64,000 nucleotides of DNA from positions 1 through 64,000 of the forward strand of contig NZ_BBLW01000001.1 in NCBI RefSeq assembly GCF_000971135.1, given 5' to 3'. The notes below the pieces were generated by a model that was given only the letters and a program-made list of their open reading frames with translations, had not been told where the DNA came from and searched no databases. The DNA comes from Demequina phytophila. Lineage in GTDB: Bacteria > Actinomycetota > Actinomycetes > Actinomycetales > Demequinaceae. A program made the translations under genes and the position numbers. Shown one piece after another: positions 1 to 64,000 of this stretch; the first letter of the stretch is position 1; each line of letters opens with the position of its first letter.

Positions 1-247
1 GCTTGGGGCCGGGCTTGGGTGCGCCGGGCTTCGCCGCCGGCTTGGCGGCGGGCTTGCTCGGCGCCGCCGCGGCGGGGGCGCCGGAGGTCGCCGCGGGGAA
101 GGCCTCACGGGCCTTCCGCACCACGGGGGCCTCCAGGGTGGAGGACGGACCCTTGACGTATTCGCCGAGCTCGTTGAGCTTGGTGATCAGGTCCTTGCTC
201 GAGACTCCGAGCTCCTTCGCGATCTCGTGAACGCGGGGCTTTGCCAC
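1..247 (-). CDS. infB: Translation initiation factor IF-2, N-terminal part (cut by window edge)
   Basis: The reading frame starts at a GTG at 247 preceded by a clear AGGAGAG ribosome site and runs off the left edge after 82 codons. It begins [20 protein letters not shown], the conserved IF-2 N-terminal helical domain, then enters an Ala/Pro/Lys-rich linker typical of actinobacterial IF-2. IF-2 is the GTPase that brings initiator tRNA to the 30S subunit; the G domain lies outside the window. It is the last visible gene of rimP-nusA-ylxR-infB, the standard bacterial order, which supports the call independently of the short sequence. Confidence 0.93.
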
Positions 248-375
248 TTCTCTCCTGTCTCGGCTCGCCCAAGACAGGGTCGAGCCATCGTTACGGCTGG
301 GTGCTCATCGTGAGATGCTCATCGCTGGGCCATGGGCTTTCATCCCGTCTGATTCGATGGTGGGCACGGTCCACG

Positions 376-660
376 CTAGCCGACCGCGAGGCCGGAGACG
401 TCCAGCTCCGCCACGCGCAGCGCGCGGGGCAGGGCCCTCCGTCTCAGCGCCTGCGCGAGGCACTCCGGACCGGGGTGCAACCAGGCTCCCCGTCCCGGCA
501 GGCTGCGACGCTCGTCGACGACCGCACGGCCATCCACGCACGCCACCCGCACAAGGACCGACCGAGACGCCCGACCCCTGCATCCGACGCACGTCCGCAC
601 CGGTTCCTGAGGAGCGGTGGCGGGGGCGCCGACGTCACGAGACGGGTCTCTCGGCTCCAC
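376..660 (-). CDS. ylxR: YlxR/DUF448 family RNA-binding protein
   Basis: A 94-residue basic protein between nusA and infB, exactly where YlxR is found in most bacteria. It carries the family's CVGCRGRASRSVLVRV opening and the GRGAWLHPGPECLAQA motif. YlxR is a small nucleic-acid-binding protein linked to RNase P and transcription regulation in other bacteria; nothing more specific follows from this sequence. The GTG at 660 gives an N-terminal extension of about 20 residues before the conserved core and has no strong ribosome site, so translation may be coupled to nusA, which stops 18 bases upstream. Confidence 0.88.
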   Translation of the reverse strand: MEPRDPSRDVGAPATAPQEPVRTCVGCRGRASRSVLVRVACVDGRAVVDERRSLPGRGAWLHPGPECLAQALRRRALPRALRVAELDVSGLAVG

Positions 661-678
661 TAGTCTAGCGGATCCCCG

Positions 679-1686
679 TCAGCGCCCGGATCCGGCTCGC
701 CCGGGCACGTCGGGCTGCTCGTCCGATCGGATGTCGATGCGCCACCCCGTGAGGCGGGCGGCGAGGCGGGCGTTCTGGCCCTCCTTGCCGATCGCGAGCG
801 ACAGGTGGAAGTCGGGCACGACGACGCGCGCGGCGCGCGCCTCCTCGTCGACGACGGCCACCGACACGACGCGCGAGGGCGACAGCGCGTTGCCCACGAA
901 CGTCGCCGGGTCGTCGTCCCAGTCGATGATGTCGATCTTCTCGCCGCGCAGTTCGCTCATGACGGCGCGCACGCGGGAGCCCATCGGGCCGATGCACGCG
1001 CCCTTGGCGTTCACGCCGGGCACGGTCGCGCGCACCGCGATCTTGGTGCGGTGGCCGGCCTCGCGCGCCAGGCTCATGATCTCGACGGTGCCGTCGGCGA
1101 TCTCGGGCACCTCGAGCTCGAACAGCTTGCGGACCAGGCCGGGGTGGGTGCGCGACAGCGTGATGGACGGACCCTTCGCGCCGCGCGAGATGTCCAGCAC
1201 GAAGCCCTTGAGGCGCTCCCCATGCACGTACACCTCGGTGGGGACCTGCTCGTGCGGCGGCAGGATCGCCTCGACGTCGCCGAGGTCGACATGCACGTTC
1301 TTAGGGTCGGAGGACTGCTGGATCACGCCCGACACCAGGTGGCCCTCGCGGCCGGCGTACTCGCCGAGCACGGCATCGTCCCCCGCCTGTCGCAGGCGCT
1401 GGAAGATCACCTGACGCGCGGTGGACGTCGCGATGCGACCGAAGTCCGCCGGGGTGTGGTCGAACTCGGGCAGGTCCGCGGGGTCCTGGCCCTCCTCGCC
1501 GTCCTCGCGGGCGAGGATGGTCACCTTGCCGGTGACCCGGTCGAGGTGGGCGCGGGCGTGACGGTACGCGCCCGGGGTCTTGTGATACGCCGAGACGAGC
1601 GCCTGCTCGATCGCGTCGACCAGCACGTCCAGACGGATGTCCTTCTCGCGCTCGAGGCCCCGCAGGGCCTGCATGTCGATGTCCAT
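679..1686 (-). CDS. nusA: Transcription termination/antitermination factor NusA
   Basis: NusA binds RNA polymerase and nascent RNA and controls pausing, termination and antitermination. The 335-residue product has the usual actinobacterial layout: N-terminal polymerase-binding domain (about 1-110), S1 domain (about 113-180), KH1 (about 205-275, with GPMGSR) and KH2 (about 280-322, with [18 protein letters not shown]). The C-terminal acidic repeats of proteobacterial NusA are absent, as expected. It starts at ATG 1686, seven bases after the rimP stop, so it is in the rimP operon. Confidence 0.97.
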
Positions 1687-1692
1687 GTCCTA

Positions 1693-2157
1693 CTACTCTC
1701 CCAGCCTCTTGAGCTCCACGACGATGCGACCGTCCGTCACCTGCGCGAGCGGGAGCCGGCGCTCCTCGCCGTCGACGTCGAGCACGAGCTCATCGTCGTC
1801 GAGGGCCGTGAGGCGTCCCGTGAGGGAGCCGTCCGCGAGCCGCAGGTCGACCAGCCTCGTGCGGGCGCGCATGAAGTGGCGGCGCTCCGTGAGGACACGG
1901 TCGGTTCCGGGGGTCGAGACCTCGAGGACGTACGGCGTGGAGGGCACGTTCGCCTCGTCGAGCGCGGCGCCGATCAGGCGGGAGGCCTCTGCGACGCGGT
2001 CGAGGTCGGCGCTGCCCACCTCGTCCTCGGGCAGGTCGACGGTGACGAGCACCCGCGAGCGCTTGCCCGCGGCCGTGACGTCCACCCCGTCGAGGACCAG
2101 CCCCGCGGCCTCCGCCGCCGGCGCGGCAAGCTCGATGATGCGGCTCGAGATGTCCAT
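1693..2157 (-). CDS. rimP: Ribosome maturation factor RimP
   Basis: RimP assists 30S subunit maturation. The frame stays open far upstream, but the 154-residue product beginning MDISSRIIELAAPAAEAAG matches the family length and start, and a GGAGG site lies seven bases before this ATG. Family hallmarks visible are the LVTVDLPE strand, the VSTPGTDRVLTERRHF motif and the C-terminal SH3-like strand region ending VVELKRL. First gene of the rimP-nusA-ylxR-infB operon; a sigma-70-like promoter lies about 60 bases upstream. Confidence 0.96.
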   Translation of the reverse strand: MDISSRIIELAAPAAEAAGLVLDGVDVTAAGKRSRVLVTVDLPEDEVGSADLDRVAEASRLIGAALDEANVPSTPYVLEVSTPGTDRVLTERRHFMRARTRLVDLRLADGSLTGRLTALDDDELVLDVDGEERRLPLAQVTDGRIVVELKRLGE

Positions 2158-2212
2158 GGCATCGCCTCCCACGCGCGGCACGCGCTCCGTTTCTGAAGTT
2201 CGGTCGACCCAT

Positions 2213-2241
2213 ATTCTAGGACCCTCGCAGGGGCATGTCAT
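2213..2241 (-). promoter_or_regulatory. Predicted promoter of the rimP-nusA-ylxR-infB operon
   Basis: On the minus strand, ATGACA (2241-2236) and TAGAAT (2218-2213) are separated by 17 bases. Both hexamers fit housekeeping sigma consensus at five of six positions (TTGACA, TATAAT) and lie about 60 bases before the rimP ATG. The -35 box overlaps the start codon of the divergent lipoprotein gene, so the two transcripts may interfere. Confidence 0.6.
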
Positions 2242-3208
2242 GATGGCGCCCATGCCGTCCCGTCCCTCCCGCGCGCTCGGCCTCGCCATCACCGCAGGCA
2301 TCCTGGCGGTCGCGGTCTCCGGATGCTCATGGAGGCTCGAGACGCCGCCGATCGAGCGGCGCACGCCCACGCCCACCGTGGTGCTGCGGGACGAGGCCGC
2401 GATCCGCGAGCAGACCGTCATCGACGTGGCCGACGCGTCGGAGTCTGGCGCGGTCGAGGCCGTGCTCGCCCCGGAGCGGCTCGAGGCGCTCGGCGGGGTG
2501 TACGTCGCGACCCCGTCCCCGACGCCCTCCGCCACCGTGTCCGTCGCCCCCGCGCCGACATTCGATGCCGCCGTCGCGGACGCGATCGACGGCGCGCTCG
2601 AGGCCGCCGACGCGGCCGCCGAGGACGACCCCTCCCTCGCCGCGCTCCTGCGGTCGATCGCGCTGTCGCACGCGCTCGTGTCCGACGCGCCCGCCGTCGC
2701 GGGCGAGGCCCCGGCCGAGCGCGCGATGCCCGCCGTACCCGCGAGCGGGGACGACGATGCGGGCACCTGGACGCCGGCGGAGTCGAGCGCGGTCGACCCC
2801 GCCGTGCTCGCCGCGCTCGCGGTCACGCATGACCGCGCCTCCTTCGCGTACGAGGTCGCCGCGGCGCGAGCGACCGGCGGCGAGCGGGAGCGCGCGCTGA
2901 CCCGCTCGCGGTTGCATGAGGCGCGCGCGGCCGCGCTGGTCGCGCTGCCCGGAGTCGAGGACGACCGTGACGGCCTCTACGACGTGCCGCCGTCCGGCAC
3001 GGCCACGCGGAACGCCCGCGCCGCGACCGAACGCGCCGTCGAGACCGAGATCGCGGAGACCTACGCCGCGCTGATCGACGGCGCGGACGCCGTCGACGTG
3101 CCGTGGATCCTCGACGGCGCGTACGACGCGTGGATGCAGGCGGCGTCGCTGCGAGGCTTCGACCTCGCGTCGCTCCCGGCACTGCCGGGCGTCACCGCCG
3201 CCTCCTGA
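2240..3208 (+). CDS. Ferritin-like (DUF4439-type) lipoprotein
   Basis: A 322-residue predicted lipoprotein: basic N-terminus, hydrophobic stretch and lipobox VAVSGC around residue 30, then a Pro/Thr-rich linker and helical segments. The C-terminal part with ASFAYEVAAARATGGERERAL and later AETYAALIDG resembles the four-helix ferritin-like domain that many actinobacteria encode divergent from rimP, and that position is matched here. Metal ligands are not obvious, so enzymatic function is unclear. ATG 2240 has AGGGG at a good distance; ATGs at 2243 and 2252 are alternatives. Confidence 0.75.
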   Translation: MMAPMPSRPSRALGLAITAGILAVAVSGCSWRLETPPIERRTPTPTVVLRDEAAIREQTVIDVADASESGAVEAVLAPERLEALGGVYVATPSPTPSATVSVAPAPTFDAAVADAIDGALEAADAAAEDDPSLAALLRSIALSHALVSDAPAVAGEAPAERAMPAVPASGDDDAGTWTPAESSAVDPAVLAALAVTHDRASFAYEVAAARATGGERERALTRSRLHEARAAALVALPGVEDDRDGLYDVPPSGTATRNARAATERAVETEIAETYAALIDGADAVDVPWILDGAYDAWMQAASLRGFDLASLPALPGVTAAS

Positions 3209-3221
3209 CCCACCGGCGGTC

Positions 3222-3323
3222 GCTGATCCACACGGGTCTGCCGCTCCTCCACACGAACCCTCCGATGTGACCGCAAACATGCACGGAGCCGGCCCCCGGG
3301 GGACCGGCTCCGTGTGGATCAGC
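3222..3323. repeat. 101-bp intergenic repeat, copy 1, with 13-bp inverted ends
   Basis: The segment begins GCTGATCCACACG and ends CGTGTGGATCAGC, a perfect 13-base inverted repeat. Its first 63 bases align without gaps to 61410-61472 with about 46 identities, and both copies close with the same GTGGATCAGC. It contains the hairpin at 3282-3314. Both copies lie between convergent genes. Confidence 0.7.
3282..3314. terminator. Bidirectional hairpin terminator between the lipoprotein gene and proS
   Basis: CACGGAGCCGG (3282-3292) pairs perfectly with CCGGCTCCGTG (3304-3314), with C5/G5 runs inside. It lies between two convergent genes. There is no U-tract, as is common in high-G+C actinobacteria. 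Confidence 0.75.
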
Positions 3324-3341
3324 GCTCGCGGCGTGGGGTGC

Positions 3342-5144
3342 TCAGCCGGCCAGCGCCTGCCGGACGCGGGCGATCACGGCGGCCGCCGCATCGTCCACCG
3401 GCAGCGCCTCGCTGGTGCCCGCCGCGCGGACCTTCAGCTCGACGGTGCCCTCGGCGAGGCCGCGCCCCACCACCAGGATGAACGGCGCGCCCAGCAGCTC
3501 GGCGTCCTTGAACTTGACGCCGGGCGAGACCTTGAAGCGGTCGTCGTAGCAGACCTCGATGCCGGCGGCCTCGAGCTCCCCCGCGAGCCTCGCGGACGCC
3601 TCGAACACCGCGTCGTCCTTGCCGGTCGCGACCACGTGCACGTGGTACGGCGCGACCTGGACGGGCCAGGACAGGCCCAGCTCGTCGTGGTTGTTCTCGG
3701 CGAGCAGCGCGACGGCGCGCGTGACGCCGATGCCGTAGGAGCCCATCGTGACCACCTGCTGCTTGCCGTTCTCGTCGAGCACGCGCAGGTCGAGCGCCTC
3801 GGCGTACTTGCGACCCAGCTGGAAGATGTGGCCGATCTCGACGCCGCGCGCGAGCTCGAGCGGGCCCGAGCCGTCGGGGGCGGGGTCGCCGGCGCGCACG
3901 CTCGCGGCCTCGATGGTGCCGTCGGCCGTGAAGTCGCGGCCCATGGTGAGCTCGAAGACGTGCTTGCCGTGGACGTCCGCGCCGGTGATCCAGCGGGTGC
4001 CGGGGACGATGCGCGGGTCGACCAGGTACGGGATCGCGGCGTCCTGCTCGTCGCCGCGGGCGACGCCCTCGGGGCGGGCCTGCGGGCCGAGCGCGCCGGG
4101 GCCGATGTATCCCTTGGTCAGCTGCGGGTGCTTGGCGAAGTCCTCCTCGTTGGCGGCCTCGACGCCGAACGGCGAGAGGGCGGCCTCGAGGCGCGTCATG
4201 TCCGCGTCGCGGTCGCCGGGCACGCCGACGACGAGCAGCGAGCGCTCCCCGGTGGGCGACGTGAGCGCGAGCACCACGTTCTTGAGGGTGTCCGCTGCGG
4301 TCCACTCGCGGTCGGCGCGCGGGTGCGCGGCGTTCGCGGCGGCCACCAGCGTGTCGATGGTCGGGGTGTCGGGGGTGTCCTCGACGTGGGCTGCGGGGGC
4401 CTCGTCCCAGGGCAGGGCGTCGGGCACGGGCGTGGTGACGGCCTCCACGTTGGCCGCGTAGCCGCCGGGCGACCGCACGAACGTGTCCTCCCCCACCTCG
4501 GTGGGCGAGAGGAACTCCTCGGACCGCGAGCCGCCCATGGCGCCGGACTGCGCCTGCACGATCACGTACTCGATCCCGAGCCGTTCGAAGATCCGCACGT
4601 AGGCCGCGCGCTGCGCCGCGTAGGACGCGTCGAGACCCTCGTCGGTGACGTCGAAGCTGTACGAGTCCTTCATGATGAACTCGCGGCCGCGCAGCAGGCC
4701 CGCACGGGGACGCGCCTCGTCGCGGTACTTGGTCTGGATCTGGTAGATGGTGAGCGGCAGGTCCTTGTAGCTGCTGTACAGGTCCTTCACCAGCAGCGTG
4801 AACATCTCCTCGTGCGTGGGCGCGAGCAGGTAGTCGCCGCCCTTGCGGTCCTGGAGGCGGAACAGGTTGGGGCCGTACTCGGTCCACCGGTGGGTGGCCT
4901 CGTAGGGCTCGCGCGGCAGCAGCGCCGGGAAGTGGACCTCCTGGCCGCCGGCGGCGTCCATCTCCTCGCGCACGATCGCCTCGACCTTCGCGAGCACCTT
5001 CAGCCCCAGCGGAAGCCAGGTGTAGATGCCGGGCGCGGCGCGCCGGATGTAGCCGGCACGGACGAGCAGCTTGTGCGACGCGACCTCGGCGTCGGCGGGG
5101 TCCTCGCGCAGGGTGCGCAGGAAGAGAGTGGACATGCGAAGCAT
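3342..5144 (-). CDS. proS: Prolyl-tRNA synthetase
   Basis: Class II aminoacyl-tRNA synthetase charging tRNA-Pro. The product from [20 protein letters not shown] is 600 residues and of the bacterial long type: motif 2 region around [21 protein letters not shown], a central editing (YbaK-like) insertion, and a C-terminal anticodon-binding domain. A GTG at 5165 would add seven residues, but neither start has a ribosome site. A TACCCT box seven bases before ATG 5144 suggests a leaderless transcript. Convergent with the ferritin-like lipoprotein gene. Confidence 0.96.
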
Positions 5145-5172
5145 GGGACCAAGGGTATCGGCCACGGACGGC

Positions 5173-5182
5173 GGACGATGCG
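5173..5182 (+). repeat. GGACGATGCG word, intergenic
   Basis: Exact copy, extended as GGACGATGCGCGGGTCGCC, between the stop of the SLH protein gene (5266) and the proS start. Confidence 0.8.
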
Positions 5183-5265
5183 CGGGTCGCCGGGCGCACG
5201 ACCGGGCGGCCGCACGGGACGCGAGACTCGGCCGGGCATCGCCGGTGCCAGGGGCGCTCGGCGCG

Positions 5266-8200
5266 TCAGCCCCCGTACTCCCCCGCCCACTGCAGCAGGC
5301 ACTGCGCCATGGTCGCGCGCGTGAGCGCGGCGCGCGGCTTGAAGGCGCTGCCCGCGGGTGCCGTGAGGATCCTCCTCGCCCTCGCCCAGGTGATCGCCGT
5401 GTACGCGCCGTGGATCGTGGAGACGTCGCTGTAGGGCGAGCGCGCGGGCGGGGCGAACCCCGGGGAGCCGGCGAGCCGATAGAGGAACGTGAGCGTGTCC
5501 GCCCGCGTCATCACGTCGTCTGCGCGGTACCGGCGGCCGCCGACGACGCCGGCCTGCCGCATCCACACGATCGCGCGGTAGCGCCGGTCCGTGACGCTCA
5601 CGTCCGAGTACGGCGAGGCGGTCGGGAGGACCACGTCCGGGCTGCCTGCGAGGCGGTAGAGGTACTGCGCCATCGCGCCCCGGTTCACGGTGGCGGACGG
5701 TCGGAACGACCCGTCCCCGAACGGAGTGGCGATTCCCGCATCGGCGACCCACGAGATCGCCGACCACGCGGGATCGTGGAACGTCACGTCCGTGAAGAAG
5801 TAGACAGGAACGTAGAACGCCTTGCGCGAGGACGCCTCGAACACCGGGCTCGTCGCGTAGCTGGTCGCTCCACCGACCCACGCGGTGCGTCCCTTGAAGG
5901 CCTGCCACGCCGCGGACGTGGTGACGTAGCCGTCCGTCAGGACCATGCGCACGTCCACGAAGGCGTGGGTGGTCTCGAGGTCGAACGGCGAGCCGTGGGG
6001 GCCGCAGAAGGCGGACTCGACCGTCGAGGCCGACCTCAGCGCCACCGCGCACACCGTCGACCCCCGGAAGCTCTTCGGGACGTTCAGCGTGCCGCGGAAC
6101 GCCGAGCCGTACTTCACCTGCGAGGAGGTGAATGCGCGGTTCGCGTCGGTCACCGCGCGCGAGCCGGTCGCGGTGGGCACCGTGATGACCCGAGGCGTGA
6201 CCGCATCGCTCGGACGTACCCACCCGCCGAGCGCCGCGCCGAGCGCGATGCGGACGCGATAGGCACCGGACGCGACATGCGAGAACGCGTACCTGCCTGT
6301 CGAACCGACCGCTGTCTCAGCGACGAGATCCCCGGCGCGCGTGTAGAGCGAAGCCACGGCACCCTCGAGCTGGTAGCTCCCCGCTCCCGTGACGCGCCCC
6401 GCGATGGTCGACTCAGGTGTGAGGACGATGCGTGGTGCGGCGGTCGCGCCGGCCACCACCACGATCGGCGTCGCCGACGACACACCCGCCTCTCCAGGCG
6501 CCCAGCCATCCCCGAGCCCGTCGAAGCCCGTCGCGAGGATCAGGTACCTGCCCGGCGCCAGATCGTCGAAGGAGTACGCACCGTCGGTCGTCGCGCAGGA
6601 TGCTGCGACGCGCTCGACCCGGGTGGTGTAGATCTCGACGCAGCCGCCTTCCCCTGGACCTCCACCTCCCTCCACGGTGACGCGCAACGCTCCGGCGGCG
6701 CGCATCCGCACGTCGGCGCGAGCCGTGCCGCCCGTGGCAACCGTGATCGGTGTCGCCCGTTCACGGGTCGGCGAGCCGGCGAACCATTCCGACGCCTGCG
6801 CCGTCACGCCGGTCACCAGCATCGTGTAGGTGCCCGCGGGCAGGCTGTCGATCGTGTAGGAGCCGTCGTCGCCCGCGTCGGTCGCCTGCGCGGCACGGCC
6901 ATCGGCGTCGTACGCGATGACCCGCGCGCCAGCCGCGGGATCGCCGGACGACGCGGTGACCCGTCCCCTGATCGTCGCTTCGGGCTTCAGGGTCGCGTCC
7001 AGCTCGAAGGTTCCCCGGGTCGCCTGGATCGTGACCGCCTTCGACCTCAGGCCGGTGGTCTTCCCCCGGCCCGCGTACCACTGGTAGGCGGCGCCAGGTC
7101 CCTCGGAGTAGAACTGGACGCGATAGTGACCAGGGTCGACGCTGAGCTCGTACGACGAGCGTCCAGGTTCCACGCACTGGTGTGCCGCGGTCGTGCCGCC
7201 CTCGACCGCCATGGCGCAGACGGTGAGGTCATCCCTCCCGGCGGGCCTGGTGATCGTCCCGGTGATCGTGGGCCACGGGTCGACCAGGAACACCCCGACG
7301 TTCGCCGAGCCCGCCAGCACGTCCTGCGTCGCCGTCGTGCCATCGAGCACGCCAGGCGCGTCCCGAAGCGTGAGCCAGAGGCCGCGCGGCAGGTCGTGTC
7401 CGAACCGGAACCAGAAGACACCGTCCACGCTGGTGCACGTGGTCGCGAGGACCTCGTCCGACGCCGTCAGGTCGATGCAGCCCTCGGTCACTTGAATCCG
7501 GTCGAGCGTGCTCCGGGTGAACGCGGTGACCGCGATGGTCCCGCCGAACGCGAGGGGGGCGACCACCACGGCGTCGATGACCTGGACGCTCACAGGCGCC
7601 GGCCCGCCGAAGATCACCCCCGGCGAGTCGGGGTCGAAGCACCCGCCCGGCGCCGGCTCGGCCGCCACGCAGAGGCGGTAGGAGCCGGCGGCGAGCCCGG
7701 AGAGGTCGAAGGCGTCTCCGACGCCGCCGCAGTCGCGCGCGAGCTCGATCGGTGCCGTCTGGTCGAGCGCCATCACGCACGCCTCGTCGACGGGTAGCGT
7801 GTCGGGCACCGCGATGGTTCCCGTGATGCCGTACGCAGGCGCGACGACGATGTCGGCGCCGTCGATGACCTCGCCGTTGCCCGGTCCGAGCACGACCGTG
7901 CCGCGGCTGTACAGCGACCGCGCCTCCGGTGCGAGGCCAGGTGACGTGATCCACTGCGCTCCGTAGCCGGCGGCTCCGAGCACCCCGACCTTCGCGGCCG
8001 CCACCGGCGCGACGAACCGGTAGGTTCCGTCGGCTCCCGTCGTGGTCGACGACAGGATTCCGGACGAGTTCGCGCGCACCACGGTCGCGCCCTCGACGGG
8101 CGTCCCCCCGGCGTCGGTCACCGTGCCGGTCAGCGCCTGCGTCGTGGGGACCACCATCGCCAACTCATGGTGATCGCTGCCCGAGAGCACCACCGACGTC

Positions 8201-9705
8201 CCCTCGGCGCCGTTGACGGCGGCGGGATAGGCCACCACGTCGTACGAACCCGAGACGCCTCGCGCCTCGAACGTGTACCGTCCGGCAGGCAGACCGCGGA
8301 ATGACGCCGCACCGTCCGCGCCGAGCGAGCAGTCGCTCGCCTTGTCGACCACGGCGGGGCCGTGAAGCACCGCGTAGACGCAGCCCTGGGTGATCGGGCG
8401 ATCGTCTGCACGGGTGACCGATACCGTCACCGAGGAGGCGCCTCTCGCCGGCGCCACCATGGTGTAGGCGACCGTGGCTCCCGCGGCGACGCGGACCCGG
8501 CGCTCGATCGACATGTCCCCCGCGTTCCGTGCGCCGGTCAGCGAGAACGCCGCTCCGCGCGCGTCGATGTCGCGATCGACCCGGAACGTGAACACGCCGT
8601 CGGCCGCTGCGCAGTCGGTGGTCGCACCGCGCTTGGCGAGAGTCGAGGAGGCCAGGCAGCCCCCGTCGAGGGGCGCGCCGTTGTCGAGCGTGACCGCCAT
8701 CTCCACGGTGCCACCCCATGCGAAGGTGACGCGAGTGGTCGCACCCGAGGCGACGTCGACGCGCTCGGGTTCATTCGTTCCCATGCTGAAGCTGCCGCCG
8801 TACCACCCTTCCTGGGAGGCTTCGCAGGGCCGGGATGCCGGCGCGGGCTTGACGCACAGCAGGTAGCCGCCGGCGCGCAGGTTTGCGAAACGGAACGTGC
8901 TGCCGGCGGTGCCGCAGCGAGCGGCGACGACAGACTGCTGGCCCGCGTAGTCGTACAGGAGCACGCACGCGTTGGCCCCGTCGGCCACCGTTCCTGGCGG
9001 CGGCTCGATCGTCCCCGCGATGGTCCCCGCGGCGGTCAGCGTGGCATCGGCGCGCATCACCGATGCCGTGGTGGTCCCGAGCCGCTGGCCCAGCGTGACG
9101 GGCTTGTCCGGCCACGAGATCGAGCCGAATCCGGCCTTGGCGAAGGTCAGCAGGTAGCTCCCCGAGGCCGGACGCTGGAGCACGTAGCGCCCGTCCGGGC
9201 CGGTCAGTACCGAGAGCGCCGCGGTGAGGAAGGTCCCCGATCTCAGCGAGACCTTCGCACCGGCGATAGGAGCGCCATCGGAGTCGCGCACCGTGCCGCT
9301 CACCGACCGCTTGGCCAGCAGCGCGTACTCCAGCGACGTGACGCCACCCCCGACGACCGCGACGGGGGAGGCGGCCGCAAGCGTCGACGCGCTGTCGTAG
9401 TACTGGGTCGGAGCCGTGCCGAAGCCGGTGAACTTGAGCCGATAGTCGCCGTCGATCAGCCCGCCGACGGTGTACCGACCGGCGGCGCCCACGCAGTCGG
9501 CCCCGACCGACGTGCCGGCGGAATCGAACGCCTCGACGCACCCCCCTGTCGCGACGGACCCGTCGGCCCAGGAGGTCAGCGAGGCCACGACGGACCCGGT
9601 CGGATCGGCGTCCTCGGCGTTCGCGGGCGTCACCGCGATCCCGGTGATCATCAGCGCTGCGCACGCCGCGCTGACCGCGCGCGCCAGCATCATCCGGCTG
9701 AGCAT
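5266..9705 (-). CDS. Large secreted surface protein with Cys-paired beta-sandwich repeats and three SLH domains
   Basis: A 1479-residue exported protein. Residues 1-30 form a signal peptide ending ANA; ATG 9705 has AGGGGG six bases upstream. The body is a chain of carboxypeptidase-regulatory/Cna-B-like beta-sandwich repeats, recognisable by [32 protein letters not shown] and [16 protein letters not shown] strands closed by DGxYxF..L.AGxYxL. At least nine repeats carry two cysteines about 12-18 residues apart, for example GGCVEAF and ADCVG near residue 56. The C-terminus has three SLH repeats ([52 protein letters not shown]) that should anchor it to a cell-wall polymer. No catalytic motif was seen; adhesion or envelope structure is an inference. 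Confidence 0.85.
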
Positions 9706-9836
9706 GGAACCCCCTCAGGCATCACGGGCGTCCACGCCCGTGCCCGCATGCTAGTGCACAAAGGTACGCCCGACCGGAAGCATCGTGCCTGCTCACCGCC
9801 GCGTCGTGAGGACCCGCGCGCCCTGGTGCCGCGGGC

Positions 9837-9846
9837 GGACGATGCG
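9837..9846 (+). repeat. GGACGATGCG word, intergenic
   Basis: Exact copy, extended as GGACGATGCGCCGGTCGCC, between the two secreted-protein genes and just beyond the 9868-9905 hairpin. Confidence 0.8.
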
Positions 9847-9867
9847 CCGGTCGCCTCGCCGCATGCG

Positions 9868-9905
9868 CGAGGGCCGCCGCCGGGTCACCCCGGCGACGGC
9901 CCTCG
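9868..9905 (-). terminator. Hairpin terminator after the Ig-repeat secreted protein gene
   Basis: An arm starting CGAGGGCCG (9868) pairs with an arm ending CGGCCCTCG (9905), about 17 base pairs with one mismatch and a 3-4 base loop. It begins about ten bases past the stop at 9915. Confidence 0.7.
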
Positions 9906-9914
9906 ACCGTGCAC

Positions 9915-11999
9915 CTATCCGATCCGTCGCGCCTGCGAGTAGACCGAGGACTTGAGGTAGCCGTCCTTCGAGGCGATGATCCGCACCTTGACCACGTGGC
10001 CGCTGTCGGCCTCGCGCAGCACGTAGGTCCTGGACTTCGCGCCGACGATGGGCCTGCCGTCACGCACCCACTGGTAGGCGATCTTGTCCGGCTTGGGCGA
10101 CCACGCGGGCGTCGCCGTCCAGATCGTCCTGCCCACCACCATCGTGCCCTTCAGCGCCGGGCGGTCGGGGGTGGCCCAGACCTTCGGCACGTAGAGCGTG
10201 GCCGACTTGACGGTGCGGTCCGTGTAGGTGGCGCGCGACGCGGTCACCTCGACCCGCAGCTTCTTGCCGCGGTCCTGGGGCGTCACCGTGTACGTCCTGC
10301 CCGTCTCGCCCGCGATCGGCACGCCGTTCCGCAGCCACTGGTAGGCGAAGGACTCGGGCTCCGGCGCCCAGGCGCCCGTGACGGCGCGGAGCGTCTTGCC
10401 CGCCTGCGCCGAGCCCTTGATGACGGGTCGGGGCGCCGTGGTGAACGCCTGCACGCAGCCGTCGGTGGGACGAGGAGCGCCGAGCACCACGTTGTCCATC
10501 CGCAGGCCCGCGTACGAGTTGTTGATCAGCCACCCGTACCGGTTGCCCCCCACGAGCGTCGGGACGAGGTCCCCCGCGTTGCCGCCGAGCGTCCACGTCT
10601 TCAGCACGGTGCCCGAGTCGGACAGGACCGACAGGTCCGCATAGAGCAGCCCGCCCTGCGCGTACACCTTGTGCCGCAACGTGTACCAGCCGGACTCGTC
10701 GAGGTAGAGCGGGTTGGCGCCGTAGTTGCTGCGGTACGGCGACGACTGCGCTGCGGTCGTCCCCGTCCCGATTGTCCACGTCCCGGAACCGTCCGCACCC
10801 GCGTAGAACATGAAGCTCCGCTGCAGCGCCCCGTCGGTGCCGTTGACGCCATGCGCCCACGTGAACTGGCCGGGGGCCGCGTCCGCGTCGAGGTAGAAGT
10901 CGGCCGACGCGGTGTAGCCGCCCGACGGGAACTCCGTCGCGTAGCCGCCGTACGCCATGGTCACCGTGCCGGTGGTGTTGTGCGTGCCGTAGTTGGTGAC
11001 GGGCGCCTCGGCGTACCAGCAGCCCGCGGAGGCGAGCGTCCCGTCGTTCACCCTGGTCACCAGCCCGAGCCCCGCCGACGTGCCCTGCTCGAAGCCGCCG
11101 ACGAAGGTCGCGGGAAGCACGCGGGCGGTCTGCGGCGTCGCGGTGACGGTGATGAGCGGCGTCCGGTAGTAGTTGTTGTCCTGCTGCCAGCCGCTCGCGG
11201 CCTTGAGGACCCCGAGCTCGGGCTCCTCATCCGGCGACGGGAAGTTCATGTCGTCGCTCGAGTCGAAGTACATGATGCCCTGATCGACGTTGGTGCCCGT
11301 GGTGGGCGCCGCGTCAGCGAGCGACACGTCGAGGCTGTCGTACGGACCGCCGATCGCGAGGCCCGAGCCGAACCGGCTGGTGGGGAACTTCACGGTCGCG
11401 ATCACCTGGTCGGGCAGCACCACGCCCTGGTTGTGGAGGTCGAAGGTGACCGTCTGCACGTAGTTCGCGACGCATCGTCCCCTGGCCGCGTCGTACCACC
11501 ACGCGGACTCGATGAACACCTCGGTGTCGGGGTTGTCCACGCAGGTACCCGGCTGCGCGCTCGGGCGGTAACGGACGTTGACCTGGCGGGTGAGCGTGGC
11601 AAGCTTCGCGCCCACCGAGCCGCCCGCCGCGACCGCGTAGATGTTGACCGTGATCGGGTGGCTGAACGTCGCCCCGGAGGTGGTGGTGCAGTTCTCGTTG
11701 TTCCAGGTGCCGCTCTGGCACGCGAAGCTCTGGAGCGTCACCTGGACGGTGTCGAGCGTGCGGGCCTCGCCCGCGAGAGCGATGCGGTCGCCCATCTCCG
11801 CGATCGACCTGGTCTGCAGGTTGAGGTGTCCGCCCGGATCCGTGTACTGGTCGTCCGCGAACTCGTAGACGGTGTCCACGCGCGGGTCGTCCGTGGCGGC
11901 CCCTGCCGGCGCCGCGATCAGGCTGGTCGCGAGCATCACGGCCCCCGCCAGCGTCCCGATGGCGGCGCGAGAGCGCAGCCGGTTCCCCCTCTGATGCAT
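9915..11999 (-). CDS. Secreted protein of unknown function with two C-terminal Ig-like repeats
   Basis: A 694-residue exported protein with a signal peptide (MHQRGNRLRSRAAIGTL... to APAGA) and start ATG 11999 chosen for its GGGGGA site; an in-frame ATG at 12017 lacks one. The first 550 residues match no family I recognise; they are rich in Thr, Gly, Tyr and aromatic beta-strand patterns and contain conserved-looking Cys pairs. The last 170 residues are two copies of an Ig-like repeat (YQWLRNGVPIAGETGRTYTV and YQWVRDGRPIVGAKSRTYVL) common at the ends of actinobacterial extracellular proteins. Next to the SLH protein; a joint envelope role is only inferred from adjacency. Confidence 0.8.
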   Translation of the reverse strand: MHQRGNRLRSRAAIGTLAGAVMLATSLIAAPAGAATDDPRVDTVYEFADDQYTDPGGHLNLQTRSIAEMGDRIALAGEARTLDTVQVTLQSFACQSGTWNNENCTTTSGATFSHPITVNIYAVAAGGSVGAKLATLTRQVNVRYRPSAQPGTCVDNPDTEVFIESAWWYDAARGRCVANYVQTVTFDLHNQGVVLPDQVIATVKFPTSRFGSGLAIGGPYDSLDVSLADAAPTTGTNVDQGIMYFDSSDDMNFPSPDEEPELGVLKAASGWQQDNNYYRTPLITVTATPQTARVLPATFVGGFEQGTSAGLGLVTRVNDGTLASAGCWYAEAPVTNYGTHNTTGTVTMAYGGYATEFPSGGYTASADFYLDADAAPGQFTWAHGVNGTDGALQRSFMFYAGADGSGTWTIGTGTTAAQSSPYRSNYGANPLYLDESGWYTLRHKVYAQGGLLYADLSVLSDSGTVLKTWTLGGNAGDLVPTLVGGNRYGWLINNSYAGLRMDNVVLGAPRPTDGCVQAFTTAPRPVIKGSAQAGKTLRAVTGAWAPEPESFAYQWLRNGVPIAGETGRTYTVTPQDRGKKLRVEVTASRATYTDRTVKSATLYVPKVWATPDRPALKGTMVVGRTIWTATPAWSPKPDKIAYQWVRDGRPIVGAKSRTYVLREADSGHVVKVRIIASKDGYLKSSVYSQARRIG

Positions 12000-12078
12000 T
12001 TCTGTTCCCCCAGTCATGCGACCCGCACATGGATCGGGAGCGCGGCCTCGACGCCGTGCTCCGGTGCGGATGATTGGG

Positions 12079-12107
12079 AACATACTCCGCTTCGCGCCGT
12101 TTGGCAC
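12079..12107 (-). promoter_or_regulatory. Predicted promoter with A-tract upstream element
   Basis: On the minus strand GTGCCA (12107-12102) and TATGTT (12084-12079) are 17 bases apart. Immediately upstream (12108-12130) are two A5 tracts about one helical turn apart, unusual in this G+C-rich DNA and similar to an UP element. The start codon is 80 bases downstream. Confidence 0.5.
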
Positions 12108-12146
12108 GCTTTTTCCGATTTTTCTTGTATGCAGGCAATGCTATGG

Positions 12147-12156
12147 GGACGATGCG
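12147..12156 (+). repeat. GGACGATGCG word, intergenic
   Basis: Exact copy, extended as GGACGATGCGGCGGTCGCC, 23 bases past the stop of the GNAT gene. Confidence 0.8.
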
Positions 12157-12179
12157 GCGGTCGCCCCTCCCCGCAGGTT

Positions 12180-13093
12180 TCAGAACATCACGGTCGCGAA
12201 GGTGCCCACCCGGCTGAAGCCGACCGCGTCGTACGCGCGGATGGCAACGGGGTTGAAGTCGTTGACGTAGAGGCTCACCGTGGGGGCGAGCTGCGACCGC
12301 GCGGCGTCGATCACCGCGCCCAGGCCGGCGCGAGCGAGGCCGCGACCACGCAGGTCGGGGTGGACCCAGACGCCCTGGAGCTGCGCCACTCCCCCGCCGA
12401 GCGCGCCGACCTCGGCCTTGAACACCACCTGCCGACGCCCGTCGACCGTGCCCATCTGCAGGTAGGAGCGGCCGGCGCGGACCAGGGAGCGAAGCCGCTC
12501 CTCGTAGCCCGCGCGGCCATGGCGCATGGGGTCGTAGCCGACCTCGCCGATGAACATGTGCACGCACGCGGGAAGCAGCAGGTCGTAGTCGTCGAGCGAG
12601 GACCGGCGCACCGCCTCGAGGTCGAGCCCGGCGCCGTCGACGCCGGGCACGCGGGTGGGCTCGTGGTCGATCGCCATGGACACCTGACGCGCGCGCACCT
12701 CGCGCGCGGGGCCCCACCACGGCTCGAGCCGGCCCCACAGGTCAAGGGTGACGCCGGCCGGACCCACCAGCGCGGCGGGTCGCGTGAGCCGCGCGGCGGC
12801 GGCGGCCACCTCGGCGCGGAGCGTCTCGGCATCCTCGACGTCGTCCTCGGGCAGCACCGCGGACAGGTTGGCGCCGTTCCACACGAGACCCACGAGAGCG
12901 GAGTGCAGGCCGACCCGCCTGCGCACGGCCCACAGCGAGCCGGGCATGACGCCCGACGCGCGGGCGGTCTCCAGGTGCATGATCGGCACCACGTGGGCGA
13001 CCGGATCCGCCATCGCCAGCGCGAGGGCGGCGTCGAGGTCACGCCGCTGCAGGGGCGCCAGCGAGTGCTGGGCGCGCCTGAGCAGCGAGTCCG

Positions 13094-13097
<4 letters not shown>
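12180..13097 (-). CDS. GNAT acetyltransferase with N-terminal DUF4081-like domain
   Basis: A 305-residue protein downstream of ispG, where actinobacteria usually carry this gene. The C-terminal half is a GNAT acyl-CoA-dependent acetyltransferase with the motif A signature [20 protein letters not shown]; the N-terminal half (about 1-130) fits the DUF4081 domain found fused to this GNAT type. Substrate unknown. Its ATG overlaps the ispG stop in ATGA, so translation is coupled. Confidence 0.88.
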
Positions 13098-14248
<1,151 letters not shown>

Positions 14249-14285
14249 GTTGTCAGTATCTCCCAAGGTTGTTGCGGCCCGGCCG

Positions 14286-15599
14286 TCACACCACGCTGAC
14301 GGGCGCGACGATGTCCGCGTAGATGAGGATGACGCCCATGACAAGAAGCAGGGCGAAGACGCCGTAGGCGAGGGGCATCATGCGGGCCACGTCCACGGGG
14401 GCGGGCCGGGGCAGTCCGCGCACGCGCGCCCACCCGTTCTTGATGCCCTGCCAGAAGGCGGAGGCGATGTGCCCGCCGTCGAGCGGGACCAGCGGGATCA
14501 TGTTGAAGGCGAACAGCGCGAGGTTGAGGCTGCCGAGCAGCATCAGCATGTCGGCGACCTTGTCGCCCACGCCGTAGCCGTCGAGGTCCGCGCTCGAGAT
14601 CTCGCCGGCGACGCGGCCCACGCCCACGAGCCCCATGACGGAATCCGTGGTGCGCTCCTCGAGCCCCACCGAGGCGCGGGCCACGTGGTACACGTTCTCG
14701 GGCAGGTGGATGATCACGCCGGCCGTGGCGTCGAGCACGTAGCCGGTGTACTCGAGTCCGGCGCCGATCCCCTGACGCTGCGTCTCGGTCGTGGGCGCGA
14801 TGCCCATGTAGCCGACCTCCTCGGTGACGGGATCGCCGGCGGCGTCGGTCACGACCGCGCCGTCCTCGTCGTACACGGTGCGCTCGCGCAGCGCGGGTGT
14901 GAGCGCCACGTCGAGGGTCTCGCCCGCGCGGTCCACGGTGAGGACCACCTCCTCGCCCGGGCGGTCGGCGACGTAGTCGGTGAAGGTCTCCCAGTCGGTC
15001 ATCGGGGTGCCGTCGACGGCCGTGACGGTGTCGCCCGCCTGCAGGCCCGACTCGGACGCGGGGGACGCCGGATCGCCCGCGGCGCAGTCGACCGCGCCCG
15101 CGGCGGGCACGCACGGCGTGACCTGGGCGACCGTGAGCGTCGCATGGCCGGGGGTGCCGACGAGGAAGAGGACGCCGGTGAAGATGAGGATCGCGAGCAC
15201 CAGGTTGACCGCCGGCCCGCCGAACATCACGATCGCCTTGCGCCACCACGTGAGGTGGTAGAACGCCCGGTGGTCCTCGCCCGGCTGGATCTCCTCGACG
15301 GAGGCCTCGCGGGTGTCCGCGATGAGCCGGGCGATGCGTCCGGTGCCGCGCACGGGCTTGACCGCCTCCGCGGGCGGGATCATGCCGACGAGCTTGACGT
15401 AGCCGCCGAGCGGGATCGCCTTGACGCCGTACTCGGTCTCCTTGCCGCGGCGCGACCACAGCGTGGGCCCGAAGCCGACGAAGTACTCGCTCACCCGCAC
15501 GCCGAAGCGCTTGGCGGGGATCATGTGCCCCAGCTCGTGCAGCGCGATCGAGACCAGCAGCCCGACGAGCAGCACGAGCCACCCGATCACCTCAGCCAT
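14286..15599 (-). CDS. rseP: Site-2 (M50) membrane metalloprotease, RseP/Rip1 family
   Basis: Intramembrane zinc protease of 437 residues. HELGHM near residue 21 is the HExxH zinc motif in the first membrane segment; [13 protein letters not shown] near the C-terminus is the family's NxxPxPxLDGG motif giving the third ligand. One PDZ-like domain lies between (around [19 protein letters not shown]). In actinobacteria such proteases cleave anti-sigma factors and cell-division proteins. Position between dxr and ispG is standard. AGGAG lies only two bases from the ATG, closer than usual. Confidence 0.94.
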
Positions 15600-15604
15600 G
15601 TCTC

Positions 15605-16759
15605 CTACCTTCTCACTTCCGCGATCGCGCCCCGCGCCCGGCCACGCGCCCACGTCTCCGCCCGGTCGACCTGCTCGAGGCTGACCTCGGCGGGGGCGCT
15701 GTACTCCGCGACAACGCGCCGGACGGTGTCGACGATCCCGAGGAACGGCAGCTCGCCGTCGACGAACGCCTGCACGCACTCCTCGTTGGCGGCGTTGAAC
15801 ACCGCCGGGTGCAGCGGCGAGGCCGCGACCGCGTCGCGCATGAGGCGGATCGCGGGGAACGCCTCCTCGTCGAGCGGCTCGAACGTCCACGACTGCGCGT
15901 GGGTCCAGTCGAGCCGCGGGGCGACGTCCGCGAGCCGGTCGGGCCAGCTCAGGCCGAGCGCGATCGGCAGCCGCATGTCCGGCGGGGAGGCCTGGGCGAT
16001 GGTGGCGCCGTCGACGAACTCCACCATCGAGTGCACGATCGACTGCGGGTGCACCACCACGTCGATGCGGTCCATCGCGATGCCGAACAGCAGGTGCGCC
16101 TCGGCCACCTCGAGCGCCTTGTTGACCATCGACGCGGAGTTGATGGTGACCACGGGGCCCATCTCCCAGTTCGGGTGCGCGAGCGCGTCCGCGGGCGTGA
16201 CGCGGGCGAGCGACGCGCGCGAGCGTCCGCGGAACGCGCCGCCCGAGGCGGTGACCACCAGGCGGCGCACCTCGCCGTGAGCGCCGGAACGCAGCGACTG
16301 GGCGAGTGCGGAGTGCTCGGAGTCGACGGGCACGATCTGGTCGTCACGCCGCTTCGCCGCGAGCACCAGGGCGCCGCCGGCGACCAACGACTCCTTGTTG
16401 GCGAGCGCGAGGGTCGAGCCGGACTCGAGGGCCGCGAGGGTGGGCCGCAGGCCCACCGAGCCCGTCATCCCGTTGAGCACCACGTCGGCGCCGATGCGTG
16501 CGGCCTCGACCACAGCATCGTCCCCTCCCCTGACCTCGATGCCCGGGAGGGCGTCGGCGATCTCGGCGGCGACGGACTCGCGTGCGACGGCCACGTAGCG
16601 CGGACGATGCGCGCGCGCCTGGGCGACGATCGCACCCGGGTCGGATCCTCCGGCGGCGAGCGCGACCACCTCGAGGCGGTCGGGGTGCCGCGCGACGACG
16701 TCGAGCGCCTGGGTGCCGATCGAACCGGTCGACCCCAGCAGGGAGACGGTGCGGGTCAT
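15605..16759 (-). CDS. dxr: 1-deoxy-D-xylulose 5-phosphate reductoisomerase
   Basis: Second step of the MEP pathway, NADPH-dependent. The 384-residue product opens with the Rossmann motif LLGSTGSIGTQALDVV and contains ANKESLVAGG, PVDSEHSALAQ and NPNWEMG-like (HPNWEMGPVVTINSASMVNK) segments that bind substrate and divalent metal. Its ATG overlaps the stop of the upstream DivIVA-repeat gene (ATGA), and rseP follows after five bases. Confidence 0.96.
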   Translation of the reverse strand: MTRTVSLLGSTGSIGTQALDVVARHPDRLEVVALAAGGSDPGAIVAQARAHRPRYVAVARESVAAEIADALPGIEVRGGDDAVVEAARIGADVVLNGMTGSVGLRPTLAALESGSTLALANKESLVAGGALVLAAKRRDDQIVPVDSEHSALAQSLRSGAHGEVRRLVVTASGGAFRGRSRASLARVTPADALAHPNWEMGPVVTINSASMVNKALEVAEAHLLFGIAMDRIDVVVHPQSIVHSMVEFVDGATIAQASPPDMRLPIALGLSWPDRLADVAPRLDWTHAQSWTFEPLDEEAFPAIRLMRDAVAASPLHPAVFNAANEECVQAFVDGELPFLGIVDTVRRVVAEYSAPAEVSLEQVDRAETWARGRARGAIAEVRR

Positions 16760-17319
16760 CCCTCGGAGACGCCGAGCAGGATGTCGACCATGCGCGCGAG
16801 GAACGCGTCCACGGTGCCCTCGTCGTAGGCCCGGCCGCCGATCGCGGTGCGGAAGGTCGCGCCGCGGACCTCGTCGGCGGTGAGCGGTGCGCCGCGGTCG
16901 AAGAAGGCGGTGATGCGCGTGAGCAGGTCGTCGACGTCGGTCGCGCGGTAGCCGGTCCCGACGGCGGACGGGTGGGCGAAGCGCTCGCCCGCCGGCCGGC
17001 GCAGGCGCGGGTACAGGGTCTGCGCCCGCTGCGCGAGGTCGGCCATCCACGCGTCCTGGCCGTTGGTGCGCACGTAGGACTCGCGCTGCCGCCCGATGAA
17101 CGCCGCCTCGAGCCGGTCGAGCGCCGCGTCGACGGCGCCCGTGTCGTACCCGCCGTGCTTGAGGTCGAACGCCGTGCGCCGCACGTCGTTCGACACGAGC
17201 GCGCCGTCGGGCTGGCCCGGGCGCTCGTACGCGGCACGCGCCTGGTCGAAGAACTCGTCGACCTGGGTCGGGTGGTAACCGAGCTTCAGCGAGCCCACCT
17301 TAGGGAACAGGGCAGTCAT
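16756..17319 (-). CDS. DivIVA-domain repeat protein
   Basis: A 187-residue protein made of four DivIVA-domain-type repeats, each with a glycine-tyrosine turn followed by a helix: KLGYHPTQVDEFFDQA, KHGGYDTGAVDAALDRL, GTGYRATDVDDLLTRI and GGRAYDEGTVDAFLARM. It lacks the long coiled coil of true DivIVA/Wag31, so it is unlikely to be the polar growth scaffold. It sits between rlmN and dxr as in related Micrococcales. Start ATG 17319 overlaps the rlmN stop in TGATG and has AGGAGAGG. Function unknown. Confidence 0.85.
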   Translation of the reverse strand: MTALFPKVGSLKLGYHPTQVDEFFDQARAAYERPGQPDGALVSNDVRRTAFDLKHGGYDTGAVDAALDRLEAAFIGRQRESYVRTNGQDAWMADLAQRAQTLYPRLRRPAGERFAHPSAVGTGYRATDVDDLLTRITAFFDRGAPLTADEVRGATFRTAIGGRAYDEGTVDAFLARMVDILLGVSEG

Positions 17320-18428
17320 CACCTCTCCTTGATGGCCAGCTGGCCGCACGCGCCGTCGATATCGCTGCCACGAGTATCCCTGATGGTGGTGGGAATCCCG
17401 TGCATGCGGAGGATGCGCACGAACTCCTGCTCGACCTTCGGGTCCGAGGCCGTCCACTTCGAGCCCGGCGTCGGATTGAGCGGGATCGGGTTGACGTGGA
17501 CCCAGCCGTCGCCGCGGGCGTTGAGCTTCTTCGCCAGCAGCTCGGCGCGGTGCGCGTGGTCGTTGATGTCGCGGATGAGCGCGTACTCGATCGACACGCG
17601 ACGGCCGGTGGCGTCGAAGTAGCGGCGTGCCGCGTCGAGCGCCTCGTCGACCTTCCAGCGGGCGTTGATGGGCACCAGGGTGTCGCGCAGCTCGTCGTCC
17701 GGCGCGTGGAGGCTAAGCGCGAGGGTGACGGGGATGCCCTCCCCTGCCAGCCGGTCGATGCCGGTGACCAGCCCCACCGTCGAGACGGTGACATGGCGCG
17801 CGGACAGGCCGAAGCCCTCGGGCGGTGGGCTGGTGAGCGCGCGCACCGCGGTCATCACGGCGCCGTAGTTGGCGAGCGGCTCCCCCATGCCCATGAACAC
17901 CACGTTCGACAGGCGCACCGGATCGCCGCCGAGCTCGCCGTCGCGCGCCTGCTTGGCGGCGAGGCGGACCTGCTCGATGATCTCGCCGGCGGACAGGTTG
18001 CGGGTGAGGCCCATCTGCCCGGTCGCGCAGAACGGGCACGCCATGCCGCAGCCGGCCTGGCTGGTGACGCACAGGGTCGCGCGCTCGGGGTACTTCATCA
18101 GCACCGACTCGACCTTGGCGTTGTCGATGAGGTTCCACAGCGTCTTGACGGTCGCGCCCTCGTCCGCGGACAGCTGGGTGACGTGTGTGAGCAGCGGCGG
18201 GAACAGCTCGGTGGTGAGGGTGTCGCGCGCGGTCGCGGGCAGGTCCGTCATGTCCTCGGGGTCCACCGTCAGGTGGTCGTAATAGTGCGTCGCGAGCTGC
18301 TTCGCACGGAACGCCGGCTGGCCCAGCTGCTTCAGGGCGTCGACGCGCTCCGCGGGGTCGAGGTCCGCGAAGTGACGCGGCGGCTTGCCCCGGCGGGGCG
18401 CGAGCATGGGCAGGGTCGGAAGCGTCAT
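17319..18428 (-). CDS. rlmN: 23S rRNA/tRNA adenine-C2 methyltransferase RlmN
   Basis: Radical-SAM enzyme methylating A2503 of 23S rRNA and A37 of some tRNAs. The 369-residue product has the CxxxCxxC cluster motif [16 protein letters not shown], the SAM-binding GMGEPLANY, and C-terminal CG in DGACGQL, the catalytic cysteine position. ATG 18428 overlaps the cdsA stop (ATGA). Confidence 0.96.
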
Positions 18429-19585
18429 GAGGTCCCCAGGAGCAGAGCGAAGACGATGTAGGCGACCGCGGCCGCCGGGAGCATGGAGTCGAGGCGGTCG
18501 AGCACGCCGCCGTGACCCGGGATGGCGCTGGACATGTCCTTGACGGACAGGTCGCGCTTGAGGACGGACTCGGCGAGGTCGCCGAGCACCGCCGCGACGA
18601 CCGCGGCGGCACCCACCGCGGCGCCGACCCACCACCGGCCGTCGAGCAGCACGAGCGCGAAGATCGCCGCACCCGCGATGCCGAACACGGCGCCGCCGAT
18701 CGCGCCCTCCCACGTCTTCTTGGGGCTCACGCGCGGGGCGAGCGGGCGCCGTCCGAAGAGCATGCCGGTGAACAGGGCGAACGTGTCGTTGAGGACCACG
18801 GCGGCGATGACGATGAGGATCCGCTTCCAGCCGTCGTCCGCCATCTCCATGAGGAGCATGAAGGACGCGAGGAACGGGATCCAGGTGAGGGTGAGGATGC
18901 CGACGAGCGAGTCGGACAGGGTGTTCTCGACGCGGTCGTCGACGATGCGCCAGGCCGTGACGCCCGCGCTGGCGACGAGCAGCGCGACCACGAGGCCCTC
19001 CCGGCCGCCGAACCAGGTCGCGACGCCCATGCCCACGGTCGCCATGAGGACCGGGGTGAGCGAGACGTGCATGCCGTGGCGCGCCAGGGCGTTGCGCCAC
19101 TCGACCACCGCGGCGGCGCAGAAGCCGTAGATCGCGACGGCGAACGCGAGCGGATGCCACCACGCGGCGACCAGCGCGCCCACGGCGAGGACGACGCCCA
19201 CGGCGCTCGCGAGGCCCAGGTTGCGGCCTGCGCGCGAGGTGGGTGCCGGGACCACGTCCCCCAGGGGGACGCTGACGTCCACCGGGTCCACCGCATCGTC
19301 CTCCCCCGCGGTGTGGGGCACGGCGATCGACTCGGCCTCCGCGACCGCCCGTGCCACCTGCTCGGCGGCGTGAGGCTCCGGTGCCGTCGCGGGCCCGTGC
19401 TCGACCGCGGCGTCGGCGGGGCCGGGCAGCTCCTCCTCGCCCTCGGGCAGGCCGGGAGGCCAGGCCGAGGGCGCGTCCGGTCGGGCGGCGTCGCCGGGGT
19501 GCACGGGCGCGAAGACGCCGCGCCCCTGCGTGTCGGGGCGCTCCGAGGTGCCGGGGTCCGCCTGCTGGCGGCGCCCCCACCTCAT
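18425..19585 (-). CDS. cdsA: Phosphatidate cytidylyltransferase
   Basis: Makes CDP-diacylglycerol, precursor of all membrane phospholipids. The C-terminal 260 residues have about eight membrane segments and the complete family signature, from [11 protein letters not shown] through [12 protein letters not shown] near the C-terminus. The first 120 residues are an acidic, Pro/Glu/Ala-rich extension predicted to be disordered and cytosolic, longer than in most family members. Located downstream of frr and overlapping rlmN. Confidence 0.94.
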
Positions 19586-19616
19586 GAGACGCCCTGTCGC
19601 GCGGTCGCGTCAGGCA

Positions 19617-20174
19617 TCAGACCGCGAGCAGCTCGCTCTCCTTGTGCGAGAGGAGAGCATCGATGGCGTCGACGTGCTTCTTGGTGAGCGCGTCGAGCTC
19701 CTTCTCGGCACGCTGGCCCTCGTCCTCGCCGAAGTCGCCGTCCTTGACGCCCGCGTCGATCGCGTCCTTGGCCTTGCGGCGCATGTTGCGGATCGTGACG
19801 CGGGACTCCTCGGCCTTGGTCTTGGCGAGCTTGACGTAGTCGCGGCGGCGCTCCTCCGTGAGCTGCGGGAGCACCACCCGCAGCACGGTGCCGTCGTCGG
19901 AGGGGTTGACGCCCAGGTCCGAGTTCCGCAGCGCGGTCTCGATCTCCTTCTTCGCGCTGGCGTCGTACGGGGCGATCACCACGGTCCGGGCCTCGGTCAC
20001 GTTGATGGACGCGAGCTGCTGCAGCGGCGTGGGCGCGCCGTAGTAGTCGACGGCGATGCTCGCGAACATCGCGGAGCTGGCCTGGCCGGTGCGGATCTTC
20101 GCGAAGTTGTCCTTCGCGACGTCCACCGCGTTGTCCATGTTCTCCTCGGCCTCGAGGAGGATCATCTCAGTCAC
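19617..20174 (-). CDS. frr: Ribosome recycling factor
   Basis: With EF-G splits post-termination ribosomes. 185 residues, standard length, with [30 protein letters not shown] and [17 protein letters not shown] motifs. Lies between pyrH and cdsA, the usual bacterial order. Confidence 0.97.
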
Positions 20175-20197
20175 GCTTGTCTCCTTACGGTGCGGCG

Positions 20198-20944
20198 TCA
20201 GGCCGTCACCAGGGTTCCGATTCTCTCACCGAGCAGGGCACGAGTCACATTTCCAGGCGTGTCGAGACCGAACACCTGCATGGGCATGCGGTTGTCCATC
20301 GCCAGCGAGAACGCGGCGGCGTCCATCACCGCGAGGCGCTTCTGCAGCGCCTCCGCGTAGGTGACGGACTCGAGGCGCTCGGCGTCGGGGTCCTTGCGCG
20401 GGTCCGCGGTGTAGACCGCGTCGACGCCGTTCTTGCCCATGAGCACCTCGGAGCAGCGGGTCTCGAGCGCGCGCTGGAGCGACACGGTGTCGGTCGAGAA
20501 GTATGGCATGCCGGCGCCGGCGCCGAAGATGACGACGCGGCCCTTCTCCATGTGACGGATCGCCCGCAGCGGCAGGTACGACTCCGCCACCTGGCCCATG
20601 GTGATCGCGGTCTGCACGCGGGTGGTGACGCCCGCCTGCTCGAGGAAGTCCTGAAGCGCGAGCGCGTTCATCACGGTGCCGAGCATGCCCATGTAGTCGG
20701 CGCGCGACCGCTCCATGCCACGCTCGGACAGCTCCGCGCCGCGGAAGAAGTTGCCACCGCCGACGACGACGGCGACCTGCACGCCCTGACGGACCGCATC
20801 GGCGATCTCGCGGGCGACGCGGCTCACGACGTCGGGATCGAGGCCGAGCTGGCCTCCGCCGAACATCTCACCGGAGAGCTTGAGAAGCACGCGGCGCGCC
20901 GCCGGGGCCTCCTTGCCTGGGATCAGATCGCTGGTCTCGGACAA
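20198..20944 (-). CDS. pyrH: UMP kinase
   Basis: Phosphorylates UMP to UDP. 248 residues of the amino-acid-kinase fold: [13 protein letters not shown] phosphate loop, [10 protein letters not shown], and the C-terminal [13 protein letters not shown] segment. Follows tsf by 64 bases and is followed by frr. Confidence 0.97.
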
Positions 20945-21008
20945 GGAATGCCTCCTGACGGCGCGCCGCGCCTTGCTCGTTTATGGGGTGGTGCTGATGC
21001 CTCGAGGC

Positions 21009-21848
21009 TTAGGCTCCCACACGGAAGCGGGCGAAGGCGACCACGTCGCCACCCGTCTCCGCGACGACCTTGCCGACCGTGGTCTTGGGGTCCTTGGCGA
21101 AGGCCTGCTCGAGCAGGACGTTCTCCTTGAACCAGCCGTTGAGGCGGCCCTCGATGATCTTCGGCAGCGCGGCCTCCGGCTTGCCCTCGGCGCGCGAGAC
21201 CTCCTCGGCGACGCGACGCTCGTTGGCGACGGTCTCCTCGGGGGCGTCCTCACGGGTGAGGTACGCGGGCGAGTAGGCGGCGGTGTGCATCGCGACGTCC
21301 TTGGCGACCGAGGCGGCCGAGGCGTCGGTGCCGACGAGGACGCCGACCTGAGCCGGGAGGTCCTTGTTGGTGCGGTGGAGGTACTCGGTCACGACCGGGG
21401 CCTCGACGCGCGCCACGCGACGCAGGACGATCTTCTCGCCGAGCACGCCGGCGTTGGCGTCGATGACGTCCTTGACCGACTCGCCGTCGAGGTCGGCCGC
21501 GAGGGCCTCCTCGGCGTTCGAGGCGCCTGCCGCAACGACCGCGCCCAGGACCTTCTCCGCGAGGGCGATGAACTTCTCGTTCTTCGCGACGAAGTCGGTC
21601 TCGGAGTTGAGCTCGAGCAGCGTGCCGACCTGGCCGCCGTCGACGTCCGTGATGGACGCGAGGACGAGGCCCTCGGAGGCCGAGCGGCCCTCACGCTTGG
21701 TGACGCCCTTGAGGCCCTTCACGCGAAGGATCTCGACGGCCTTGTCGACGTTGCCGTCAGCCTCGTCGAGCGCCTTCTTGACGTCGAGCATGCCGGCACC
21801 CGTGCGCTCGCGGAGCGCCTGGATGTCCGCAACGGTGTAGTTCGCCAT
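21009..21848 (-). CDS. tsf: Elongation factor Ts
   Basis: Guanine nucleotide exchange factor for EF-Tu. 279 residues; the N-terminal UBA-like signature VKKALDEADGNVDKAVEILR and the TDFVAKNEKF core (EF-Tu contact) are intact. Second gene of the rpsB-tsf operon, 11 bases after rpsB. Confidence 0.97.
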   Translation of the reverse strand: MANYTVADIQALRERTGAGMLDVKKALDEADGNVDKAVEILRVKGLKGVTKREGRSASEGLVLASITDVDGGQVGTLLELNSETDFVAKNEKFIALAEKVLGAVVAAGASNAEEALAADLDGESVKDVIDANAGVLGEKIVLRRVARVEAPVVTEYLHRTNKDLPAQVGVLVGTDASAASVAKDVAMHTAAYSPAYLTREDAPEETVANERRVAEEVSRAEGKPEAALPKIIEGRLNGWFKENVLLEQAFAKDPKTTVGKVVAETGGDVVAFARFRVGA

Positions 21849-21859
21849 GTGATGCGTCC

Positions 21860-22717
<858 letters not shown>

Positions 22718-23053
22718 GGCACTTCCTTTCGCACGCGCGCGGCGCGTGCCTTCATTCGTGGCACCCTGGCGGGTGCCGGTTTCGGTTGACGATGCGGGCC
22801 GGACGGCTCACATCCCTGGCGTCACCGCGGTCGGGCACCGATTGCTCGGACCTCGCCCTTCCGGCGTCTCCCTGGCGGGAGCCGTGTGACGCGCGACGTC
22901 ATCCGGGCATGCCGGATGCGGGGTCAATCGTACCGGAGGGAGGGGCCCCGCGCGAACCATTCCTGTGGTCCCCGGCCCCCGGCGTCAGCGAGACCGTCCA
23001 CAGGCGGGGCCATGGGGCTCGCCGCCAAGGGCCGGCGGGCGCATCGTCGACCC
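22718..23053. other. 336-bp divergent intergenic region between rpsB and the M23 gene
   Basis: No convincing gene. Contents: a hairpin GGCACCC-TGGC-GGGTGCC (about 22760-22777) in the rpsB leader; degenerate copies of the GGACGATGCG word at 22787-22796 and 23040-23049; an inverted repeat ATCCGG/CCGGAT around 22911-22927; and a minus-strand TACGAT (near 22928-22933) that could be the rpsB -10 box with TTCGCG 18 bases upstream. Weak as a promoter call. Confidence 0.4.
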
Positions 23054-23557
23054 ATGACACGGTACCTGCGAGGCGCGGCGACGCTGGCGGCGGCGTGTGC
23101 GCTGATGGGAGCGGCCGGGGCGGCCGGCGCTTTGCCGGTGCTCGTCTCGCCCGTCGAGCCCATGCGCGCGGACGCGCTGTTCGTGGCGCCGCGCGCGCCG
23201 TGGGCGGCCGGTCATCGCGGCATCGACCTGCGTGCCGCCACGGGCCAGCCGGTGCTCTCACCCGGCGACGGCGTCATCGCCTTCTCGGGCCCCGTGGTGG
23301 ACCGCGGGGTCGTCACGGTGGATCACGGCGGCGGCGTGGTGACCTCGCTGGAGCCGGTGGAGCACTCTCCCCCGGCCGGCACCGAGGTCCGGAGCGGCGA
23401 GGCCATCGCCGTGGTCGGCGAGGACGCGGGCCACTGCGCGCCCGTGACGTGCGTGCACTGGGGCGTGCGCGTGAACGGCGAGTACCGCGACCCGCTGGAC
23501 CTGCTCGCGGGCTTCGGACCGGTGGTGCTGCTGCCGCTGCCGGACGGCGACGGGTGA
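23054..23557 (+). CDS. Exported M23 (LytM-like) peptidase-domain protein
   Basis: A 167-residue exported protein: signal peptide MTRYLRGAATLAAACALMGA, then an M23 beta-lytic metallopeptidase fold with GHRGIDLRA (first zinc motif HxxxD), VDHGGGVVT and CVHWGVRVNG. In active LytM enzymes the last motif is HxH; here the first of these histidines is cysteine, paired with a second cysteine in GHCAPVTC, so the two may form a disulfide. It may be a degenerate binding domain rather than a peptidoglycan hydrolase. Position beside rpsB is common in actinobacteria. Confidence 0.85.
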   Translation: MTRYLRGAATLAAACALMGAAGAAGALPVLVSPVEPMRADALFVAPRAPWAAGHRGIDLRAATGQPVLSPGDGVIAFSGPVVDRGVVTVDHGGGVVTSLEPVEHSPPAGTEVRSGEAIAVVGEDAGHCAPVTCVHWGVRVNGEYRDPLDLLAGFGPVVLLPLPDGDG

Positions 23558-23575
23558 CGCGCTCCGGCGGCGGCG

Positions 23576-24400
23576 TCAGCTGAAGGCGCCTGTGCGCACC
23601 AGCGACTCGCGGAGCTTCTTCACCGCCGCGGAGTGGATCTGGGACACCCGGGACTCCGTCACCCCGAGGATCTCTCCGATCTGCGCGAGCGTGAGGTTCT
23701 CGTAGTAGTAGAGGCGCAGGACCTCCTGCTCGCGGTCGCGCACCCCCTGCACCGCGGCCGCGAGCAGGGCGGACGTCTCGCGCGCCTCGAGGCGCGTCGA
23801 CGCGTGCATCATGGCGGGCGAGCCGAGCGTGGGGATCGGCTGCGTGTCGGGCTCGGCGGGCATGCCGTCGAGGGCGGCCACGTGCGAGAGGGCGACCTGG
23901 GCGCGCACGGTGCGCACCTCCGCCGTCGCCCACCCGAGATGCACGGCGACGCGCTCGTCGGTCACAGGGCCCAGGAGCTCCTGCTCGAGCTGGCGCGTGG
24001 CGTGCTCGAGGGCCCGAGCCTTCGAGCGCACGGAGCGCGGCACCCAGTCGGCTGCGCGGAGCTCGTCGATGATGGCGCCGCGGATCCGCGTCGACGCGTA
24101 CGTCTCGAACTTGAACCCGCGGGCGGGTTCGAACCGCTCGACCGCGTCGATGAGGCCGAACATGCCGTAGGACACGAGGTCGGCGAGCTCGACGGTGTCG
24201 GGCAGCTTGGCGATGACGCGCGTCGCGACCTGGGTGACGAGCGGCGCGTAGTGGGTGATGAGCGCGTCGCGTGCGGCGGCGCGATCGGGGCCGTCGGCGG
24301 CGTACAGCTCCCACCAGGTGGCGGTGACGCCCGCGGTCTCCCGCACGGCGGCGGGGGCCTCGGGCTCGGTCTCGGCGAGCAGGGCGTTGAGCTCGGACAT
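23576..24400 (-). CDS. whiG: RNA polymerase sigma factor, WhiG/FliA family
   Basis: A 274-residue sigma-70 group 3 factor. Region 2 is seen as DLVSYGMFGLIDAVERFEPARGFKFETYA, slightly longer than shown in full here, with the RIRGAIIDELR that follows it in WhiG/FliA; region 4 helix-turn-helix is LAQIGEILGVTESRVSQIHS. Such factors drive sporulation or motility genes; no flagellar gene is in view, so the regulon cannot be told. It is downstream of the recombinase gene, 14 bases apart, and is probably co-transcribed with it. Confidence 0.9.
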   Translation of the reverse strand: MSELNALLAETEPEAPAAVRETAGVTATWWELYAADGPDRAAARDALITHYAPLVTQVATRVIAKLPDTVELADLVSYGMFGLIDAVERFEPARGFKFETYASTRIRGAIIDELRAADWVPRSVRSKARALEHATRQLEQELLGPVTDERVAVHLGWATAEVRTVRAQVALSHVAALDGMPAEPDTQPIPTLGSPAMMHASTRLEARETSALLAAAVQGVRDREQEVLRLYYYENLTLAQIGEILGVTESRVSQIHSAAVKKLRESLVRTGAFS

Positions 24401-24414
24401 GATGGCGTCTCCCT

Positions 24415-25344
24415 CTAGGCGCGCGGATGTGCGAGGTGGTAGGCGGCGCGGAGCCGCTCGGCGGACACGTGGGTGTAGCGCTGGGTGGTGGCGAGGCTGG
24501 CGTGACCCAGGACCTCCTGGACGCTTCGCAGGTCGGACCCGCCGGTGAGCAGGTGCGTGGCGGCGGTGTGGCGGAGCGCGTGGGGCGCGACCTCGTCGAC
24601 ACCCGCGAGGCGGCACAGCTCGTGGACCGCCTCACGCACCTGGCGCTGGTCGACGCGCTGACCGCGGCGTCCGAGCAGCAGCGCCGCGTCGGTCCGGGGC
24701 GCCACGAGCACGGGCCGGCCGCGCTCGAGCCAGTCGGTCACGGCCCGCGCCGCGGGGACACCGAACGGCACCACGCGCTCCTTGTCGCCCTTGCCGACCA
24801 CACGGATGAGGCGCTCGTCGAGGTCGACGTCGCGGAGGTCGACCCCCGCGAGCTCTCCCACGCGCATGCCCGTCGCGTAGAGCAGCTCGACGGCGGCCCA
24901 GTCACGCAGGTGGATGGCGTCGCCGTCGTCGGCGCGGGTGCGCGCCACGTCGAGCAGGGTCACGACGTCGGTCGCGGACAGCACGGTCGGCAGCACCGAG
25001 GCGGGCCGCGCCGAGGCGAGGCGGAGCGCCGGGTTGGGGACGATCCGCTCGGCGTCGACGGCCCACGCATAGAAGGCGCGCGCGGCGGCGCCGCGCCGCG
25101 CGAGCGTGGTCCGGCTCAGGCCGTCCCCATCCATCGCGGCGAGCCATGCGCGCAGGTCGGCGAGCGTCACGGCGCTCAGGGCCGGGTCGAGCTCCGAACC
25201 CCGGACGACGCCGAGGTGCATGCCGAGGTTGACCAGATCACCCAGGTACGCGCGCACCGTGTTGCCCGAGAGGCCGCGCTCATGGCGCAGGTGCCCCTCG
25301 AAGGCGGCGAGCAGCTCGCTCGCGGCGGCGTCCGTGCTGGTCAT
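24415..25344 (-). CDS. xerC: Tyrosine recombinase, XerC-like
   Basis: A 309-residue site-specific recombinase. Catalytic residues are all present: Arg161 (ATGMRVGE), Lys185 (GKGDKER), His255 and Arg258 (PHALRHT), His281 (LGHASL) and nucleophile Tyr290 (QRYTHV). N-terminal SAM-like core-binding domain with GLSGNTVRAYLGDL. Location between dprA and a whiG-type sigma gene is where actinobacterial XerC genes lie, so chromosome-dimer resolution is the likely role rather than a phage integrase. Confidence 0.88.
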   Translation of the reverse strand: MTSTDAAASELLAAFEGHLRHERGLSGNTVRAYLGDLVNLGMHLGVVRGSELDPALSAVTLADLRAWLAAMDGDGLSRTTLARRGAAARAFYAWAVDAERIVPNPALRLASARPASVLPTVLSATDVVTLLDVARTRADDGDAIHLRDWAAVELLYATGMRVGELAGVDLRDVDLDERLIRVVGKGDKERVVPFGVPAARAVTDWLERGRPVLVAPRTDAALLLGRRGQRVDQRQVREAVHELCRLAGVDEVAPHALRHTAATHLLTGGSDLRSVQEVLGHASLATTQRYTHVSAERLRAAYHLAHPRA

Positions 25345-25388
25345 GGCGACACCATGGCACCGTCCCACACGTCAAATCAATACCTTCA

Positions 25389-25404
25389 GTCACATTTGTC
25401 ACAT
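25389..25404 (-). promoter_or_regulatory. Direct-repeat box upstream of the recombinase gene
   Basis: Two exact copies of GTCACAT on the plus strand (25389-25395 and 25398-25404; ATGTGAC on the coding strand), nine bases apart, in an A+T-rich 105-base gap upstream of the recombinase-sigma pair. They could be an activator or repressor site; the regulator is unknown. Confidence 0.35.
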
Positions 25405-25449
25405 CACCCACTTGCATCACGCCAGGTATGTACGGGAATGTCCGAATGA

Positions 25450-26598
25450 TCAGGCGTTCGCGGCACCCTCGCTCCTGGCCCACAGGCCCCTCGACGCCCG
25501 CGCGAGCCCACGTCCCGCGAGGCTCGCGAGGGCCTGCTTCGCCTCCTTGTCCGTCAGGCCGGCGGCGATCGCGATGGCGGAGACCGGGGCTCCGCGGGTG
25601 GGGATCGCGCCGTACGCCTGGCGCTCCGCGCGCGACGCGAACTCCGGACCGTCGGGCTCCGGGATCTGCTCCTCGGGCGCCTCCCCGACCGGCGTCACCA
25701 GCTCGAGGGCGTCCGCGGCGGACACCACGATCTCCGCCTCGTGATCCCGGATCAGCCGCAGGCACCCCGCCGAGGATGCGGACGTCACCGGCCCGGGCAC
25801 CGCACCCACCGTCCTCGCGAGCGCCCCCGCGTGCCGCGCGGTGCTCAGCGCGCCCGACCGATGCGCCGCCTCCACCACGATGGTCGCTCCCGCGGTCGCG
25901 ATGAGGCGGTTGCGGCTGAGGAACCTCTGGCGGTGCGGGGCGAAGCCGGGCGGCTGCTCGCTCACCACGGCCCCGGTCGCGATCACCCTCGCGAGGAGCG
26001 CCGCGTTGCCGGCGGGATAGAGGTGGTCGACGCCTCCGGCCAGCACCGCGACGGTGATCCCACCGGCCGCGAGCGCCCCGCGGTGCGCGGCGACGTCGAT
26101 CCCATACGCTCCACCGCTGACGACGGTGACGCCGCGGTCCGCGGCGACCGCCGCGATCTCGGTGGCGACGTGCTCGCCGTACGCGGTCGCGGCCCGCGCC
26201 CCCACGACGGCGACCGACCGCCGCCACACGAGGTCGAGGTCCGCCTCTCCCCTGACCCACAGGGCGTGGGGTGCCTCCGCGCCGAGGTCGTCGACGGCGG
26301 CGGGCCATCCCGGATCCCCGGCGGTGAGCACGCGGGCGCCCGCACGGGTGGCGAGCTCGACGAGCCGCTCGGGGGTCGCCGCCGCGAGACGCGGCGTCCA
26401 GCGGCCCAGGGCGGCGATCGCACGGTCGACGTCGCCCGGATGCGCCGCCAGCGCGACCGTCGCACCCACCGGGTCGCGCGCCGCCTCCCGTATCCACGCG
26501 AGGGCACCGGCGTGGCCGAGCAGCGCGACGAGCCAGCGCGCCTGGGCGTCGTCAGGCTCGGCGATCGCGCTCCACACCAGCGCGGCCCCCGCGGTCAT
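25450..26598 (-). CDS. dprA: DNA-processing protein DprA
   Basis: Loads RecA on incoming single-stranded DNA in natural transformation; also present in many bacteria not known to be competent. 382 residues, with the Rossmann core motifs VVGARAATAYGE, VSGGAYGIDVAAHRGAL and FLSRNRLIAT and a C-terminal winged-helix (DprA_WH-like) domain around IAAGLTDKEAKQALASL. ATG 26598 overlaps the comM stop. Found with comM and yraN in the standard order. Confidence 0.94.
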   Translation of the reverse strand: MTAGAALVWSAIAEPDDAQARWLVALLGHAGALAWIREAARDPVGATVALAAHPGDVDRAIAALGRWTPRLAAATPERLVELATRAGARVLTAGDPGWPAAVDDLGAEAPHALWVRGEADLDLVWRRSVAVVGARAATAYGEHVATEIAAVAADRGVTVVSGGAYGIDVAAHRGALAAGGITVAVLAGGVDHLYPAGNAALLARVIATGAVVSEQPPGFAPHRQRFLSRNRLIATAGATIVVEAAHRSGALSTARHAGALARTVGAVPGPVTSASSAGCLRLIRDHEAEIVVSAADALELVTPVGEAPEEQIPEPDGPEFASRAERQAYGAIPTRGAPVSAIAIAAGLTDKEAKQALASLAGRGLARASRGLWARSEGAANA

Positions 26599-28103
26599 GC
26601 GGCGAGCCCCTGTCGCAGCGCGAGCGCCTCGGCGACGTGCCCACCGCGCGGCGAGGTCGCCCCCTCGAGATCGGCGAGCGTCCAGGCGAGGCGGAGCGCA
26701 CGGTCGAAGCCGCGCGCGGAGAGCACTCCCCTGTCCACCGCGGTCCACAGCCCGGCGCACGCGGCGCGAGACGTCACCGCACGCAGCCACGCGCCCGAGG
26801 CCTGCCCGGACACGGACCACCCGTGGGGCGCGAGGCGCTCCCGGGCGACGGCACGCGCCTGCGCGACGCGTGCGGCGACGAGCGCGCTCGCCTCGCCCGG
26901 GCGGTCCGACCGTGCGGCCGCGCCCACGTGGACCTGGATGTCGATGCGGTCGAGCAGCGGTCCCGAGAGCCTGCCGAGGTAGCGGCGGCGCGCGATCGAC
27001 GTGCATGAGCACGCCTCCCCCGTGCCGGCGAACCGGCCGCAGGGGCACGGGTTGGCGGCGAGCACCAGCTGGAAGCGCGCCGGGTAGCGCGCGGCGCCGT
27101 GCGCGCGATGGAGGACGATCTCCCCGCGCTCGAGCGGCTGCCGGAGCGTGTCGAGCACCCGGGTGGGGAACTCCGGGGCCTCGTCGAGGAAGAGCACGCC
27201 GGCGTGGGCGCGCGACACCGCACCCGGCCGGGCGACGCCGGAGCCCCCGCCCACGATGGCGGCGGCGGAGGCCGTGTGGTGGGGCGCCTCGAAGGGCGGC
27301 TTCCGCACGAGCCCCTCGGAGGCGTCGAAGGTGCCCGCAAGGGAGTGGACGGCCGCCACCCGCACCGCCTCGTCGTCGTCGAGGTCGGGCAGGATGCCGG
27401 GCAGGCGCTCGGCGAGCATGGTCTTGCCCGCCCCGGGCGGCCCGACCATGAGCAGGTGGTGACCGCCGGCGGCGGCGACCTCGAGCGCGACGCGCGCCGC
27501 AGCCTGTCCCCGCACGTCCGCGAGGTCCGGCGGTTCGCCCTGCGTCACCCGCGCGACGGGCGCCCGCACCGCCTGGAGCGAGGCGGGGTGCGCGTCGGCG
27601 CCGAGCCGCTGGAGCACCGTGGCGAGCGCGACGGCTCCGTCGATGCGCGCCCGGCTCACGAGCCGCGCCTCGGCCGCGTTCCCCGCCGGCACCACCAGGT
27701 CGGGGCTCCCGGCCTCGACGGCGGCGGCGACCGCGGGCAGCACGCCGCGCACCGGCCGTACGCGTCCGTCGAGTCCCAGCTCGCCGAGGAACACCGTGTC
27801 GCGCACGCGCGCGGGCTCCACGGTCCGCGCGGCGGCGAGCACGGCGATGGCGATCGCGAGGTCGGTGGCGGGGCCGGACTTGGGCAGCGAGGCGGGCGAC
27901 AGGTTCACCGTGATCCGCCACCGCGGCCATGCCACGCCAGACGAGGAGACCGCGGCGCGCACGCGGTCCTTCGCCTCGGCGAGCGACGCGTCGGGCAGCC
28001 CCACGATGGTGAACGCGGGCAGCCCCTGCGCCACGTGCGCCTCGACGTCGATGAGGTGCCCGGCAAGCCCCGTGAGGACCACCGACCGGCAGCGCCCGAT
28101 CAT
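26595..28103 (-). CDS. comM: YifB/ComM family Mg-chelatase-like AAA ATPase
   Basis: A 502-residue AAA+ helicase-like protein. In naturally transformable Gram-negative bacteria ComM promotes branch migration during DNA uptake recombination. It has the ComM N-terminal Lon-like region (TIVGLPDASLAEAKDRVRAA), Walker A GPPGAGKTMLAER, Walker B LFLDEAPEF and the hallmark NPCPCGRF followed by a Cys-rich segment. Overlaps both yraN and dprA by four bases. Confidence 0.94.
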   Translation of the reverse strand: MIGRCRSVVLTGLAGHLIDVEAHVAQGLPAFTIVGLPDASLAEAKDRVRAAVSSSGVAWPRWRITVNLSPASLPKSGPATDLAIAIAVLAAARTVEPARVRDTVFLGELGLDGRVRPVRGVLPAVAAAVEAGSPDLVVPAGNAAEARLVSRARIDGAVALATVLQRLGADAHPASLQAVRAPVARVTQGEPPDLADVRGQAAARVALEVAAAGGHHLLMVGPPGAGKTMLAERLPGILPDLDDDEAVRVAAVHSLAGTFDASEGLVRKPPFEAPHHTASAAAIVGGGSGVARPGAVSRAHAGVLFLDEAPEFPTRVLDTLRQPLERGEIVLHRAHGAARYPARFQLVLAANPCPCGRFAGTGEACSCTSIARRRYLGRLSGPLLDRIDIQVHVGAAARSDRPGEASALVAARVAQARAVARERLAPHGWSVSGQASGAWLRAVTSRAACAGLWTAVDRGVLSARGFDRALRLAWTLADLEGATSPRGGHVAEALALRQGLAA

Positions 28104-28456
28104 CCGATGCCCCTCACATGCTCGAGCACCGCGGCGCCGGCGCGCGGGAGCGTCACCGCGACGACGTCGATGCGCGCGCCCGTCCACCCGCGTGGTTGCT
28201 CCGCGAGCCACTCCCCCGCGAGCAGACGCAACCGTCGCACCTTGCGCACCGTGACGGCCGCGAGCGCGCCGCCGAACGCGTCCGAGCGCCGCGTCTTCAC
28301 CTCGACGAACACGACCTCGTCGCCCTCGCGGGCGACGATGTCGACCTCCCCGAGCGCGCACCTCCAGTTGCGCTCCAGCACCTCCCAGCCGTCCGCGACC
28401 AGCCGCCGTGCGACCAGCTCCTCGCCGTACCGGCCCACCTCGTCCTTGACCGCCAT
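28100..28456 (-). CDS. yraN: YraN/UPF0102 family nuclease-fold protein
   Basis: A 118-residue protein of the restriction-endonuclease-like superfamily; GEVDIVAREGDEVVFVEVKTR holds the E-D-ExK putative active site. Biochemical role not established. GGAGGTGGGG precedes ATG 28456. First gene of yraN-comM-dprA, all overlapping by four bases. Confidence 0.92.
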   Translation of the reverse strand: MAVKDEVGRYGEELVARRLVADGWEVLERNWRCALGEVDIVAREGDEVVFVEVKTRRSDAFGGALAAVTVRKVRRLRLLAGEWLAEQPRGWTGARIDVVAVTLPRAGAAVLEHVRGIG

Positions 28457-28480
28457 CGCCCCACCTCCACGAGCCACGGT

Positions 28481-28490
28481 GGACGATGCG
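28481..28490 (+). repeat. GGACGATGCG word, intergenic
   Basis: Exact copy 24 bases upstream of yraN, followed by CGCGTCGGCC. A one-mismatch inverted copy (GGCATCGTCC) is at 28553-28562. Confidence 0.75.
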
Positions 28491-28574
28491 CGCGTCGGCC
28501 GCCCCTGCCCGGCCGGCTTCTGTGGAGGGGAGGCGGGTACGGAGGTCTTGTGGGCATCGTCCCCGGGGACGACG

Positions 28575-28606
28575 AGGGGCGGGGAGGATGTCTCCTCCCC
28601 GCCCCT
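28575..28606 (-). terminator. Strong hairpin terminator after the MFS gene
   Basis: AGGGGCGGGGAGGA (28575-28588) and TCCTCCCCGCCCCT (28593-28606) form a perfect 14-base-pair stem with a TGTC loop, starting about 31 bases beyond the MFS stop. Confidence 0.85.
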
Positions 28607-28637
28607 GATGCGGTCGAGCCCGCGGTCGTGCGAGCCG

Positions 28638-30281
28638 TCAGGCGCGCGCGGGCTCCTTGCGGTCGTCGGCGCCCTCGGCACCCTCGGCCTCCTCGGCGCG
28701 CGGCTCGAGGTAGGCGTGCGAGGCGCCGTCGATCTCGATCGACTCCGGCACGGCGTCCTTCTCGAGGGTGGTGCGCAGCGGCACCTCCTTGACGAACAGG
28801 AGCAGCACCAGCGCGATGAGGGCGAGCGGCACGATGTAGAGGAACACCGGCGTGAGAGCGTCGTTGTACGACCCGACGATGATGTCCTGCGCCTGCTGCG
28901 GCAGCTGGGTCACGGCCTCCGGCGTGAGCGAGTTCGCGTCGCCCAGCGAGGACGCGCCGCCGGGCACGCGCTCGCTCAGCAGCTCGATGAGGTTGTTGGT
29001 GAAGATCGAGCCGACCACGGCGGCACCCAGCGAGGCGCCGATCTGGCGGAAGTAGTTGTTCGCCGCGGTGGCCGTGCCGACCATCGTGAGCGGGAACGTG
29101 TTCTGGACGATCAGCACGAGGACCTGCATCTGCATGCCCAGACCCATGCCGAACACGGCGAGGTACGCGCAGGTCACCCAGATGGGCTGCGTCGCGCTCA
29201 TGGTCGACAGCAGGAGCATCGCGACGGCGATGATGATCGCGCCCATGATCGGGTAGATCTTGTAGCGGCCACGGCTCGAGACCGCGCGGCCCACGATGAT
29301 CGACGTGGGCAGCATCGCGCCCATCATCGGGATCATGAGCAGGCCCGCGGTGGTCGCGTCGACCTGCGCCACCATCTGCAGGTAGGTGGGCATGTACGCG
29401 AGCGTGCCGAACATCGCGATGCCCATGAGCAGGCCGGCCGCGGTGGTGAGGTTGAAGTTGCGGTGGCGGAACATCTCGAGCGGCATGATCGGCTCGGCGG
29501 CACGGCGCTCGACCAGGACGAACGCGACGGCGGAGATCACGGTCAGCGCAATGAGGCCGATGATGACGGGCGAGTTCCAGTCGTACTGGCCGCCGCCCCA
29601 CGAGGTGAAGAGCACCAGCGACGCGGAGGCGATCGCGATGAGCGCCATGCCGGCGACGTCGAGGCGCGGCCGGGCGCGGTCCTGCGGCGCAGGGTGGAGG
29701 AAGATCGCGACGGAGGCCATGGCGATGAGGCCCAGCGGCACGTTGATCCACATGCACCACTGCCACCCGATGGACTCGGTGAACCAGCCGCCCAGCAGCG
29801 GGCCCACCACGGACGCGAGGGCGAACACGCCGCCCATGAGACCCATGTACTTGCCGCGCTCACGCGCGGGCACGATGTCCGCGATGACCGCCTGCGACAG
29901 GATCATGAGGCCTCCGCCTCCGAGACCCTGGATGGCGCGGCCCACGATCAGCTCGGTCATGCCGGTGGACAGCGCGCCCACCACGGAGCCGACCATGAAC
30001 AGGCCGATCGCGATCATGAACAGCGGCTTGCGGCCGATGAGGTCGCCCAGCTTGCCGTAGACCGGCATCATGATGGTCGCCGCGAGGATGTACGCGGTGG
30101 TGACCCACAGCATGTGGTCGACGCCGTCGAGGTCGCCCACGATGGTGGGCAGCGCGGTGGAGAAGATGGTCTGGTCGAGGGCCGACAGCAGCATGGCCGT
30201 CATGAGGCCCACGAAGACCAGCAGGATGCCCCTGCGGTCGGTGGCGGGCGCCGCGGCGCGCGCCGACGTGGTGTCAGACAT
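28638..30281 (-). CDS. MFS multidrug efflux transporter, DHA2 (EmrB/QacA) family
   Basis: A 547-residue membrane protein with about 14 hydrophobic segments. First-segment motif ALDQTIFSTALPTI, motif A GKLGDLIGRK, and the antiporter motif GPLLGGWF place it in the drug:proton antiporter-2 group. The C-terminal 50 residues are a charged cytosolic tail. It follows the tetR gene by 38 bases in the same orientation, so the two form an efflux operon likely derepressed by the transported compound. Substrate unknown. Confidence 0.93.
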   Translation of the reverse strand: MSDTTSARAAAPATDRRGILLVFVGLMTAMLLSALDQTIFSTALPTIVGDLDGVDHMLWVTTAYILAATIMMPVYGKLGDLIGRKPLFMIAIGLFMVGSVVGALSTGMTELIVGRAIQGLGGGGLMILSQAVIADIVPARERGKYMGLMGGVFALASVVGPLLGGWFTESIGWQWCMWINVPLGLIAMASVAIFLHPAPQDRARPRLDVAGMALIAIASASLVLFTSWGGGQYDWNSPVIIGLIALTVISAVAFVLVERRAAEPIMPLEMFRHRNFNLTTAAGLLMGIAMFGTLAYMPTYLQMVAQVDATTAGLLMIPMMGAMLPTSIIVGRAVSSRGRYKIYPIMGAIIIAVAMLLLSTMSATQPIWVTCAYLAVFGMGLGMQMQVLVLIVQNTFPLTMVGTATAANNYFRQIGASLGAAVVGSIFTNNLIELLSERVPGGASSLGDANSLTPEAVTQLPQQAQDIIVGSYNDALTPVFLYIVPLALIALVLLLFVKEVPLRTTLEKDAVPESIEIDGASHAYLEPRAEEAEGAEGADDRKEPARA

Positions 30282-30319
30282 GGTCCTTCTTTCGAGCGGG
30301 GACGGACGCGGGTCGCGCG

Positions 30320-30943
30320 TCAGGGGGAGACGATGCGCCGGATGCGCGCGATCGCTTCGTGGATGTAGGCCTCTACCTCGGATTCATCGCCGGACTCCTC
30401 GATCCAGAGCCGGCTGACCACCGGGAACGCGCCCATGGCGACGCTCATGACGAGCTGCGCCTCGTCACGGGCCTCGGTCTCGGTCAGGTCGGGGAGCTGC
30501 TCGGCCATGCGGCGCATCACCAGCTCCACGGTCGCCTGGCGCTTGCCGACCATGCGCGTCATCTGCAGCGCCTGGAGCGCGGGCTCCCGCGCGTAAAGCG
30601 TGCGGCGCATCACGAAGATGTCGCGGTCGGGGGCGGTGGCGAGGAAGCTGCGGGCCATGAGCAGCATGAGGTCCTCCGCGAGCGGTCCCCGCGCATGCAG
30701 GAACTCCTCGATGAGGGACTCGTCCGGCACCGACGGGGCGGGCCCGATGAGCGCGCCCTCCTTGGTGCCGAAGTAGTTGAAGTAGGTGCGCGGCGAGATG
30801 TCGCTCGCCTCGCAGATCATGTCCACCGTCACGTGGTCCACGCCGTGCTCGAGCGCGAGCTCGAGGGCGGCACGCTCGACGCGGCGCGTGCGGCGCAGGC
30901 GGTTGCGCTCGCGGAGGCCGAGGACGGGCGTGGCGGTGGGCAT
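30320..30943 (-). CDS. TetR-family transcriptional repressor
   Basis: A 207-residue TetR regulator. The N-terminal helix-turn-helix is VTVDMICEASDISPRTYFNY followed by FGTKEGAL; the C-terminal ligand-binding domain is not assignable. ATG 30943 lies only six bases from the putative -10 box, so the message may be leaderless. A palindrome overlapping the -35 box upstream suggests autoregulation together with the downstream MFS gene. Confidence 0.93.
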   Translation of the reverse strand: MPTATPVLGLRERNRLRRTRRVERAALELALEHGVDHVTVDMICEASDISPRTYFNYFGTKEGALIGPAPSVPDESLIEEFLHARGPLAEDLMLLMARSFLATAPDRDIFVMRRTLYAREPALQALQMTRMVGKRQATVELVMRRMAEQLPDLTETEARDEAQLVMSVAMGAFPVVSRLWIEESGDESEVEAYIHEAIARIRRIVSP

Positions 30944-30949
30944 GCGTCG

Positions 30950-30979
30950 ATTATTGCAGTCTCTGCACTTTTGCGTCAA
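30950..30979 (-). promoter_or_regulatory. Promoter of the tetR-MFS operon
   Basis: Minus-strand TTGACG (30979-30974) and AATAAT (30955-30950), 18 bases apart. The -35 box lies inside the operator palindrome at 30963-30985. Confidence 0.65.
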
Positions 30980-30985
30980 GTGCAG
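30963..30985. promoter_or_regulatory. Predicted TetR operator
   Basis: CTGCACTT (30963-30970) and AAGTGCAG (30978-30985) form a perfect 8-base inverted repeat with a 7-base spacer. Further TGCA steps flank it on both sides. It covers the -35 region of the tetR promoter, the classic arrangement for repression. Confidence 0.7.
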
Positions 30986-31065
30986 TTTTGCAGAGGGCGC
31001 AGACGAATGCGCGGCGGGCCGCGCGGGCGCGACGTCGCCGGGTGCGCCGCGTCGCCCGGCGCGAC

Positions 31066-31103
31066 GGGACGATGCGGGGGTCGCCCGGCCGGCGCATCGT
31101 CCC
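31066..31103. repeat. Inverted pair of the GGACGATGCG word (hairpin)
   Basis: GGGACGATGCG (31066-31076) and CGCATCGTCCC (31093-31103) are perfect inverted copies separated by 16 bases, downstream of the DUF2469 gene. The pair can fold into an 11-base-pair stem and may help end the lepB-rnhB-DUF2469 transcript, though it is about 135 bases past the stop. Confidence 0.75.
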
Positions 31104-31236
31104 CGCTCGCGGAGGTCGGGACGGCACGGCCGCCCTGTTGATACGGCAGAGCGGAAGAACGCGCGCGGATCAGCACCGGCCTATCAGCGAGGCGCCGCGA
31201 GCACGTCCCGCGTCGGCGCGCCCCGAAGCGACAGGC

Positions 31237-31560
31237 TCAGCGCCCGCGGAGCTGGCGGATGTCGGGGAGGTCGTCGTCGCGGGCGAGCTCCTCGATGTTG
31301 ACATCCTTGAACGTCACGACGCGCACGTTCTTCACCAGGCGCGCGCTGCGGTAGACGTCCCAGACCCAGGCGTCGGCCATGGTGACCTCGAAATAGATGT
31401 CGCCGCCGGACGCCTTGACCTGGAGGTCCACCTTGTTGCAGAGATAGAAGCGGCGCTCGGTCTCCACGACGTACTGGAACAGCCCCACGACGTCGCGGTA
31501 CTCGCGGTAGAGCGCGAGCTCGGCTTCGGTCTCGTAGTTCTCGAGGTCTTCGTGGCTCAC
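31237..31560 (-). CDS. DUF2469 family protein, conserved in actinobacteria
   Basis: A 107-residue protein that begins MSHEDLENYETEAELALYRE and contains VVGLFQYVVETERRFYLCN, the actinobacterial DUF2469 pattern. Function unknown; the family is almost always beside rnhB, as here (49 bases downstream of it). Confidence 0.93.
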   Translation of the reverse strand: MSHEDLENYETEAELALYREYRDVVGLFQYVVETERRFYLCNKVDLQVKASGGDIYFEVTMADAWVWDVYRSARLVKNVRVVTFKDVNIEELARDDDLPDIRQLRGR

Positions 31561-31609
31561 CCGTCAATGATGGACCGGACGGGGTGTCGAACGCGAATGC
31601 CGCGCCGGA

Positions 31610-32269
31610 TCACCCCGCGCGGAAGGGCAGCTTCCAGGACACGCGGTGAAGCGGCGAGGGCCCGTGGAGTCGCAACGCCTCGAGGTGCGCGTTCGCGCCG
31701 TAGCCCTTGTTGGACTCCCACCCGTACTCGGGGTGCTCGAGATGCGCGGCCGCCATCATCGCGTCGCGTTCGACCTTCGCGATCACGGACGCCGCGGCGA
31801 TCGACGCGCACGCGCGGTCGCCCTTCACCACCATGGTGACGGGCGGGGCGTCCCAGTCCTCGGCCGGATCACCCGCGGAGAACAGGTCCGCCGGCGGCGG
31901 GGTGAGCCAGTCGTGGGTGCCGTCGAGCAGCACCGCGTCGACGGGCGCGTCGATCGCGTCGAGGGCCCGCCGCGCCGCGAGGCGCAGCGCCGCGACGATC
32001 CCCATCGCGTCGATCTCGGCGGACGAGGCATGGCCGACCTCGCGCGCGACGCCGAACGTCGCGAGCGGCTCGAGCATGGCCTCGCGGCGGGCGGCGCTCA
32101 GCAGCTTGGAGTCGGTGAGACCCTCGGGCCAGGTGTCGCAGCGGGTCACCACGGCGACGCCCACGGAGACGGGGCCGGCGAGCGCGCCGCGGCCCACCTC
32201 ATCGATGCCCGCGACCGCGGCGAAGCCGGCGTCCCAGAGAGCGGCCTCGTGAACCAGGGAGACCGTCAC
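31610..32269 (-). CDS. rnhB: Ribonuclease HII
   Basis: Removes RNA from RNA-DNA hybrids and single misincorporated ribonucleotides. 219 residues; GIDEVGRGALAGP contains the catalytic DEVGRG, LTDSKLLSAARR and AAASVIAKVERD hold further conserved acids. GTG 32269 begins one base after the lepB stop, with the AGGAG site inside the lepB tail. Confidence 0.95.
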   Translation of the reverse strand: MTVSLVHEAALWDAGFAAVAGIDEVGRGALAGPVSVGVAVVTRCDTWPEGLTDSKLLSAARREAMLEPLATFGVAREVGHASSAEIDAMGIVAALRLAARRALDAIDAPVDAVLLDGTHDWLTPPPADLFSAGDPAEDWDAPPVTMVVKGDRACASIAAASVIAKVERDAMMAAAHLEHPEYGWESNKGYGANAHLEALRLHGPSPLHRVSWKLPFRAG

Positions 32270-32270
32270 A

Positions 32271-32963
32271 TCACTCCTGCGCGGCGGCCTGGTCCTCGAA
32301 CGGGTTGCCGACACCGCCGATGCGGTCGAGCGGCCACACCACGGCGAAGGTGGTGCCCACCACGTTCTCGACGGGGACGGTGCCGCCGCCGGGGTCGCCC
32401 ATGTGGGCGCGGGAGTCCGCGGAGTCGTCGCGGTTGTCGCCCATGACCCAGAGGTAGCCCTCGGGGACCTCGACGCGGAACTCGGTGCCGCACGGGCGTG
32501 CGCCCTCGGCGATGAAGCCCTCGTCGAGCGCCTCGCCGTTGACCATGACCTCCGCGTCGGGGTCGGTGCATTCGACCACGTCGCCGGGCAGCCCGATGAC
32601 GCGCTTGACGAGGTGCTCGCCCGCGTCCTCGGGCAGCAGGCCGGTCCAGGTGAGGACGTCCTTCACCACGAGCCTCAGCCCGCTGTCCTCCTGGTCCGCG
32701 TGGCCGAGCCAGTTGGCGGGGTCCTTGAAGACCACCACGTCCCCGCGACGCAGCGGGAGCGGGTCCGGACGCCACTTGGTGACGAGGATGCGGTCGCCCT
32801 CGATGAGCGTGGGCTCCATCGAGGGCGAGGGGATGTAGAACGACTGGAAGAAGAAGGTCTTGATGAGAAGCGAGAGCAGCAGCGCGCTCACCACGACGAG
32901 GACGAGCTCCTTCGCCCAGCCCCATGCCCGACGGCCGGCGGACGGTTTCCCGGCCGCCGGCAC
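32271..32963 (-). CDS. lepB: Type I signal peptidase
   Basis: Cleaves signal peptides from exported proteins. 230 residues with one N-terminal membrane segment (LVLVVVSALLLSLLIKTF), catalytic serine in YIPSPSMEPTL, general-base lysine in HLVKRVIGLPGD, and the terminal box MGDNRDDSADSR. Start assignment is uncertain: GTG 32963 has no ribosome site, and the only in-frame alternative upstream is a CTG overlapping the rplS stop. Coupling to rplS is plausible. Confidence 0.93.
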   Translation of the reverse strand: MPAAGKPSAGRRAWGWAKELVLVVVSALLLSLLIKTFFFQSFYIPSPSMEPTLIEGDRILVTKWRPDPLPLRRGDVVVFKDPANWLGHADQEDSGLRLVVKDVLTWTGLLPEDAGEHLVKRVIGLPGDVVECTDPDAEVMVNGEALDEGFIAEGARPCGTEFRVEVPEGYLWVMGDNRDDSADSRAHMGDPGGGTVPVENVVGTTFAVVWPLDRIGGVGNPFEDQAAAQE

Positions 32964-32983
32964 GTCAGCATCGGTCGCGATGG

Positions 32984-33331
32984 TCAGTTCTCGCGCTTCT
33001 CGCGGATGCGGGCCGCCTTGCCGCGGAGGCCGCGCAGGTAGTACAGCTTGGCGCGACGCACGTCTCCGCGACGCTCCAGCTCGATCTTCTCGATCGTGGG
33101 AGCGTGAAGCGGGAACACGCGCTCGACGCCCACGCCGAACGAGATCTTGCGGACCGTGAAGGTCTCGCCGACACCCTGGCCCTGGCGCGCGATGACGACG
33201 CCCTGGAACACCTGGACACGCGAGCGGTTGCCCTCGATGACCTTGACGTGGACCTTCACGATGTCGCCGGCGCGGAACGCCGGGATGTCGTCACGGAGCT
33301 GGTCCGCAACCACGTTGTCAAGCTTCTGCAT
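32984..33331 (-). CDS. rplS: 50S ribosomal protein L19
   Basis: 115 residues with the L19 core [24 protein letters not shown], given here over its motif span, and [27 protein letters not shown] precedes the ATG. The gene is separated from trmD by 200 bases that appear to hold its own promoter and a folded leader. Confidence 0.97.
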
Positions 33332-33350
33332 GACTCTCTCTCCTCGCACA

Positions 33351-33434
33351 TGCCACAGGTCACGTACGGTATCCGCCCGAGGGCGTTCGGTGATGATCAG
33401 CTGCGTCACGGACTGAGCCGGATCCCCTGTGGCA
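33351..33434 (-). promoter_or_regulatory. Structured rplS leader (candidate autoregulatory element)
   Basis: TGCCACAGG (33351-33359) and CCTGTGGCA (33426-33434) form a perfect 9-base-pair long-range stem enclosing 66 bases just before the ribosome site. The inside contains TGAGCCGGATC, also present in the rpsP leader. A stem of this kind could bind L19 or control translation start; no known family match can be claimed. Confidence 0.45.
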
Positions 33435-33482
33435 GATCCTGGCGCCGCGCGCACCGAGGATCTATTCTGCCACACCGTGCCC

Positions 33483-33492
33483 GGACGATGCG
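33483..33492 (+). repeat. GGACGATGCG word, intergenic
   Basis: Exact copy, extended as GGACGATGCGAGGGTCGGG, 40 bases past the trmD stop and just upstream of the likely rplS -10 region (AGAATA near 33463-33468). Confidence 0.8.
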
Positions 33493-33531
33493 AGGGTCGG
33501 GTGGGCGAGGCGCGTCACCGCGCGGAGGGGG

Positions 33532-34260
33532 TCACCACGCCCCGGCGTCCTCCGGGGGCAGCAGGTCGGGCCGCCGGTCGCGCGTGCGGGACAGCTGCTG
33601 CTCGTGCCGCCACTCGGCGATGCGGGCGTGGTGGCCGCTGAGCAGCACGTCGGGCACGTCCAGCCCGCGCCACGAGGCGGGCCGCGTGTAGGACGGGTAC
33701 TCGAGGAGCCCGTCGGAGTGGGACTCCTCGACGATCGAGTGGGCGTTTCCCATGAAGCCTGGGATGAGGCGCGTGACGGCCTCGATCATCGCGAACGTCG
33801 CGACCTCTCCCCCGTTGAGCACGTAGTCGCCGAGGCTCACCTCGAGGACGCGGTACCCGGCGTCCGCGTAGTGCTGGGCGACGCGCGCGTCGATGCCCTC
33901 GTAGCGCCCGCACGCGAACACCAGCTGCGGCGAGGTCGACAGCTCCTGCGCGAGCGCCTGCGTGAACGGCACCCCCGCGGGCGAAGGGATGACGAGCACG
34001 CCGGTGGGCTTGAGCACGTCGTCGAGGGCCTTGCCCCACACGTCGGGCTTCATCACCATGCCGGCGCCGCCGCCGAACGGCGCGTCGTCGACCGTGCGGT
34101 GGACGTCCGGGGTGCCGTCCGACTTGAAGGCCGCGTAGTCGCGGAGGTCGTGCACGTGCGTCTCGACCAGCTCCGCCTGGCGGGCCTTGCCCAGCAGCGA
34201 CACGTCGAGCACGCCGAAGAACTCCGGGAAGATCGTCACCACGTCGATGCGCATCCTCAT
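33532..34260 (-). CDS. trmD: tRNA (guanine-37-N1) methyltransferase
   Basis: Methylates G37 of tRNAs and prevents frameshifting. 242 residues, SPOUT fold: [11 protein letters not shown] start, [11 protein letters not shown], and the knot motifs [13 protein letters not shown] and [11 protein letters not shown] that bind SAM. ATG 34260 overlaps the rimM stop. Confidence 0.97.
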
Positions 34261-34790
34261 GCGGACGTCTCCCCCGTGACCTCGGGCTCCTCGCCCGCGA
34301 GCAGACCGTACGGCGGCGTGAGGACCACGCGTCCGCCCTCGAGGTCGACCTCGGGCACGAACTCCTCGACGAACGGGATCATCGCGCGGTGACCGCCCGG
34401 CTGCTTCACCACCAGCAGGTCCTGAGCAGGCATGCTCACCAGGTCGACCACCTCGCCCAGCGGGGAGCCGTCGGGACGCACTGCCGCGAGGCCCACGAGC
34501 TGGTGGACGAACCAGGCGTCCTCCTCGTCCGACTCGGCTCCGTCGATCGTGAGCTCGACGCCGCGCGCGGCCTCCGCGTCCTCGCGCGTCCGCAGCTCCT
34601 CGAACTGCACGTACCAGCGTCCCGACTGCACGCGCACGCGCGCCACGGTGAGGGGTCCGGCGGCGGCGGGCTCCGTGGCGAACACCTCGCCAGGGACCAG
34701 GCGGTCCTCGGGGATGTCGGTGCGCAGCTCGACCGACACCTCCCCCTTGAGCCCGTGGGCGCGGCCGATGCGGGCGACGGTCAATCTCAT
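34257..34790 (-). CDS. rimM: 16S rRNA processing protein RimM
   Basis: 30S maturation factor that binds S19. 177 residues: N-terminal RimM domain ([18 protein letters not shown]) and C-terminal PRC-barrel (ELVG-like [36 protein letters not shown]). Normally directly downstream of the KH gene; here two plus-strand genes lie between. Confidence 0.95.
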
Positions 34791-34876
34791 GACACCAGGG
34801 TACTTTCCGCGGGATGACGTCCCGCCCGCGCTAGCGTGGACCCGTCGTCGACAGGGTGTCGACGGGGGGAGGGCCG

Positions 34877-35284
34877 ATGGCCGCGAGCGCGGGACGCCCG
34901 CCGGGCGTGACGTTCGGCGTGATCCTCACGTGGGCCGCCGCGCTCGGCGACCTGGTGACGGGCGCCGCGCTCGTGTGGCTGAGCCTCCACATGGCCGGGG
35001 TGGATCTCGCGCTCACGGAGAGCGAGCTGCGCACCTATGCCTTCGCGCTGCTCGGCGTGGGCCTGGTGACCGCGGCGCTCGCGCTCGGCATCTCGGCCGG
35101 CTCGCAGCTGTCGCGCGTGCTCGTCATGCTCGTGATGGCGGGCCGCATCGCGGGCGGCGTCTACTCCTTCGCCGTGCTGGGCGAGCTGGTGAAGTGGCAG
35201 GCGTTCGGCCAGGTCATCGGGTCGACCCTGATCATCCTGGCCCTCGCCACGCCGCGCGCTTTCGCCTACTTCCGAGCATCCTGA
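34877..35284 (+). CDS. Four-helix membrane protein, paralogue A
   Basis: A 135-residue protein with four predicted membrane segments (around VILTWAAALGDLVTGAALVW, FALLGVGLVTAALALGI, VLVMLVMAGRIAGGVY and IGSTLIILALA). I recognise no family beyond general small integral membrane proteins. ATG 34877 has GGGGAGG just upstream. It is a paralogue of the next gene: same length, the same segment order and the shared pattern SRVLVMLVMAGRIA/ARVLVIIVMVVRIA. The pair splits a normally continuous ribosomal-protein operon. Confidence 0.8.
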   Translation: MAASAGRPPGVTFGVILTWAAALGDLVTGAALVWLSLHMAGVDLALTESELRTYAFALLGVGLVTAALALGISAGSQLSRVLVMLVMAGRIAGGVYSFAVLGELVKWQAFGQVIGSTLIILALATPRAFAYFRAS

Positions 35285-35321
35285 GAGGGAGCGCGTCCCG
35301 CGCCTCGATCGAGGAGGGCCC

Positions 35322-35729
35322 ATGGCCAGCGACCGTCCCGGCTCCGTCACCCTGGTGTCCGCCCTCACCTGGATCGTCGCGATCCTCGACCTCGTCGGCG
35401 GCGCCGCGATGCTGTGGCTCTACTACAACCCGGACTCCGTCAGCGGCGACATCGAATCGGGCGACCTGCTCTGGTACGGGCTCACCACCCTCGTGGTCGG
35501 CGCCCTGACCGCCGCGGTCGCGGCGGGCCTCGCGATGGGGTCGCAGGGCGCCCGCGTGCTCGTCATCATCGTGATGGTGGTGCGCATCGCGGCCGCGGCG
35601 TACGCGCTCGGGCAGGTCGGCGGCGCGGTGGTGTGGCAGGCCGCCTTCGAGGTCATACTCGCGTTCCTCGTGATCGCGCTGCTGTCCACCAGGCGAGCCT
35701 CGGCCTGGTTCCGCGGCACGCGCGTCTGA
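35322..35729 (+). CDS. Four-helix membrane protein, paralogue B
   Basis: A 135-residue paralogue of the preceding gene, 37 bases downstream of it, with four hydrophobic segments beginning VTLVSALTWIVAILDLVGGA. GGAGGG precedes ATG 35322. No catalytic or binding motif seen. The tandem pair probably shares one transcript that ends at the 35771-35811 hairpin. Confidence 0.82.
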   Translation: MASDRPGSVTLVSALTWIVAILDLVGGAAMLWLYYNPDSVSGDIESGDLLWYGLTTLVVGALTAAVAAGLAMGSQGARVLVIIVMVVRIAAAAYALGQVGGAVVWQAAFEVILAFLVIALLSTRRASAWFRGTRV

Positions 35730-35734
35730 ATCCG

Positions 35735-35744
35735 CGCATCGTCC
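35735..35744 (-). repeat. GGACGATGCG word (reverse), intergenic
   Basis: Exact copy reading CGCATCGTCC on the plus strand, five bases after the stop of the plus-strand membrane gene. Confidence 0.8.
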
Positions 35745-35770
35745 CCCGGAGACGAAGGCGCCCGGACATG

Positions 35771-35811
35771 CGTCAGGCCCCCGCCCTCCCGAGGGGAGCG
35801 GGGGCCTGACG
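35771..35811. terminator. Bidirectional terminator between membrane paralogue B and the KH gene
   Basis: CGTCAGGCCCCCGC (35771-35784) and GCGGGGGCCTGACG (35798-35811) form a perfect 14-base-pair stem with a 13-base loop between convergent genes. Confidence 0.85.
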
Positions 35812-35827
35812 TGCGCTGAGCCTGAGG

Positions 35828-36058
35828 CTAGGCGACGTCCACGATGTTGACGCGGACGTCGTCCCGCGCGATCGCCTCGACGACCGTCCGGATCGCCGTC
35901 GCGGTGCGACCGCGGCGGCCGATGACCCGGGGGAGGTCGTCGGGGTGCACCACCACGTTGAGGGTGGTGCCGCGACGCCCGGAGCGCTCGGTCACGCGCA
36001 CGTCGTCCGGGTTGCGGACGATGCTGCGGACCAGGAACTCGAGAGCGTCGACGACCAT
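35828..36058 (-). CDS. khpA: KH-domain RNA-binding protein KhpA (YlqC family)
   Basis: A 76-residue protein that is a single KH domain; GRRG at 47-50 is the GxxG RNA-binding loop. KhpA with KhpB binds many RNAs in Gram-positive bacteria. It begins two bases after the rpsP stop, as in most relatives, but lacks the usual rimM gene immediately downstream. Confidence 0.95.
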   Translation of the reverse strand: MVVDALEFLVRSIVRNPDDVRVTERSGRRGTTLNVVVHPDDLPRVIGRRGRTATAIRTVVEAIARDDVRVNIVDVA

Positions 36059-36060
36059 CG

Positions 36061-36516
36061 TCAGTTCTCCTCGGCGGGGGCCTCGACGGCCTCGGCGGCG
36101 GCCTCGGCGTCGGCGGCCGGAGCCTCCTCAGCCTTCGCGGCCTCCTTCTTGGCGGCGGCGTCGGCCTTCGCCTTCTCGGCGGCGTCCGCGTGCGCCTTGA
36201 TGGCGTCGGCGGCGTCGGCCTTGGCGGCGGCGCCCTTCACGGTGTTCGTGGCGCCCTTCTCACCCTTGAAGGTGCCCCAGTCGCCGGTGAGCTTGAGCAG
36301 CGCGGTGACCTGCTCGGTGGGCTGCGCGCCCACGGAGAGCCAGTACTGCGCGCGCTCCGAGTCGATCTCGATGACCGAGGGCTCCTCGGTGGGGTGGTAC
36401 TTGCCGATCTCCTCGATCGCACGGCCGTCGCGCTTGGTGCGCGAGTCCATGACGACGACGCGGTAGAACGGGGCGCGCTTCTTGCCGAAGCGCTTGAGGC
36501 GGATCTTCACAGCCAT
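36061..36516 (-). CDS. rpsP: 30S ribosomal protein S16
   Basis: 151 residues; the first 85 are S16 ([38 protein letters not shown]), followed by a 65-residue Ala/Glu/Lys-rich tail found in actinobacterial S16. AAGGAGA precedes ATG 36516. First gene of a short rpsP-khpA unit with a leader of about 120 bases. Confidence 0.96.
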
Positions 36517-36540
36517 GGCTGTCTCCTTCTGAATTCGGTG

Positions 36541-36591
36541 TGAGCCGGATCTTGTCCGCCGGGGAATCACGGCGGGGTCGACCTGACAAGA
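36541..36591 (-). promoter_or_regulatory. Structured rpsP leader
   Basis: TCTTGTC (36550-36556) pairs with GACAAGA (36585-36591), and CCGCC/GGCGG pair inside. It shares the word TGAGCCGGATC (36541-36551) with the rplS leader. Upstream, TGGCACAATAG (minus strand, about 36645-36634) resembles TGGCAGAATAG ahead of rplS and may be the promoter -10 region in both. Confidence 0.4.
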
Positions 36592-36648
36592 CGAATCGGC
36601 GTGCCCGGGTAGAGGGCCGGGCGCGCCAGCGACCTATTGTGCCAGACG

Positions 36649-36658
36649 GGACGATGCG
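36649..36658 (+). repeat. GGACGATGCG word, intergenic
   Basis: Exact copy 22 bases past the apbE stop and close to the presumed rpsP promoter. Confidence 0.78.
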
Positions 36659-36679
36659 CGACCAACCTCGCGCCTCGCG

Positions 36680-37456
36680 TCACCTGACGCTGGGCCAGCC
36701 GGGAGACGTCTGGGCATCGTACGCGCCGTCGAAGCGCCCTCCGGAGACCAGCAGCACCTCGAGCCCGCGCTCGAGCGCCGCGGCGACCACGCGCGGCCCT
36801 CCCCCGCAGATCGCGGTCGCCCACGCGTCGCATGCGGTGAGGTCGCGCCCGGCGACGGAGACCTGCATGTAGTGACGCGCGACCTCTCCCGTGACGGGGT
36901 CCCAGATGTGGTCCACCACCTGCGCGCCGCCGGACGTCGCCAGCGCGGTGAACGTCCCTCCGAGCTCCACCACGTCGATCACCGGCGTGCCCGTCGGGTC
37001 GCCCTTCACGCGCGGGTCGGCGATCCCCACGCGGCGGGCGCGACCGCCCGCGACCAGCACGTCTCCCGACGCGCCGATCATCCAGTCGGAGGCGCGGGCC
37101 GCGCGCAGGTGGCGGCTCGCGCGGGCCACCGCCCAGCCCTTGACCAGGCCGGTCGGGTCGAGCACGCCGTCCTTGCGGCGCGCGTCGAAGCCGCCGAGGG
37201 TCGCCTCGCGATACCACTCGCAGGCCTCGAGCACCTCGCGCAGCTCGCGCGGCGCCTCGTCGAGCGTGAGGTCGCCCCGCAGGTAGCCGCTCAGGTAGGA
37301 GTCGTCGCGCCACAGCGAGAACACCTCGTCGGCCCGCACCAGCTCCGCGTGGAACGTCGCGACCGCGCCGTCGACCTCGATCGGGTCGGGCGCGTCCAGC
37401 TCGATCGCGAACGGCATGGCCATCGCGTGCACCGTGGTGCGGAACGTCCCCGTCAC
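36680..37456 (-). CDS. apbE: FAD:protein FMN transferase, ApbE family
   Basis: Covalently attaches FMN to threonine of FMN-binding domain proteins outside the membrane, using FAD. 258 residues with ADEVFSLWRDDSYLS, DPTGLVKGWAV, and DPVTGEVA near ALATSGG, matching ApbE substrate and Mg sites; the usual TADA helix appears as ACDAWATA. No signal peptide is visible at the GTG start 37456, which overlaps the upstream stop, so export is unexplained. Last gene of a run of three FMN-binding and two reductase genes that would supply its substrates. Confidence 0.9.
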   Translation of the reverse strand: MTGTFRTTVHAMAMPFAIELDAPDPIEVDGAVATFHAELVRADEVFSLWRDDSYLSGYLRGDLTLDEAPRELREVLEACEWYREATLGGFDARRKDGVLDPTGLVKGWAVARASRHLRAARASDWMIGASGDVLVAGGRARRVGIADPRVKGDPTGTPVIDVVELGGTFTALATSGGAQVVDHIWDPVTGEVARHYMQVSVAGRDLTACDAWATAICGGGPRVVAAALERGLEVLLVSGGRFDGAYDAQTSPGWPSVR

Positions 37457-38097
37457 AGGCCGGCCTCCTCGAAGGCGCCGCGCAGCGACTCGGTGAACGC
37501 CGGCGACGTGAACGACGCGCCGCTGACGGCCTCGACGTCCCACGTCTGCGCGGCGAGCACCTTGTCGCGCAGCTCGGGGATGGCGCGCGCATTGATCTGC
37601 ACGGACTGCGCGTCCTGCGTGCCCGCGACGATCGCCTGGACGTCCGTCACCTCGCCGCCGACCACCGTGATGCGGGCCTGGTAGTCGCCGCGCGCGTTGG
37701 TCACCACCGGGCCGTCGTGGGTGGACGATGCGGGCGCCGGGTCCGCGGCCGCCGTCGCCGTGGGCGCCGGGTCCGGCGCGGCGGCGGTGTCGGACGCCAC
37801 CGGTGCGGGGGTCACGGTCGCGCAGTCGTCGTCCTCCGCGAAGTCCTTGTCGTCGTCCTCGTCGTCGCCGCTGTCGTCGGGCTCGCACGTGATCGACGGC
37901 GTGGGAGCGGGCGCGGGAGCGGGCGCGACGGTCGCCGAGGCCGTGGGGCTCGCGGAGGCGCTCGCGGTGGGAGACGCGTCGGGGCTCGCGGGCGCGACCA
38001 GGTCGAGCGTGGGCAGCTCCTTGGGTGCGACCGCCCAGCCCGCGCCAAGGATCGCGGCGCAGCCGCCGGCGACCACCACGGCCCGGGAGGTGCGCAT
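37453..38097 (-). CDS. Exported FMN-binding domain protein (carrier 1)
   Basis: A 214-residue exported protein: N-terminal membrane anchor or signal (VVVAGGCAAILGAGWAV), a long Pro/Ala/Ser/Asp linker (about 40-120), and a C-terminal FMN-binding domain with AVSGASFTS, where the last Thr is the expected covalent flavin site. It is closely similar to the next gene (NARAIPELRDKVL and TSPAFTESL are shared), so the two arose by duplication. Role: one-electron carrier outside the membrane. Confidence 0.88.
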   Translation of the reverse strand: MRTSRAVVVAGGCAAILGAGWAVAPKELPTLDLVAPASPDASPTASASASPTASATVAPAPAPAPTPSITCEPDDSGDDEDDDKDFAEDDDCATVTPAPVASDTAAAPDPAPTATAAADPAPASSTHDGPVVTNARGDYQARITVVGGEVTDVQAIVAGTQDAQSVQINARAIPELRDKVLAAQTWDVEAVSGASFTSPAFTESLRGAFEEAGL

Positions 38098-38100
38098 GGC

Positions 38101-38517
38101 CTACTCCGCCGCCGCCGCGGCGTCGTCGAGCGCGCCCTGGATCGACTCGGTGAACGCGGGCGAGGTGTAGGAGGAGCCGGAGACGGCCTCCACGTCGGCG
38201 CTCTGCGCCTCGATGACCTTGTCCCGCAGCTCGGGGATCGCCCGGGCGTTGATCGACACGGACTCCGCGTCCTGGGTGCCCGCCTCGATGGCCTGGACGT
38301 CGGTGATGACGCCGTCCTCGATGGTGACCTGGGCCTGGTAGCCGCCGCGGATGTTCGTGACGCGGGGGCCGTCGTAGACGCCGTCCGCGTACAGCGGGTC
38401 CACCGTGGTCGTCGCCGCCGCGGGCTCGGCCGCCTCCGCTCCCCCGCACGCGCTCAGCGCGGTCGCGGCGGCAGCGGCGCACGCCAGTCCGCCCGCGGTC
38501 CTCGTCATGGTCCTCAT
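38101..38517 (-). CDS. FMN-binding lipoprotein (carrier 2)
   Basis: A 138-residue lipoprotein: signal with lipobox TALSAC near residue 24, short linker, then an FMN-binding domain with AVSGSSYTSPAF. The usual SGA is SGS here, but the flavin-accepting Thr remains. GGGAGGG precedes the ATG. It follows the first reductase gene by ten bases and precedes carrier 1 by three. Confidence 0.9.
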   Translation of the reverse strand: MRTMTRTAGGLACAAAAATALSACGGAEAAEPAAATTTVDPLYADGVYDGPRVTNIRGGYQAQVTIEDGVITDVQAIEAGTQDAESVSINARAIPELRDKVIEAQSADVEAVSGSSYTSPAFTESIQGALDDAAAAAE

Positions 38518-38527
38518 AGGCCCTCCC

Positions 38528-39871
38528 CTACCAGCCGAAGCGTTCACGATGGATGGCGGCTCCCGGCACGCCGGCGGCGCGTGCGTCGAGGACCACCGCA
38601 TCGGCCCACGGGACGGGGCCGCACACGTACACGTCGCGCGCGGCGACGTCGGGCACGAGGGCGCCCAGGCTCTCGCCGGCGGCCGTGCCCCAGCCCGACC
38701 CGCGCGGCCCGGCGACCAGGATCACGTCCGCGCCCCGCCGCGCGGCGAGCTCCTCGACCTCCGCGAGCAGGGGCGCCTCGTCGCGCGAGCGGACGCGCAG
38801 CACCACGGTGCACGGCTGCTGCGCCTCGTCGAGCAGCGCGCGGATGGGGGTGACGCCGATCCCCGAGGCCACCAGCACCGTGCCGGGCGCCACGCGGCTC
38901 GCCTCGGTGAAGATCCCCAGGGGTCCCTCGGCCAGGACGCGGGTGCCCACGCGCACGTGGGCGAGCCGCGCGGACGCGTCGCCCGAGGGCTTGACGGTGA
39001 TGCGCAGGGAGTCCGGTCGCGGCGCACGCGAGAGCGACCAGGGGTGCGCCTGCGTCCACCGGTCCTTGTCGAGGAAGCGCCACAGCAGGAACTGGCCGGG
39101 GCGCGCGCCCAGCCGGTCGAGGTCGCGGCCGCTCATGACCACCGACACGGAGCCGTCCGGCTCGGGCTCGACGGCGGCGACGCGAAGGTCGTGTCGAGCG
39201 AGCAGGACGAGCGGGCGGACCAGGCGGAAGGCCAGGAAGGAGCCGACGGCCAGCACGTACAGCACCAGCCAGAACCACCAGGCCGCTCCCCCGTCGCGGA
39301 ACGTCGAGCCCTCGAGGAACTGGTGCGGCACCACCGCCGCGATCGCGAGGTAGACCAGCAGGTGGACGGCGTGCCAGCGTTCGTAGCGCCACCGGCTCCG
39401 GATGGCGACCAGCGACGTCGCGACCACGATGGTGAACAGCCCGAGCCCCACCTGCGCGGCGACCATGAACCAGCCGAGATCCCACAGCGCGACGGCCTCG
39501 GTGAGCACGTTCCGCCCGTCGTAGCGGGCGTTCATCACGAGGATGAGCCCCACGTGCACGAGCATGAGGATGAACGCGACCTTGCCGAGGCGCGTGTGGG
39601 TGACGGCGGCGCGGTCGTGACCGATCGCGCGCTCGACGTAGGGTGCCCGTGAGATGAGCGTGATCTGCGCGAGCACCAGCACGGCGGCGACGATCCCCGC
39701 GACGCGGCCGAGCCCGTACAGGTGGTCGATCGGCGCCGTCACCAGCAGGCCGCCGGACGCGACGAACAGCGCGACGCCCACGGCCGCGACCAGGTAGACC
39801 GCCGCCTCGAGCCCGTCCCGCCACCACTCCCGGCGCGCGGATCGCCGCGCATACGCCTCGAGGGTGCTCAC
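38528..39871 (-). CDS. Ferric-reductase-like membrane flavoprotein 1
   Basis: A 447-residue protein: N-terminal ferric-reductase-like membrane domain of about six segments with paired histidines (TRLGKVAFILMLVHVG and ERWHAVHLLVYL...PHQF) that likely ligate heme, then a cytosolic FAD/NAD(P) oxidoreductase domain (HPWSLSRAP for FAD, GIGVTPIRALL and VYVCGPVPW for nicotinamide). It would move electrons from NAD(P)H across the membrane to the FMN carriers encoded next to it. GTG 39871 has GGAGG four bases before. Confidence 0.9.
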   Translation of the reverse strand: MSTLEAYARRSARREWWRDGLEAAVYLVAAVGVALFVASGGLLVTAPIDHLYGLGRVAGIVAAVLVLAQITLISRAPYVERAIGHDRAAVTHTRLGKVAFILMLVHVGLILVMNARYDGRNVLTEAVALWDLGWFMVAAQVGLGLFTIVVATSLVAIRSRWRYERWHAVHLLVYLAIAAVVPHQFLEGSTFRDGGAAWWFWLVLYVLAVGSFLAFRLVRPLVLLARHDLRVAAVEPEPDGSVSVVMSGRDLDRLGARPGQFLLWRFLDKDRWTQAHPWSLSRAPRPDSLRITVKPSGDASARLAHVRVGTRVLAEGPLGIFTEASRVAPGTVLVASGIGVTPIRALLDEAQQPCTVVLRVRSRDEAPLLAEVEELAARRGADVILVAGPRGSGWGTAAGESLGALVPDVAARDVYVCGPVPWADAVVLDARAAGVPGAAIHRERFGW

Positions 39872-39944
39872 GGGACCTCCGGGGGTTCGGGGACGGGCCT
39901 GACGGGGCAACGCGCGCGGACCGCGGACGGTTCCGACGCGTACC

Positions 39945-39954
39945 CGCATCGTAC
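39945..39954 (-). repeat. Degenerate copy of the GGACGATGCG word, intergenic
   Basis: CGCATCGTAC on the plus strand (one mismatch), seven bases past the stop of reductase 2. The TACGAT it contains on the minus strand could also act as a -10 box for reductase 1. Confidence 0.5.
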
Positions 39955-39960
39955 GGGGTC

Positions 39961-41370
39961 CTACCAGGCGAACTCCTCCGCGTGGCGGCGGTGCTCCGGC
40001 ACCCCGGCGACCACCGCATCGTCCATCACGGCCGTCACCCAGCGGTCGGGGCCGCACGCGTAGACGTCCGCTCCCGCGATCGCGGGGACCAGCCGGGAGA
40101 GCGTCGCGGGGGACGATGCGGGGGCCCAGCCGTCCCCGCGGCGCCCGGTGAGCACGTGGAGGGTCGCGCCGCGCGCCGCCGCGAGCTCGCGGAACTCCTC
40201 GAGGTGCGGGATCTCCGCCTCGCTCCGGGCACGCACGATGACGGTGCAGCCCCCGGGCCGGAACGTGGCGTCCTCGAGCAGCGCGAGGATCGGGGTGATG
40301 CCGACGCCGGCGCCGGCGAGCACCAGGTGGTCTCCCGAGCGCGAGTCGTCGGTGAAGACTCCCAGCGGGCCCTCCACCATGACGCGGGTGCCCGGGCGCA
40401 GGGTGCGCAGGGCGGCGGAGCCGTCGCCGAGCGGCTTCACGGTGATGCGCATCCACCCGTCGCGGACCGTGCGCGACAGCGAGTACGGGTGCGCCTGTCC
40501 CCACATGTCGTGCTGGAGGAACCGGAACAGCATGAACTGCCCGCCCTTGGCCCCCAGCCGGGTGAGGCGGCGGCCGTGCATCGCGATGACGGTCGACCCG
40601 TCGGGGAGCGTGCCCACCGCGGCGACGCGGATGCTGTGGCGCCAGAAGCGTGCGAGCGGACGCACCACGCGGTACGCGAGCAGGCCGCCCACGGCGACGG
40701 TCCACAGGATCACCCAGTACCACCAGGCCGGGCCCATGGTCATGAAGCTCTGGCCGTCCGTGAGCTGATGAGGGATCGAGAGGCCCACGGCGAGGTAGCT
40801 GAACAGGTGGACCGCGTGCCAGTTCTCGTAGCGCCAGCGGCTGCGCACGATCGCGTAGGACGTCACCACGACGGCGACGAGCACCAGGAAGCCCACGCTC
40901 GCCATGAACATGGGGCCGCCGTAGCTCACCACGAACGCCCACGTCTGCGCGAGCAGCCCGGTCTGCGTGGGCAGCGCGTAGCCGGCGACCAGCAGCACGA
41001 TGTGCGCGATGATCACCACGAAGCCGAGCCGTCCCAGCCGGGCGTGCAGGCGGGCGCCGCGGTCGTGGCCGATCGCCTGCTCGACGAGCGGGATCCGGGC
41101 GATGAGGATGAGCTGCGCCATGATCATGGTCGAGGCGACGATCCCCGCGATCCTGCCGAGCGTGGTCAGCAGGCCGGCGAGCGTGGTGACGTCCACGGTG
41201 CCGGAGGACAGCATGAAGGCGAGGCCGCCGACGCCCGCGAGCCACGCGGCCGCCTCGATCGTGTCGCGGCGGCGGCTGCGGCGCGCGGCGCGCGCGCGGC
41301 GCTCGGCGGTCGCGGGATCGAGGGCCGCGCGGCTCGGGGCCACGTCGCGGCGGGGCTGCACGGCGGTCAT
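39961..41370 (-). CDS. Ferric-reductase-like membrane flavoprotein 2
   Basis: A 469-residue homologue of reductase 1 with the same order: about six membrane segments with histidines (HARLGRLGFVVIIAHIV, ENWHAVHLFSYL...PHQL), FAD motif HPYSLSRTV, nicotinamide motifs GVGITPILALL and VYACGPDRW. It has a basic N-terminal extension of 35 residues. ATG 41370 overlaps the stop of carrier 3, pairing this reductase with that carrier as reductase 1 is paired with carriers 1 and 2. Confidence 0.9.
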   Translation of the reverse strand: MTAVQPRRDVAPSRAALDPATAERRARAARRSRRRDTIEAAAWLAGVGGLAFMLSSGTVDVTTLAGLLTTLGRIAGIVASTMIMAQLILIARIPLVEQAIGHDRGARLHARLGRLGFVVIIAHIVLLVAGYALPTQTGLLAQTWAFVVSYGGPMFMASVGFLVLVAVVVTSYAIVRSRWRYENWHAVHLFSYLAVGLSIPHQLTDGQSFMTMGPAWWYWVILWTVAVGGLLAYRVVRPLARFWRHSIRVAAVGTLPDGSTVIAMHGRRLTRLGAKGGQFMLFRFLQHDMWGQAHPYSLSRTVRDGWMRITVKPLGDGSAALRTLRPGTRVMVEGPLGVFTDDSRSGDHLVLAGAGVGITPILALLEDATFRPGGCTVIVRARSEAEIPHLEEFRELAAARGATLHVLTGRRGDGWAPASSPATLSRLVPAIAGADVYACGPDRWVTAVMDDAVVAGVPEHRRHAEEFAW

Positions 41371-41936
41371 GCGAGCCCCGCCACCTGCATCGCGCTGTAC
41401 ACGGCCTGCTCGACGGCGTCCGAGGTGAAGCTCGCGCCGGAGACGTAGCCGACGTTGGTGTCCTGCGCCTGGAGGATCGCGTCCTCGAGCACGGGCATCG
41501 CGTACGAGTTGATCTGCTGGGAGTGCGGGTCGCTCTCCCCCGCCTGGACCCAGTCGATCGCGGTCATCTGACCGTTCTCGACGGTGATCTCCGCCTGGAA
41601 CGTGCCGTAGCGGCTCGAGACGGCCTCGCCGTCGTAGGTGGCCGTGCCCGAGGTGTCCGGGGTGGTGTCCGTGGCGGTCGCATCAGGGCTGGTAGTCCCG
41701 GTGTCCGCCGAGCCCGACGCACCGGAGGACGTCGAGGAGTCCGTGGTGCTCGAGGAGTCTGTGGCGCTCGACGAGGACGACGACCCGCCCGCGGTCGCCT
41801 GCTGGGACTCGGCGACGTTCTGCGTGCTCGTCGTGTCGGGCGACAGGAACCCGCTGCCGAGGACGGCGCCGGTGGACAGCAGCGTGGCGGAGAGGCCGGT
41901 GACGATGATGCCGGAGGAGCGCTTCATGGTCCCCAT
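41367..41936 (-). CDS. Exported FMN-binding domain protein (carrier 3)
   Basis: About 189 residues: N-terminal hydrophobic segment (GIIVTGLSATLLSTGAVLG), a Ser/Thr/Asp-rich linker, and a C-terminal FMN-binding domain with YVSGASFTSDAV. First gene of the six-gene flavin locus. ATG 41936 is used; ATG 41927 (MKRSSG) has a better-placed GGGG and may be the true start. Confidence 0.87.
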   Translation of the reverse strand: MGTMKRSSGIIVTGLSATLLSTGAVLGSGFLSPDTTSTQNVAESQQATAGGSSSSSSATDSSSTTDSSTSSGASGSADTGTTSPDATATDTTPDTSGTATYDGEAVSSRYGTFQAEITVENGQMTAIDWVQAGESDPHSQQINSYAMPVLEDAILQAQDTNVGYVSGASFTSDAVEQAVYSAMQVAGLA

Positions 41937-41997
41937 CACACGCGCGCGGCCTGAGATGCCCCCCTGGGGATGCTGGGAGTTCGCTGGGAACGACGCC

Positions 41998-43071
41998 TCA
42001 GACGAGGGCCCCGCGCAGCACCACGTGGCGCGGGGAGGCGAGGGCGCGGATGCCGTCGCGAGGGTCCTCCGCATAGACGACCAGGTCCGCGGGTGCGCCC
42101 TCCTCGAGGGCGGGCGCGCCGAGGAACGCGCGTGCGCGCCAGGACGCCATCGCGACCACGTCAGCGTCCGGGATCCCGGCGGCGACCATGAGCGCGGCCT
42201 CGCCGGGAAGCCCTCCGTGGCCGAGCGTGCCGCCGGCGTCGGTGCCCACGAGCAGGGGGACGCCGGCCTCGTGCAGCGCGCGGACGTGGGCGAAGCGACG
42301 CTCGTGCATGGCCCGCATGCGCGTCGCGTAGGCGGGGAACCGCGCCTCCGCCTGCGCCGCGAAGCCCTCGAAGTTGGCGACCTGCATCATGGTCGGCACC
42401 ACCGGCAGGCCCCGGCGCGCCGCCTCCGCCATGTGGTCGGCCGTCATTCCGGTGCCGTGCTCGATGCAGTCGACGCCGGCGTCGAGCAGTCCGTCGATGG
42501 TCTCCGTCGCGAACGTGTGCGCGGTGACCCTCGCCCCGGCCTCGTGGGCCGCCGCGATGCCCTCGGCCAGGGCATCATCCGGCCACAGCGGCGTGAGGTC
42601 GCCGCGGTCCCTGTCGATCCAGTCCGCGATGAGCTTGACCCAGCCGTCGCCCTTGCGGGCCTCCTCCGCCATCACGGTCGGGAGGTCGGCCACCTCGATC
42701 TCGCGCGCGTAGTGGCGCAGGTAGCGCTTGGGACGCGCGATGAAGCGGCCCGCGCGGATCAACCGCGGCGCGGTGGTGACGCCGTCGAGGAAGCGGGTGT
42801 CGGACGGCGAGCCTGCGTCCCTGATGAGCAGGGTGCCGGCGTCGCGGTCGACCAGCGCCTGCTTGAGCGCGAGGTCGGCGTCGACCGCTCCCCCGCTGTC
42901 GAGGCCCACGTGGCAGTGCACGTCGACCAGCCCGGGCAGGACCCAGCCGTCGAGCGCGTGCCGCGAGGCGGCCGCGGGCCGTTCGTACGTGACGCACCCG
43001 TCCACCACCCAGGCCTCCGCGCGGACGTCGTCATCGCCGACGACCACGGGGCCCGTGAGGTGGAGCGCCAC
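41998..43071 (-). CDS. Amidohydrolase-family metal-dependent hydrolase
   Basis: A 357-residue TIM-barrel hydrolase with the metal ligands in order: DVHCHVG, GWVKLIADW (bridging Lys position), TAHTFATE, IEHGTGM and GTDAGGTLGHG. It is nearest to the imidazolonepropionase/prolidase-like branch; substrate not predictable. It starts one base after the ffh stop, suggesting coupled expression with a housekeeping gene. Confidence 0.88.
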   Translation of the reverse strand: MALHLTGPVVVGDDDVRAEAWVVDGCVTYERPAAASRHALDGWVLPGLVDVHCHVGLDSGGAVDADLALKQALVDRDAGTLLIRDAGSPSDTRFLDGVTTAPRLIRAGRFIARPKRYLRHYAREIEVADLPTVMAEEARKGDGWVKLIADWIDRDRGDLTPLWPDDALAEGIAAAHEAGARVTAHTFATETIDGLLDAGVDCIEHGTGMTADHMAEAARRGLPVVPTMMQVANFEGFAAQAEARFPAYATRMRAMHERRFAHVRALHEAGVPLLVGTDAGGTLGHGGLPGEAALMVAAGIPDADVVAMASWRARAFLGAPALEEGAPADLVVYAEDPRDGIRALASPRHVVLRGALV

Positions 43072-43072
43072 G

Positions 43073-44668
43073 TCAGCGTCCCAGGTACTTCGACAGGTCC
43101 GCGCTCAGCGCGTCCCTGTCGACCTCCTGCGGCTGCTGCCCGATCCCGAACGCGGAGCCCTGCGCGGCGGGCGCCGAGGCGCCGCGGGTGCGGGCCTCCG
43201 CCTCCTGCTGGGCGCGCTTCGCGGGGTTGCCCGACTTGCCCTTGACCTTGCGCTGCGGCGCCTGCTTGCCCTTGGACTTCTTGCCGCCGGGCAGGCCCCC
43301 GAACGCTCCGGGCCCGCCGCCCATGCCGGGCATCTGCGGCATGCCGCCGCCGCGCGACATCGCCCGCATCATCTGCTGCGCCTGCTCGAATCGCTTGATG
43401 AGCGAGTTGATCTGCGCGACGGACGTGCCCGAGCCGGCGGCGATGCGGGAACGGCGCGAGCCGTTGAGGACCTTGGGGTTCTCGCGCTCCAGGGGCGTCA
43501 TCGACTGGATGATCGCCTCCGTGCGCACCAGCTCGCGCTCGTCGAAGTTCTCGATCTGGTCGCGGACCTGACCCATGCCGGGAAGCATGGTCAGCATCTT
43601 CTTCATCGAGCCCATGTTCTTGAGCTGCTGCATCTGGCTGAGGAAGTCCGCGAGGGTGAAGTCCTCGCCCTTCGAGACCTTCTGCGCCATGCGCTCGGCC
43701 TCGGCCTGGTCGAACGTGCGCTCGGCCTGCTCGATGAGGGTGAGGATGTCGCCCATGTCGAGGATGCGCGACGCCATGCGGTCGGGGTGGAACACCTCGA
43801 AGTCGTCGAGCTTCTCGCCGGTGGACGCGAACATGATCGGGCGGCCGGTGATCTCCGCGACCGAGAGCGCGGCACCACCGCGGGCGTCGCCGTCGAGCTT
43901 CGTGAGGACCACGCCGGTGAAGTCGACGCCCTCCTGGAACGCGGTCGCGGTGGCGACGGCGTCCTGACCGATCATCGCGTCGATGACGAAGAGGACCTCG
44001 TCGGGCTCCAGCGCCTCGCGGATGTCCGCGGCCTGGCGCATGAGCTCCTGGTCGATGCCGAGGCGACCGGCGGTGTCGACGATCACCACGCTGTGCTGGC
44101 GCTGCTGCGCCTCCGCGAGACCGCGCCGCGCGACCTCGACGGGGTTGCCGCGCGGGACCTCGTCCTCGCGGGTGACGCCCGGCTCGGGTGCGAACACGGG
44201 CACGCCGGCGCGCTCGCCGACGACGGTCAGCTGGGTGACCGCGTTGGGGCGCTGCAGGTCGGCCGCGACCAGCAGCGGGGTCTGGCCCTGCTGCTTGAGG
44301 TGGTGTGCGAGCTTGCCCGCGAGGGTGGTCTTGCCGGCGCCCTGGAGGCCCGCCAGCATGATGATGGTGGGCCCGCTCTTCGCGAGGCGGAGCGCGCGGG
44401 TCTGCCCGCCGAGGATCGCGATGAGCTCCTCGTTGACGATCTTGACGACCTGCTGGCCCGGGTTGAGCGCGCCCGACACCTCGGCGCCGAGCGCGCGCTC
44501 GCGGATGTTCGACGTGAAGGTGCGGACCACGGGCACCGCGACATCGGCGTCGAGGAGGGCCCGACGGATCTCGCGGATGGTGCCGTCGATGTCCGCCTCG
44601 GTGAGGCGGCCCTTGCCCCGCAGGTTGCGGAACGTCTCTGTCAGGCGATCGGAGAGGTTGGCGAACAC
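43073..44668 (-). CDS. ffh: Signal recognition particle protein Ffh
   Basis: GTPase that with 4.5S RNA targets membrane proteins to the translocon. 531 residues: N domain, G domain (GLQGAGKTTLAGKLA, VVIVDTAGRLG, VLTKLDGDARGG) and Met-rich M domain with MPQMPGMGGGPG, followed by a basic tail. GTG 44668 has AAGGGA in place. Its receptor FtsY is encoded 4 kb away. Confidence 0.97.
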   Translation of the reverse strand: MFANLSDRLTETFRNLRGKGRLTEADIDGTIREIRRALLDADVAVPVVRTFTSNIRERALGAEVSGALNPGQQVVKIVNEELIAILGGQTRALRLAKSGPTIIMLAGLQGAGKTTLAGKLAHHLKQQGQTPLLVAADLQRPNAVTQLTVVGERAGVPVFAPEPGVTREDEVPRGNPVEVARRGLAEAQQRQHSVVIVDTAGRLGIDQELMRQAADIREALEPDEVLFVIDAMIGQDAVATATAFQEGVDFTGVVLTKLDGDARGGAALSVAEITGRPIMFASTGEKLDDFEVFHPDRMASRILDMGDILTLIEQAERTFDQAEAERMAQKVSKGEDFTLADFLSQMQQLKNMGSMKKMLTMLPGMGQVRDQIENFDERELVRTEAIIQSMTPLERENPKVLNGSRRSRIAAGSGTSVAQINSLIKRFEQAQQMMRAMSRGGGMPQMPGMGGGPGAFGGLPGGKKSKGKQAPQRKVKGKSGNPAKRAQQEAEARTRGASAPAAQGSAFGIGQQPQEVDRDALSADLSKYLGR

Positions 44669-44697
44669 ACTTATCCCTTCACAACGTGCCCACCAGA

Positions 44698-46476
44698 CTA
44701 CCGCCCGGCGGCGCCCTCCTCGGCGGCCAGCGCCGCGCGGGCGCGCTCCGTCAGCGTGTCGACCAGCTGCGCACGCCACGCGGTCCACACCTTCGGGCCC
44801 GCGGCCTTCGAGTCCGCCTCGGTGAGGGCCCGCAGCACGTCGAGCAGGTCCGCACGGTGCTCGACGGCGTCGAGCAGGCGCGCGATGGTCGCCGGGTCCT
44901 CCGGGTCGCGCGTGGTGGCGAGGATCGACAGCGTGAGGTGCTCGCGCACCAGCAGCTCGAGGTCGTGCGCGGTCTCCGTGGAGAGCCCCATGCGCGCCGC
45001 GATCGCGGGGATGAGCGCCGCGCCGTCGACGGAGTGGTCCGTGGCGCCGGCGCGCTTGCCGATGTCGTGCAGCAGCGCCGTGAGGTGCAGCAGGTCCGAT
45101 CGGTGGGTGCCGCGGCGATGCTTGGAGGCGATGGTGACCGCCTCGAGCATGTGCCGGTCCACGGTGAACACGTGGATCGGGCTGCGCTGCGGCCGGTTGC
45201 GGACACCCTCCCACTCGGGGATCCACCGCACCACCAGCCCGTGCACGTCGACCGCCTCCCAGACGGGGATGAGGTGCGCGCTGGCGCGCAGCAGGTCGCG
45301 CAGGTGGGTGCGCGCCTCCTCAGGCCACGGCTCCGGCAGGTCGGGGGTGCGCTGCATCGAGTCGAGCAGGGTCGGCGTGAACGTGAGGCCCGTGGTGGCG
45401 GCGGTCGCGGCGGCGCGCAGCGGCAGCAGCGCGTCGGTGGTCGCGTCGTAGCCGGGCGCGAGGGCGAGCTCGCCGTCGACGTCGATGAGACCCTCGGCGA
45501 CCTTGACATGCCGAGGCGCGGAGGCGCGGCGGCGCGCGAGGAAGGCGCGCGAGCCCACGCCGGAGCGCTCGAGCGCGCGCCGCGCGCCGCGCTCGGTGGT
45601 GTCGAGCGCGAACGCGACCGTGCGGCCGGCGTCCGCGATCGCGGCGAGCAGCTCGTCGGGGTCGCCGTATCCGAGCCGCTGCGCGACCTCGGGCGCGACG
45701 TGGCGGCCGAGCACGTTGATGCCGCGCCCCGTCTCGAGCTGGAGCGCGTCGCGCACGTCGAGGAGCAGCTGCCCCGCGGCGTCGACGGCGCCGTGGGGAC
45801 GGTCGGTGAGCCAGGTGGCGGACAGCGCGGTGAGGCTCACGTAGTCGCGCAGGCCGCCGCGCGCCTCCTTGAGGTGGGGCTCGATGAGGTAGGCGAGCTC
45901 GCCGTGCCGCTCCGCGCGGGCGCGGGAGGCGCTCAGGAGGTCGGGCAGGCGCTTGCGGGCGGCGGCGCGCCAGTCCTGGTAGATGTGGGTGCGGGCCTGC
46001 AGTAGCAGCTGCTCGTCGCCCGCGATGAGGTGGAGGTCGAGCAGCCCTGCGGCCGCGGCGAGGTCCTTCGAGGCGACCTGCCGGCACTCCGTGAGGGTGC
46101 GCGTCGAGTGGTCGAGCTCGAGGCCCGCGTCCCAGATCGGGTACCAGAGGCTCTGCGACAGCTCCGCGATCGCCTCCTTCTTGTACGTCGACCCGTCGTG
46201 CAGGATCACCAGGTCCAGGTCGGACGCGGGTCCCGCATCCCCCCGGCCCACCGATCCGACCGCGCCGAACGCGATGCCGTCGCGCATGCCGTCGGCGTGG
46301 TCGTCCCAGTGCTCCTTGAGGTGCGCGAACACCAGGTCGGACATCGCCTGTCGACGCTCTCGGCCCCCCAGGCCGCTGACCGCGAGCTCCTCGGCCCGCT
46401 CTCTCCTCAGACGCTTGAGGTCCCGCACCCCACGGGGGTGCGGGACCTCAGCGCGGGAGCCTTCACGGCTCTCCAT
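44698..46476 (-). CDS. glnD: PII uridylyltransferase/uridylyl-removing enzyme GlnD, without ACT domains
   Basis: Modifies PII according to nitrogen status. The nucleotidyltransferase motif [19 protein letters not shown] and the HD phosphohydrolase part ([24 protein letters not shown]) are intact. The protein ends soon after the HD domain, at about 592 residues, so the two C-terminal ACT domains that normally sense glutamine are missing; the next gene begins 29 bases later. The start is uncertain: ATG 46476 has no close ribosome site and the first codons lie in a hairpin; GTG 46428 and ATG 46344 are alternatives. Confidence 0.88.
46417..46449. terminator. Perfect 15-bp hairpin at the glnB-glnD junction
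   Basis: GAGGTCCCGCACCCC (46417-46431), loop ACG, and its exact inverse (46435-46449). It starts about 48 bases past the glnB stop and overlaps the first codons of the longest glnD frame, so it may be a partial terminator lowering glnD expression. Confidence 0.65.
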
Positions 46477-46496
46477 GTGTCTGGCGGTCTCCCTGC

Positions 46497-48118
<1,622 letters not shown>

Positions 48119-48176
48119 TGTTTCTCTCCCTCCGCTGACCCCTTGGCCAGCGATGGGCCCAATCTTCCGGACGTCT

Positions 48177-48214
48177 GTTACCCCTGAACGACCCCCATGT
48201 TTCGGGACGGTTAC
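48177..48214 (-). promoter_or_regulatory. Predicted GlnR-binding box upstream of amtB
   Basis: On the coding (minus) strand GTAAC (48214-48210), six bases, then GAAAC (48203-48199): an exact match to the actinobacterial GlnR half-site pattern GTnAC-N6-GaAAc. A second GTAAC lies at 48181-48177, 33 bases from the first, with a weak partner. Location about 60-95 bases before the start suits activation under nitrogen limitation. Confidence 0.65.
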
Positions 48215-48261
48215 ATCGGGCGCGCGTAGGTAAAAGGTAAGTTGCACAGACGCACGAAACG

Positions 48262-48271
48262 GAACGATGCG
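48262..48271 (+). repeat. Degenerate copy of the GGACGATGCG word, intergenic
   Basis: GAACGATGCG, one mismatch, about 50 bases past the ftsY stop. Confidence 0.5.
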
Positions 48272-48323
48272 GGCGCACCGCGCGTACGCGATGCACGCAT
48301 CGCGCGTGCCGAGCAGGTTCCCG

Positions 48324-49496
48324 TCAGTCGCCCAGCAGCGAGTCGACGAAGCCCTCCGGGTCGAACGGCGCGAGGTCGTCAGCGCCCTCGCCGAGCCCCA
48401 CGAACTTCACGGGCACGCCCAGCTCGCGCTGGACCGCGAGCACGATGCCGCCCTTGGCGGTGCCGTCGAGCTTGGTGAGCACGATGCCCGTGAGGGGCGC
48501 GACCTGTCCGAACACGCGCGCCTGCGTGAGTCCGTTCTGGCCGGTGGTGGCGTCGAGCACCAGCAGCACCTCCTTGGGCGCGCTGACCTTGGAGACGACG
48601 CGGACGATCTTGCCGAGCTCGTCCATCAGGCCCTGCTTGTTCTGCAGGCGGCCGGCCGTGTCCACGAGCAGCACCTCGGCGGCCTCGGTCCGCGCGCGGT
48701 CGGCGGCCTCGAACGCGACGGAGGCGGGGTCCGCGCCGTCCACGTGGCTGCGCACCACCGGCACGCCCACGCGGGACCCCCAGGTCTCGAGCTGGTCGGC
48801 GGCCGCGGCGCGGAACGTGTCCGCGGCGCCGAGCACCACGGTGCGGTCCTCGGCGACGAGCACGCGCGCGAGCTTGCCGACCGTGGTGGTCTTGCCCACC
48901 CCGTTGACGCCGACCACGATCGCGGAGTGCAGCTCGCCGTCTCCCGCCGCTCCCAGCGCGAGGGACCGGTCGAGCGACGGGTCGACCACGTCGAGCAGCG
49001 CCGCGCGCAGGAGCGCGCGCGGCTCGGCGTCCGGGTCGGCCTTGACGCGCGCCTTGAGGTCCTCGAGCAGCGCGTCCGTGGCACCCGCGCCCACGTCCGC
49101 CATGAGGAGGGTCTCCTCGAGCTCGTCCCAGTCGTCCACGGACAGCGCGCCGCGACGGAAGATCGCGAGAAGCGACTGCCCGAAGCCGGTGCCCACGCGG
49201 CGGCGCAGCCGTCCGAACCGGTGGTCGACCGCCTCGGGCGTCTCGACGGACGGCGCGGCCTCCTCGACCGTGGCCGGCGCCTCGGGCGCCTCCGTCACCG
49301 CCTGCGCCGCGGCCTCCTCGACGGGTGCGGGGGGCGCGACCGGGGCATCGTCCCGTCGCGGGGGCGCCTCCCGCGGGGGCGCCTGCCGCGCCTTGCCCAG
49401 CACGGCGGCGCCCACACCGCCGAGCACCACGAGCCCCGCGACGATCGCCACGAGGAGGTCACTGTCACCTGGGATCCATGCAACGTCCACGGGCAC
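48324..49496 (-). CDS. ftsY: Signal recognition particle receptor FtsY
   Basis: Membrane-associated SRP GTPase, 390 residues. An N-terminal membrane segment (LLVAIVAGLVVLGGVGAAVL) and an acidic Pro/Ala/Glu linker precede the NG domain with GVNGVGKTTTVGKLA, LLVDTAGRLQNK and VLTKLDGTAKGG. The GTG at 49496 lacks a strong ribosome site; GTG 49490 is possible. Confidence 0.96.
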   Translation of the reverse strand: MPVDVAWIPGDSDLLVAIVAGLVVLGGVGAAVLGKARQAPPREAPPRRDDAPVAPPAPVEEAAAQAVTEAPEAPATVEEAAPSVETPEAVDHRFGRLRRRVGTGFGQSLLAIFRRGALSVDDWDELEETLLMADVGAGATDALLEDLKARVKADPDAEPRALLRAALLDVVDPSLDRSLALGAAGDGELHSAIVVGVNGVGKTTTVGKLARVLVAEDRTVVLGAADTFRAAAADQLETWGSRVGVPVVRSHVDGADPASVAFEAADRARTEAAEVLLVDTAGRLQNKQGLMDELGKIVRVVSKVSAPKEVLLVLDATTGQNGLTQARVFGQVAPLTGIVLTKLDGTAKGGIVLAVQRELGVPVKFVGLGEGADDLAPFDPEGFVDSLLGD

Positions 49497-49534
49497 AGTC
49501 TGTCAGGTCGGGGCGCGCCTCGCGGCGCGCGGGG

Positions 49535-49807
49535 TCACGCGCGGTGGCGGACGGGGACCGGGGCCACCTTGGGGCCCACGGTCGGCAGCGACGCGGTCTC
49601 GCGACCGAGCTCCCCCACGACGTCGAGGGTCGCGTCGGGGCGGTCGATCTCGTCGAACAGGTGCTCGCGGACGGGGCGGCGCTCCTCGACGCCGAGCGCC
49701 AGCCGCACCAGGCGGCGCCCGCGACCCTCGCTCGCGAAGGCCGCGACGAAGACGATCGCGGCGATCACGCCGCCGACCACCAGGGTCTGCATCATGTAGC
49801 TGAACAT
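49535..49807 (-). CDS. Small single-pass membrane protein between smc and ftsY
   Basis: A 90-residue protein with one N-terminal membrane segment (TLVVGGVIAAIVFVAAFA) and a basic, then acidic cytosolic tail (DEIDRPDATLDVVGELG). GGGGAGCGG precedes ATG 49807. No family recognised. It is 38 bases from ftsY in the same orientation, so co-expression is likely. Confidence 0.72.
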   Translation of the reverse strand: MFSYMMQTLVVGGVIAAIVFVAAFASEGRGRRLVRLALGVEERRPVREHLFDEIDRPDATLDVVGELGRETASLPTVGPKVAPVPVRHRA

Positions 49808-49968
49808 CCACCGCTCCCCACGCCGAGGCCTCGACGGCCTCGCGCATCCTCACCCGGCATCACGAACCGGGCAAGCCCCGACATCTGGGGGCAAACGCCC
49901 CGCAGGGAGAACGTGCGGCGCCGCGGGATGTTCCCGTGCCGCCGGGGATCGGCGGTCTGCCAGGCGCC

Positions 49969-52900
49969 TCAGGCGGCGTCGTCGTCGCGCAGGCGCTGGC
50001 TGATCACGGTGGTGACGCCGTCGCCGCGCATGGTGACGCCGTAGAGGGCGTCGGCGATCTCCATGGTGCGCTTCTGGTGCGTGATCACGATCAGCTGCGA
50101 GTCCTCCTGGAGCTCGCGGAAGATCTCGAGCAGGCGGCCCAGGTTGACGTCGTCGAGGGCGGCCTCGACCTCGTCCATCACGTAGAACGGGCTGGGGCGC
50201 GCCTTGAAGATCGACACCAGCAGCGCGACCGCGGTGAGGGAGCGCTCGCCGCCGGACAGCAGCGAGAGGCGCTTGACCTTCTTGCCCGCGGGCCGCGCCT
50301 CGACCTCGATTCCGGTGGTGAGCATGTGCTCCGGGTCGGTGAGGACCAGGCGGCCCTCTCCCCCGGGGAACAGCCGCGGGAACACGCGATCGAACTGCGC
50401 CGCGGTGTCCGCGAACGCCTCGGCGAAGATCACCTCGACCCGCTCGTCGATCTCCTTGACGATGGTGAGGAGGTCCTCGCGCGAACGCTTGATGTCCGCG
50501 AGCTGGTCGGTGAGGAACTTGTGGCGCTCCTCCAGCGCCGCGAACTCCTCGAGCGCGAGCGGGTTGACGCGTCCCAGCTGGTTCATCGCGCGCTCCGCCT
50601 TGCGCAGGCGTGCCTCCTGCTGCTCGCGGACGTAGGGCACCGTGGCGGGCTCGGGCGCCTCGGCAACTCCGCCCTCGCCGGCGTCCGCGGGCTCCGGCGC
50701 CGCATCGCCCACCACGGGCACGCCCAGGTGGGGCCCGTACTCCTCGACCAGCCGGTCGGGATCCATGCCCAGGTCGTCGACCGCGCGCTGGCGCAGCTGC
50801 TCGAGACGCACGTTCTGCTCGGCGCGGGCGACCTCGTCGCGGTGCGCGTCGTCGGTGAGGCGGGCGTGCTCGGTCGACAGCTCGTCGACGCTGCGGCGCA
50901 CCTCCGCGAGCCGGCCCGTGCGCTCGGCGCGCTCGGCCTCCACGGCGGCCCGTGCATCGTCCGCCTGCTGGACCGACACGTCGATGAGGGCGATCGCGTC
51001 GCGGCTGCCCGCGATGACCTCGCGCGCGGCCTGGGCCTGACGCTCGCGGCGCGCGGCGGCGGCCTCGGCACGGACGCGGGCCTCGCGCTCGGCGACGGCG
51101 GCGCGCTCGAGGCTCTCGGCGCGGGCGGCCAGGGCGCGGGCGCGCTCCTCGGAGGTGCGCAGCGCGAGCCGCGCCTCCGTCTCCTTGGCGCGGGCGGCGC
51201 GGGCGCTCGCCTCGTCCTCGTCGCGCCGTTCCTGGGCCGCGCGGGTGTCGGCCTCGAACTGCTCGGGCTCGGCCTGCGCCGCGGCGAGGCGGTCGGTGAG
51301 GCTTGCGAGCTCGTCCTCGTCCGTCTTCATGCGGCCGTGCGCCTGGTCGAGCTGCTCCGTGAAGCGTTCCGCCTCGGCCTTGGCGCCGCGGGCCTGCGCG
51401 CCCAGGCGTCCGAGCTTCTCCGCGGCGGCGGCCATGCGGGCGTCCGCCTCCGTCAGGCGCGCGAGGGTGCGCTCGTGGTGGCCGCGCGTCTCCGACTCGG
51501 CCTCCTCCGCGGCGCGCAGGCGCCGCTCGGTGTCCTCGACGCGGGTCGCGGCGGCGTCGCGCTTCTCGCGGGCGTCGTCGAACGCGGCCTGCACGTGCAG
51601 CACGCTCGGGGCGTCGCCCGCGCCGCCGGAGGCGTTGCGGCTGCCCAGCAGGTCGCCCCGCCGGGTGACGGCGACCACGTCGCGGTGGGCGGCGACCAGG
51701 GAACGTGCGGCGGCGAGGTCCTCGACCACGGCGACACCCGACACGAACGCGCGGACGGTGTCGACGAGCCCGGCGGGGCCGGACACCAGGCTCGAGGCCC
51801 ACGCGGCACCCTCGGGGAGCGCGACCTCGGGGTTCTCGGGGGACGCGCCCGCGTCCGCGACCATGAACCACGAGCGGCCCGCGTCCTCGTCGCGCAGCCA
51901 GCGGATCGCGTCCACGGCGTCCTCGACTGTGCCGACGGCCAGGGCGTCGGCGAGACCCCCGAGCGCGGCGGCGATCGCGTCCTCCGCGCCGGCCTCGATC
52001 TCGATCAGCGACGCGACCGAGCCGGTGACGGCGCGCGACCCGCTCGCGAGCAGCGCGCCGGCGCCGTCCTTGCGCACCAGCGACAGCTCGAGGGCCTCGC
52101 CGCGCGCGGCCCACGTGTCGCGCTCCCTCATCGCGGCGTGCAGCGCGTCCTTGAGCTCGGACACGGCGGCCTTGGCCGCCTCCCACGCCGCGGTCGCGGA
52201 TTCGTGCTGGACGTCGAGGTCCTCCTCGCCCGGGTCCACCGTGGCGACCGAGGTCTCGACGTGCTGGAACTCGACGTTCGCCTCGTGCGCGCGCTTCTCC
52301 GCGGCGGCGAGCTGCTCCTGCAGGCGGCCGATCTCGGCCTCCGCGGACTCGACGCGCGACCGCTTCGCGGCCACCTGGCCGGCGAGGCGCGCCACGCCCT
52401 CGCGGCGGTCGGCGACGGAGCGCAGCAGGTTGGCGTGGTGGCGGTCGGACTGGAAGGCCGCCTCCTCGGCGTCCTTGCGTGCCTCGATCGCGGCCTCGAG
52501 CTCCTCGGCGGCCGCGGCGACCTCGGCCTCGAGCTCCTGGCGGGCGGCCTGCGCGCGCTCGACCTGCTCGTCGAGGTCCACCAGGTCGGTGGGCGGGGTG
52601 TCGCTGTGCGCGGTGCCGAGCATCCGCACCCGCTCCTCGGCGAGCGTGGACAGGTTGCGCAGCCGCTCGCGGATCGCGCTCAGCCGGTAGTACGTGTCGT
52701 TCGCCTTGGTGAGCGCGGGCGCCGCCTCCGCGGACGCGCGCTCGAGGTCGGCGAGCAGCGCGCGCGCCTCCGCGAGGGCCTTGTCGACGGCGTCGCGGCG
52801 CTCGAGCAGCGCGGATTCGTCCGCCTTGTCCTGGGACATCGACTCGGTGAGCGTCGCGATGTCGTCCGCGAGCAGGCGCGAGCGGGCGTCGCGCACGTCC

Positions 52901-53559
52901 ACCTGGATACGCTGCGCCTGGCGCGCGACCTCGGCCTGCTTGCCCAGCGGGCCCAGCTGGCGGCGGATCTCCGCGGTGAGGTCCTGCACGCGCGTGAGGT
53001 TCGCCTGCATCGAGTCGAGCTTGCGCAGCGCCTTGTCCTTGCGGCGGCGGTGCTTGAGGATGCCGGCGGCCTCCTCGATGAAGTGACGGCGATCCTCGGG
53101 CGTCGCGCGGAGCACCGCGTCGAGCTGGCCCTGGCCCACGATCACGTGCATCTCGCGACCCAGGCCCGAGTCGGACAGCAGGTCCTGGATGTCGAGCAGG
53201 CGGCACGCGGAGCCGTTGATCGCGTACTCGGATCCTCCGCTGCGGAACAGCGTGCGGCTGATCGTCACCTCGGTGTAGTCGATCGGCAGCGCGCCGTCGG
53301 TGTTGTCGATGGTGAGCGACACCTCGGCACGGCCCAGCGGCGCGCGCCCGGACGTGCCGGCGAAGATGACGTCCGCCATCTGCCCGCCGCGCAGCGTCTT
53401 GGCACCCTGCTCGCCCATGACCCACGCGAGCGCGTCCACCACGTTGGACTTGCCCGAGCCGTTCGGCCCGACCACGCAGGTGACGCCGGGCTCGAACTCG
53501 AGGGTGGTCGCCGACGCGAAGGACTTGAAGCCTCGCAGCGTCAGCGTCTTGAGATGCAT
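49969..53559 (-). CDS. smc: Chromosome segregation ATPase SMC
   Basis: A 1196-residue SMC protein. N-terminal ATPase half with Walker A GPNGSGKSNVVDALAWVMGE, two long Ala/Glu/Arg-rich coiled coils, a central hinge (about 500-650), and the C-terminal half with signature LSLLSGGERSLTAVAL and Walker B YVMDEVEAALDDVN. Works with ScpAB, not in this window, to organise the chromosome. Confidence 0.97.
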   Translation of the reverse strand: MHLKTLTLRGFKSFASATTLEFEPGVTCVVGPNGSGKSNVVDALAWVMGEQGAKTLRGGQMADVIFAGTSGRAPLGRAEVSLTIDNTDGALPIDYTEVTISRTLFRSGGSEYAINGSACRLLDIQDLLSDSGLGREMHVIVGQGQLDAVLRATPEDRRHFIEEAAGILKHRRRKDKALRKLDSMQANLTRVQDLTAEIRRQLGPLGKQAEVARQAQRIQVDVRDARSRLLADDIATLTESMSQDKADESALLERRDAVDKALAEARALLADLERASAEAAPALTKANDTYYRLSAIRERLRNLSTLAEERVRMLGTAHSDTPPTDLVDLDEQVERAQAARQELEAEVAAAAEELEAAIEARKDAEEAAFQSDRHHANLLRSVADRREGVARLAGQVAAKRSRVESAEAEIGRLQEQLAAAEKRAHEANVEFQHVETSVATVDPGEEDLDVQHESATAAWEAAKAAVSELKDALHAAMRERDTWAARGEALELSLVRKDGAGALLASGSRAVTGSVASLIEIEAGAEDAIAAALGGLADALAVGTVEDAVDAIRWLRDEDAGRSWFMVADAGASPENPEVALPEGAAWASSLVSGPAGLVDTVRAFVSGVAVVEDLAAARSLVAAHRDVVAVTRRGDLLGSRNASGGAGDAPSVLHVQAAFDDAREKRDAAATRVEDTERRLRAAEEAESETRGHHERTLARLTEADARMAAAAEKLGRLGAQARGAKAEAERFTEQLDQAHGRMKTDEDELASLTDRLAAAQAEPEQFEADTRAAQERRDEDEASARAARAKETEARLALRTSEERARALAARAESLERAAVAEREARVRAEAAAARRERQAQAAREVIAGSRDAIALIDVSVQQADDARAAVEAERAERTGRLAEVRRSVDELSTEHARLTDDAHRDEVARAEQNVRLEQLRQRAVDDLGMDPDRLVEEYGPHLGVPVVGDAAPEPADAGEGGVAEAPEPATVPYVREQQEARLRKAERAMNQLGRVNPLALEEFAALEERHKFLTDQLADIKRSREDLLTIVKEIDERVEVIFAEAFADTAAQFDRVFPRLFPGGEGRLVLTDPEHMLTTGIEVEARPAGKKVKRLSLLSGGERSLTAVALLVSIFKARPSPFYVMDEVEAALDDVNLGRLLEIFRELQEDSQLIVITHQKRTMEIADALYGVTMRGDGVTTVISQRLRDDDAA

Positions 53560-53615
53560 GGCTGGCAGTGTAGGGGAACCCCTCGCCCGCCCGACGGAGG
53601 CGCGAGCCCGGCCCG

Positions 53616-53625
53616 CGCATCGTCC
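53616..53625 (-). repeat. GGACGATGCG word (reverse), intergenic
   Basis: CGCATCGTCC on the plus strand, 20 bases past the ndk stop and upstream of smc. Confidence 0.8.
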
Positions 53626-53644
53626 CCGGACACCCGACCCGGGG

Positions 53645-54064
53645 CTACAGACCGGGGAACCAGATCCCGATCTCGCGCTCGGCGGACTCCGGGGAGTCCG
53701 AGCCGTGCACGATGTTGTGGATCACCGGCAGGTCCCACTGGCGAGCGAGGTCGCCGCGGATCGAACCGGGCGCCGCGGTGGTGGGGTCGGTGGGGCCCGC
53801 GAGCGTGCGGAAGCCCTCGATGACGCGCTCGCCCTGGGCGACCACCGCGAGGACGGGACCCGACAGCATGAACTCCACCAGGGGGTCGTAGAACGGCTTG
53901 CCGACGTGCTCGGCGTAGTGGTCGGCGAGCAGTTCGGGGGTGGCCTTGCGCAGCTCGACGCCGGCGAGCGTGTAGCCCTTGGCCTCGACGCGGCGCAGGA
54001 CCTCGCCCGCGAGGCCGCGCTTCACGCCGTCGGGCTTGACCAGGATGAGGGTGCGTTCACTCAT
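53645..54064 (-). CDS. ndk: Nucleoside diphosphate kinase
   Basis: Makes nucleoside triphosphates from diphosphates with ATP. 139 residues; active-site His120 in NIVHGSDS, TLILVKPDGVKRG start and GSIRGD loop present. Divergent from apt with 62 bases between. Confidence 0.97.
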   Translation of the reverse strand: MSERTLILVKPDGVKRGLAGEVLRRVEAKGYTLAGVELRKATPELLADHYAEHVGKPFYDPLVEFMLSGPVLAVVAQGERVIEGFRTLAGPTDPTTAAPGSIRGDLARQWDLPVIHNIVHGSDSPESAEREIGIWFPGL

Positions 54065-54126
54065 GGTGGGGAGCCTAGCGGGCCGCGGGCGCGGGCACCC
54101 CGCGCCGGCCGTGCCAGGATGGTGCC

Positions 54127-54636
54127 GTGATCACGATCGACGACTTCGACACGTATCCCGACTTCCCCATCGAGGGGATCCTCTTCTACGACATCGCGCC
54201 GATCCTCGCGAGCCCCGAGCGCTTCCGCGAGGCCTGCATCCAGCTCATGCCCCCGACCGGTGCGACGGTCGACGTGGTCGCGGGCGTGGACGCGCGCGGC
54301 TTCATCTTCGCGCCCGTGGTGGCGCAGACCCTCGACGTGGGCATGACGATGGTGCGCAAGAAGGGCAAGATGCCCGGCGTCGACCTGCTCGAGTCCTCCG
54401 CGGAGATCGAGTACGGCGCGCGCGACCTCGCGGTCAGCGCCGGGTCGGTCGAGGGCAGGCACGTCCTGGTGATCGACGACGTCCTCGCCACCGGCGGCAC
54501 CGCGCGCGCGGTCGCGGAGATGCTCGAGCGCGGCGGCGCGGCGTCGGTGCGCTTCAGCTTCCTCATCGAGATCGGCGAGCTGCCCGGTCGCGAGGCGCTC
54601 GAGGGCTACGACGTCACCTCCGTGGTGGTCGTCTAG
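54127..54636 (+). CDS. apt: Adenine phosphoribosyltransferase
   Basis: Purine salvage enzyme. 169 residues with the PRPP-binding motif VLVIDDVLATGGTA and GVDARGFIFAP. GTG 54127 is preceded by AGGATGG. The N-terminus begins directly at DDFDTYPDFPIEGILFYDI as in short-form APRTs. Confidence 0.95.
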   Translation: MITIDDFDTYPDFPIEGILFYDIAPILASPERFREACIQLMPPTGATVDVVAGVDARGFIFAPVVAQTLDVGMTMVRKKGKMPGVDLLESSAEIEYGARDLAVSAGSVEGRHVLVIDDVLATGGTARAVAEMLERGGAASVRFSFLIEIGELPGREALEGYDVTSVVVV

Positions 54637-54649
54637 CAGGGACGATGCC

Positions 54650-54664
54650 GCGGCCGGGGGCCGC
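54650..54664. terminator. Short hairpin between convergent apt and membrane-protein gene
   Basis: GCGGCC-GGG-GGCCGC between two convergent stops, directly after a one-mismatch copy (GGACGATGCC, 54640-54649) of the repeated word. Confidence 0.5.
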
Positions 54665-55114
54665 TCAGCGGTTGCGGTAGCCGGCGGACCAGCGCACCGC
54701 GAGCAGCACCAGCGGCACCAGCACGAGGCCCGCGAAGGACACCTCGAACGCGACGAAGCCCTGGCTGATGGTCATGGGCAGCGGGTCGAGCGAGCGCAGG
54801 TAGCCGGCGTGCACGGCGATGCCGGTCACCAGGACCGCGCCCGCGACCACGATGAGCGACACGAGGAACCACGGCGGCAGCTGGCGCGTCTCGGGGTGCT
54901 CATGGAGGAACCTGCCCCACCGGTTGAGGGCGTAGAACACGGCCACGTTCACGAGCAGCAGCCCGGCGAACAGCAGCGCGTAGACCGCGGGCGACGGCCG
55001 TCCGAGGCCGGCGAACGCGTACAGCGACGCGTGCTCGAGCTGCCAGAACACGAGCGTGAGCCCGAGCATGCCGAGCGCCGCGGCGCCGCCCATGCGCCAG
55101 AGGAAGGCCTTCAC
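54665..55114 (-). CDS. Four-segment membrane protein of unknown function
   Basis: A 149-residue integral membrane protein with four hydrophobic segments (GGAAALGMLGLTLVFWQLE, VYALLFAGLLLVNVAVFYAL, FLVSLIVVAGAVLVTGIAV and FAGLVLVPLVLLAV). No family recognised. GTG 55114 overlaps the DUF4233 stop (GTGA), so it belongs to the folC-DUF4233 operon. Confidence 0.78.
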   Translation of the reverse strand: MKAFLWRMGGAAALGMLGLTLVFWQLEHASLYAFAGLGRPSPAVYALLFAGLLLVNVAVFYALNRWGRFLHEHPETRQLPPWFLVSLIVVAGAVLVTGIAVHAGYLRSLDPLPMTISQGFVAFEVSFAGLVLVPLVLLAVRWSAGYRNR

Positions 55115-55533
55115 GCGGTCTCGCCGCCGGCGGCGGCCTCGCCCGTGGCGGCCGCCGCCTCCGCAGCGGCGTCCCGCTCCGCCCGCTCGCGGTCGATGCG
55201 CGTGCCGAGCCGCACGCCCACGATCCACGTGAGCAGGAAGCACGCACCGATGATCGCGATGGTGGGCTCGATGAACCCGGCGACCAGCATGGGCACCTGG
55301 AGCGCCCAGCCCAGCCAGCGGCCCCACGGCTTGGCCTGCTGCCCGGCCGCGTAGCCGAACAGGACCACGAGCCCGAGCCCGCCTCCCCACAGCAGCCACC
55401 CGGACAGCGACACCTCGCCGGCCCGGTCCAGACCCCACAGCACCAGCACCGCGAAGATCCCGGCGAGCGCCTGGAGCGCGAGCACGGCCTGGCAGAAGAT
55501 CAGCGCGGCGGAGCGCTGCGGACGCGCGCTCAT
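55111..55533 (-). CDS. DUF4233 membrane protein
   Basis: A 140-residue membrane protein of the actinobacterial DUF4233 family, usually encoded after folC. Four hydrophobic segments, ending with a charged RIDRERAERDAAAE tail. ATG 55533 overlaps the folC stop. Function unknown. Confidence 0.85.
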   Translation of the reverse strand: MSARPQRSAALIFCQAVLALQALAGIFAVLVLWGLDRAGEVSLSGWLLWGGGLGLVVLFGYAAGQQAKPWGRWLGWALQVPMLVAGFIEPTIAIIGACFLLTWIVGVRLGTRIDRERAERDAAAEAAAATGEAAAGGETA

Positions 55534-56945
55534 CGGGCGCGCCCCTGGCCCTTGCGGCGGTCCGCGCCGGTGAGGATGCGGGTCTCGGCGACCAGCGTGA
55601 TGGAACCCACCACGAGGACGCCCGCGCCCAGGTCGTTGTCGCGCTCGGCGCGCTGGACGGCGGCGTCGATCGCGTCCGGCACCGAGTCGGTGGCGGTGAC
55701 GCGGTCCTCGCCGAACACCTCGATCGCGAGCCTCTCGAGCTCCTCGACCGGGATCGCGCGCGGCGACGGCGAGGCGGTCACCACCACGTGGGCGAGCGCG
55801 GGCTCGAGCGCCGCGAGGATGCCCTCGGCGTCCTTGTCGCTGAGGATGCCCACCACGCCGACGAGCGTCTCGAACGCGAACGACTCCTCGAGCGCGTCGA
55901 CCATCGCGTCGATGCCATGCGGGTTGTGCGCCGCGTCGACCAGGATGAGCGGCGAGGTGCGCACCGCCTCGAGGCGGCCGGGAGAGCTCACCTGCGCGAA
56001 GCCGGCCTCCACCGCCTCCGCGGTGAGGGCGACGGGCTCGCCGCCGGACGCGAGCAGCAGCTCGACCGCGGTGAGCGCGAGCAGCGCGTTGTGGGCCTGG
56101 TGCGCGCCGTACAGGGGCACGAAGATCTCGGCGTACGTCGCGGCGGGCGTGCGCAGGGTGACCAGCTGGCCGCCCACGCCGGGCTGGCGGTCGAGCACCT
56201 CGAGCTGCGCGCCCTCCTCGCCCTCCTCGGCCTCCCAGTAGCCGCGCGCGCCCCGCTCGGCGAGCGCGCCCTCGAGCACCGGCACCACGGCGTCGGACTG
56301 GAGCGCGATCACGGTCGCGGCGCCGTCCTTGATGATCCCGGACTTCTCCGCCGCGATGTCGACCACGGAGTCGCCGAGCCACTGCTGGTGGTCCAGGCCG
56401 ATCGGCGTGATGACGGACACCTCGCCGTCGACCACGTTGGTGGCGTCCCACACGCCGCCCATGCCCACCTCGACGATCGCGACGTCCACCGGCGCGTCCG
56501 CGAACGCGGCGAGCGCGAGCACGGTGAGCACCTCGAAGAAGCTCATGCGGGGTCCGCCCGCCTCGAGCGAGCGCGCGTCGACCATGTGGATGATGGGTGC
56601 GACGTCGAGCCAGAGTCGCACGAAGTCCTCGGGGCCGATGGGCTCGCCGTCGATCTGGATGCGCTCGCGCACGCTGGTGAGGTGCGGCGACGTGAACAAG
56701 CCGGTGCGCAGGCCCAGCTCGCGCACCAGCGACTCGGTCATGCGCGCGGTCGACGTCTTGCCGTTGGTGCCGGTGAGGTGCACCACGCGGTAGGCGTGCT
56801 GGGGGCTGCCCAGCAGGTCGCACGCGTCGCGGACGCGGTCGATCGTGGGCTCGAAGTCGTGCTCGGGGTTGCGGGAGACGATGTGCGCGTAGATCTCGCG
56901 CTCGGCCTCCTCGAGGCTCATGCCACCGAGGTCAAGGTCGGTCAT
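55530..56945 (-). CDS. folC: Folylpolyglutamate/dihydrofolate synthase, copy 1
   Basis: Mur-ligase-like enzyme adding glutamates to folates. 471 residues with P-loop HLTGTNGKTSTARM, the RMSFFEVLTVLALAAF segment, and LVDAAHNPHGIDAM of the C-terminal domain. It is one of two adjacent folC genes (the other ends 70 bases upstream) that share most motifs, so one may have diverged in substrate. Followed directly by DUF4233. Confidence 0.93.
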   Translation of the reverse strand: MTDLDLGGMSLEEAEREIYAHIVSRNPEHDFEPTIDRVRDACDLLGSPQHAYRVVHLTGTNGKTSTARMTESLVRELGLRTGLFTSPHLTSVRERIQIDGEPIGPEDFVRLWLDVAPIIHMVDARSLEAGGPRMSFFEVLTVLALAAFADAPVDVAIVEVGMGGVWDATNVVDGEVSVITPIGLDHQQWLGDSVVDIAAEKSGIIKDGAATVIALQSDAVVPVLEGALAERGARGYWEAEEGEEGAQLEVLDRQPGVGGQLVTLRTPAATYAEIFVPLYGAHQAHNALLALTAVELLLASGGEPVALTAEAVEAGFAQVSSPGRLEAVRTSPLILVDAAHNPHGIDAMVDALEESFAFETLVGVVGILSDKDAEGILAALEPALAHVVVTASPSPRAIPVEELERLAIEVFGEDRVTATDSVPDAIDAAVQRAERDNDLGAGVLVVGSITLVAETRILTGADRRKGQGRAR

Positions 56946-56972
56946 GCGTCAAGTCTGTCACGACGGCGGCGA

Positions 56973-57005
56973 GGGACGATGCGGCGGCGACCGCCGCATC
57001 GTCCC
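56973..57005. terminator. Perfect inverted pair of the GGACGATGCG word after folC copy 2
   Basis: GGGACGATGCGGCGG (56973-56987), loop CGA, and CCGCCGCATCGTCCC (56991-57005): a perfect 15-base-pair stem that starts ten bases past the stop at 57016. It looks like a terminator built from two copies of the repeated word. Confidence 0.8.
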
Positions 57006-57015
57006 ACCGGACCGG

Positions 57016-58479
57016 TCAGGCCGGGACGGCGCCCTGGTCCCCCGCGTCCTCGGCGGGGCGAGGGGCCTCCTCGGCGGCGGCGACGACGGTGCGGGCGTCG
57101 ACGGTGACGGGCATGTGGGTGGCCTGGAGGTGGCGGCGCGCCTCCGCGACGAGGGTGATGGAGCCGGCGACCAGCACGCCGGCCTCGCCCTGGGCCTCGG
57201 TCGCGAGGGCGGTCGCCATCTGGACCGCGTCAGGGACGGAGGCGGCGACGCGGACGCGGTCGGAGCCGAAGATGAGGCGGGCGCGCTCGGCGAGCACCTC
57301 CGCGTCGGCGGCACGGTGCGACCGGGTCTGGGTGATGACCACCTCGTCGATGAGCGGCGCGAGGCCGGTCAGGATGCCCTCCGCGTCCTTGTCGGCGAGC
57401 ACCGCGACCACGCCGATGAGGCGGTCGAACGCGAACGTCTCCCGGAGCGTGTCGGCGAGCGCGGCGATGCCGTGCGGGTTGTGCGCGGCGTCGACGATGA
57501 CGGTGGGCTCCGCGGAGACCACCTCCATGCGGCCGGGCGAGGTCGCGCCGGCGAAGCCGCGGGCGACGGCGGGCAGGCTGAGCGCGCGGGGCACGCCGGA
57601 GCCCATGAACGCCTCGCACGCGGCGAGCGCGATGAGGGCGTTCTGCGCCTGGAACTCGCCGTGCAGCGGCACGAACACGTCGACGTAGTTGCGGGCCGCG
57701 GTGCGCAGGGTGACCACCTGGCCGCCGGGGACCACGCGTCGGGTCGCGACGGACATGTGCGCGCCCTCCCAGAACACGGAGGCCTGGCGCTGCGCGGCCG
57801 CGGCGACGATGATCTGCGCCGCCTCGTCCTTCTGGAGCGCGCTCACCACGGTGGCGCCCGGCTTGATGATGCCGGACTTCTCGTGCGCGACGCCGGGCAG
57901 GCCGCCCACGAAGTACTTGTCGTGGTCGCGGGCCATGGGGGTGAGGACGGCGACGCGACCGTCGGCGACGTTCGTCGCGTCGCGCAGGCCGCCGATTCCG
58001 ACCTCGAGGACGAGGGCGTCGACGCCGGCGTCGGCGTACGCGACGAATCCGAGGACGGTGAGGACCTCGAAGAAGCTCATGCGGGGACCGCCGCGCTGGA
58101 TCGACGCCTGGTCGACCGCGTGGATCGCGGGCGACACCTGCTGCCACAGGCGCACCAGCGCGTCCTGGGCGAGCGGCGCGCCGTCGATCATGATGCGCTC
58201 GCGCAGCGTGGTGAGGTGCGGCGAGGTGAACAGCCCGGTGCTGAGGCCGTGGGCGCGCAGCAGCGACTCGATCATGCGGCTGGTCGAGGTCTTCCCGTTG
58301 GTGCCCGTCACATGGATGATGTCGAGCGAGCGGTGGGGGTCGCCCAGCAGCGACAGCGCCTGCGTGACGCGCAGGAGCTTGGCCTCATGGTCGGCCTCAG
58401 GGGTGCGGGCGAAGATGTGCGCGTCGATCTCGCGCTCGGCCTCGGAGAGGCTCAATTCGGGGAAGACATCCGTTGTCAC
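57016..58479 (-). CDS. folC: Folylpolyglutamate/dihydrofolate synthase-like protein, copy 2
   Basis: 487 residues, the tandem paralogue of the previous folC: HVTGTNGKTSTSRM P-loop, RMSFFEVLTVLGFVAY, and VIVDAAHNPHGIAAL. Differences cluster in the middle (KDEAAQIIVAAAAQRQASVF) and C-terminus, which is extended by about 30 residues. GTG 58479 has no ribosome site but lies eight bases from CACAAT, so a leaderless start is possible. ATG 58560 would add 27 residues with no conserved content. Confidence 0.9.
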   Translation of the reverse strand: MTTDVFPELSLSEAEREIDAHIFARTPEADHEAKLLRVTQALSLLGDPHRSLDIIHVTGTNGKTSTSRMIESLLRAHGLSTGLFTSPHLTTLRERIMIDGAPLAQDALVRLWQQVSPAIHAVDQASIQRGGPRMSFFEVLTVLGFVAYADAGVDALVLEVGIGGLRDATNVADGRVAVLTPMARDHDKYFVGGLPGVAHEKSGIIKPGATVVSALQKDEAAQIIVAAAAQRQASVFWEGAHMSVATRRVVPGGQVVTLRTAARNYVDVFVPLHGEFQAQNALIALAACEAFMGSGVPRALSLPAVARGFAGATSPGRMEVVSAEPTVIVDAAHNPHGIAALADTLRETFAFDRLIGVVAVLADKDAEGILTGLAPLIDEVVITQTRSHRAADAEVLAERARLIFGSDRVRVAASVPDAVQMATALATEAQGEAGVLVAGSITLVAEARRHLQATHMPVTVDARTVVAAAEEAPRPAEDAGDQGAVPA

Positions 58480-58845
58480 GAGGGTCAATTGTGCGGCACG
58501 TTTCGGGGTGCTCGTGACACCCGGGTCCCGACTCGGTTCGGAAGCGCTCGAAACGCACATTTACCAGGCACTTCGCTATCTGAGCGGGCCCCGCACCGGG
58601 AGGCGCGCGACACGCCCGGAGGCGACACGCCGCACACCCCGCGGGAGCGCTCTCCGCGGACGGCGACGCGCCGCCGTCGCGCCGCCCCGGGCGCGGGCCG
58701 CGACCCGCCCGTTCCCCACCAATCGCACATTTCTGCACCTACCAGGCGACACGCACTTTCGGGACGTGTGAGAAATCCCCGTGACAGGCATCGTCCCCCG
58801 CTGTATCTTGTCCCGACGGTTGCCGCACATGCTGAGGGGGATTGC
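58480..58845. other. 366-bp intergenic region between folC copy 2 and the DUF2510 gene
   Basis: No credible gene on either strand. It holds two spaced direct repeats: CGCACATTT at 58554-58562 and 58724-58732, each followed by TACCAGGC (58562-58569 and 58740-58747). It also carries the plus-strand promoter at 58781-58809 and a one-mismatch copy of the repeated word at 58787-58796. Confidence 0.45.
58781..58809 (+). promoter_or_regulatory. Predicted promoter of the DUF2510 protein gene
   Basis: GTGACA (58781-58786), 17 bases, TATCTT (58804-58809). The spacer contains GGCATCGTCC, a near copy of the repeated word. The start codon is 37 bases downstream. Confidence 0.55.
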
Positions 58846-59508
58846 GTGACCGAGTCGATGGAGCCTGCGCGCGTCCAGCCGGTCGCCGGTTGGTACGTCG
58901 ACCCGTTGGATGCGGGGGTGATGCGCTACTGGGACGGGTCGGGCTGGACCGCGCACGCGCGGCCGGTCGAGCCGGAGCCCGAGCCTGCGCCCGTCCAGCG
59001 TCACCGCGTCGGCATGGCGGCGGTGCTCGGCATCATCGCGTCCACGCTGCTGCTGGGCATCGCGCTCGTCACCATCGCGGCCATCGCGCAGCGGGAACGC
59101 ATGGCCGAGCCGACCGCGCCCGACCCGGGCGCGGTGGCCTCGCCGTCCACGCAGGCCGCCACCGACGACGCCGACGACGCGAAGGCGCTGATGCGTCGGG
59201 CGCGCGTGGACCTCGACGAGCTGGGCGTCACCATCGTCGCGGCCCTCCTCGAGGACCCCGAGGCTCAGGTCCAGGTCGCGGAGATCGCGGGCGACTACCT
59301 GGTGCTCACGGACGGCACCCCCTACGCGACCATCGACGCGTCGAACGGCGTGGAGCTCGGCGGATTCGTCCCGGGCGGGGCCGACGCGTTCTGCGTCTGG
59401 GTGGAGATGCCCGCCACGGACCGCGCCGCGCATTGGTCGCCGCTGGACGCGACCCTGGCCTCCGGCACGCTCAAGCGGGCGGGCGACTGCGCCGCGGTCA
59501 CCGGCTGA
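58846..59508 (+). CDS. DUF2510-domain single-pass membrane protein
   Basis: A 220-residue protein: N-terminal DUF2510 motif GWYVDPLDAGVMRYWDGSGW, an acidic Pro/Glu linker, one membrane segment (MAAVLGIIASTLLLGIALVT), then an extracytoplasmic domain with two cysteines (FCVWVEMP and GDCAAVTG). Function unknown; DUF2510 occurs in many actinobacterial membrane proteins. GTG 58846 has GAGGGGG. The 3' end overlaps cysM by 11 bases in convergent orientation. Confidence 0.83.
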   Translation: MTESMEPARVQPVAGWYVDPLDAGVMRYWDGSGWTAHARPVEPEPEPAPVQRHRVGMAAVLGIIASTLLLGIALVTIAAIAQRERMAEPTAPDPGAVASPSTQAATDDADDAKALMRRARVDLDELGVTIVAALLEDPEAQVQVAEIAGDYLVLTDGTPYATIDASNGVELGGFVPGGADAFCVWVEMPATDRAAHWSPLDATLASGTLKRAGDCAAVTG

Positions 59509-60439
59509 CCGGCTCGCCCCTCTCGACGCCCTGCTCCGCGCTCTCGAACAGAGTGGTCGACAGGTAGCGGTCGCCGCGGTCGCACGCGATGAACACCACG
59601 GTCGCGGTCGGCTCCTCGGCGGCGATCTCGAGCGCGACGGCCGCGGCGCCCCCGCTGCTCATGCCCACCAGCAGGCCCTCGCGGCGCGCGAGCGCACGCG
59701 TGGTCTCGACCGCGGCCTCCTGGGTGACGGTGCGGACCTCGGCGATGTGCGTGGGGTCGAACACCGCGGGCAGGTATTCGGGCGACCACGCACGGATGCC
59801 GGGGATCGCGGCGCCGGGCGCGGGCTGCACGCCGATCACCTTGACGTGCGGCGCGAGCGTGTGGAGCCCGCGCGACAGTCCCGTGACGGTGCCGGTGGTG
59901 CCCATCGAGGACACGACGTGCGTCACGGTGCCGTGGGTCTGCTCCCAGATCTCGGGCGCGGTGCCGTGCTCGTGCGCGACGGGGTTGGCGGGGTTCGCGA
60001 ACTGGTCCAGGCGGATGGCCCCGGTGTCGCGCGCGATCCGCTCGGCGACGTCGCGGGCGTGCTCCATGCCGCCCTCGCGGTCGGTCTCGACCACCTCCGC
60101 GCCGTACGCCGTCATCGACAGCGCACGCTCGCGCGAGGATCCCGCCGGCATGACCAGGATCATCCGGTAGCCCTTGACGGCCGCCGCCGCGGCGAGCGCG
60201 ATGCCGGTGTTGCCGCTGGTGGCCTCGACCAGCGTCGAGCCGGGGGCGATGCGCCCGTCGCGCTCCGCGGCGTCGATCATGGAGAACGCCGGGCGATCCT
60301 TCACCGAGCCGGCCGGGTTGTCACCCTCGAGCTTCGCGAGCACCAGCCCGGAGCCGGGCGCGGGCAGTCGCTGGAGGCGCACCACCGGGGTGCGCCCCAC
60401 GAGGTCGGCGATGGTCGGGGGCGTGTAGCGCGCGGTCAT
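59498..60439 (-). CDS. cysM: PLP-dependent cysteine synthase, CysM-like
   Basis: A 313-residue beta-family PLP enzyme. Schiff-base lysine in NPAGSVKDRPA, substrate loop EATSGNTGIAL, phosphate-binding loop SSMGTTGTVTGL. The C-terminal GDRYLSTTLF favours CysM over CysK. Makes cysteine from O-acetyl- or O-phosphoserine and a sulfur donor; the sulfurtransferase gene 1 kb away fits a sulfur theme but not one operon. Confidence 0.9.
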   Translation of the reverse strand: MTARYTPPTIADLVGRTPVVRLQRLPAPGSGLVLAKLEGDNPAGSVKDRPAFSMIDAAERDGRIAPGSTLVEATSGNTGIALAAAAAVKGYRMILVMPAGSSRERALSMTAYGAEVVETDREGGMEHARDVAERIARDTGAIRLDQFANPANPVAHEHGTAPEIWEQTHGTVTHVVSSMGTTGTVTGLSRGLHTLAPHVKVIGVQPAPGAAIPGIRAWSPEYLPAVFDPTHIAEVRTVTQEAAVETTRALARREGLLVGMSSGGAAAVALEIAAEEPTATVVFIACDRGDRYLSTTLFESAEQGVERGEPVSR

Positions 60440-60507
60440 GACCCCATGATGCCCATCTCCCCCGGCTCCGGCCCAGTTCCCGCGCTACGGTGACGGAGGA
60501 GGTGCTC

Positions 60508-61398
60508 ATGCCCGCTCTCGTCCTGTGCGGCGGACCGGCCGCCGGCCAGCCCGGTTCCGCGGCCCGCCTGCTCGACCCCGCCACGCCCATCGTCCTGGCC
60601 ACGGACGGGGGCCTCCAGCGCGGCGACGGCGTCTTCGAGACCGTGGGCGTGCACCACGGTCGCATGCACGACCTCGAGCCGCACCTCGAGCGCCTCGCGC
60701 AGTCCGCGGCCATGCTCGACCTGCCCGCGCCCGACCTGGGCGAGCTGCGAGACGCGATCGCGCTGGCCGTGCGGACCATGCTCGCCGGCGAGCCGTCGAC
60801 GCCGCCCACCGCGCTCGCGAAGGTGATCTACACGCGGGGACCCGAGCACGGCGCGGGCGCGGGCCGTCCCACCGGCTTCGTCTACGCGGACGTCTTCCCG
60901 GACGTGACGCGCCAGCGCACCGAGGGCGTGAGCGTGATGACGCTGTCGCGCGGGTACGCGCGCGGCGTCGGCGAGTCCGCGCCGTGGCTGCTGGCGGGCG
61001 CGAAGACGCTGTCCTACGCCGTGAACATGGCCGCCGAGCGCCACGCCAAGGCGCGCGGCTACGAGGATGCGATCCTCACCTCCACCGACGGCTACGTGCT
61101 GGAGGCGCCGCGCGCGAGCGTGCTGGTCCGGGTGGACGATGCGGTGGTCACCCCCGCCGCCGAGGGCGGGCTGCTCCACGGCACGGCGCAGCGCGCGGCG
61201 TTCGCGTCGCTCGAGGCGCGCGGGTTCGCCTGCGAGTACCGGGACGTCACCGTGGCGGAGCTCGACGCGGCGGAGCAGGTGTGGCTCACCGACTCCGTGC
61301 AGCTGCTGCGGCCGGTGCGCGAGATCGACGGGCGCATGCTCGTGGTGGACCGCGCGCTCACCGACGGGGTGAACGAGGACCTCCTCGCGGCCCCTTAG
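60508..61398 (+). CDS. Class IV aminotransferase, PabC-like (aminodeoxychorismate lyase)
   Basis: A 296-residue fold-type IV PLP enzyme with GDGVFETVGVHHGRMHDLEP, the PLP lysine in LAGAKTLSYAVN, and EAPRASVLV. Motif content fits 4-amino-4-deoxychorismate lyase, which makes p-aminobenzoate for folate, and two folC genes are near, but branched-chain or D-amino-acid aminotransferases share this core. ATG 60508 has a strong GGAGGAGG; an upstream GTG at 60490 does not. Confidence 0.78.
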   Translation: MPALVLCGGPAAGQPGSAARLLDPATPIVLATDGGLQRGDGVFETVGVHHGRMHDLEPHLERLAQSAAMLDLPAPDLGELRDAIALAVRTMLAGEPSTPPTALAKVIYTRGPEHGAGAGRPTGFVYADVFPDVTRQRTEGVSVMTLSRGYARGVGESAPWLLAGAKTLSYAVNMAAERHAKARGYEDAILTSTDGYVLEAPRASVLVRVDDAVVTPAAEGGLLHGTAQRAAFASLEARGFACEYRDVTVAELDAAEQVWLTDSVQLLRPVREIDGRMLVVDRALTDGVNEDLLAAP

Positions 61399-61409
61399 CG
61401 CTCCCGAGC

Positions 61410-61510
61410 GCCTCTCCACACACATCTGGCGCTGATCCACCAGGACCCCGCGATGTGAACGCACACCTGCACGCCGCGGCGCGGTTTCAGAGTGCCTCGT
61501 GTGGATCAGC
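61410..61510. repeat. 101-bp intergenic repeat, copy 2
   Basis: Aligns without gaps to 3222-3284 over its first 63 bases (about 46 identities, longest shared word CGATGTGA) and ends in the same GTGGATCAGC. An internal inverted pair GCTGATCCAC (61431-61440) and GTGGATCAGC (61501-61510) remains. Lies between convergent genes, like copy 1. Confidence 0.65.
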
Positions 61511-61529
61511 ACCCGCCAGCCGACAACGG

Positions 61530-62354
61530 TCAGGCGCCGGTCGCGACCTCGCGGCCCTGGTGCGCCCACTCCGACCACGAGCCCGGGTACAGCGCGGCCC
61601 GCACGCCCGCGATCTCGAGCGCGGCGATCTGATGCGCCGCGGTCACGCCGGAGCCGCAGTACACGGCCACCTCGGTGGCGGGATCCACACCCAGCCCGGC
61701 GAAGCGCTCCTCGAGTTCGGCGCCGGACAGGAACAGGCCCGAGGCCGCCACGTTCTCGCTGGTAGGTGCGTTGATCGCGCCGGGAATGTGCCCCGCGACG
61801 GGGTCCATCGGCTCGACCTCGCCGCGGAACCTCTCCCCCGCCCGCGCGTCGAGAAGGAGGCCGCGCGCGGGCCAGGCCGCGGCATCGTCCGCCTCGATCG
61901 CCGGCATCCCGTCCCAGCCGAGCGTCACCCTGCCCGGCGCGGGCGCCACCTCGCCGGTCTCGACCGGCAGGGCCGCGAGCACCCACGCCGCGAACCCGCC
62001 GTCGAGGATCCGCACGTCCACTCCGGCATGCCGCAGCAGCCACCACGCGCGCGCGGCGCCGAAGCCGTGGCCCGCGTCGTAGACCACCACGGCGTCGCCG
62101 TCCTCGAGGCCCCACCGGCGCGCGGCCGCCTCGAGCGCGTCTCGCGGCGGCAGCGGGTGGCGGCCGCGCCTCGGGTCGCCGATGTCCGCGAGCTCGGTGT
62201 CGAGGTCCACGTACACGGCGCCAGGGAGGTGCCCGGCGGCGTGGTCGGCGAGGCCGTTCGGCTGCGCGAGCGACCAGCGCACGTCGAGCAGTCGAGGTGG
62301 GGCGGACGATGCGAGGGCCGCGTCCAGCTCGGATGCGGAGATCAGCACGGTCAT
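61530..62354 (-). CDS. sseA: Two-domain rhodanese-type sulfurtransferase (SseA-like)
   Basis: A 274-residue thiosulfate/3-mercaptopyruvate sulfurtransferase with two rhodanese domains. The N-terminal domain (LLDVRWSL, VVVYDAGHGFGAARAWWLL) is non-catalytic; the C-terminal domain has the active cysteine in YCGSGVTAAHQI, the loop shape of the mercaptopyruvate-type enzymes. GAGGAGG precedes the ATG. Confidence 0.9.
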   Translation of the reverse strand: MTVLISASELDAALASSAPPRLLDVRWSLAQPNGLADHAAGHLPGAVYVDLDTELADIGDPRRGRHPLPPRDALEAAARRWGLEDGDAVVVYDAGHGFGAARAWWLLRHAGVDVRILDGGFAAWVLAALPVETGEVAPAPGRVTLGWDGMPAIEADDAAAWPARGLLLDARAGERFRGEVEPMDPVAGHIPGAINAPTSENVAASGLFLSGAELEERFAGLGVDPATEVAVYCGSGVTAAHQIAALEIAGVRAALYPGSWSEWAHQGREVATGA

Positions 62355-62396
62355 GGTTTCCTCCTCGGCGCGCTTCGCTCAGCACGGTATCGAATC

Positions 62397-62444
62397 CGAC
62401 ACCCCGACGGATCGAGGCCGGAGCCTGCGATCGCCGGGGTGTCG
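62397..62444 (-). terminator. Hairpin downstream of ileS
   Basis: CGACACCCCG (62397-62406) pairs with CGGGGTGTCG (62435-62444), with extra pairing inside, 35 bases past the ileS stop. Confidence 0.6.
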
Positions 62445-62478
62445 CGCGCGAAACCGTGCGGAGCGAACTGGCGGACGG

Positions 62479-64000
62479 TCAGGCCTTGGCCACCCGGACG
62501 GACTGGTCGCCCTCGGACACGTGAACCTCCACCGCGAGCACCTCGCCCGCGATGAGCTCCTGGTGGGTCGCGACGGCCTCCGCGCGCTCCGCCGGCACCG
62601 TCAGCGTGAGCACGATCCTGTCGGACACGTTGAGACCCGCGGACTTGCGCTCGTCCTGGATGGCGCGGATGAGGTCGCGCGCGAAGCCCTCGGCCTCGAG
62701 CTCGGGCGTGATATCGGTGTGCAGCAGCACGAACCCGCCGCTCGGCAGCACCGCCGCCGTGACGTCCGCGGACCCGATCACGGTCTCGAGCTCGTACTCG
62801 CCCTCGACCAGAGCGATGCCTCCGGACACCACCTGACCCGACGCGTCCGACCAGTCGCCGGTCTTCGAGCCCTTGATGGCCGCCTGGACGTCCTTGCCGA
62901 TGCGCGGGCCGGCCGCGCGGGCGTTGACGGTGAGGCGACGCTCGACGGGGTTCGCGTCGGTGAACGCGGACACGGTGACCAGCGACACGGCCTTGACGTT
63001 GAGCTCCGACGCGATGAGGCCCGCGTAGTCCTCCAGCGCCTCCGGAGCGGACACCGCCACCTCGAGCGCGGTGAGGGGCTGCCGCACGCGGATCTGACGT
63101 GCCTTGCGCAGCGCGTGCGCCGAGGACACCACCTCGCGCACCTGGTCCATCACCTCGCCCAGCGAGTCGTCGGCCCACGCGGCGGGCGCGACCGGGTAGT
63201 CGGTGAGGTGAACCGACCGCTCTCCGGTCAGGCCCCGGTAGATCTCCTCGGAGATCAGCGGCAGCAGCGGCGCCGCGAGACGCGTCAGGGTCACGAGCAC
63301 CGTGTACAGCGTGTCGAACGCGTCCTGGTCCTCGTCCCAGAAGCGGTCGCGCTGCGTGCGGACGTACCAGTTGGTGAGCAGGTCCATGTAGACGCGCAGC
63401 GACTCCGACGCGCCCGGCACGTCGAACGCCTCCATCTGCGCGGTGACCTCGGTCACCAGGTCCGCGGTCTTGGCCAGCACGTACCGGTCCATCACGGGCA
63501 GCGCGGCGACCCGTGCATCGTCCACCTCCACGCCCAGGACCCCCTCGCCCGACCGGGCGGCACCCGCGTAGAGCGTGAAGAAGTAGTACGTGGACCACAG
63601 CGGCAGCAGCACCTGGCGGACGCCCTCGCGGATGCCCTCCTCGGTGACGATGAGGTTGCCGCCGCGCAGGATCGGCGAGGACATGAGGAACCAGCGCATC
63701 GCGTCGGAGCCGTCGCGGTGGAACACCTCGTTGACGTCCGGGTAGTTGCGCAGCGACTTGGACATCTTGCGGCCGTCGGAGCCGAGCACGATGCCGTGCG
63801 ACACGCACGTCTTGAACGCCGGGCGGTCGAACAGCGCGGTCGCGAGGACGTGCATGACGTAGAACCAGCCGCGCGTCTGCCCGATGTACTCGACGATGAA
63901 GTCGGCCGGGTTGTGCCCGTCGAACCAGTCGCGGTTCTCGAACGGGTAGTGCACCTGCGCGAACGGCATCGAGCCCGAGTCGAACCACACGTCGAACACG
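62479..64000 (-). CDS. ileS: Isoleucyl-tRNA synthetase, C-terminal part (cut by window edge)
   Basis: About 507 residues of a class I synthetase running off the right edge. [38 protein letters not shown] and the KMSKS loop [13 protein letters not shown] identify a Val/Ile/Leu synthetase; the C-terminal anticodon-binding region and DUF5915-like tail ([11 protein letters not shown]) fit the eukaryote-like IleRS type common in actinobacteria. The catalytic HIGH motif and editing domain are outside the window. Confidence 0.94.

Follow-up and report, generated by a model that had tools for sequence, protein, structure and literature searches.

A dispersed ten-base word with dialects across the genus Demequina: a putative DNA uptake sequence system in single-membrane bacteria

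Why should a ten-base word, GGACGATGCG, recur throughout a stretch of Demequina phytophila DNA of 64,000 nucleotides (the window) and be concentrated outside its genes? A sequence-only reading had compared the word first of all with DNA uptake sequences and had listed a chromosome-organising site, a termination signal and a dispersed repeat as other options. Among the options tested, uptake gives the best fit, with the other three fitting less well, and the words of Demequina probably represent a putative DNA uptake sequence system with dialects, which resembles those of Neisseriaceae and Pasteurellaceae but uses unrelated words and belongs to a single-membrane phylum.

Abundance and placement of the word

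The window contains 23 exact copies of GGACGATGCG (Table 1) where about one is expected; dinucleotide shuffles of the window yield a mean of 0.93 and a maximum of 3, and none of 100 reaches 23. All 22 copies that had been listed from the letters are found at their positions, and one, at 11471 on the minus strand, had been overlooked. The number of one-mismatch copies, put at about ten, is in fact 34, which brings the matches with up to one mismatch to 57, compared to 21.7 in shuffles for this whole class. With gene boundaries taken from our own gene caller, 12 of the 23 copies are intergenic, just as had been counted, in a window of which only 7.6% is non-coding (p ~2e-8). Many copies were also correctly said to continue further, since the extended form GGACGATGCNNNGGYC has 20 matches in the window (0.05 expected), 14 of which contain the exact ten-base word.

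Table 1. Positions in the window of the exact GGACGATGCG copies and of two competence genes
Feature	Position	Strand	Context
GGACGATGCG copy	3387..3396	-	within gene 3342-5135; extended form
GGACGATGCG copy	4004..4013	+	within gene 3342-5135; extended form
GGACGATGCG copy	5173..5182	+	intergenic; extended form
GGACGATGCG copy	6423..6432	+	within gene 5266-9705
GGACGATGCG copy	9837..9846	+	intergenic; extended form
GGACGATGCG copy, absent from earlier list	11471..11480	-	within gene 9915-11936
GGACGATGCG copy	12147..12156	+	intergenic; extended form
GGACGATGCG copy	16602..16611	+	within gene 15605-16759
GGACGATGCG copy	19292..19301	-	within gene 18425-19585
dprA	25450..26598	-	PF02481, E 8.8e-62
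comM	26595..28103	-	PF01078, E 2e-88
GGACGATGCG copy	28481..28490	+	intergenic
GGACGATGCG inverted pair	31067..31102	+ at 31067, - at 31093	26 bp apart; both extended; intergenic; hairpin-forming
GGACGATGCG copy	33483..33492	+	intergenic; extended form
GGACGATGCG copy	35735..35744	-	intergenic
GGACGATGCG copy	36649..36658	+	intergenic
GGACGATGCG copy	37723..37732	+	within gene 37453-38097
GGACGATGCG copy	40015..40024	-	within gene 39961-41370; extended form
GGACGATGCG copy	40111..40120	+	within gene 39961-41370; extended form
GGACGATGCG copy	53616..53625	-	intergenic; extended form
GGACGATGCG inverted pair	56974..57004	+ at 56974, - at 56995	- copy extended; intergenic; hairpin-forming
GGACGATGCG copy	61134..61143	+	within gene 60490-61398; extended form
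GGACGATGCG copy	62304..62313	+	within gene 61530-62354; extended form

The genome of 2.985 Mb carries 1,101 copies, 548 and 553 on the two strands and about one per 2.7 kb, as opposed to 7 copies of the reversed word, and the nine-base core is found 1,538 times (21 reversed). A third-order Markov model, named beforehand as a check, leaves the excess standing, with 175 copies observed and 5.0 expected (35-fold) in a 449-kb sample that is part of the genome. Single changes at core positions 4-9 are near or below the third-order expectation in these 449 kb, the biggest excess being 6 versus 4.3. The flanks past ~20 bp hold at most 0.20 bits per position, which means that no larger unit has been copied, and GGACGATGCG is likely to be the core of a putative self-recognition label for natural transformation of ~20 bp, about RGGGACGATGCGSNGGYCG. 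Grouped by GC content, the fifth of windows with the lowest GC has 2.00 nine-base sites per 5 kb compared to 2.75-3.10 in the other fifths, a weak hint that recently acquired DNA may lack the word. Thirteen sampled stretches, counted by contig strand rather than by direction of replication, show no pronounced strand preference; 28/33 over 160 kb and 27/18 over 104 kb are examples, and the most skewed are 27/18, 7/3 and 7/3. With strands counted in this way, oriented chromosome sites of the KOPS and Chi kind were dropped.

The preference for non-coding DNA, the other check named in advance, extends beyond the window, with 59 of 152 copies intergenic where 7.9% of 380 kb is non-coding. In 444 kb with the window included, 71 of 175 copies are intergenic (~8% of the DNA) and 102 lie in genes; copies in divergent gaps number 19. 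The suggestion that copies concentrate after stop codons holds insofar as 44 of the 71 intergenic copies are closer to a stop than to a start, but the contrast between intergenic and coding DNA is the bigger effect. Of 50 copies no more than 150 bp from a stop, 34 appear as CGCATCGTCC on the coding strand, the orientation that had been described as usual. Neighbouring copies less than 60 bp apart are inverted in 11 of 12 cases (444 kb), and inverted pairs fold as stable hairpins; a T-run, sought in the 12 bases past each hairpin, was found in none. Copies inside genes are kept at the cost of rare codons, GAT and GCA, whose rarity had been noted from the letters and amounts to 8.2% of Asp and 3.5% of Ala codons, respectively, in 544 kb.

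Conservation and dialects within the genus

In the genome of a close sister species, G025, 37 of 40 aligned copies are intact compared to 45.5% of random 10-mers, and identity is 98.0% in the word and 88.3% in its flanks. The counterpart figures reported for Neisseria are 97% and ~85% (PMC2397512). Conservation is weaker in D. maris, which retains 12 of 20 copies (33.5% for random 10-mers) with identities of 84.5% in the word and 83.0% in the flanks. In three more distant species, copies are kept no better than random 10-mers: G026 (3/26 vs 16.3%), G034 (1/12 vs 12.6%) and G004 (1/9 vs 15.1%), and despite the single intact site G004 carries 1,113 copies of GGACGATGCG of its own. Short-term conservation is strong, and site positions turn over in the long term.

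Fifteen of 44 Demequina genomes are rich in GGACGATGCG, and 17 others contain more than 600 copies of GGCCGATGC. In samples from six of these 17, counts against a fifth-order model are 96 vs 15.6 (as GGCCGATGCG), 89 vs 20.1 and 70 vs 11.9. A third word, GCCCGACGCTG, is found 21 times in an 80-kb sample of G009 (0.6 expected); this dialect is far above the Markov model and enriched between genes. Genome-wide, CCCGACGCTG has 663 copies vs 17 reversed. D. sediminis (G026) uses a variant of its own, GGACGATGCC, with 25 copies vs 0.9 in 100 kb, and the idea that this species no longer has competence and is in the course of losing its words was dropped; errors in sequencing may account for its broken frames. 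A G at position +14 is prominent in all 11 samples of the GGACGATGC and GGCCGATGC dialects, the remaining flank positions being variable. Intergenic enrichment of GGCCGATGC is two-fold only in G015 and G024 (14/89 in 7.6% of DNA) and is not seen in G014 and G034 (6/90 in 6.9%). Genomes outside the genus carry at most 80 copies of GGACGATGCG and at most 478 of GGCCGATGC.

On an Ffh tree, the dialect labels, with 'no word' as one of them, require 5 changes in comparison to a shuffled mean of 19.7, and dialects largely track the species tree; the sole group of GGCCGATGC species on this tree is weakly supported (77/78). No word was detected in samples of 60-100 kb each from G021, G001 and G027. 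The counts of GGCCGATGC in G021 and G018 are 584 and 409 vs 54 and 46 reversed, a control that is unreliable for this word, as G073 from another family yields 227 vs 22. An 80-kb sample of G018 has 23 copies of a candidate word, GCCGATGCC, vs 3.8, and GGCCGACGC is a weak candidate word in G003. Two further candidates were dropped as largely local repeats, namely CCGACCCCG in G027, with 10 of 15 matches in one 230-bp tract, and ACCGACACT in G001, where 6 of 10 share a longer unit.

Alternatives to uptake

The word could mark where an abundant nucleoid or chromosome-organising protein binds, at ~1,500 sites in all, with a recognition sequence that drifts from species to species. Such a site would be in keeping with the strong conservation between close sisters and with a motif that is asymmetric and extended, but we regard it as unlikely given that positions turn over in distant species with the same word, G004 among them, and that in-gene copies are retained despite their codon cost. 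Moreover, a dialect switch at a thousand sites would seem to need a spreading mechanism. The lack of strong strand bias also counts against it, albeit with strands counted by contig and for a class in which many proteins need no bias.

Chi-type sites are oriented with replication. A hotspot of recombination or repair, Chi-like or otherwise, that an intracellular helicase-nuclease recognises would suit a short, non-palindromic word at this spacing, which biased gene conversion could spread; with no sampled stretch strongly biased, and with an intergenic preference and inverted pairs that are unexpected for such sites, this explanation is very improbable. A dispersed mobile repeat of the REP/MITE type or an artefact of composition or codon usage is also very improbable. 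The genome does have another over-represented word, TTGGCCTT, with 16 of 18 copies inside called genes, that looks like a codon artefact and exemplifies one. For GGACGATGCG itself, a codon artefact was dropped as the source: both this word and the G009 dialect stand far above Markov models and are enriched between genes. The mobile repeat was likewise dropped with flanks that are nearly unrelated beyond ~20 bp. A signal downstream of genes for transcription termination or RNA processing, to which the stop-proximal copies, their shared orientation and the stable hairpins would be suited, is least credible, and was dropped as the main role, since most copies are in genes, 19 are in divergent gaps, close inverted pairs number just 11 among 175 copies and the hairpins lack a T-run. 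Termination can be a secondary role here, as Neisseria DUS pairs are reported to double as terminators (PMC2397512).

A putative uptake system and its machinery

The uptake-sequence reading draws on the density, the lack of strand bias, the intergenic preference and the inverted pairs, and equally on short-term conservation, site turnover, tree-following dialects and the presence of pilus and competence genes. The type IV pilus, comEA-comEC, dprA and comM are all present. DprA handles incoming single-stranded DNA and ComM is a helicase of transformation; both genes had been recognised in the window by the sequence-only reading and are borne out by family matches (Table 1). ComEC and PilM are each encoded in 43 of 44 genus genomes, and PilM is also found beyond the family, in 36 of 102 genomes of the same order. 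It is proposed that double-stranded DNA released by kin and carrying the label is bound by a receptor on the pilus, whereupon the pilus would retract, ComEA and ComEC would bring a single strand inside, and DprA, RecA and ComM would aid its recombination. Labelled fragments would enter preferentially and recombination would therefore spread new or repaired copies (molecular drive), up to about a thousand in permissive places. A shift in receptor specificity could entail a genome-wide shift of the word and give rise to dialects, which may limit exchange between species.

Two sources describe the Neisseriaceae DUS dialects, with receptor ComP, as 10-base words over-represented in hundreds to thousands of copies, which like the Demequina words occupy permissive places, form inverted pairs, are conserved amid diverging flanks, follow phylogeny in dialects with a common core and go with a type IV pilus (PMC3630211, PMC2397512). 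Kingella oralis reaches up to 5,918 DUS in 2.4 Mb, compared to one copy per ~2.7 kb in Demequina (PMC3630211, PMC2397512). The Demequina word is unrelated to the Neisseria word GCCGTCTGAA, which has no copy in the window, in 449 kb of the genome or in the G014, G009 and G026 samples; phylum and membrane architecture differ, Demequina has at most a candidate counterpart of ComP, and the uptake function is putative. The USS of Pasteurellaceae has a short core, a weaker downstream flank and many copies inside genes. All three traits are shared with Demequina, but core and flank are different and the lineage is Gram-negative and unrelated. HIP1 of cyanobacteria, a short word that is likewise massively over-represented, is palindromic and GGACGATGCG is not. 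Micrococcus luteus (Actinobacteria) shares the phylum, comEA and comEC with Demequina but transforms via Flp/Tad pili in place of a PilM-type IV pilus, and the available text mentions no uptake word for it (PMC6370729).

Several points stand against uptake. Known uptake words come from outer-membrane bacteria, to our knowledge from two Gram-negative families only, in which DNA is selected in connection with its passage through the outer membrane. Some species with the same pilus and competence genes show no word: G021, G001 and G027, wordless in the 60-100 kb sampled, likewise possess the pilus and ComEC. PilM occurs outside the family, and no genome outside the genus passes the word counts given above. 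Copies are kept no better than chance in the more distant species, GGCCGATGC lacks intergenic enrichment in G014 and G034, its one group has weak support, and the orphan pilin described below does not segregate with dialect. Among the literature matches listed (open-licence literature, preprints excluded) there is no uptake or transformation experiment for Demequina and no uptake word reported for Actinomycetota, and the system would be the first uptake-word case known to us in single-membrane (Gram-positive-type) bacteria. On balance we favour, with some reserve, self-DNA uptake that evolved independently in this single-membrane genus of Actinomycetota, with three or more dialects, of which one seems to have two separate origins (in the main clade and in G004 and G038), and with sequence-specific recognition at the type IV pilus in cells without an outer membrane. 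If true, the use of DNA words to recognise self is something that evolution produces more than once, and the pilus itself can be the place of recognition. With its many species and several dialects, an apparent case of repeated origin and some members that have the genes but no word, Demequina makes old questions directly testable: by what route words spread, what causes dialects to change and whether they isolate species.

A candidate receptor is an orphan pilin, which adjoins metE in 28 of 30 loci. As the sole receptor it is unsupported, because its alleles do not segregate with dialect: GGACGATGCG-rich rows are not grouped in the pilin tree, which requires 7 changes vs a shuffled mean of 9.6 (34 of 500 shuffles are as low). 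For two GGACGATGCG-rich species, G011 and G020, the pil cluster contains the top match to the orphan pilin.

Abundance, form and placement of the word

The ten-base word GGACGATGCG occurs exactly 23 times in the 64 kb window, where shuffled sequence gives an expectation of 0.93; all 22 positions listed by the sequence-only reading are correct, and one copy, at 11471 on the minus strand, had been overlooked. The Demequina phytophila genome (2,984,965 bases in 12 contigs, with a G+C content of 72.2% in a 380 kb sample) contains 1,101 copies, 548 on one strand and 553 on the other; the reversed word occurs 2 and 5 times. The first nine bases are found 1,538 times genome-wide against 21 for the reversed control. 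Markov tests were run on genome samples, and an excess over a third-order model is apparent in 449 kb of this genome, window included, with 175 exact copies against 5.0 expected.

In the same 449 kb, single-change variants at core positions 4-9 are close to or under the expected number, and position 10 is permissive (C 44 against 3.8 expected, T 16 against 2.9). Two stretches outside the core also carry information, positions -1 and 0 (R, G) and positions +13 to +19 (GG, Y, C and G, with S at +19), which gives a full extended motif of approximately RGGGACGATGCGSNGGYCG. A longer form had been proposed, and GGACGATGCNNNGGYC is indeed present 20 times in the window against 0.05 expected. Outside the extended motif no flank position exceeds 0.20 bits, and therefore no larger unit is copied.

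Genes were called on 444 kb of this genome (92.1% coding) with a simple home-made caller which failed on lower-GC genomes, and intergenic figures are restricted to genomes where it worked. Of the 175 copies in this stretch, 71 fall between genes, 102 within them and 2 at their edges (p about 6e-33), and the intergenic enrichment extends beyond the window, with 59 of 152 copies in 7.9% of 380 kb. Within the 444 kb, copy density is highest in convergent gaps (3.5 per kb), followed by tandem (2.2) and divergent gaps (1.5), and neighbouring copies less than 60 bp apart are inverted in 11 of 12 cases. Close inverted pairs form hairpins on folding, with no T-run in the downstream bases inspected. 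In-gene copies are mainly read as Asp-Asp-Ala (50/102) or Ala-Ser-Ser (32/102) and, as the sequence-only reading stated, use GAT and GCA, both rare here. No strong strand bias is seen in any sampled stretch.

Dialects and turnover of sites in Demequina

GGACGATGCG reaches 711 to 1,564 copies in 15 of 44 Demequina genomes; outside the genus, in three further members of the family and 102 of the order, it has 1 to 80 copies. In 17 further Demequina genomes an altered word or dialect, GGCCGATGC, exceeds 600 copies, with a maximum of 2,018. For GGCCGATGC, reversing the word gives a weak control; against a fifth-order model the word itself stands at 96 to 15.6 in samples of G014 and G034, where it is counted as GGCCGATGCG, and at 89 to 20.1 and 70 to 11.9 in two other species-pair samples. 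Its single-base variants are mostly near the expected number in these three pairs, and 13 hand-chosen, pooled loci from other genera hold 2 copies against 6.1 expected. Intergenic DNA of G014 and G034 shows no enrichment of this dialect. Relative G009 has GCCCGACGCTG 21 times in 80 kb against 0.6 expected (10/21 intergenic) and CCCGACGCTG 663 times genome-wide against 17 for the reversed control (209 against 33 in G012), and the preferred word of G026 is GGACGATGCC (25 against 0.9 expected in 100 kb). Every one of the 11 samples from GGACGATGC and GGCCGATGC species has a prominent G at +14, and R at -1, G at +13 and G at +17 are present in many, being weakest in D. maris. Local repeats posing as over-represented words were rejected at L181:2439-2670 (G027) and L135:8567-9480 (G001), and the samples taken from some pilus- and ComEC-bearing genus members yielded no word.

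An Ffh tree covering 41 of these 44 genomes places the GGCCGATGC species together (support 77/78) and divides the GGACGATGC species into two groups, one of 14 rows that include G026 and the other of G004 with G038. The dialect labels, with 'no word' as one label, require 5 changes against 19.7 when shuffled. G004 (1,113 copies) and G038 (1,403) constitute a second, separate GGACGATGCG-rich clade adjoining species without a word found, which could reflect convergence or transfer of specificity.

Stretches of the D. phytophila genome were aligned to those of sister species, with random 10-mers as baseline. Copies are intact in 37 of 40 cases in G025 (random 45.5%), with 98.0% identity in the word and 88.3% in the flanks, and in 12 of 20 in D. 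maris (random 33.5%; 84.5% and 83.0%), where each copy is either whole or much altered. Intact copies do not exceed random 10-mers in G026 (3/26; 16.3%), G034 (1/12; 12.6%) or G004 (1/9; 15.1%); another dialect is present in two of the three species, and G004 has the same word as D. phytophila. Copies are thus retained in the short term and lie at other places in the long term. In Neisseria, DNA uptake sequences are 97% identical against about 85% for average conserved sequence, according to PMC2397512.

The main alternative is that the copies are binding sites for a chromosome protein. A word changed at a thousand sites between sister clades, and sites that turn over although the word stays the same, both favour a spreading mechanism. 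What PMC3630211 and PMC2397512 describe for uptake sequences recurs in the Demequina word: a 10-mer that is over-represented and highly conserved, occurs in inverted pairs and has dialects that agree with phylogeny and share a core. On this likely reading, word-bearing DNA would be taken up, a receptor would recognise it, and a drive would spread the copies.

Competence genes and the orphan pilin

Competence and pilus genes of Demequina phytophila
Feature	Location	Genome
comEA-comEC	C11:164882-167963	own genome
Type IV pilus cluster	C6:76932-88640	own genome
Orphan pilin, adjoins metE	C10:267993-268406	own genome
dprA, comM	in window	

Pfam matches were obtained for pilB and pilT (as T2SSE), pilM, one pilin and the orphan pilin, and the names pilC, pilN, pilO and prepilin peptidase are based on inspection of the sequence and gene order, the Pfam search with PilN giving no match. 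ComEC and PilM each occur in 43 of the 44 Demequina genomes. The best matches listed for the window ComM are five Demequina species (79 to 84% identity), a set from which close records may be missing. comEC lies in two apparent frames in G026 (C1:423579-424363), G009 (C1:2039413-2040200) and G041 (C1:296957-297743), which in G026 is likely a sequencing error because other genes there also seem shortened.

metE adjoins the orphan pilin in 28 of 30 loci examined, in G013 by a 33-residue match only. The orphan pilins of G030 (D. maris by inference), G006 and G023 (loci L198, L215, L216) are 76, 46 and 45% identical to that of D. phytophila; the three are mutually close on the Ffh tree and each MetE is about 97% identical to its D. 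phytophila counterpart. Such divergent alleles in close species suggest allele replacement or diversifying selection, and in its fast change the orphan pilin, a candidate receptor, resembles the minor pilin ComP (PMC6370729). On the orphan-pilin tree GGACGATGCG-rich rows are ungrouped, with 7 changes against a shuffled mean of 9.6 (34/500 as low). In G011 and G020 the best match belongs to the pil cluster, and matches at other places are all weak and partial. A gene at window 58846-59508, which lacks a pilin start, shows a weak and partial resemblance to the orphan pilin in the C-terminal region of the latter (39% over residues 46-115, E 1.4e-4), and comparable partial matches occur in other genus members.

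Elsewhere in the window, two similar adjoining genes at 55530-58479, which are presumably folC-like, each contain a TGTNGKTS motif and have an inverted word pair in between. At 36680-41936, two genes resembling ferric reductases, two with FMN-binding domains and one ApbE gene probably make up an electron-transfer or flavinylation cluster.
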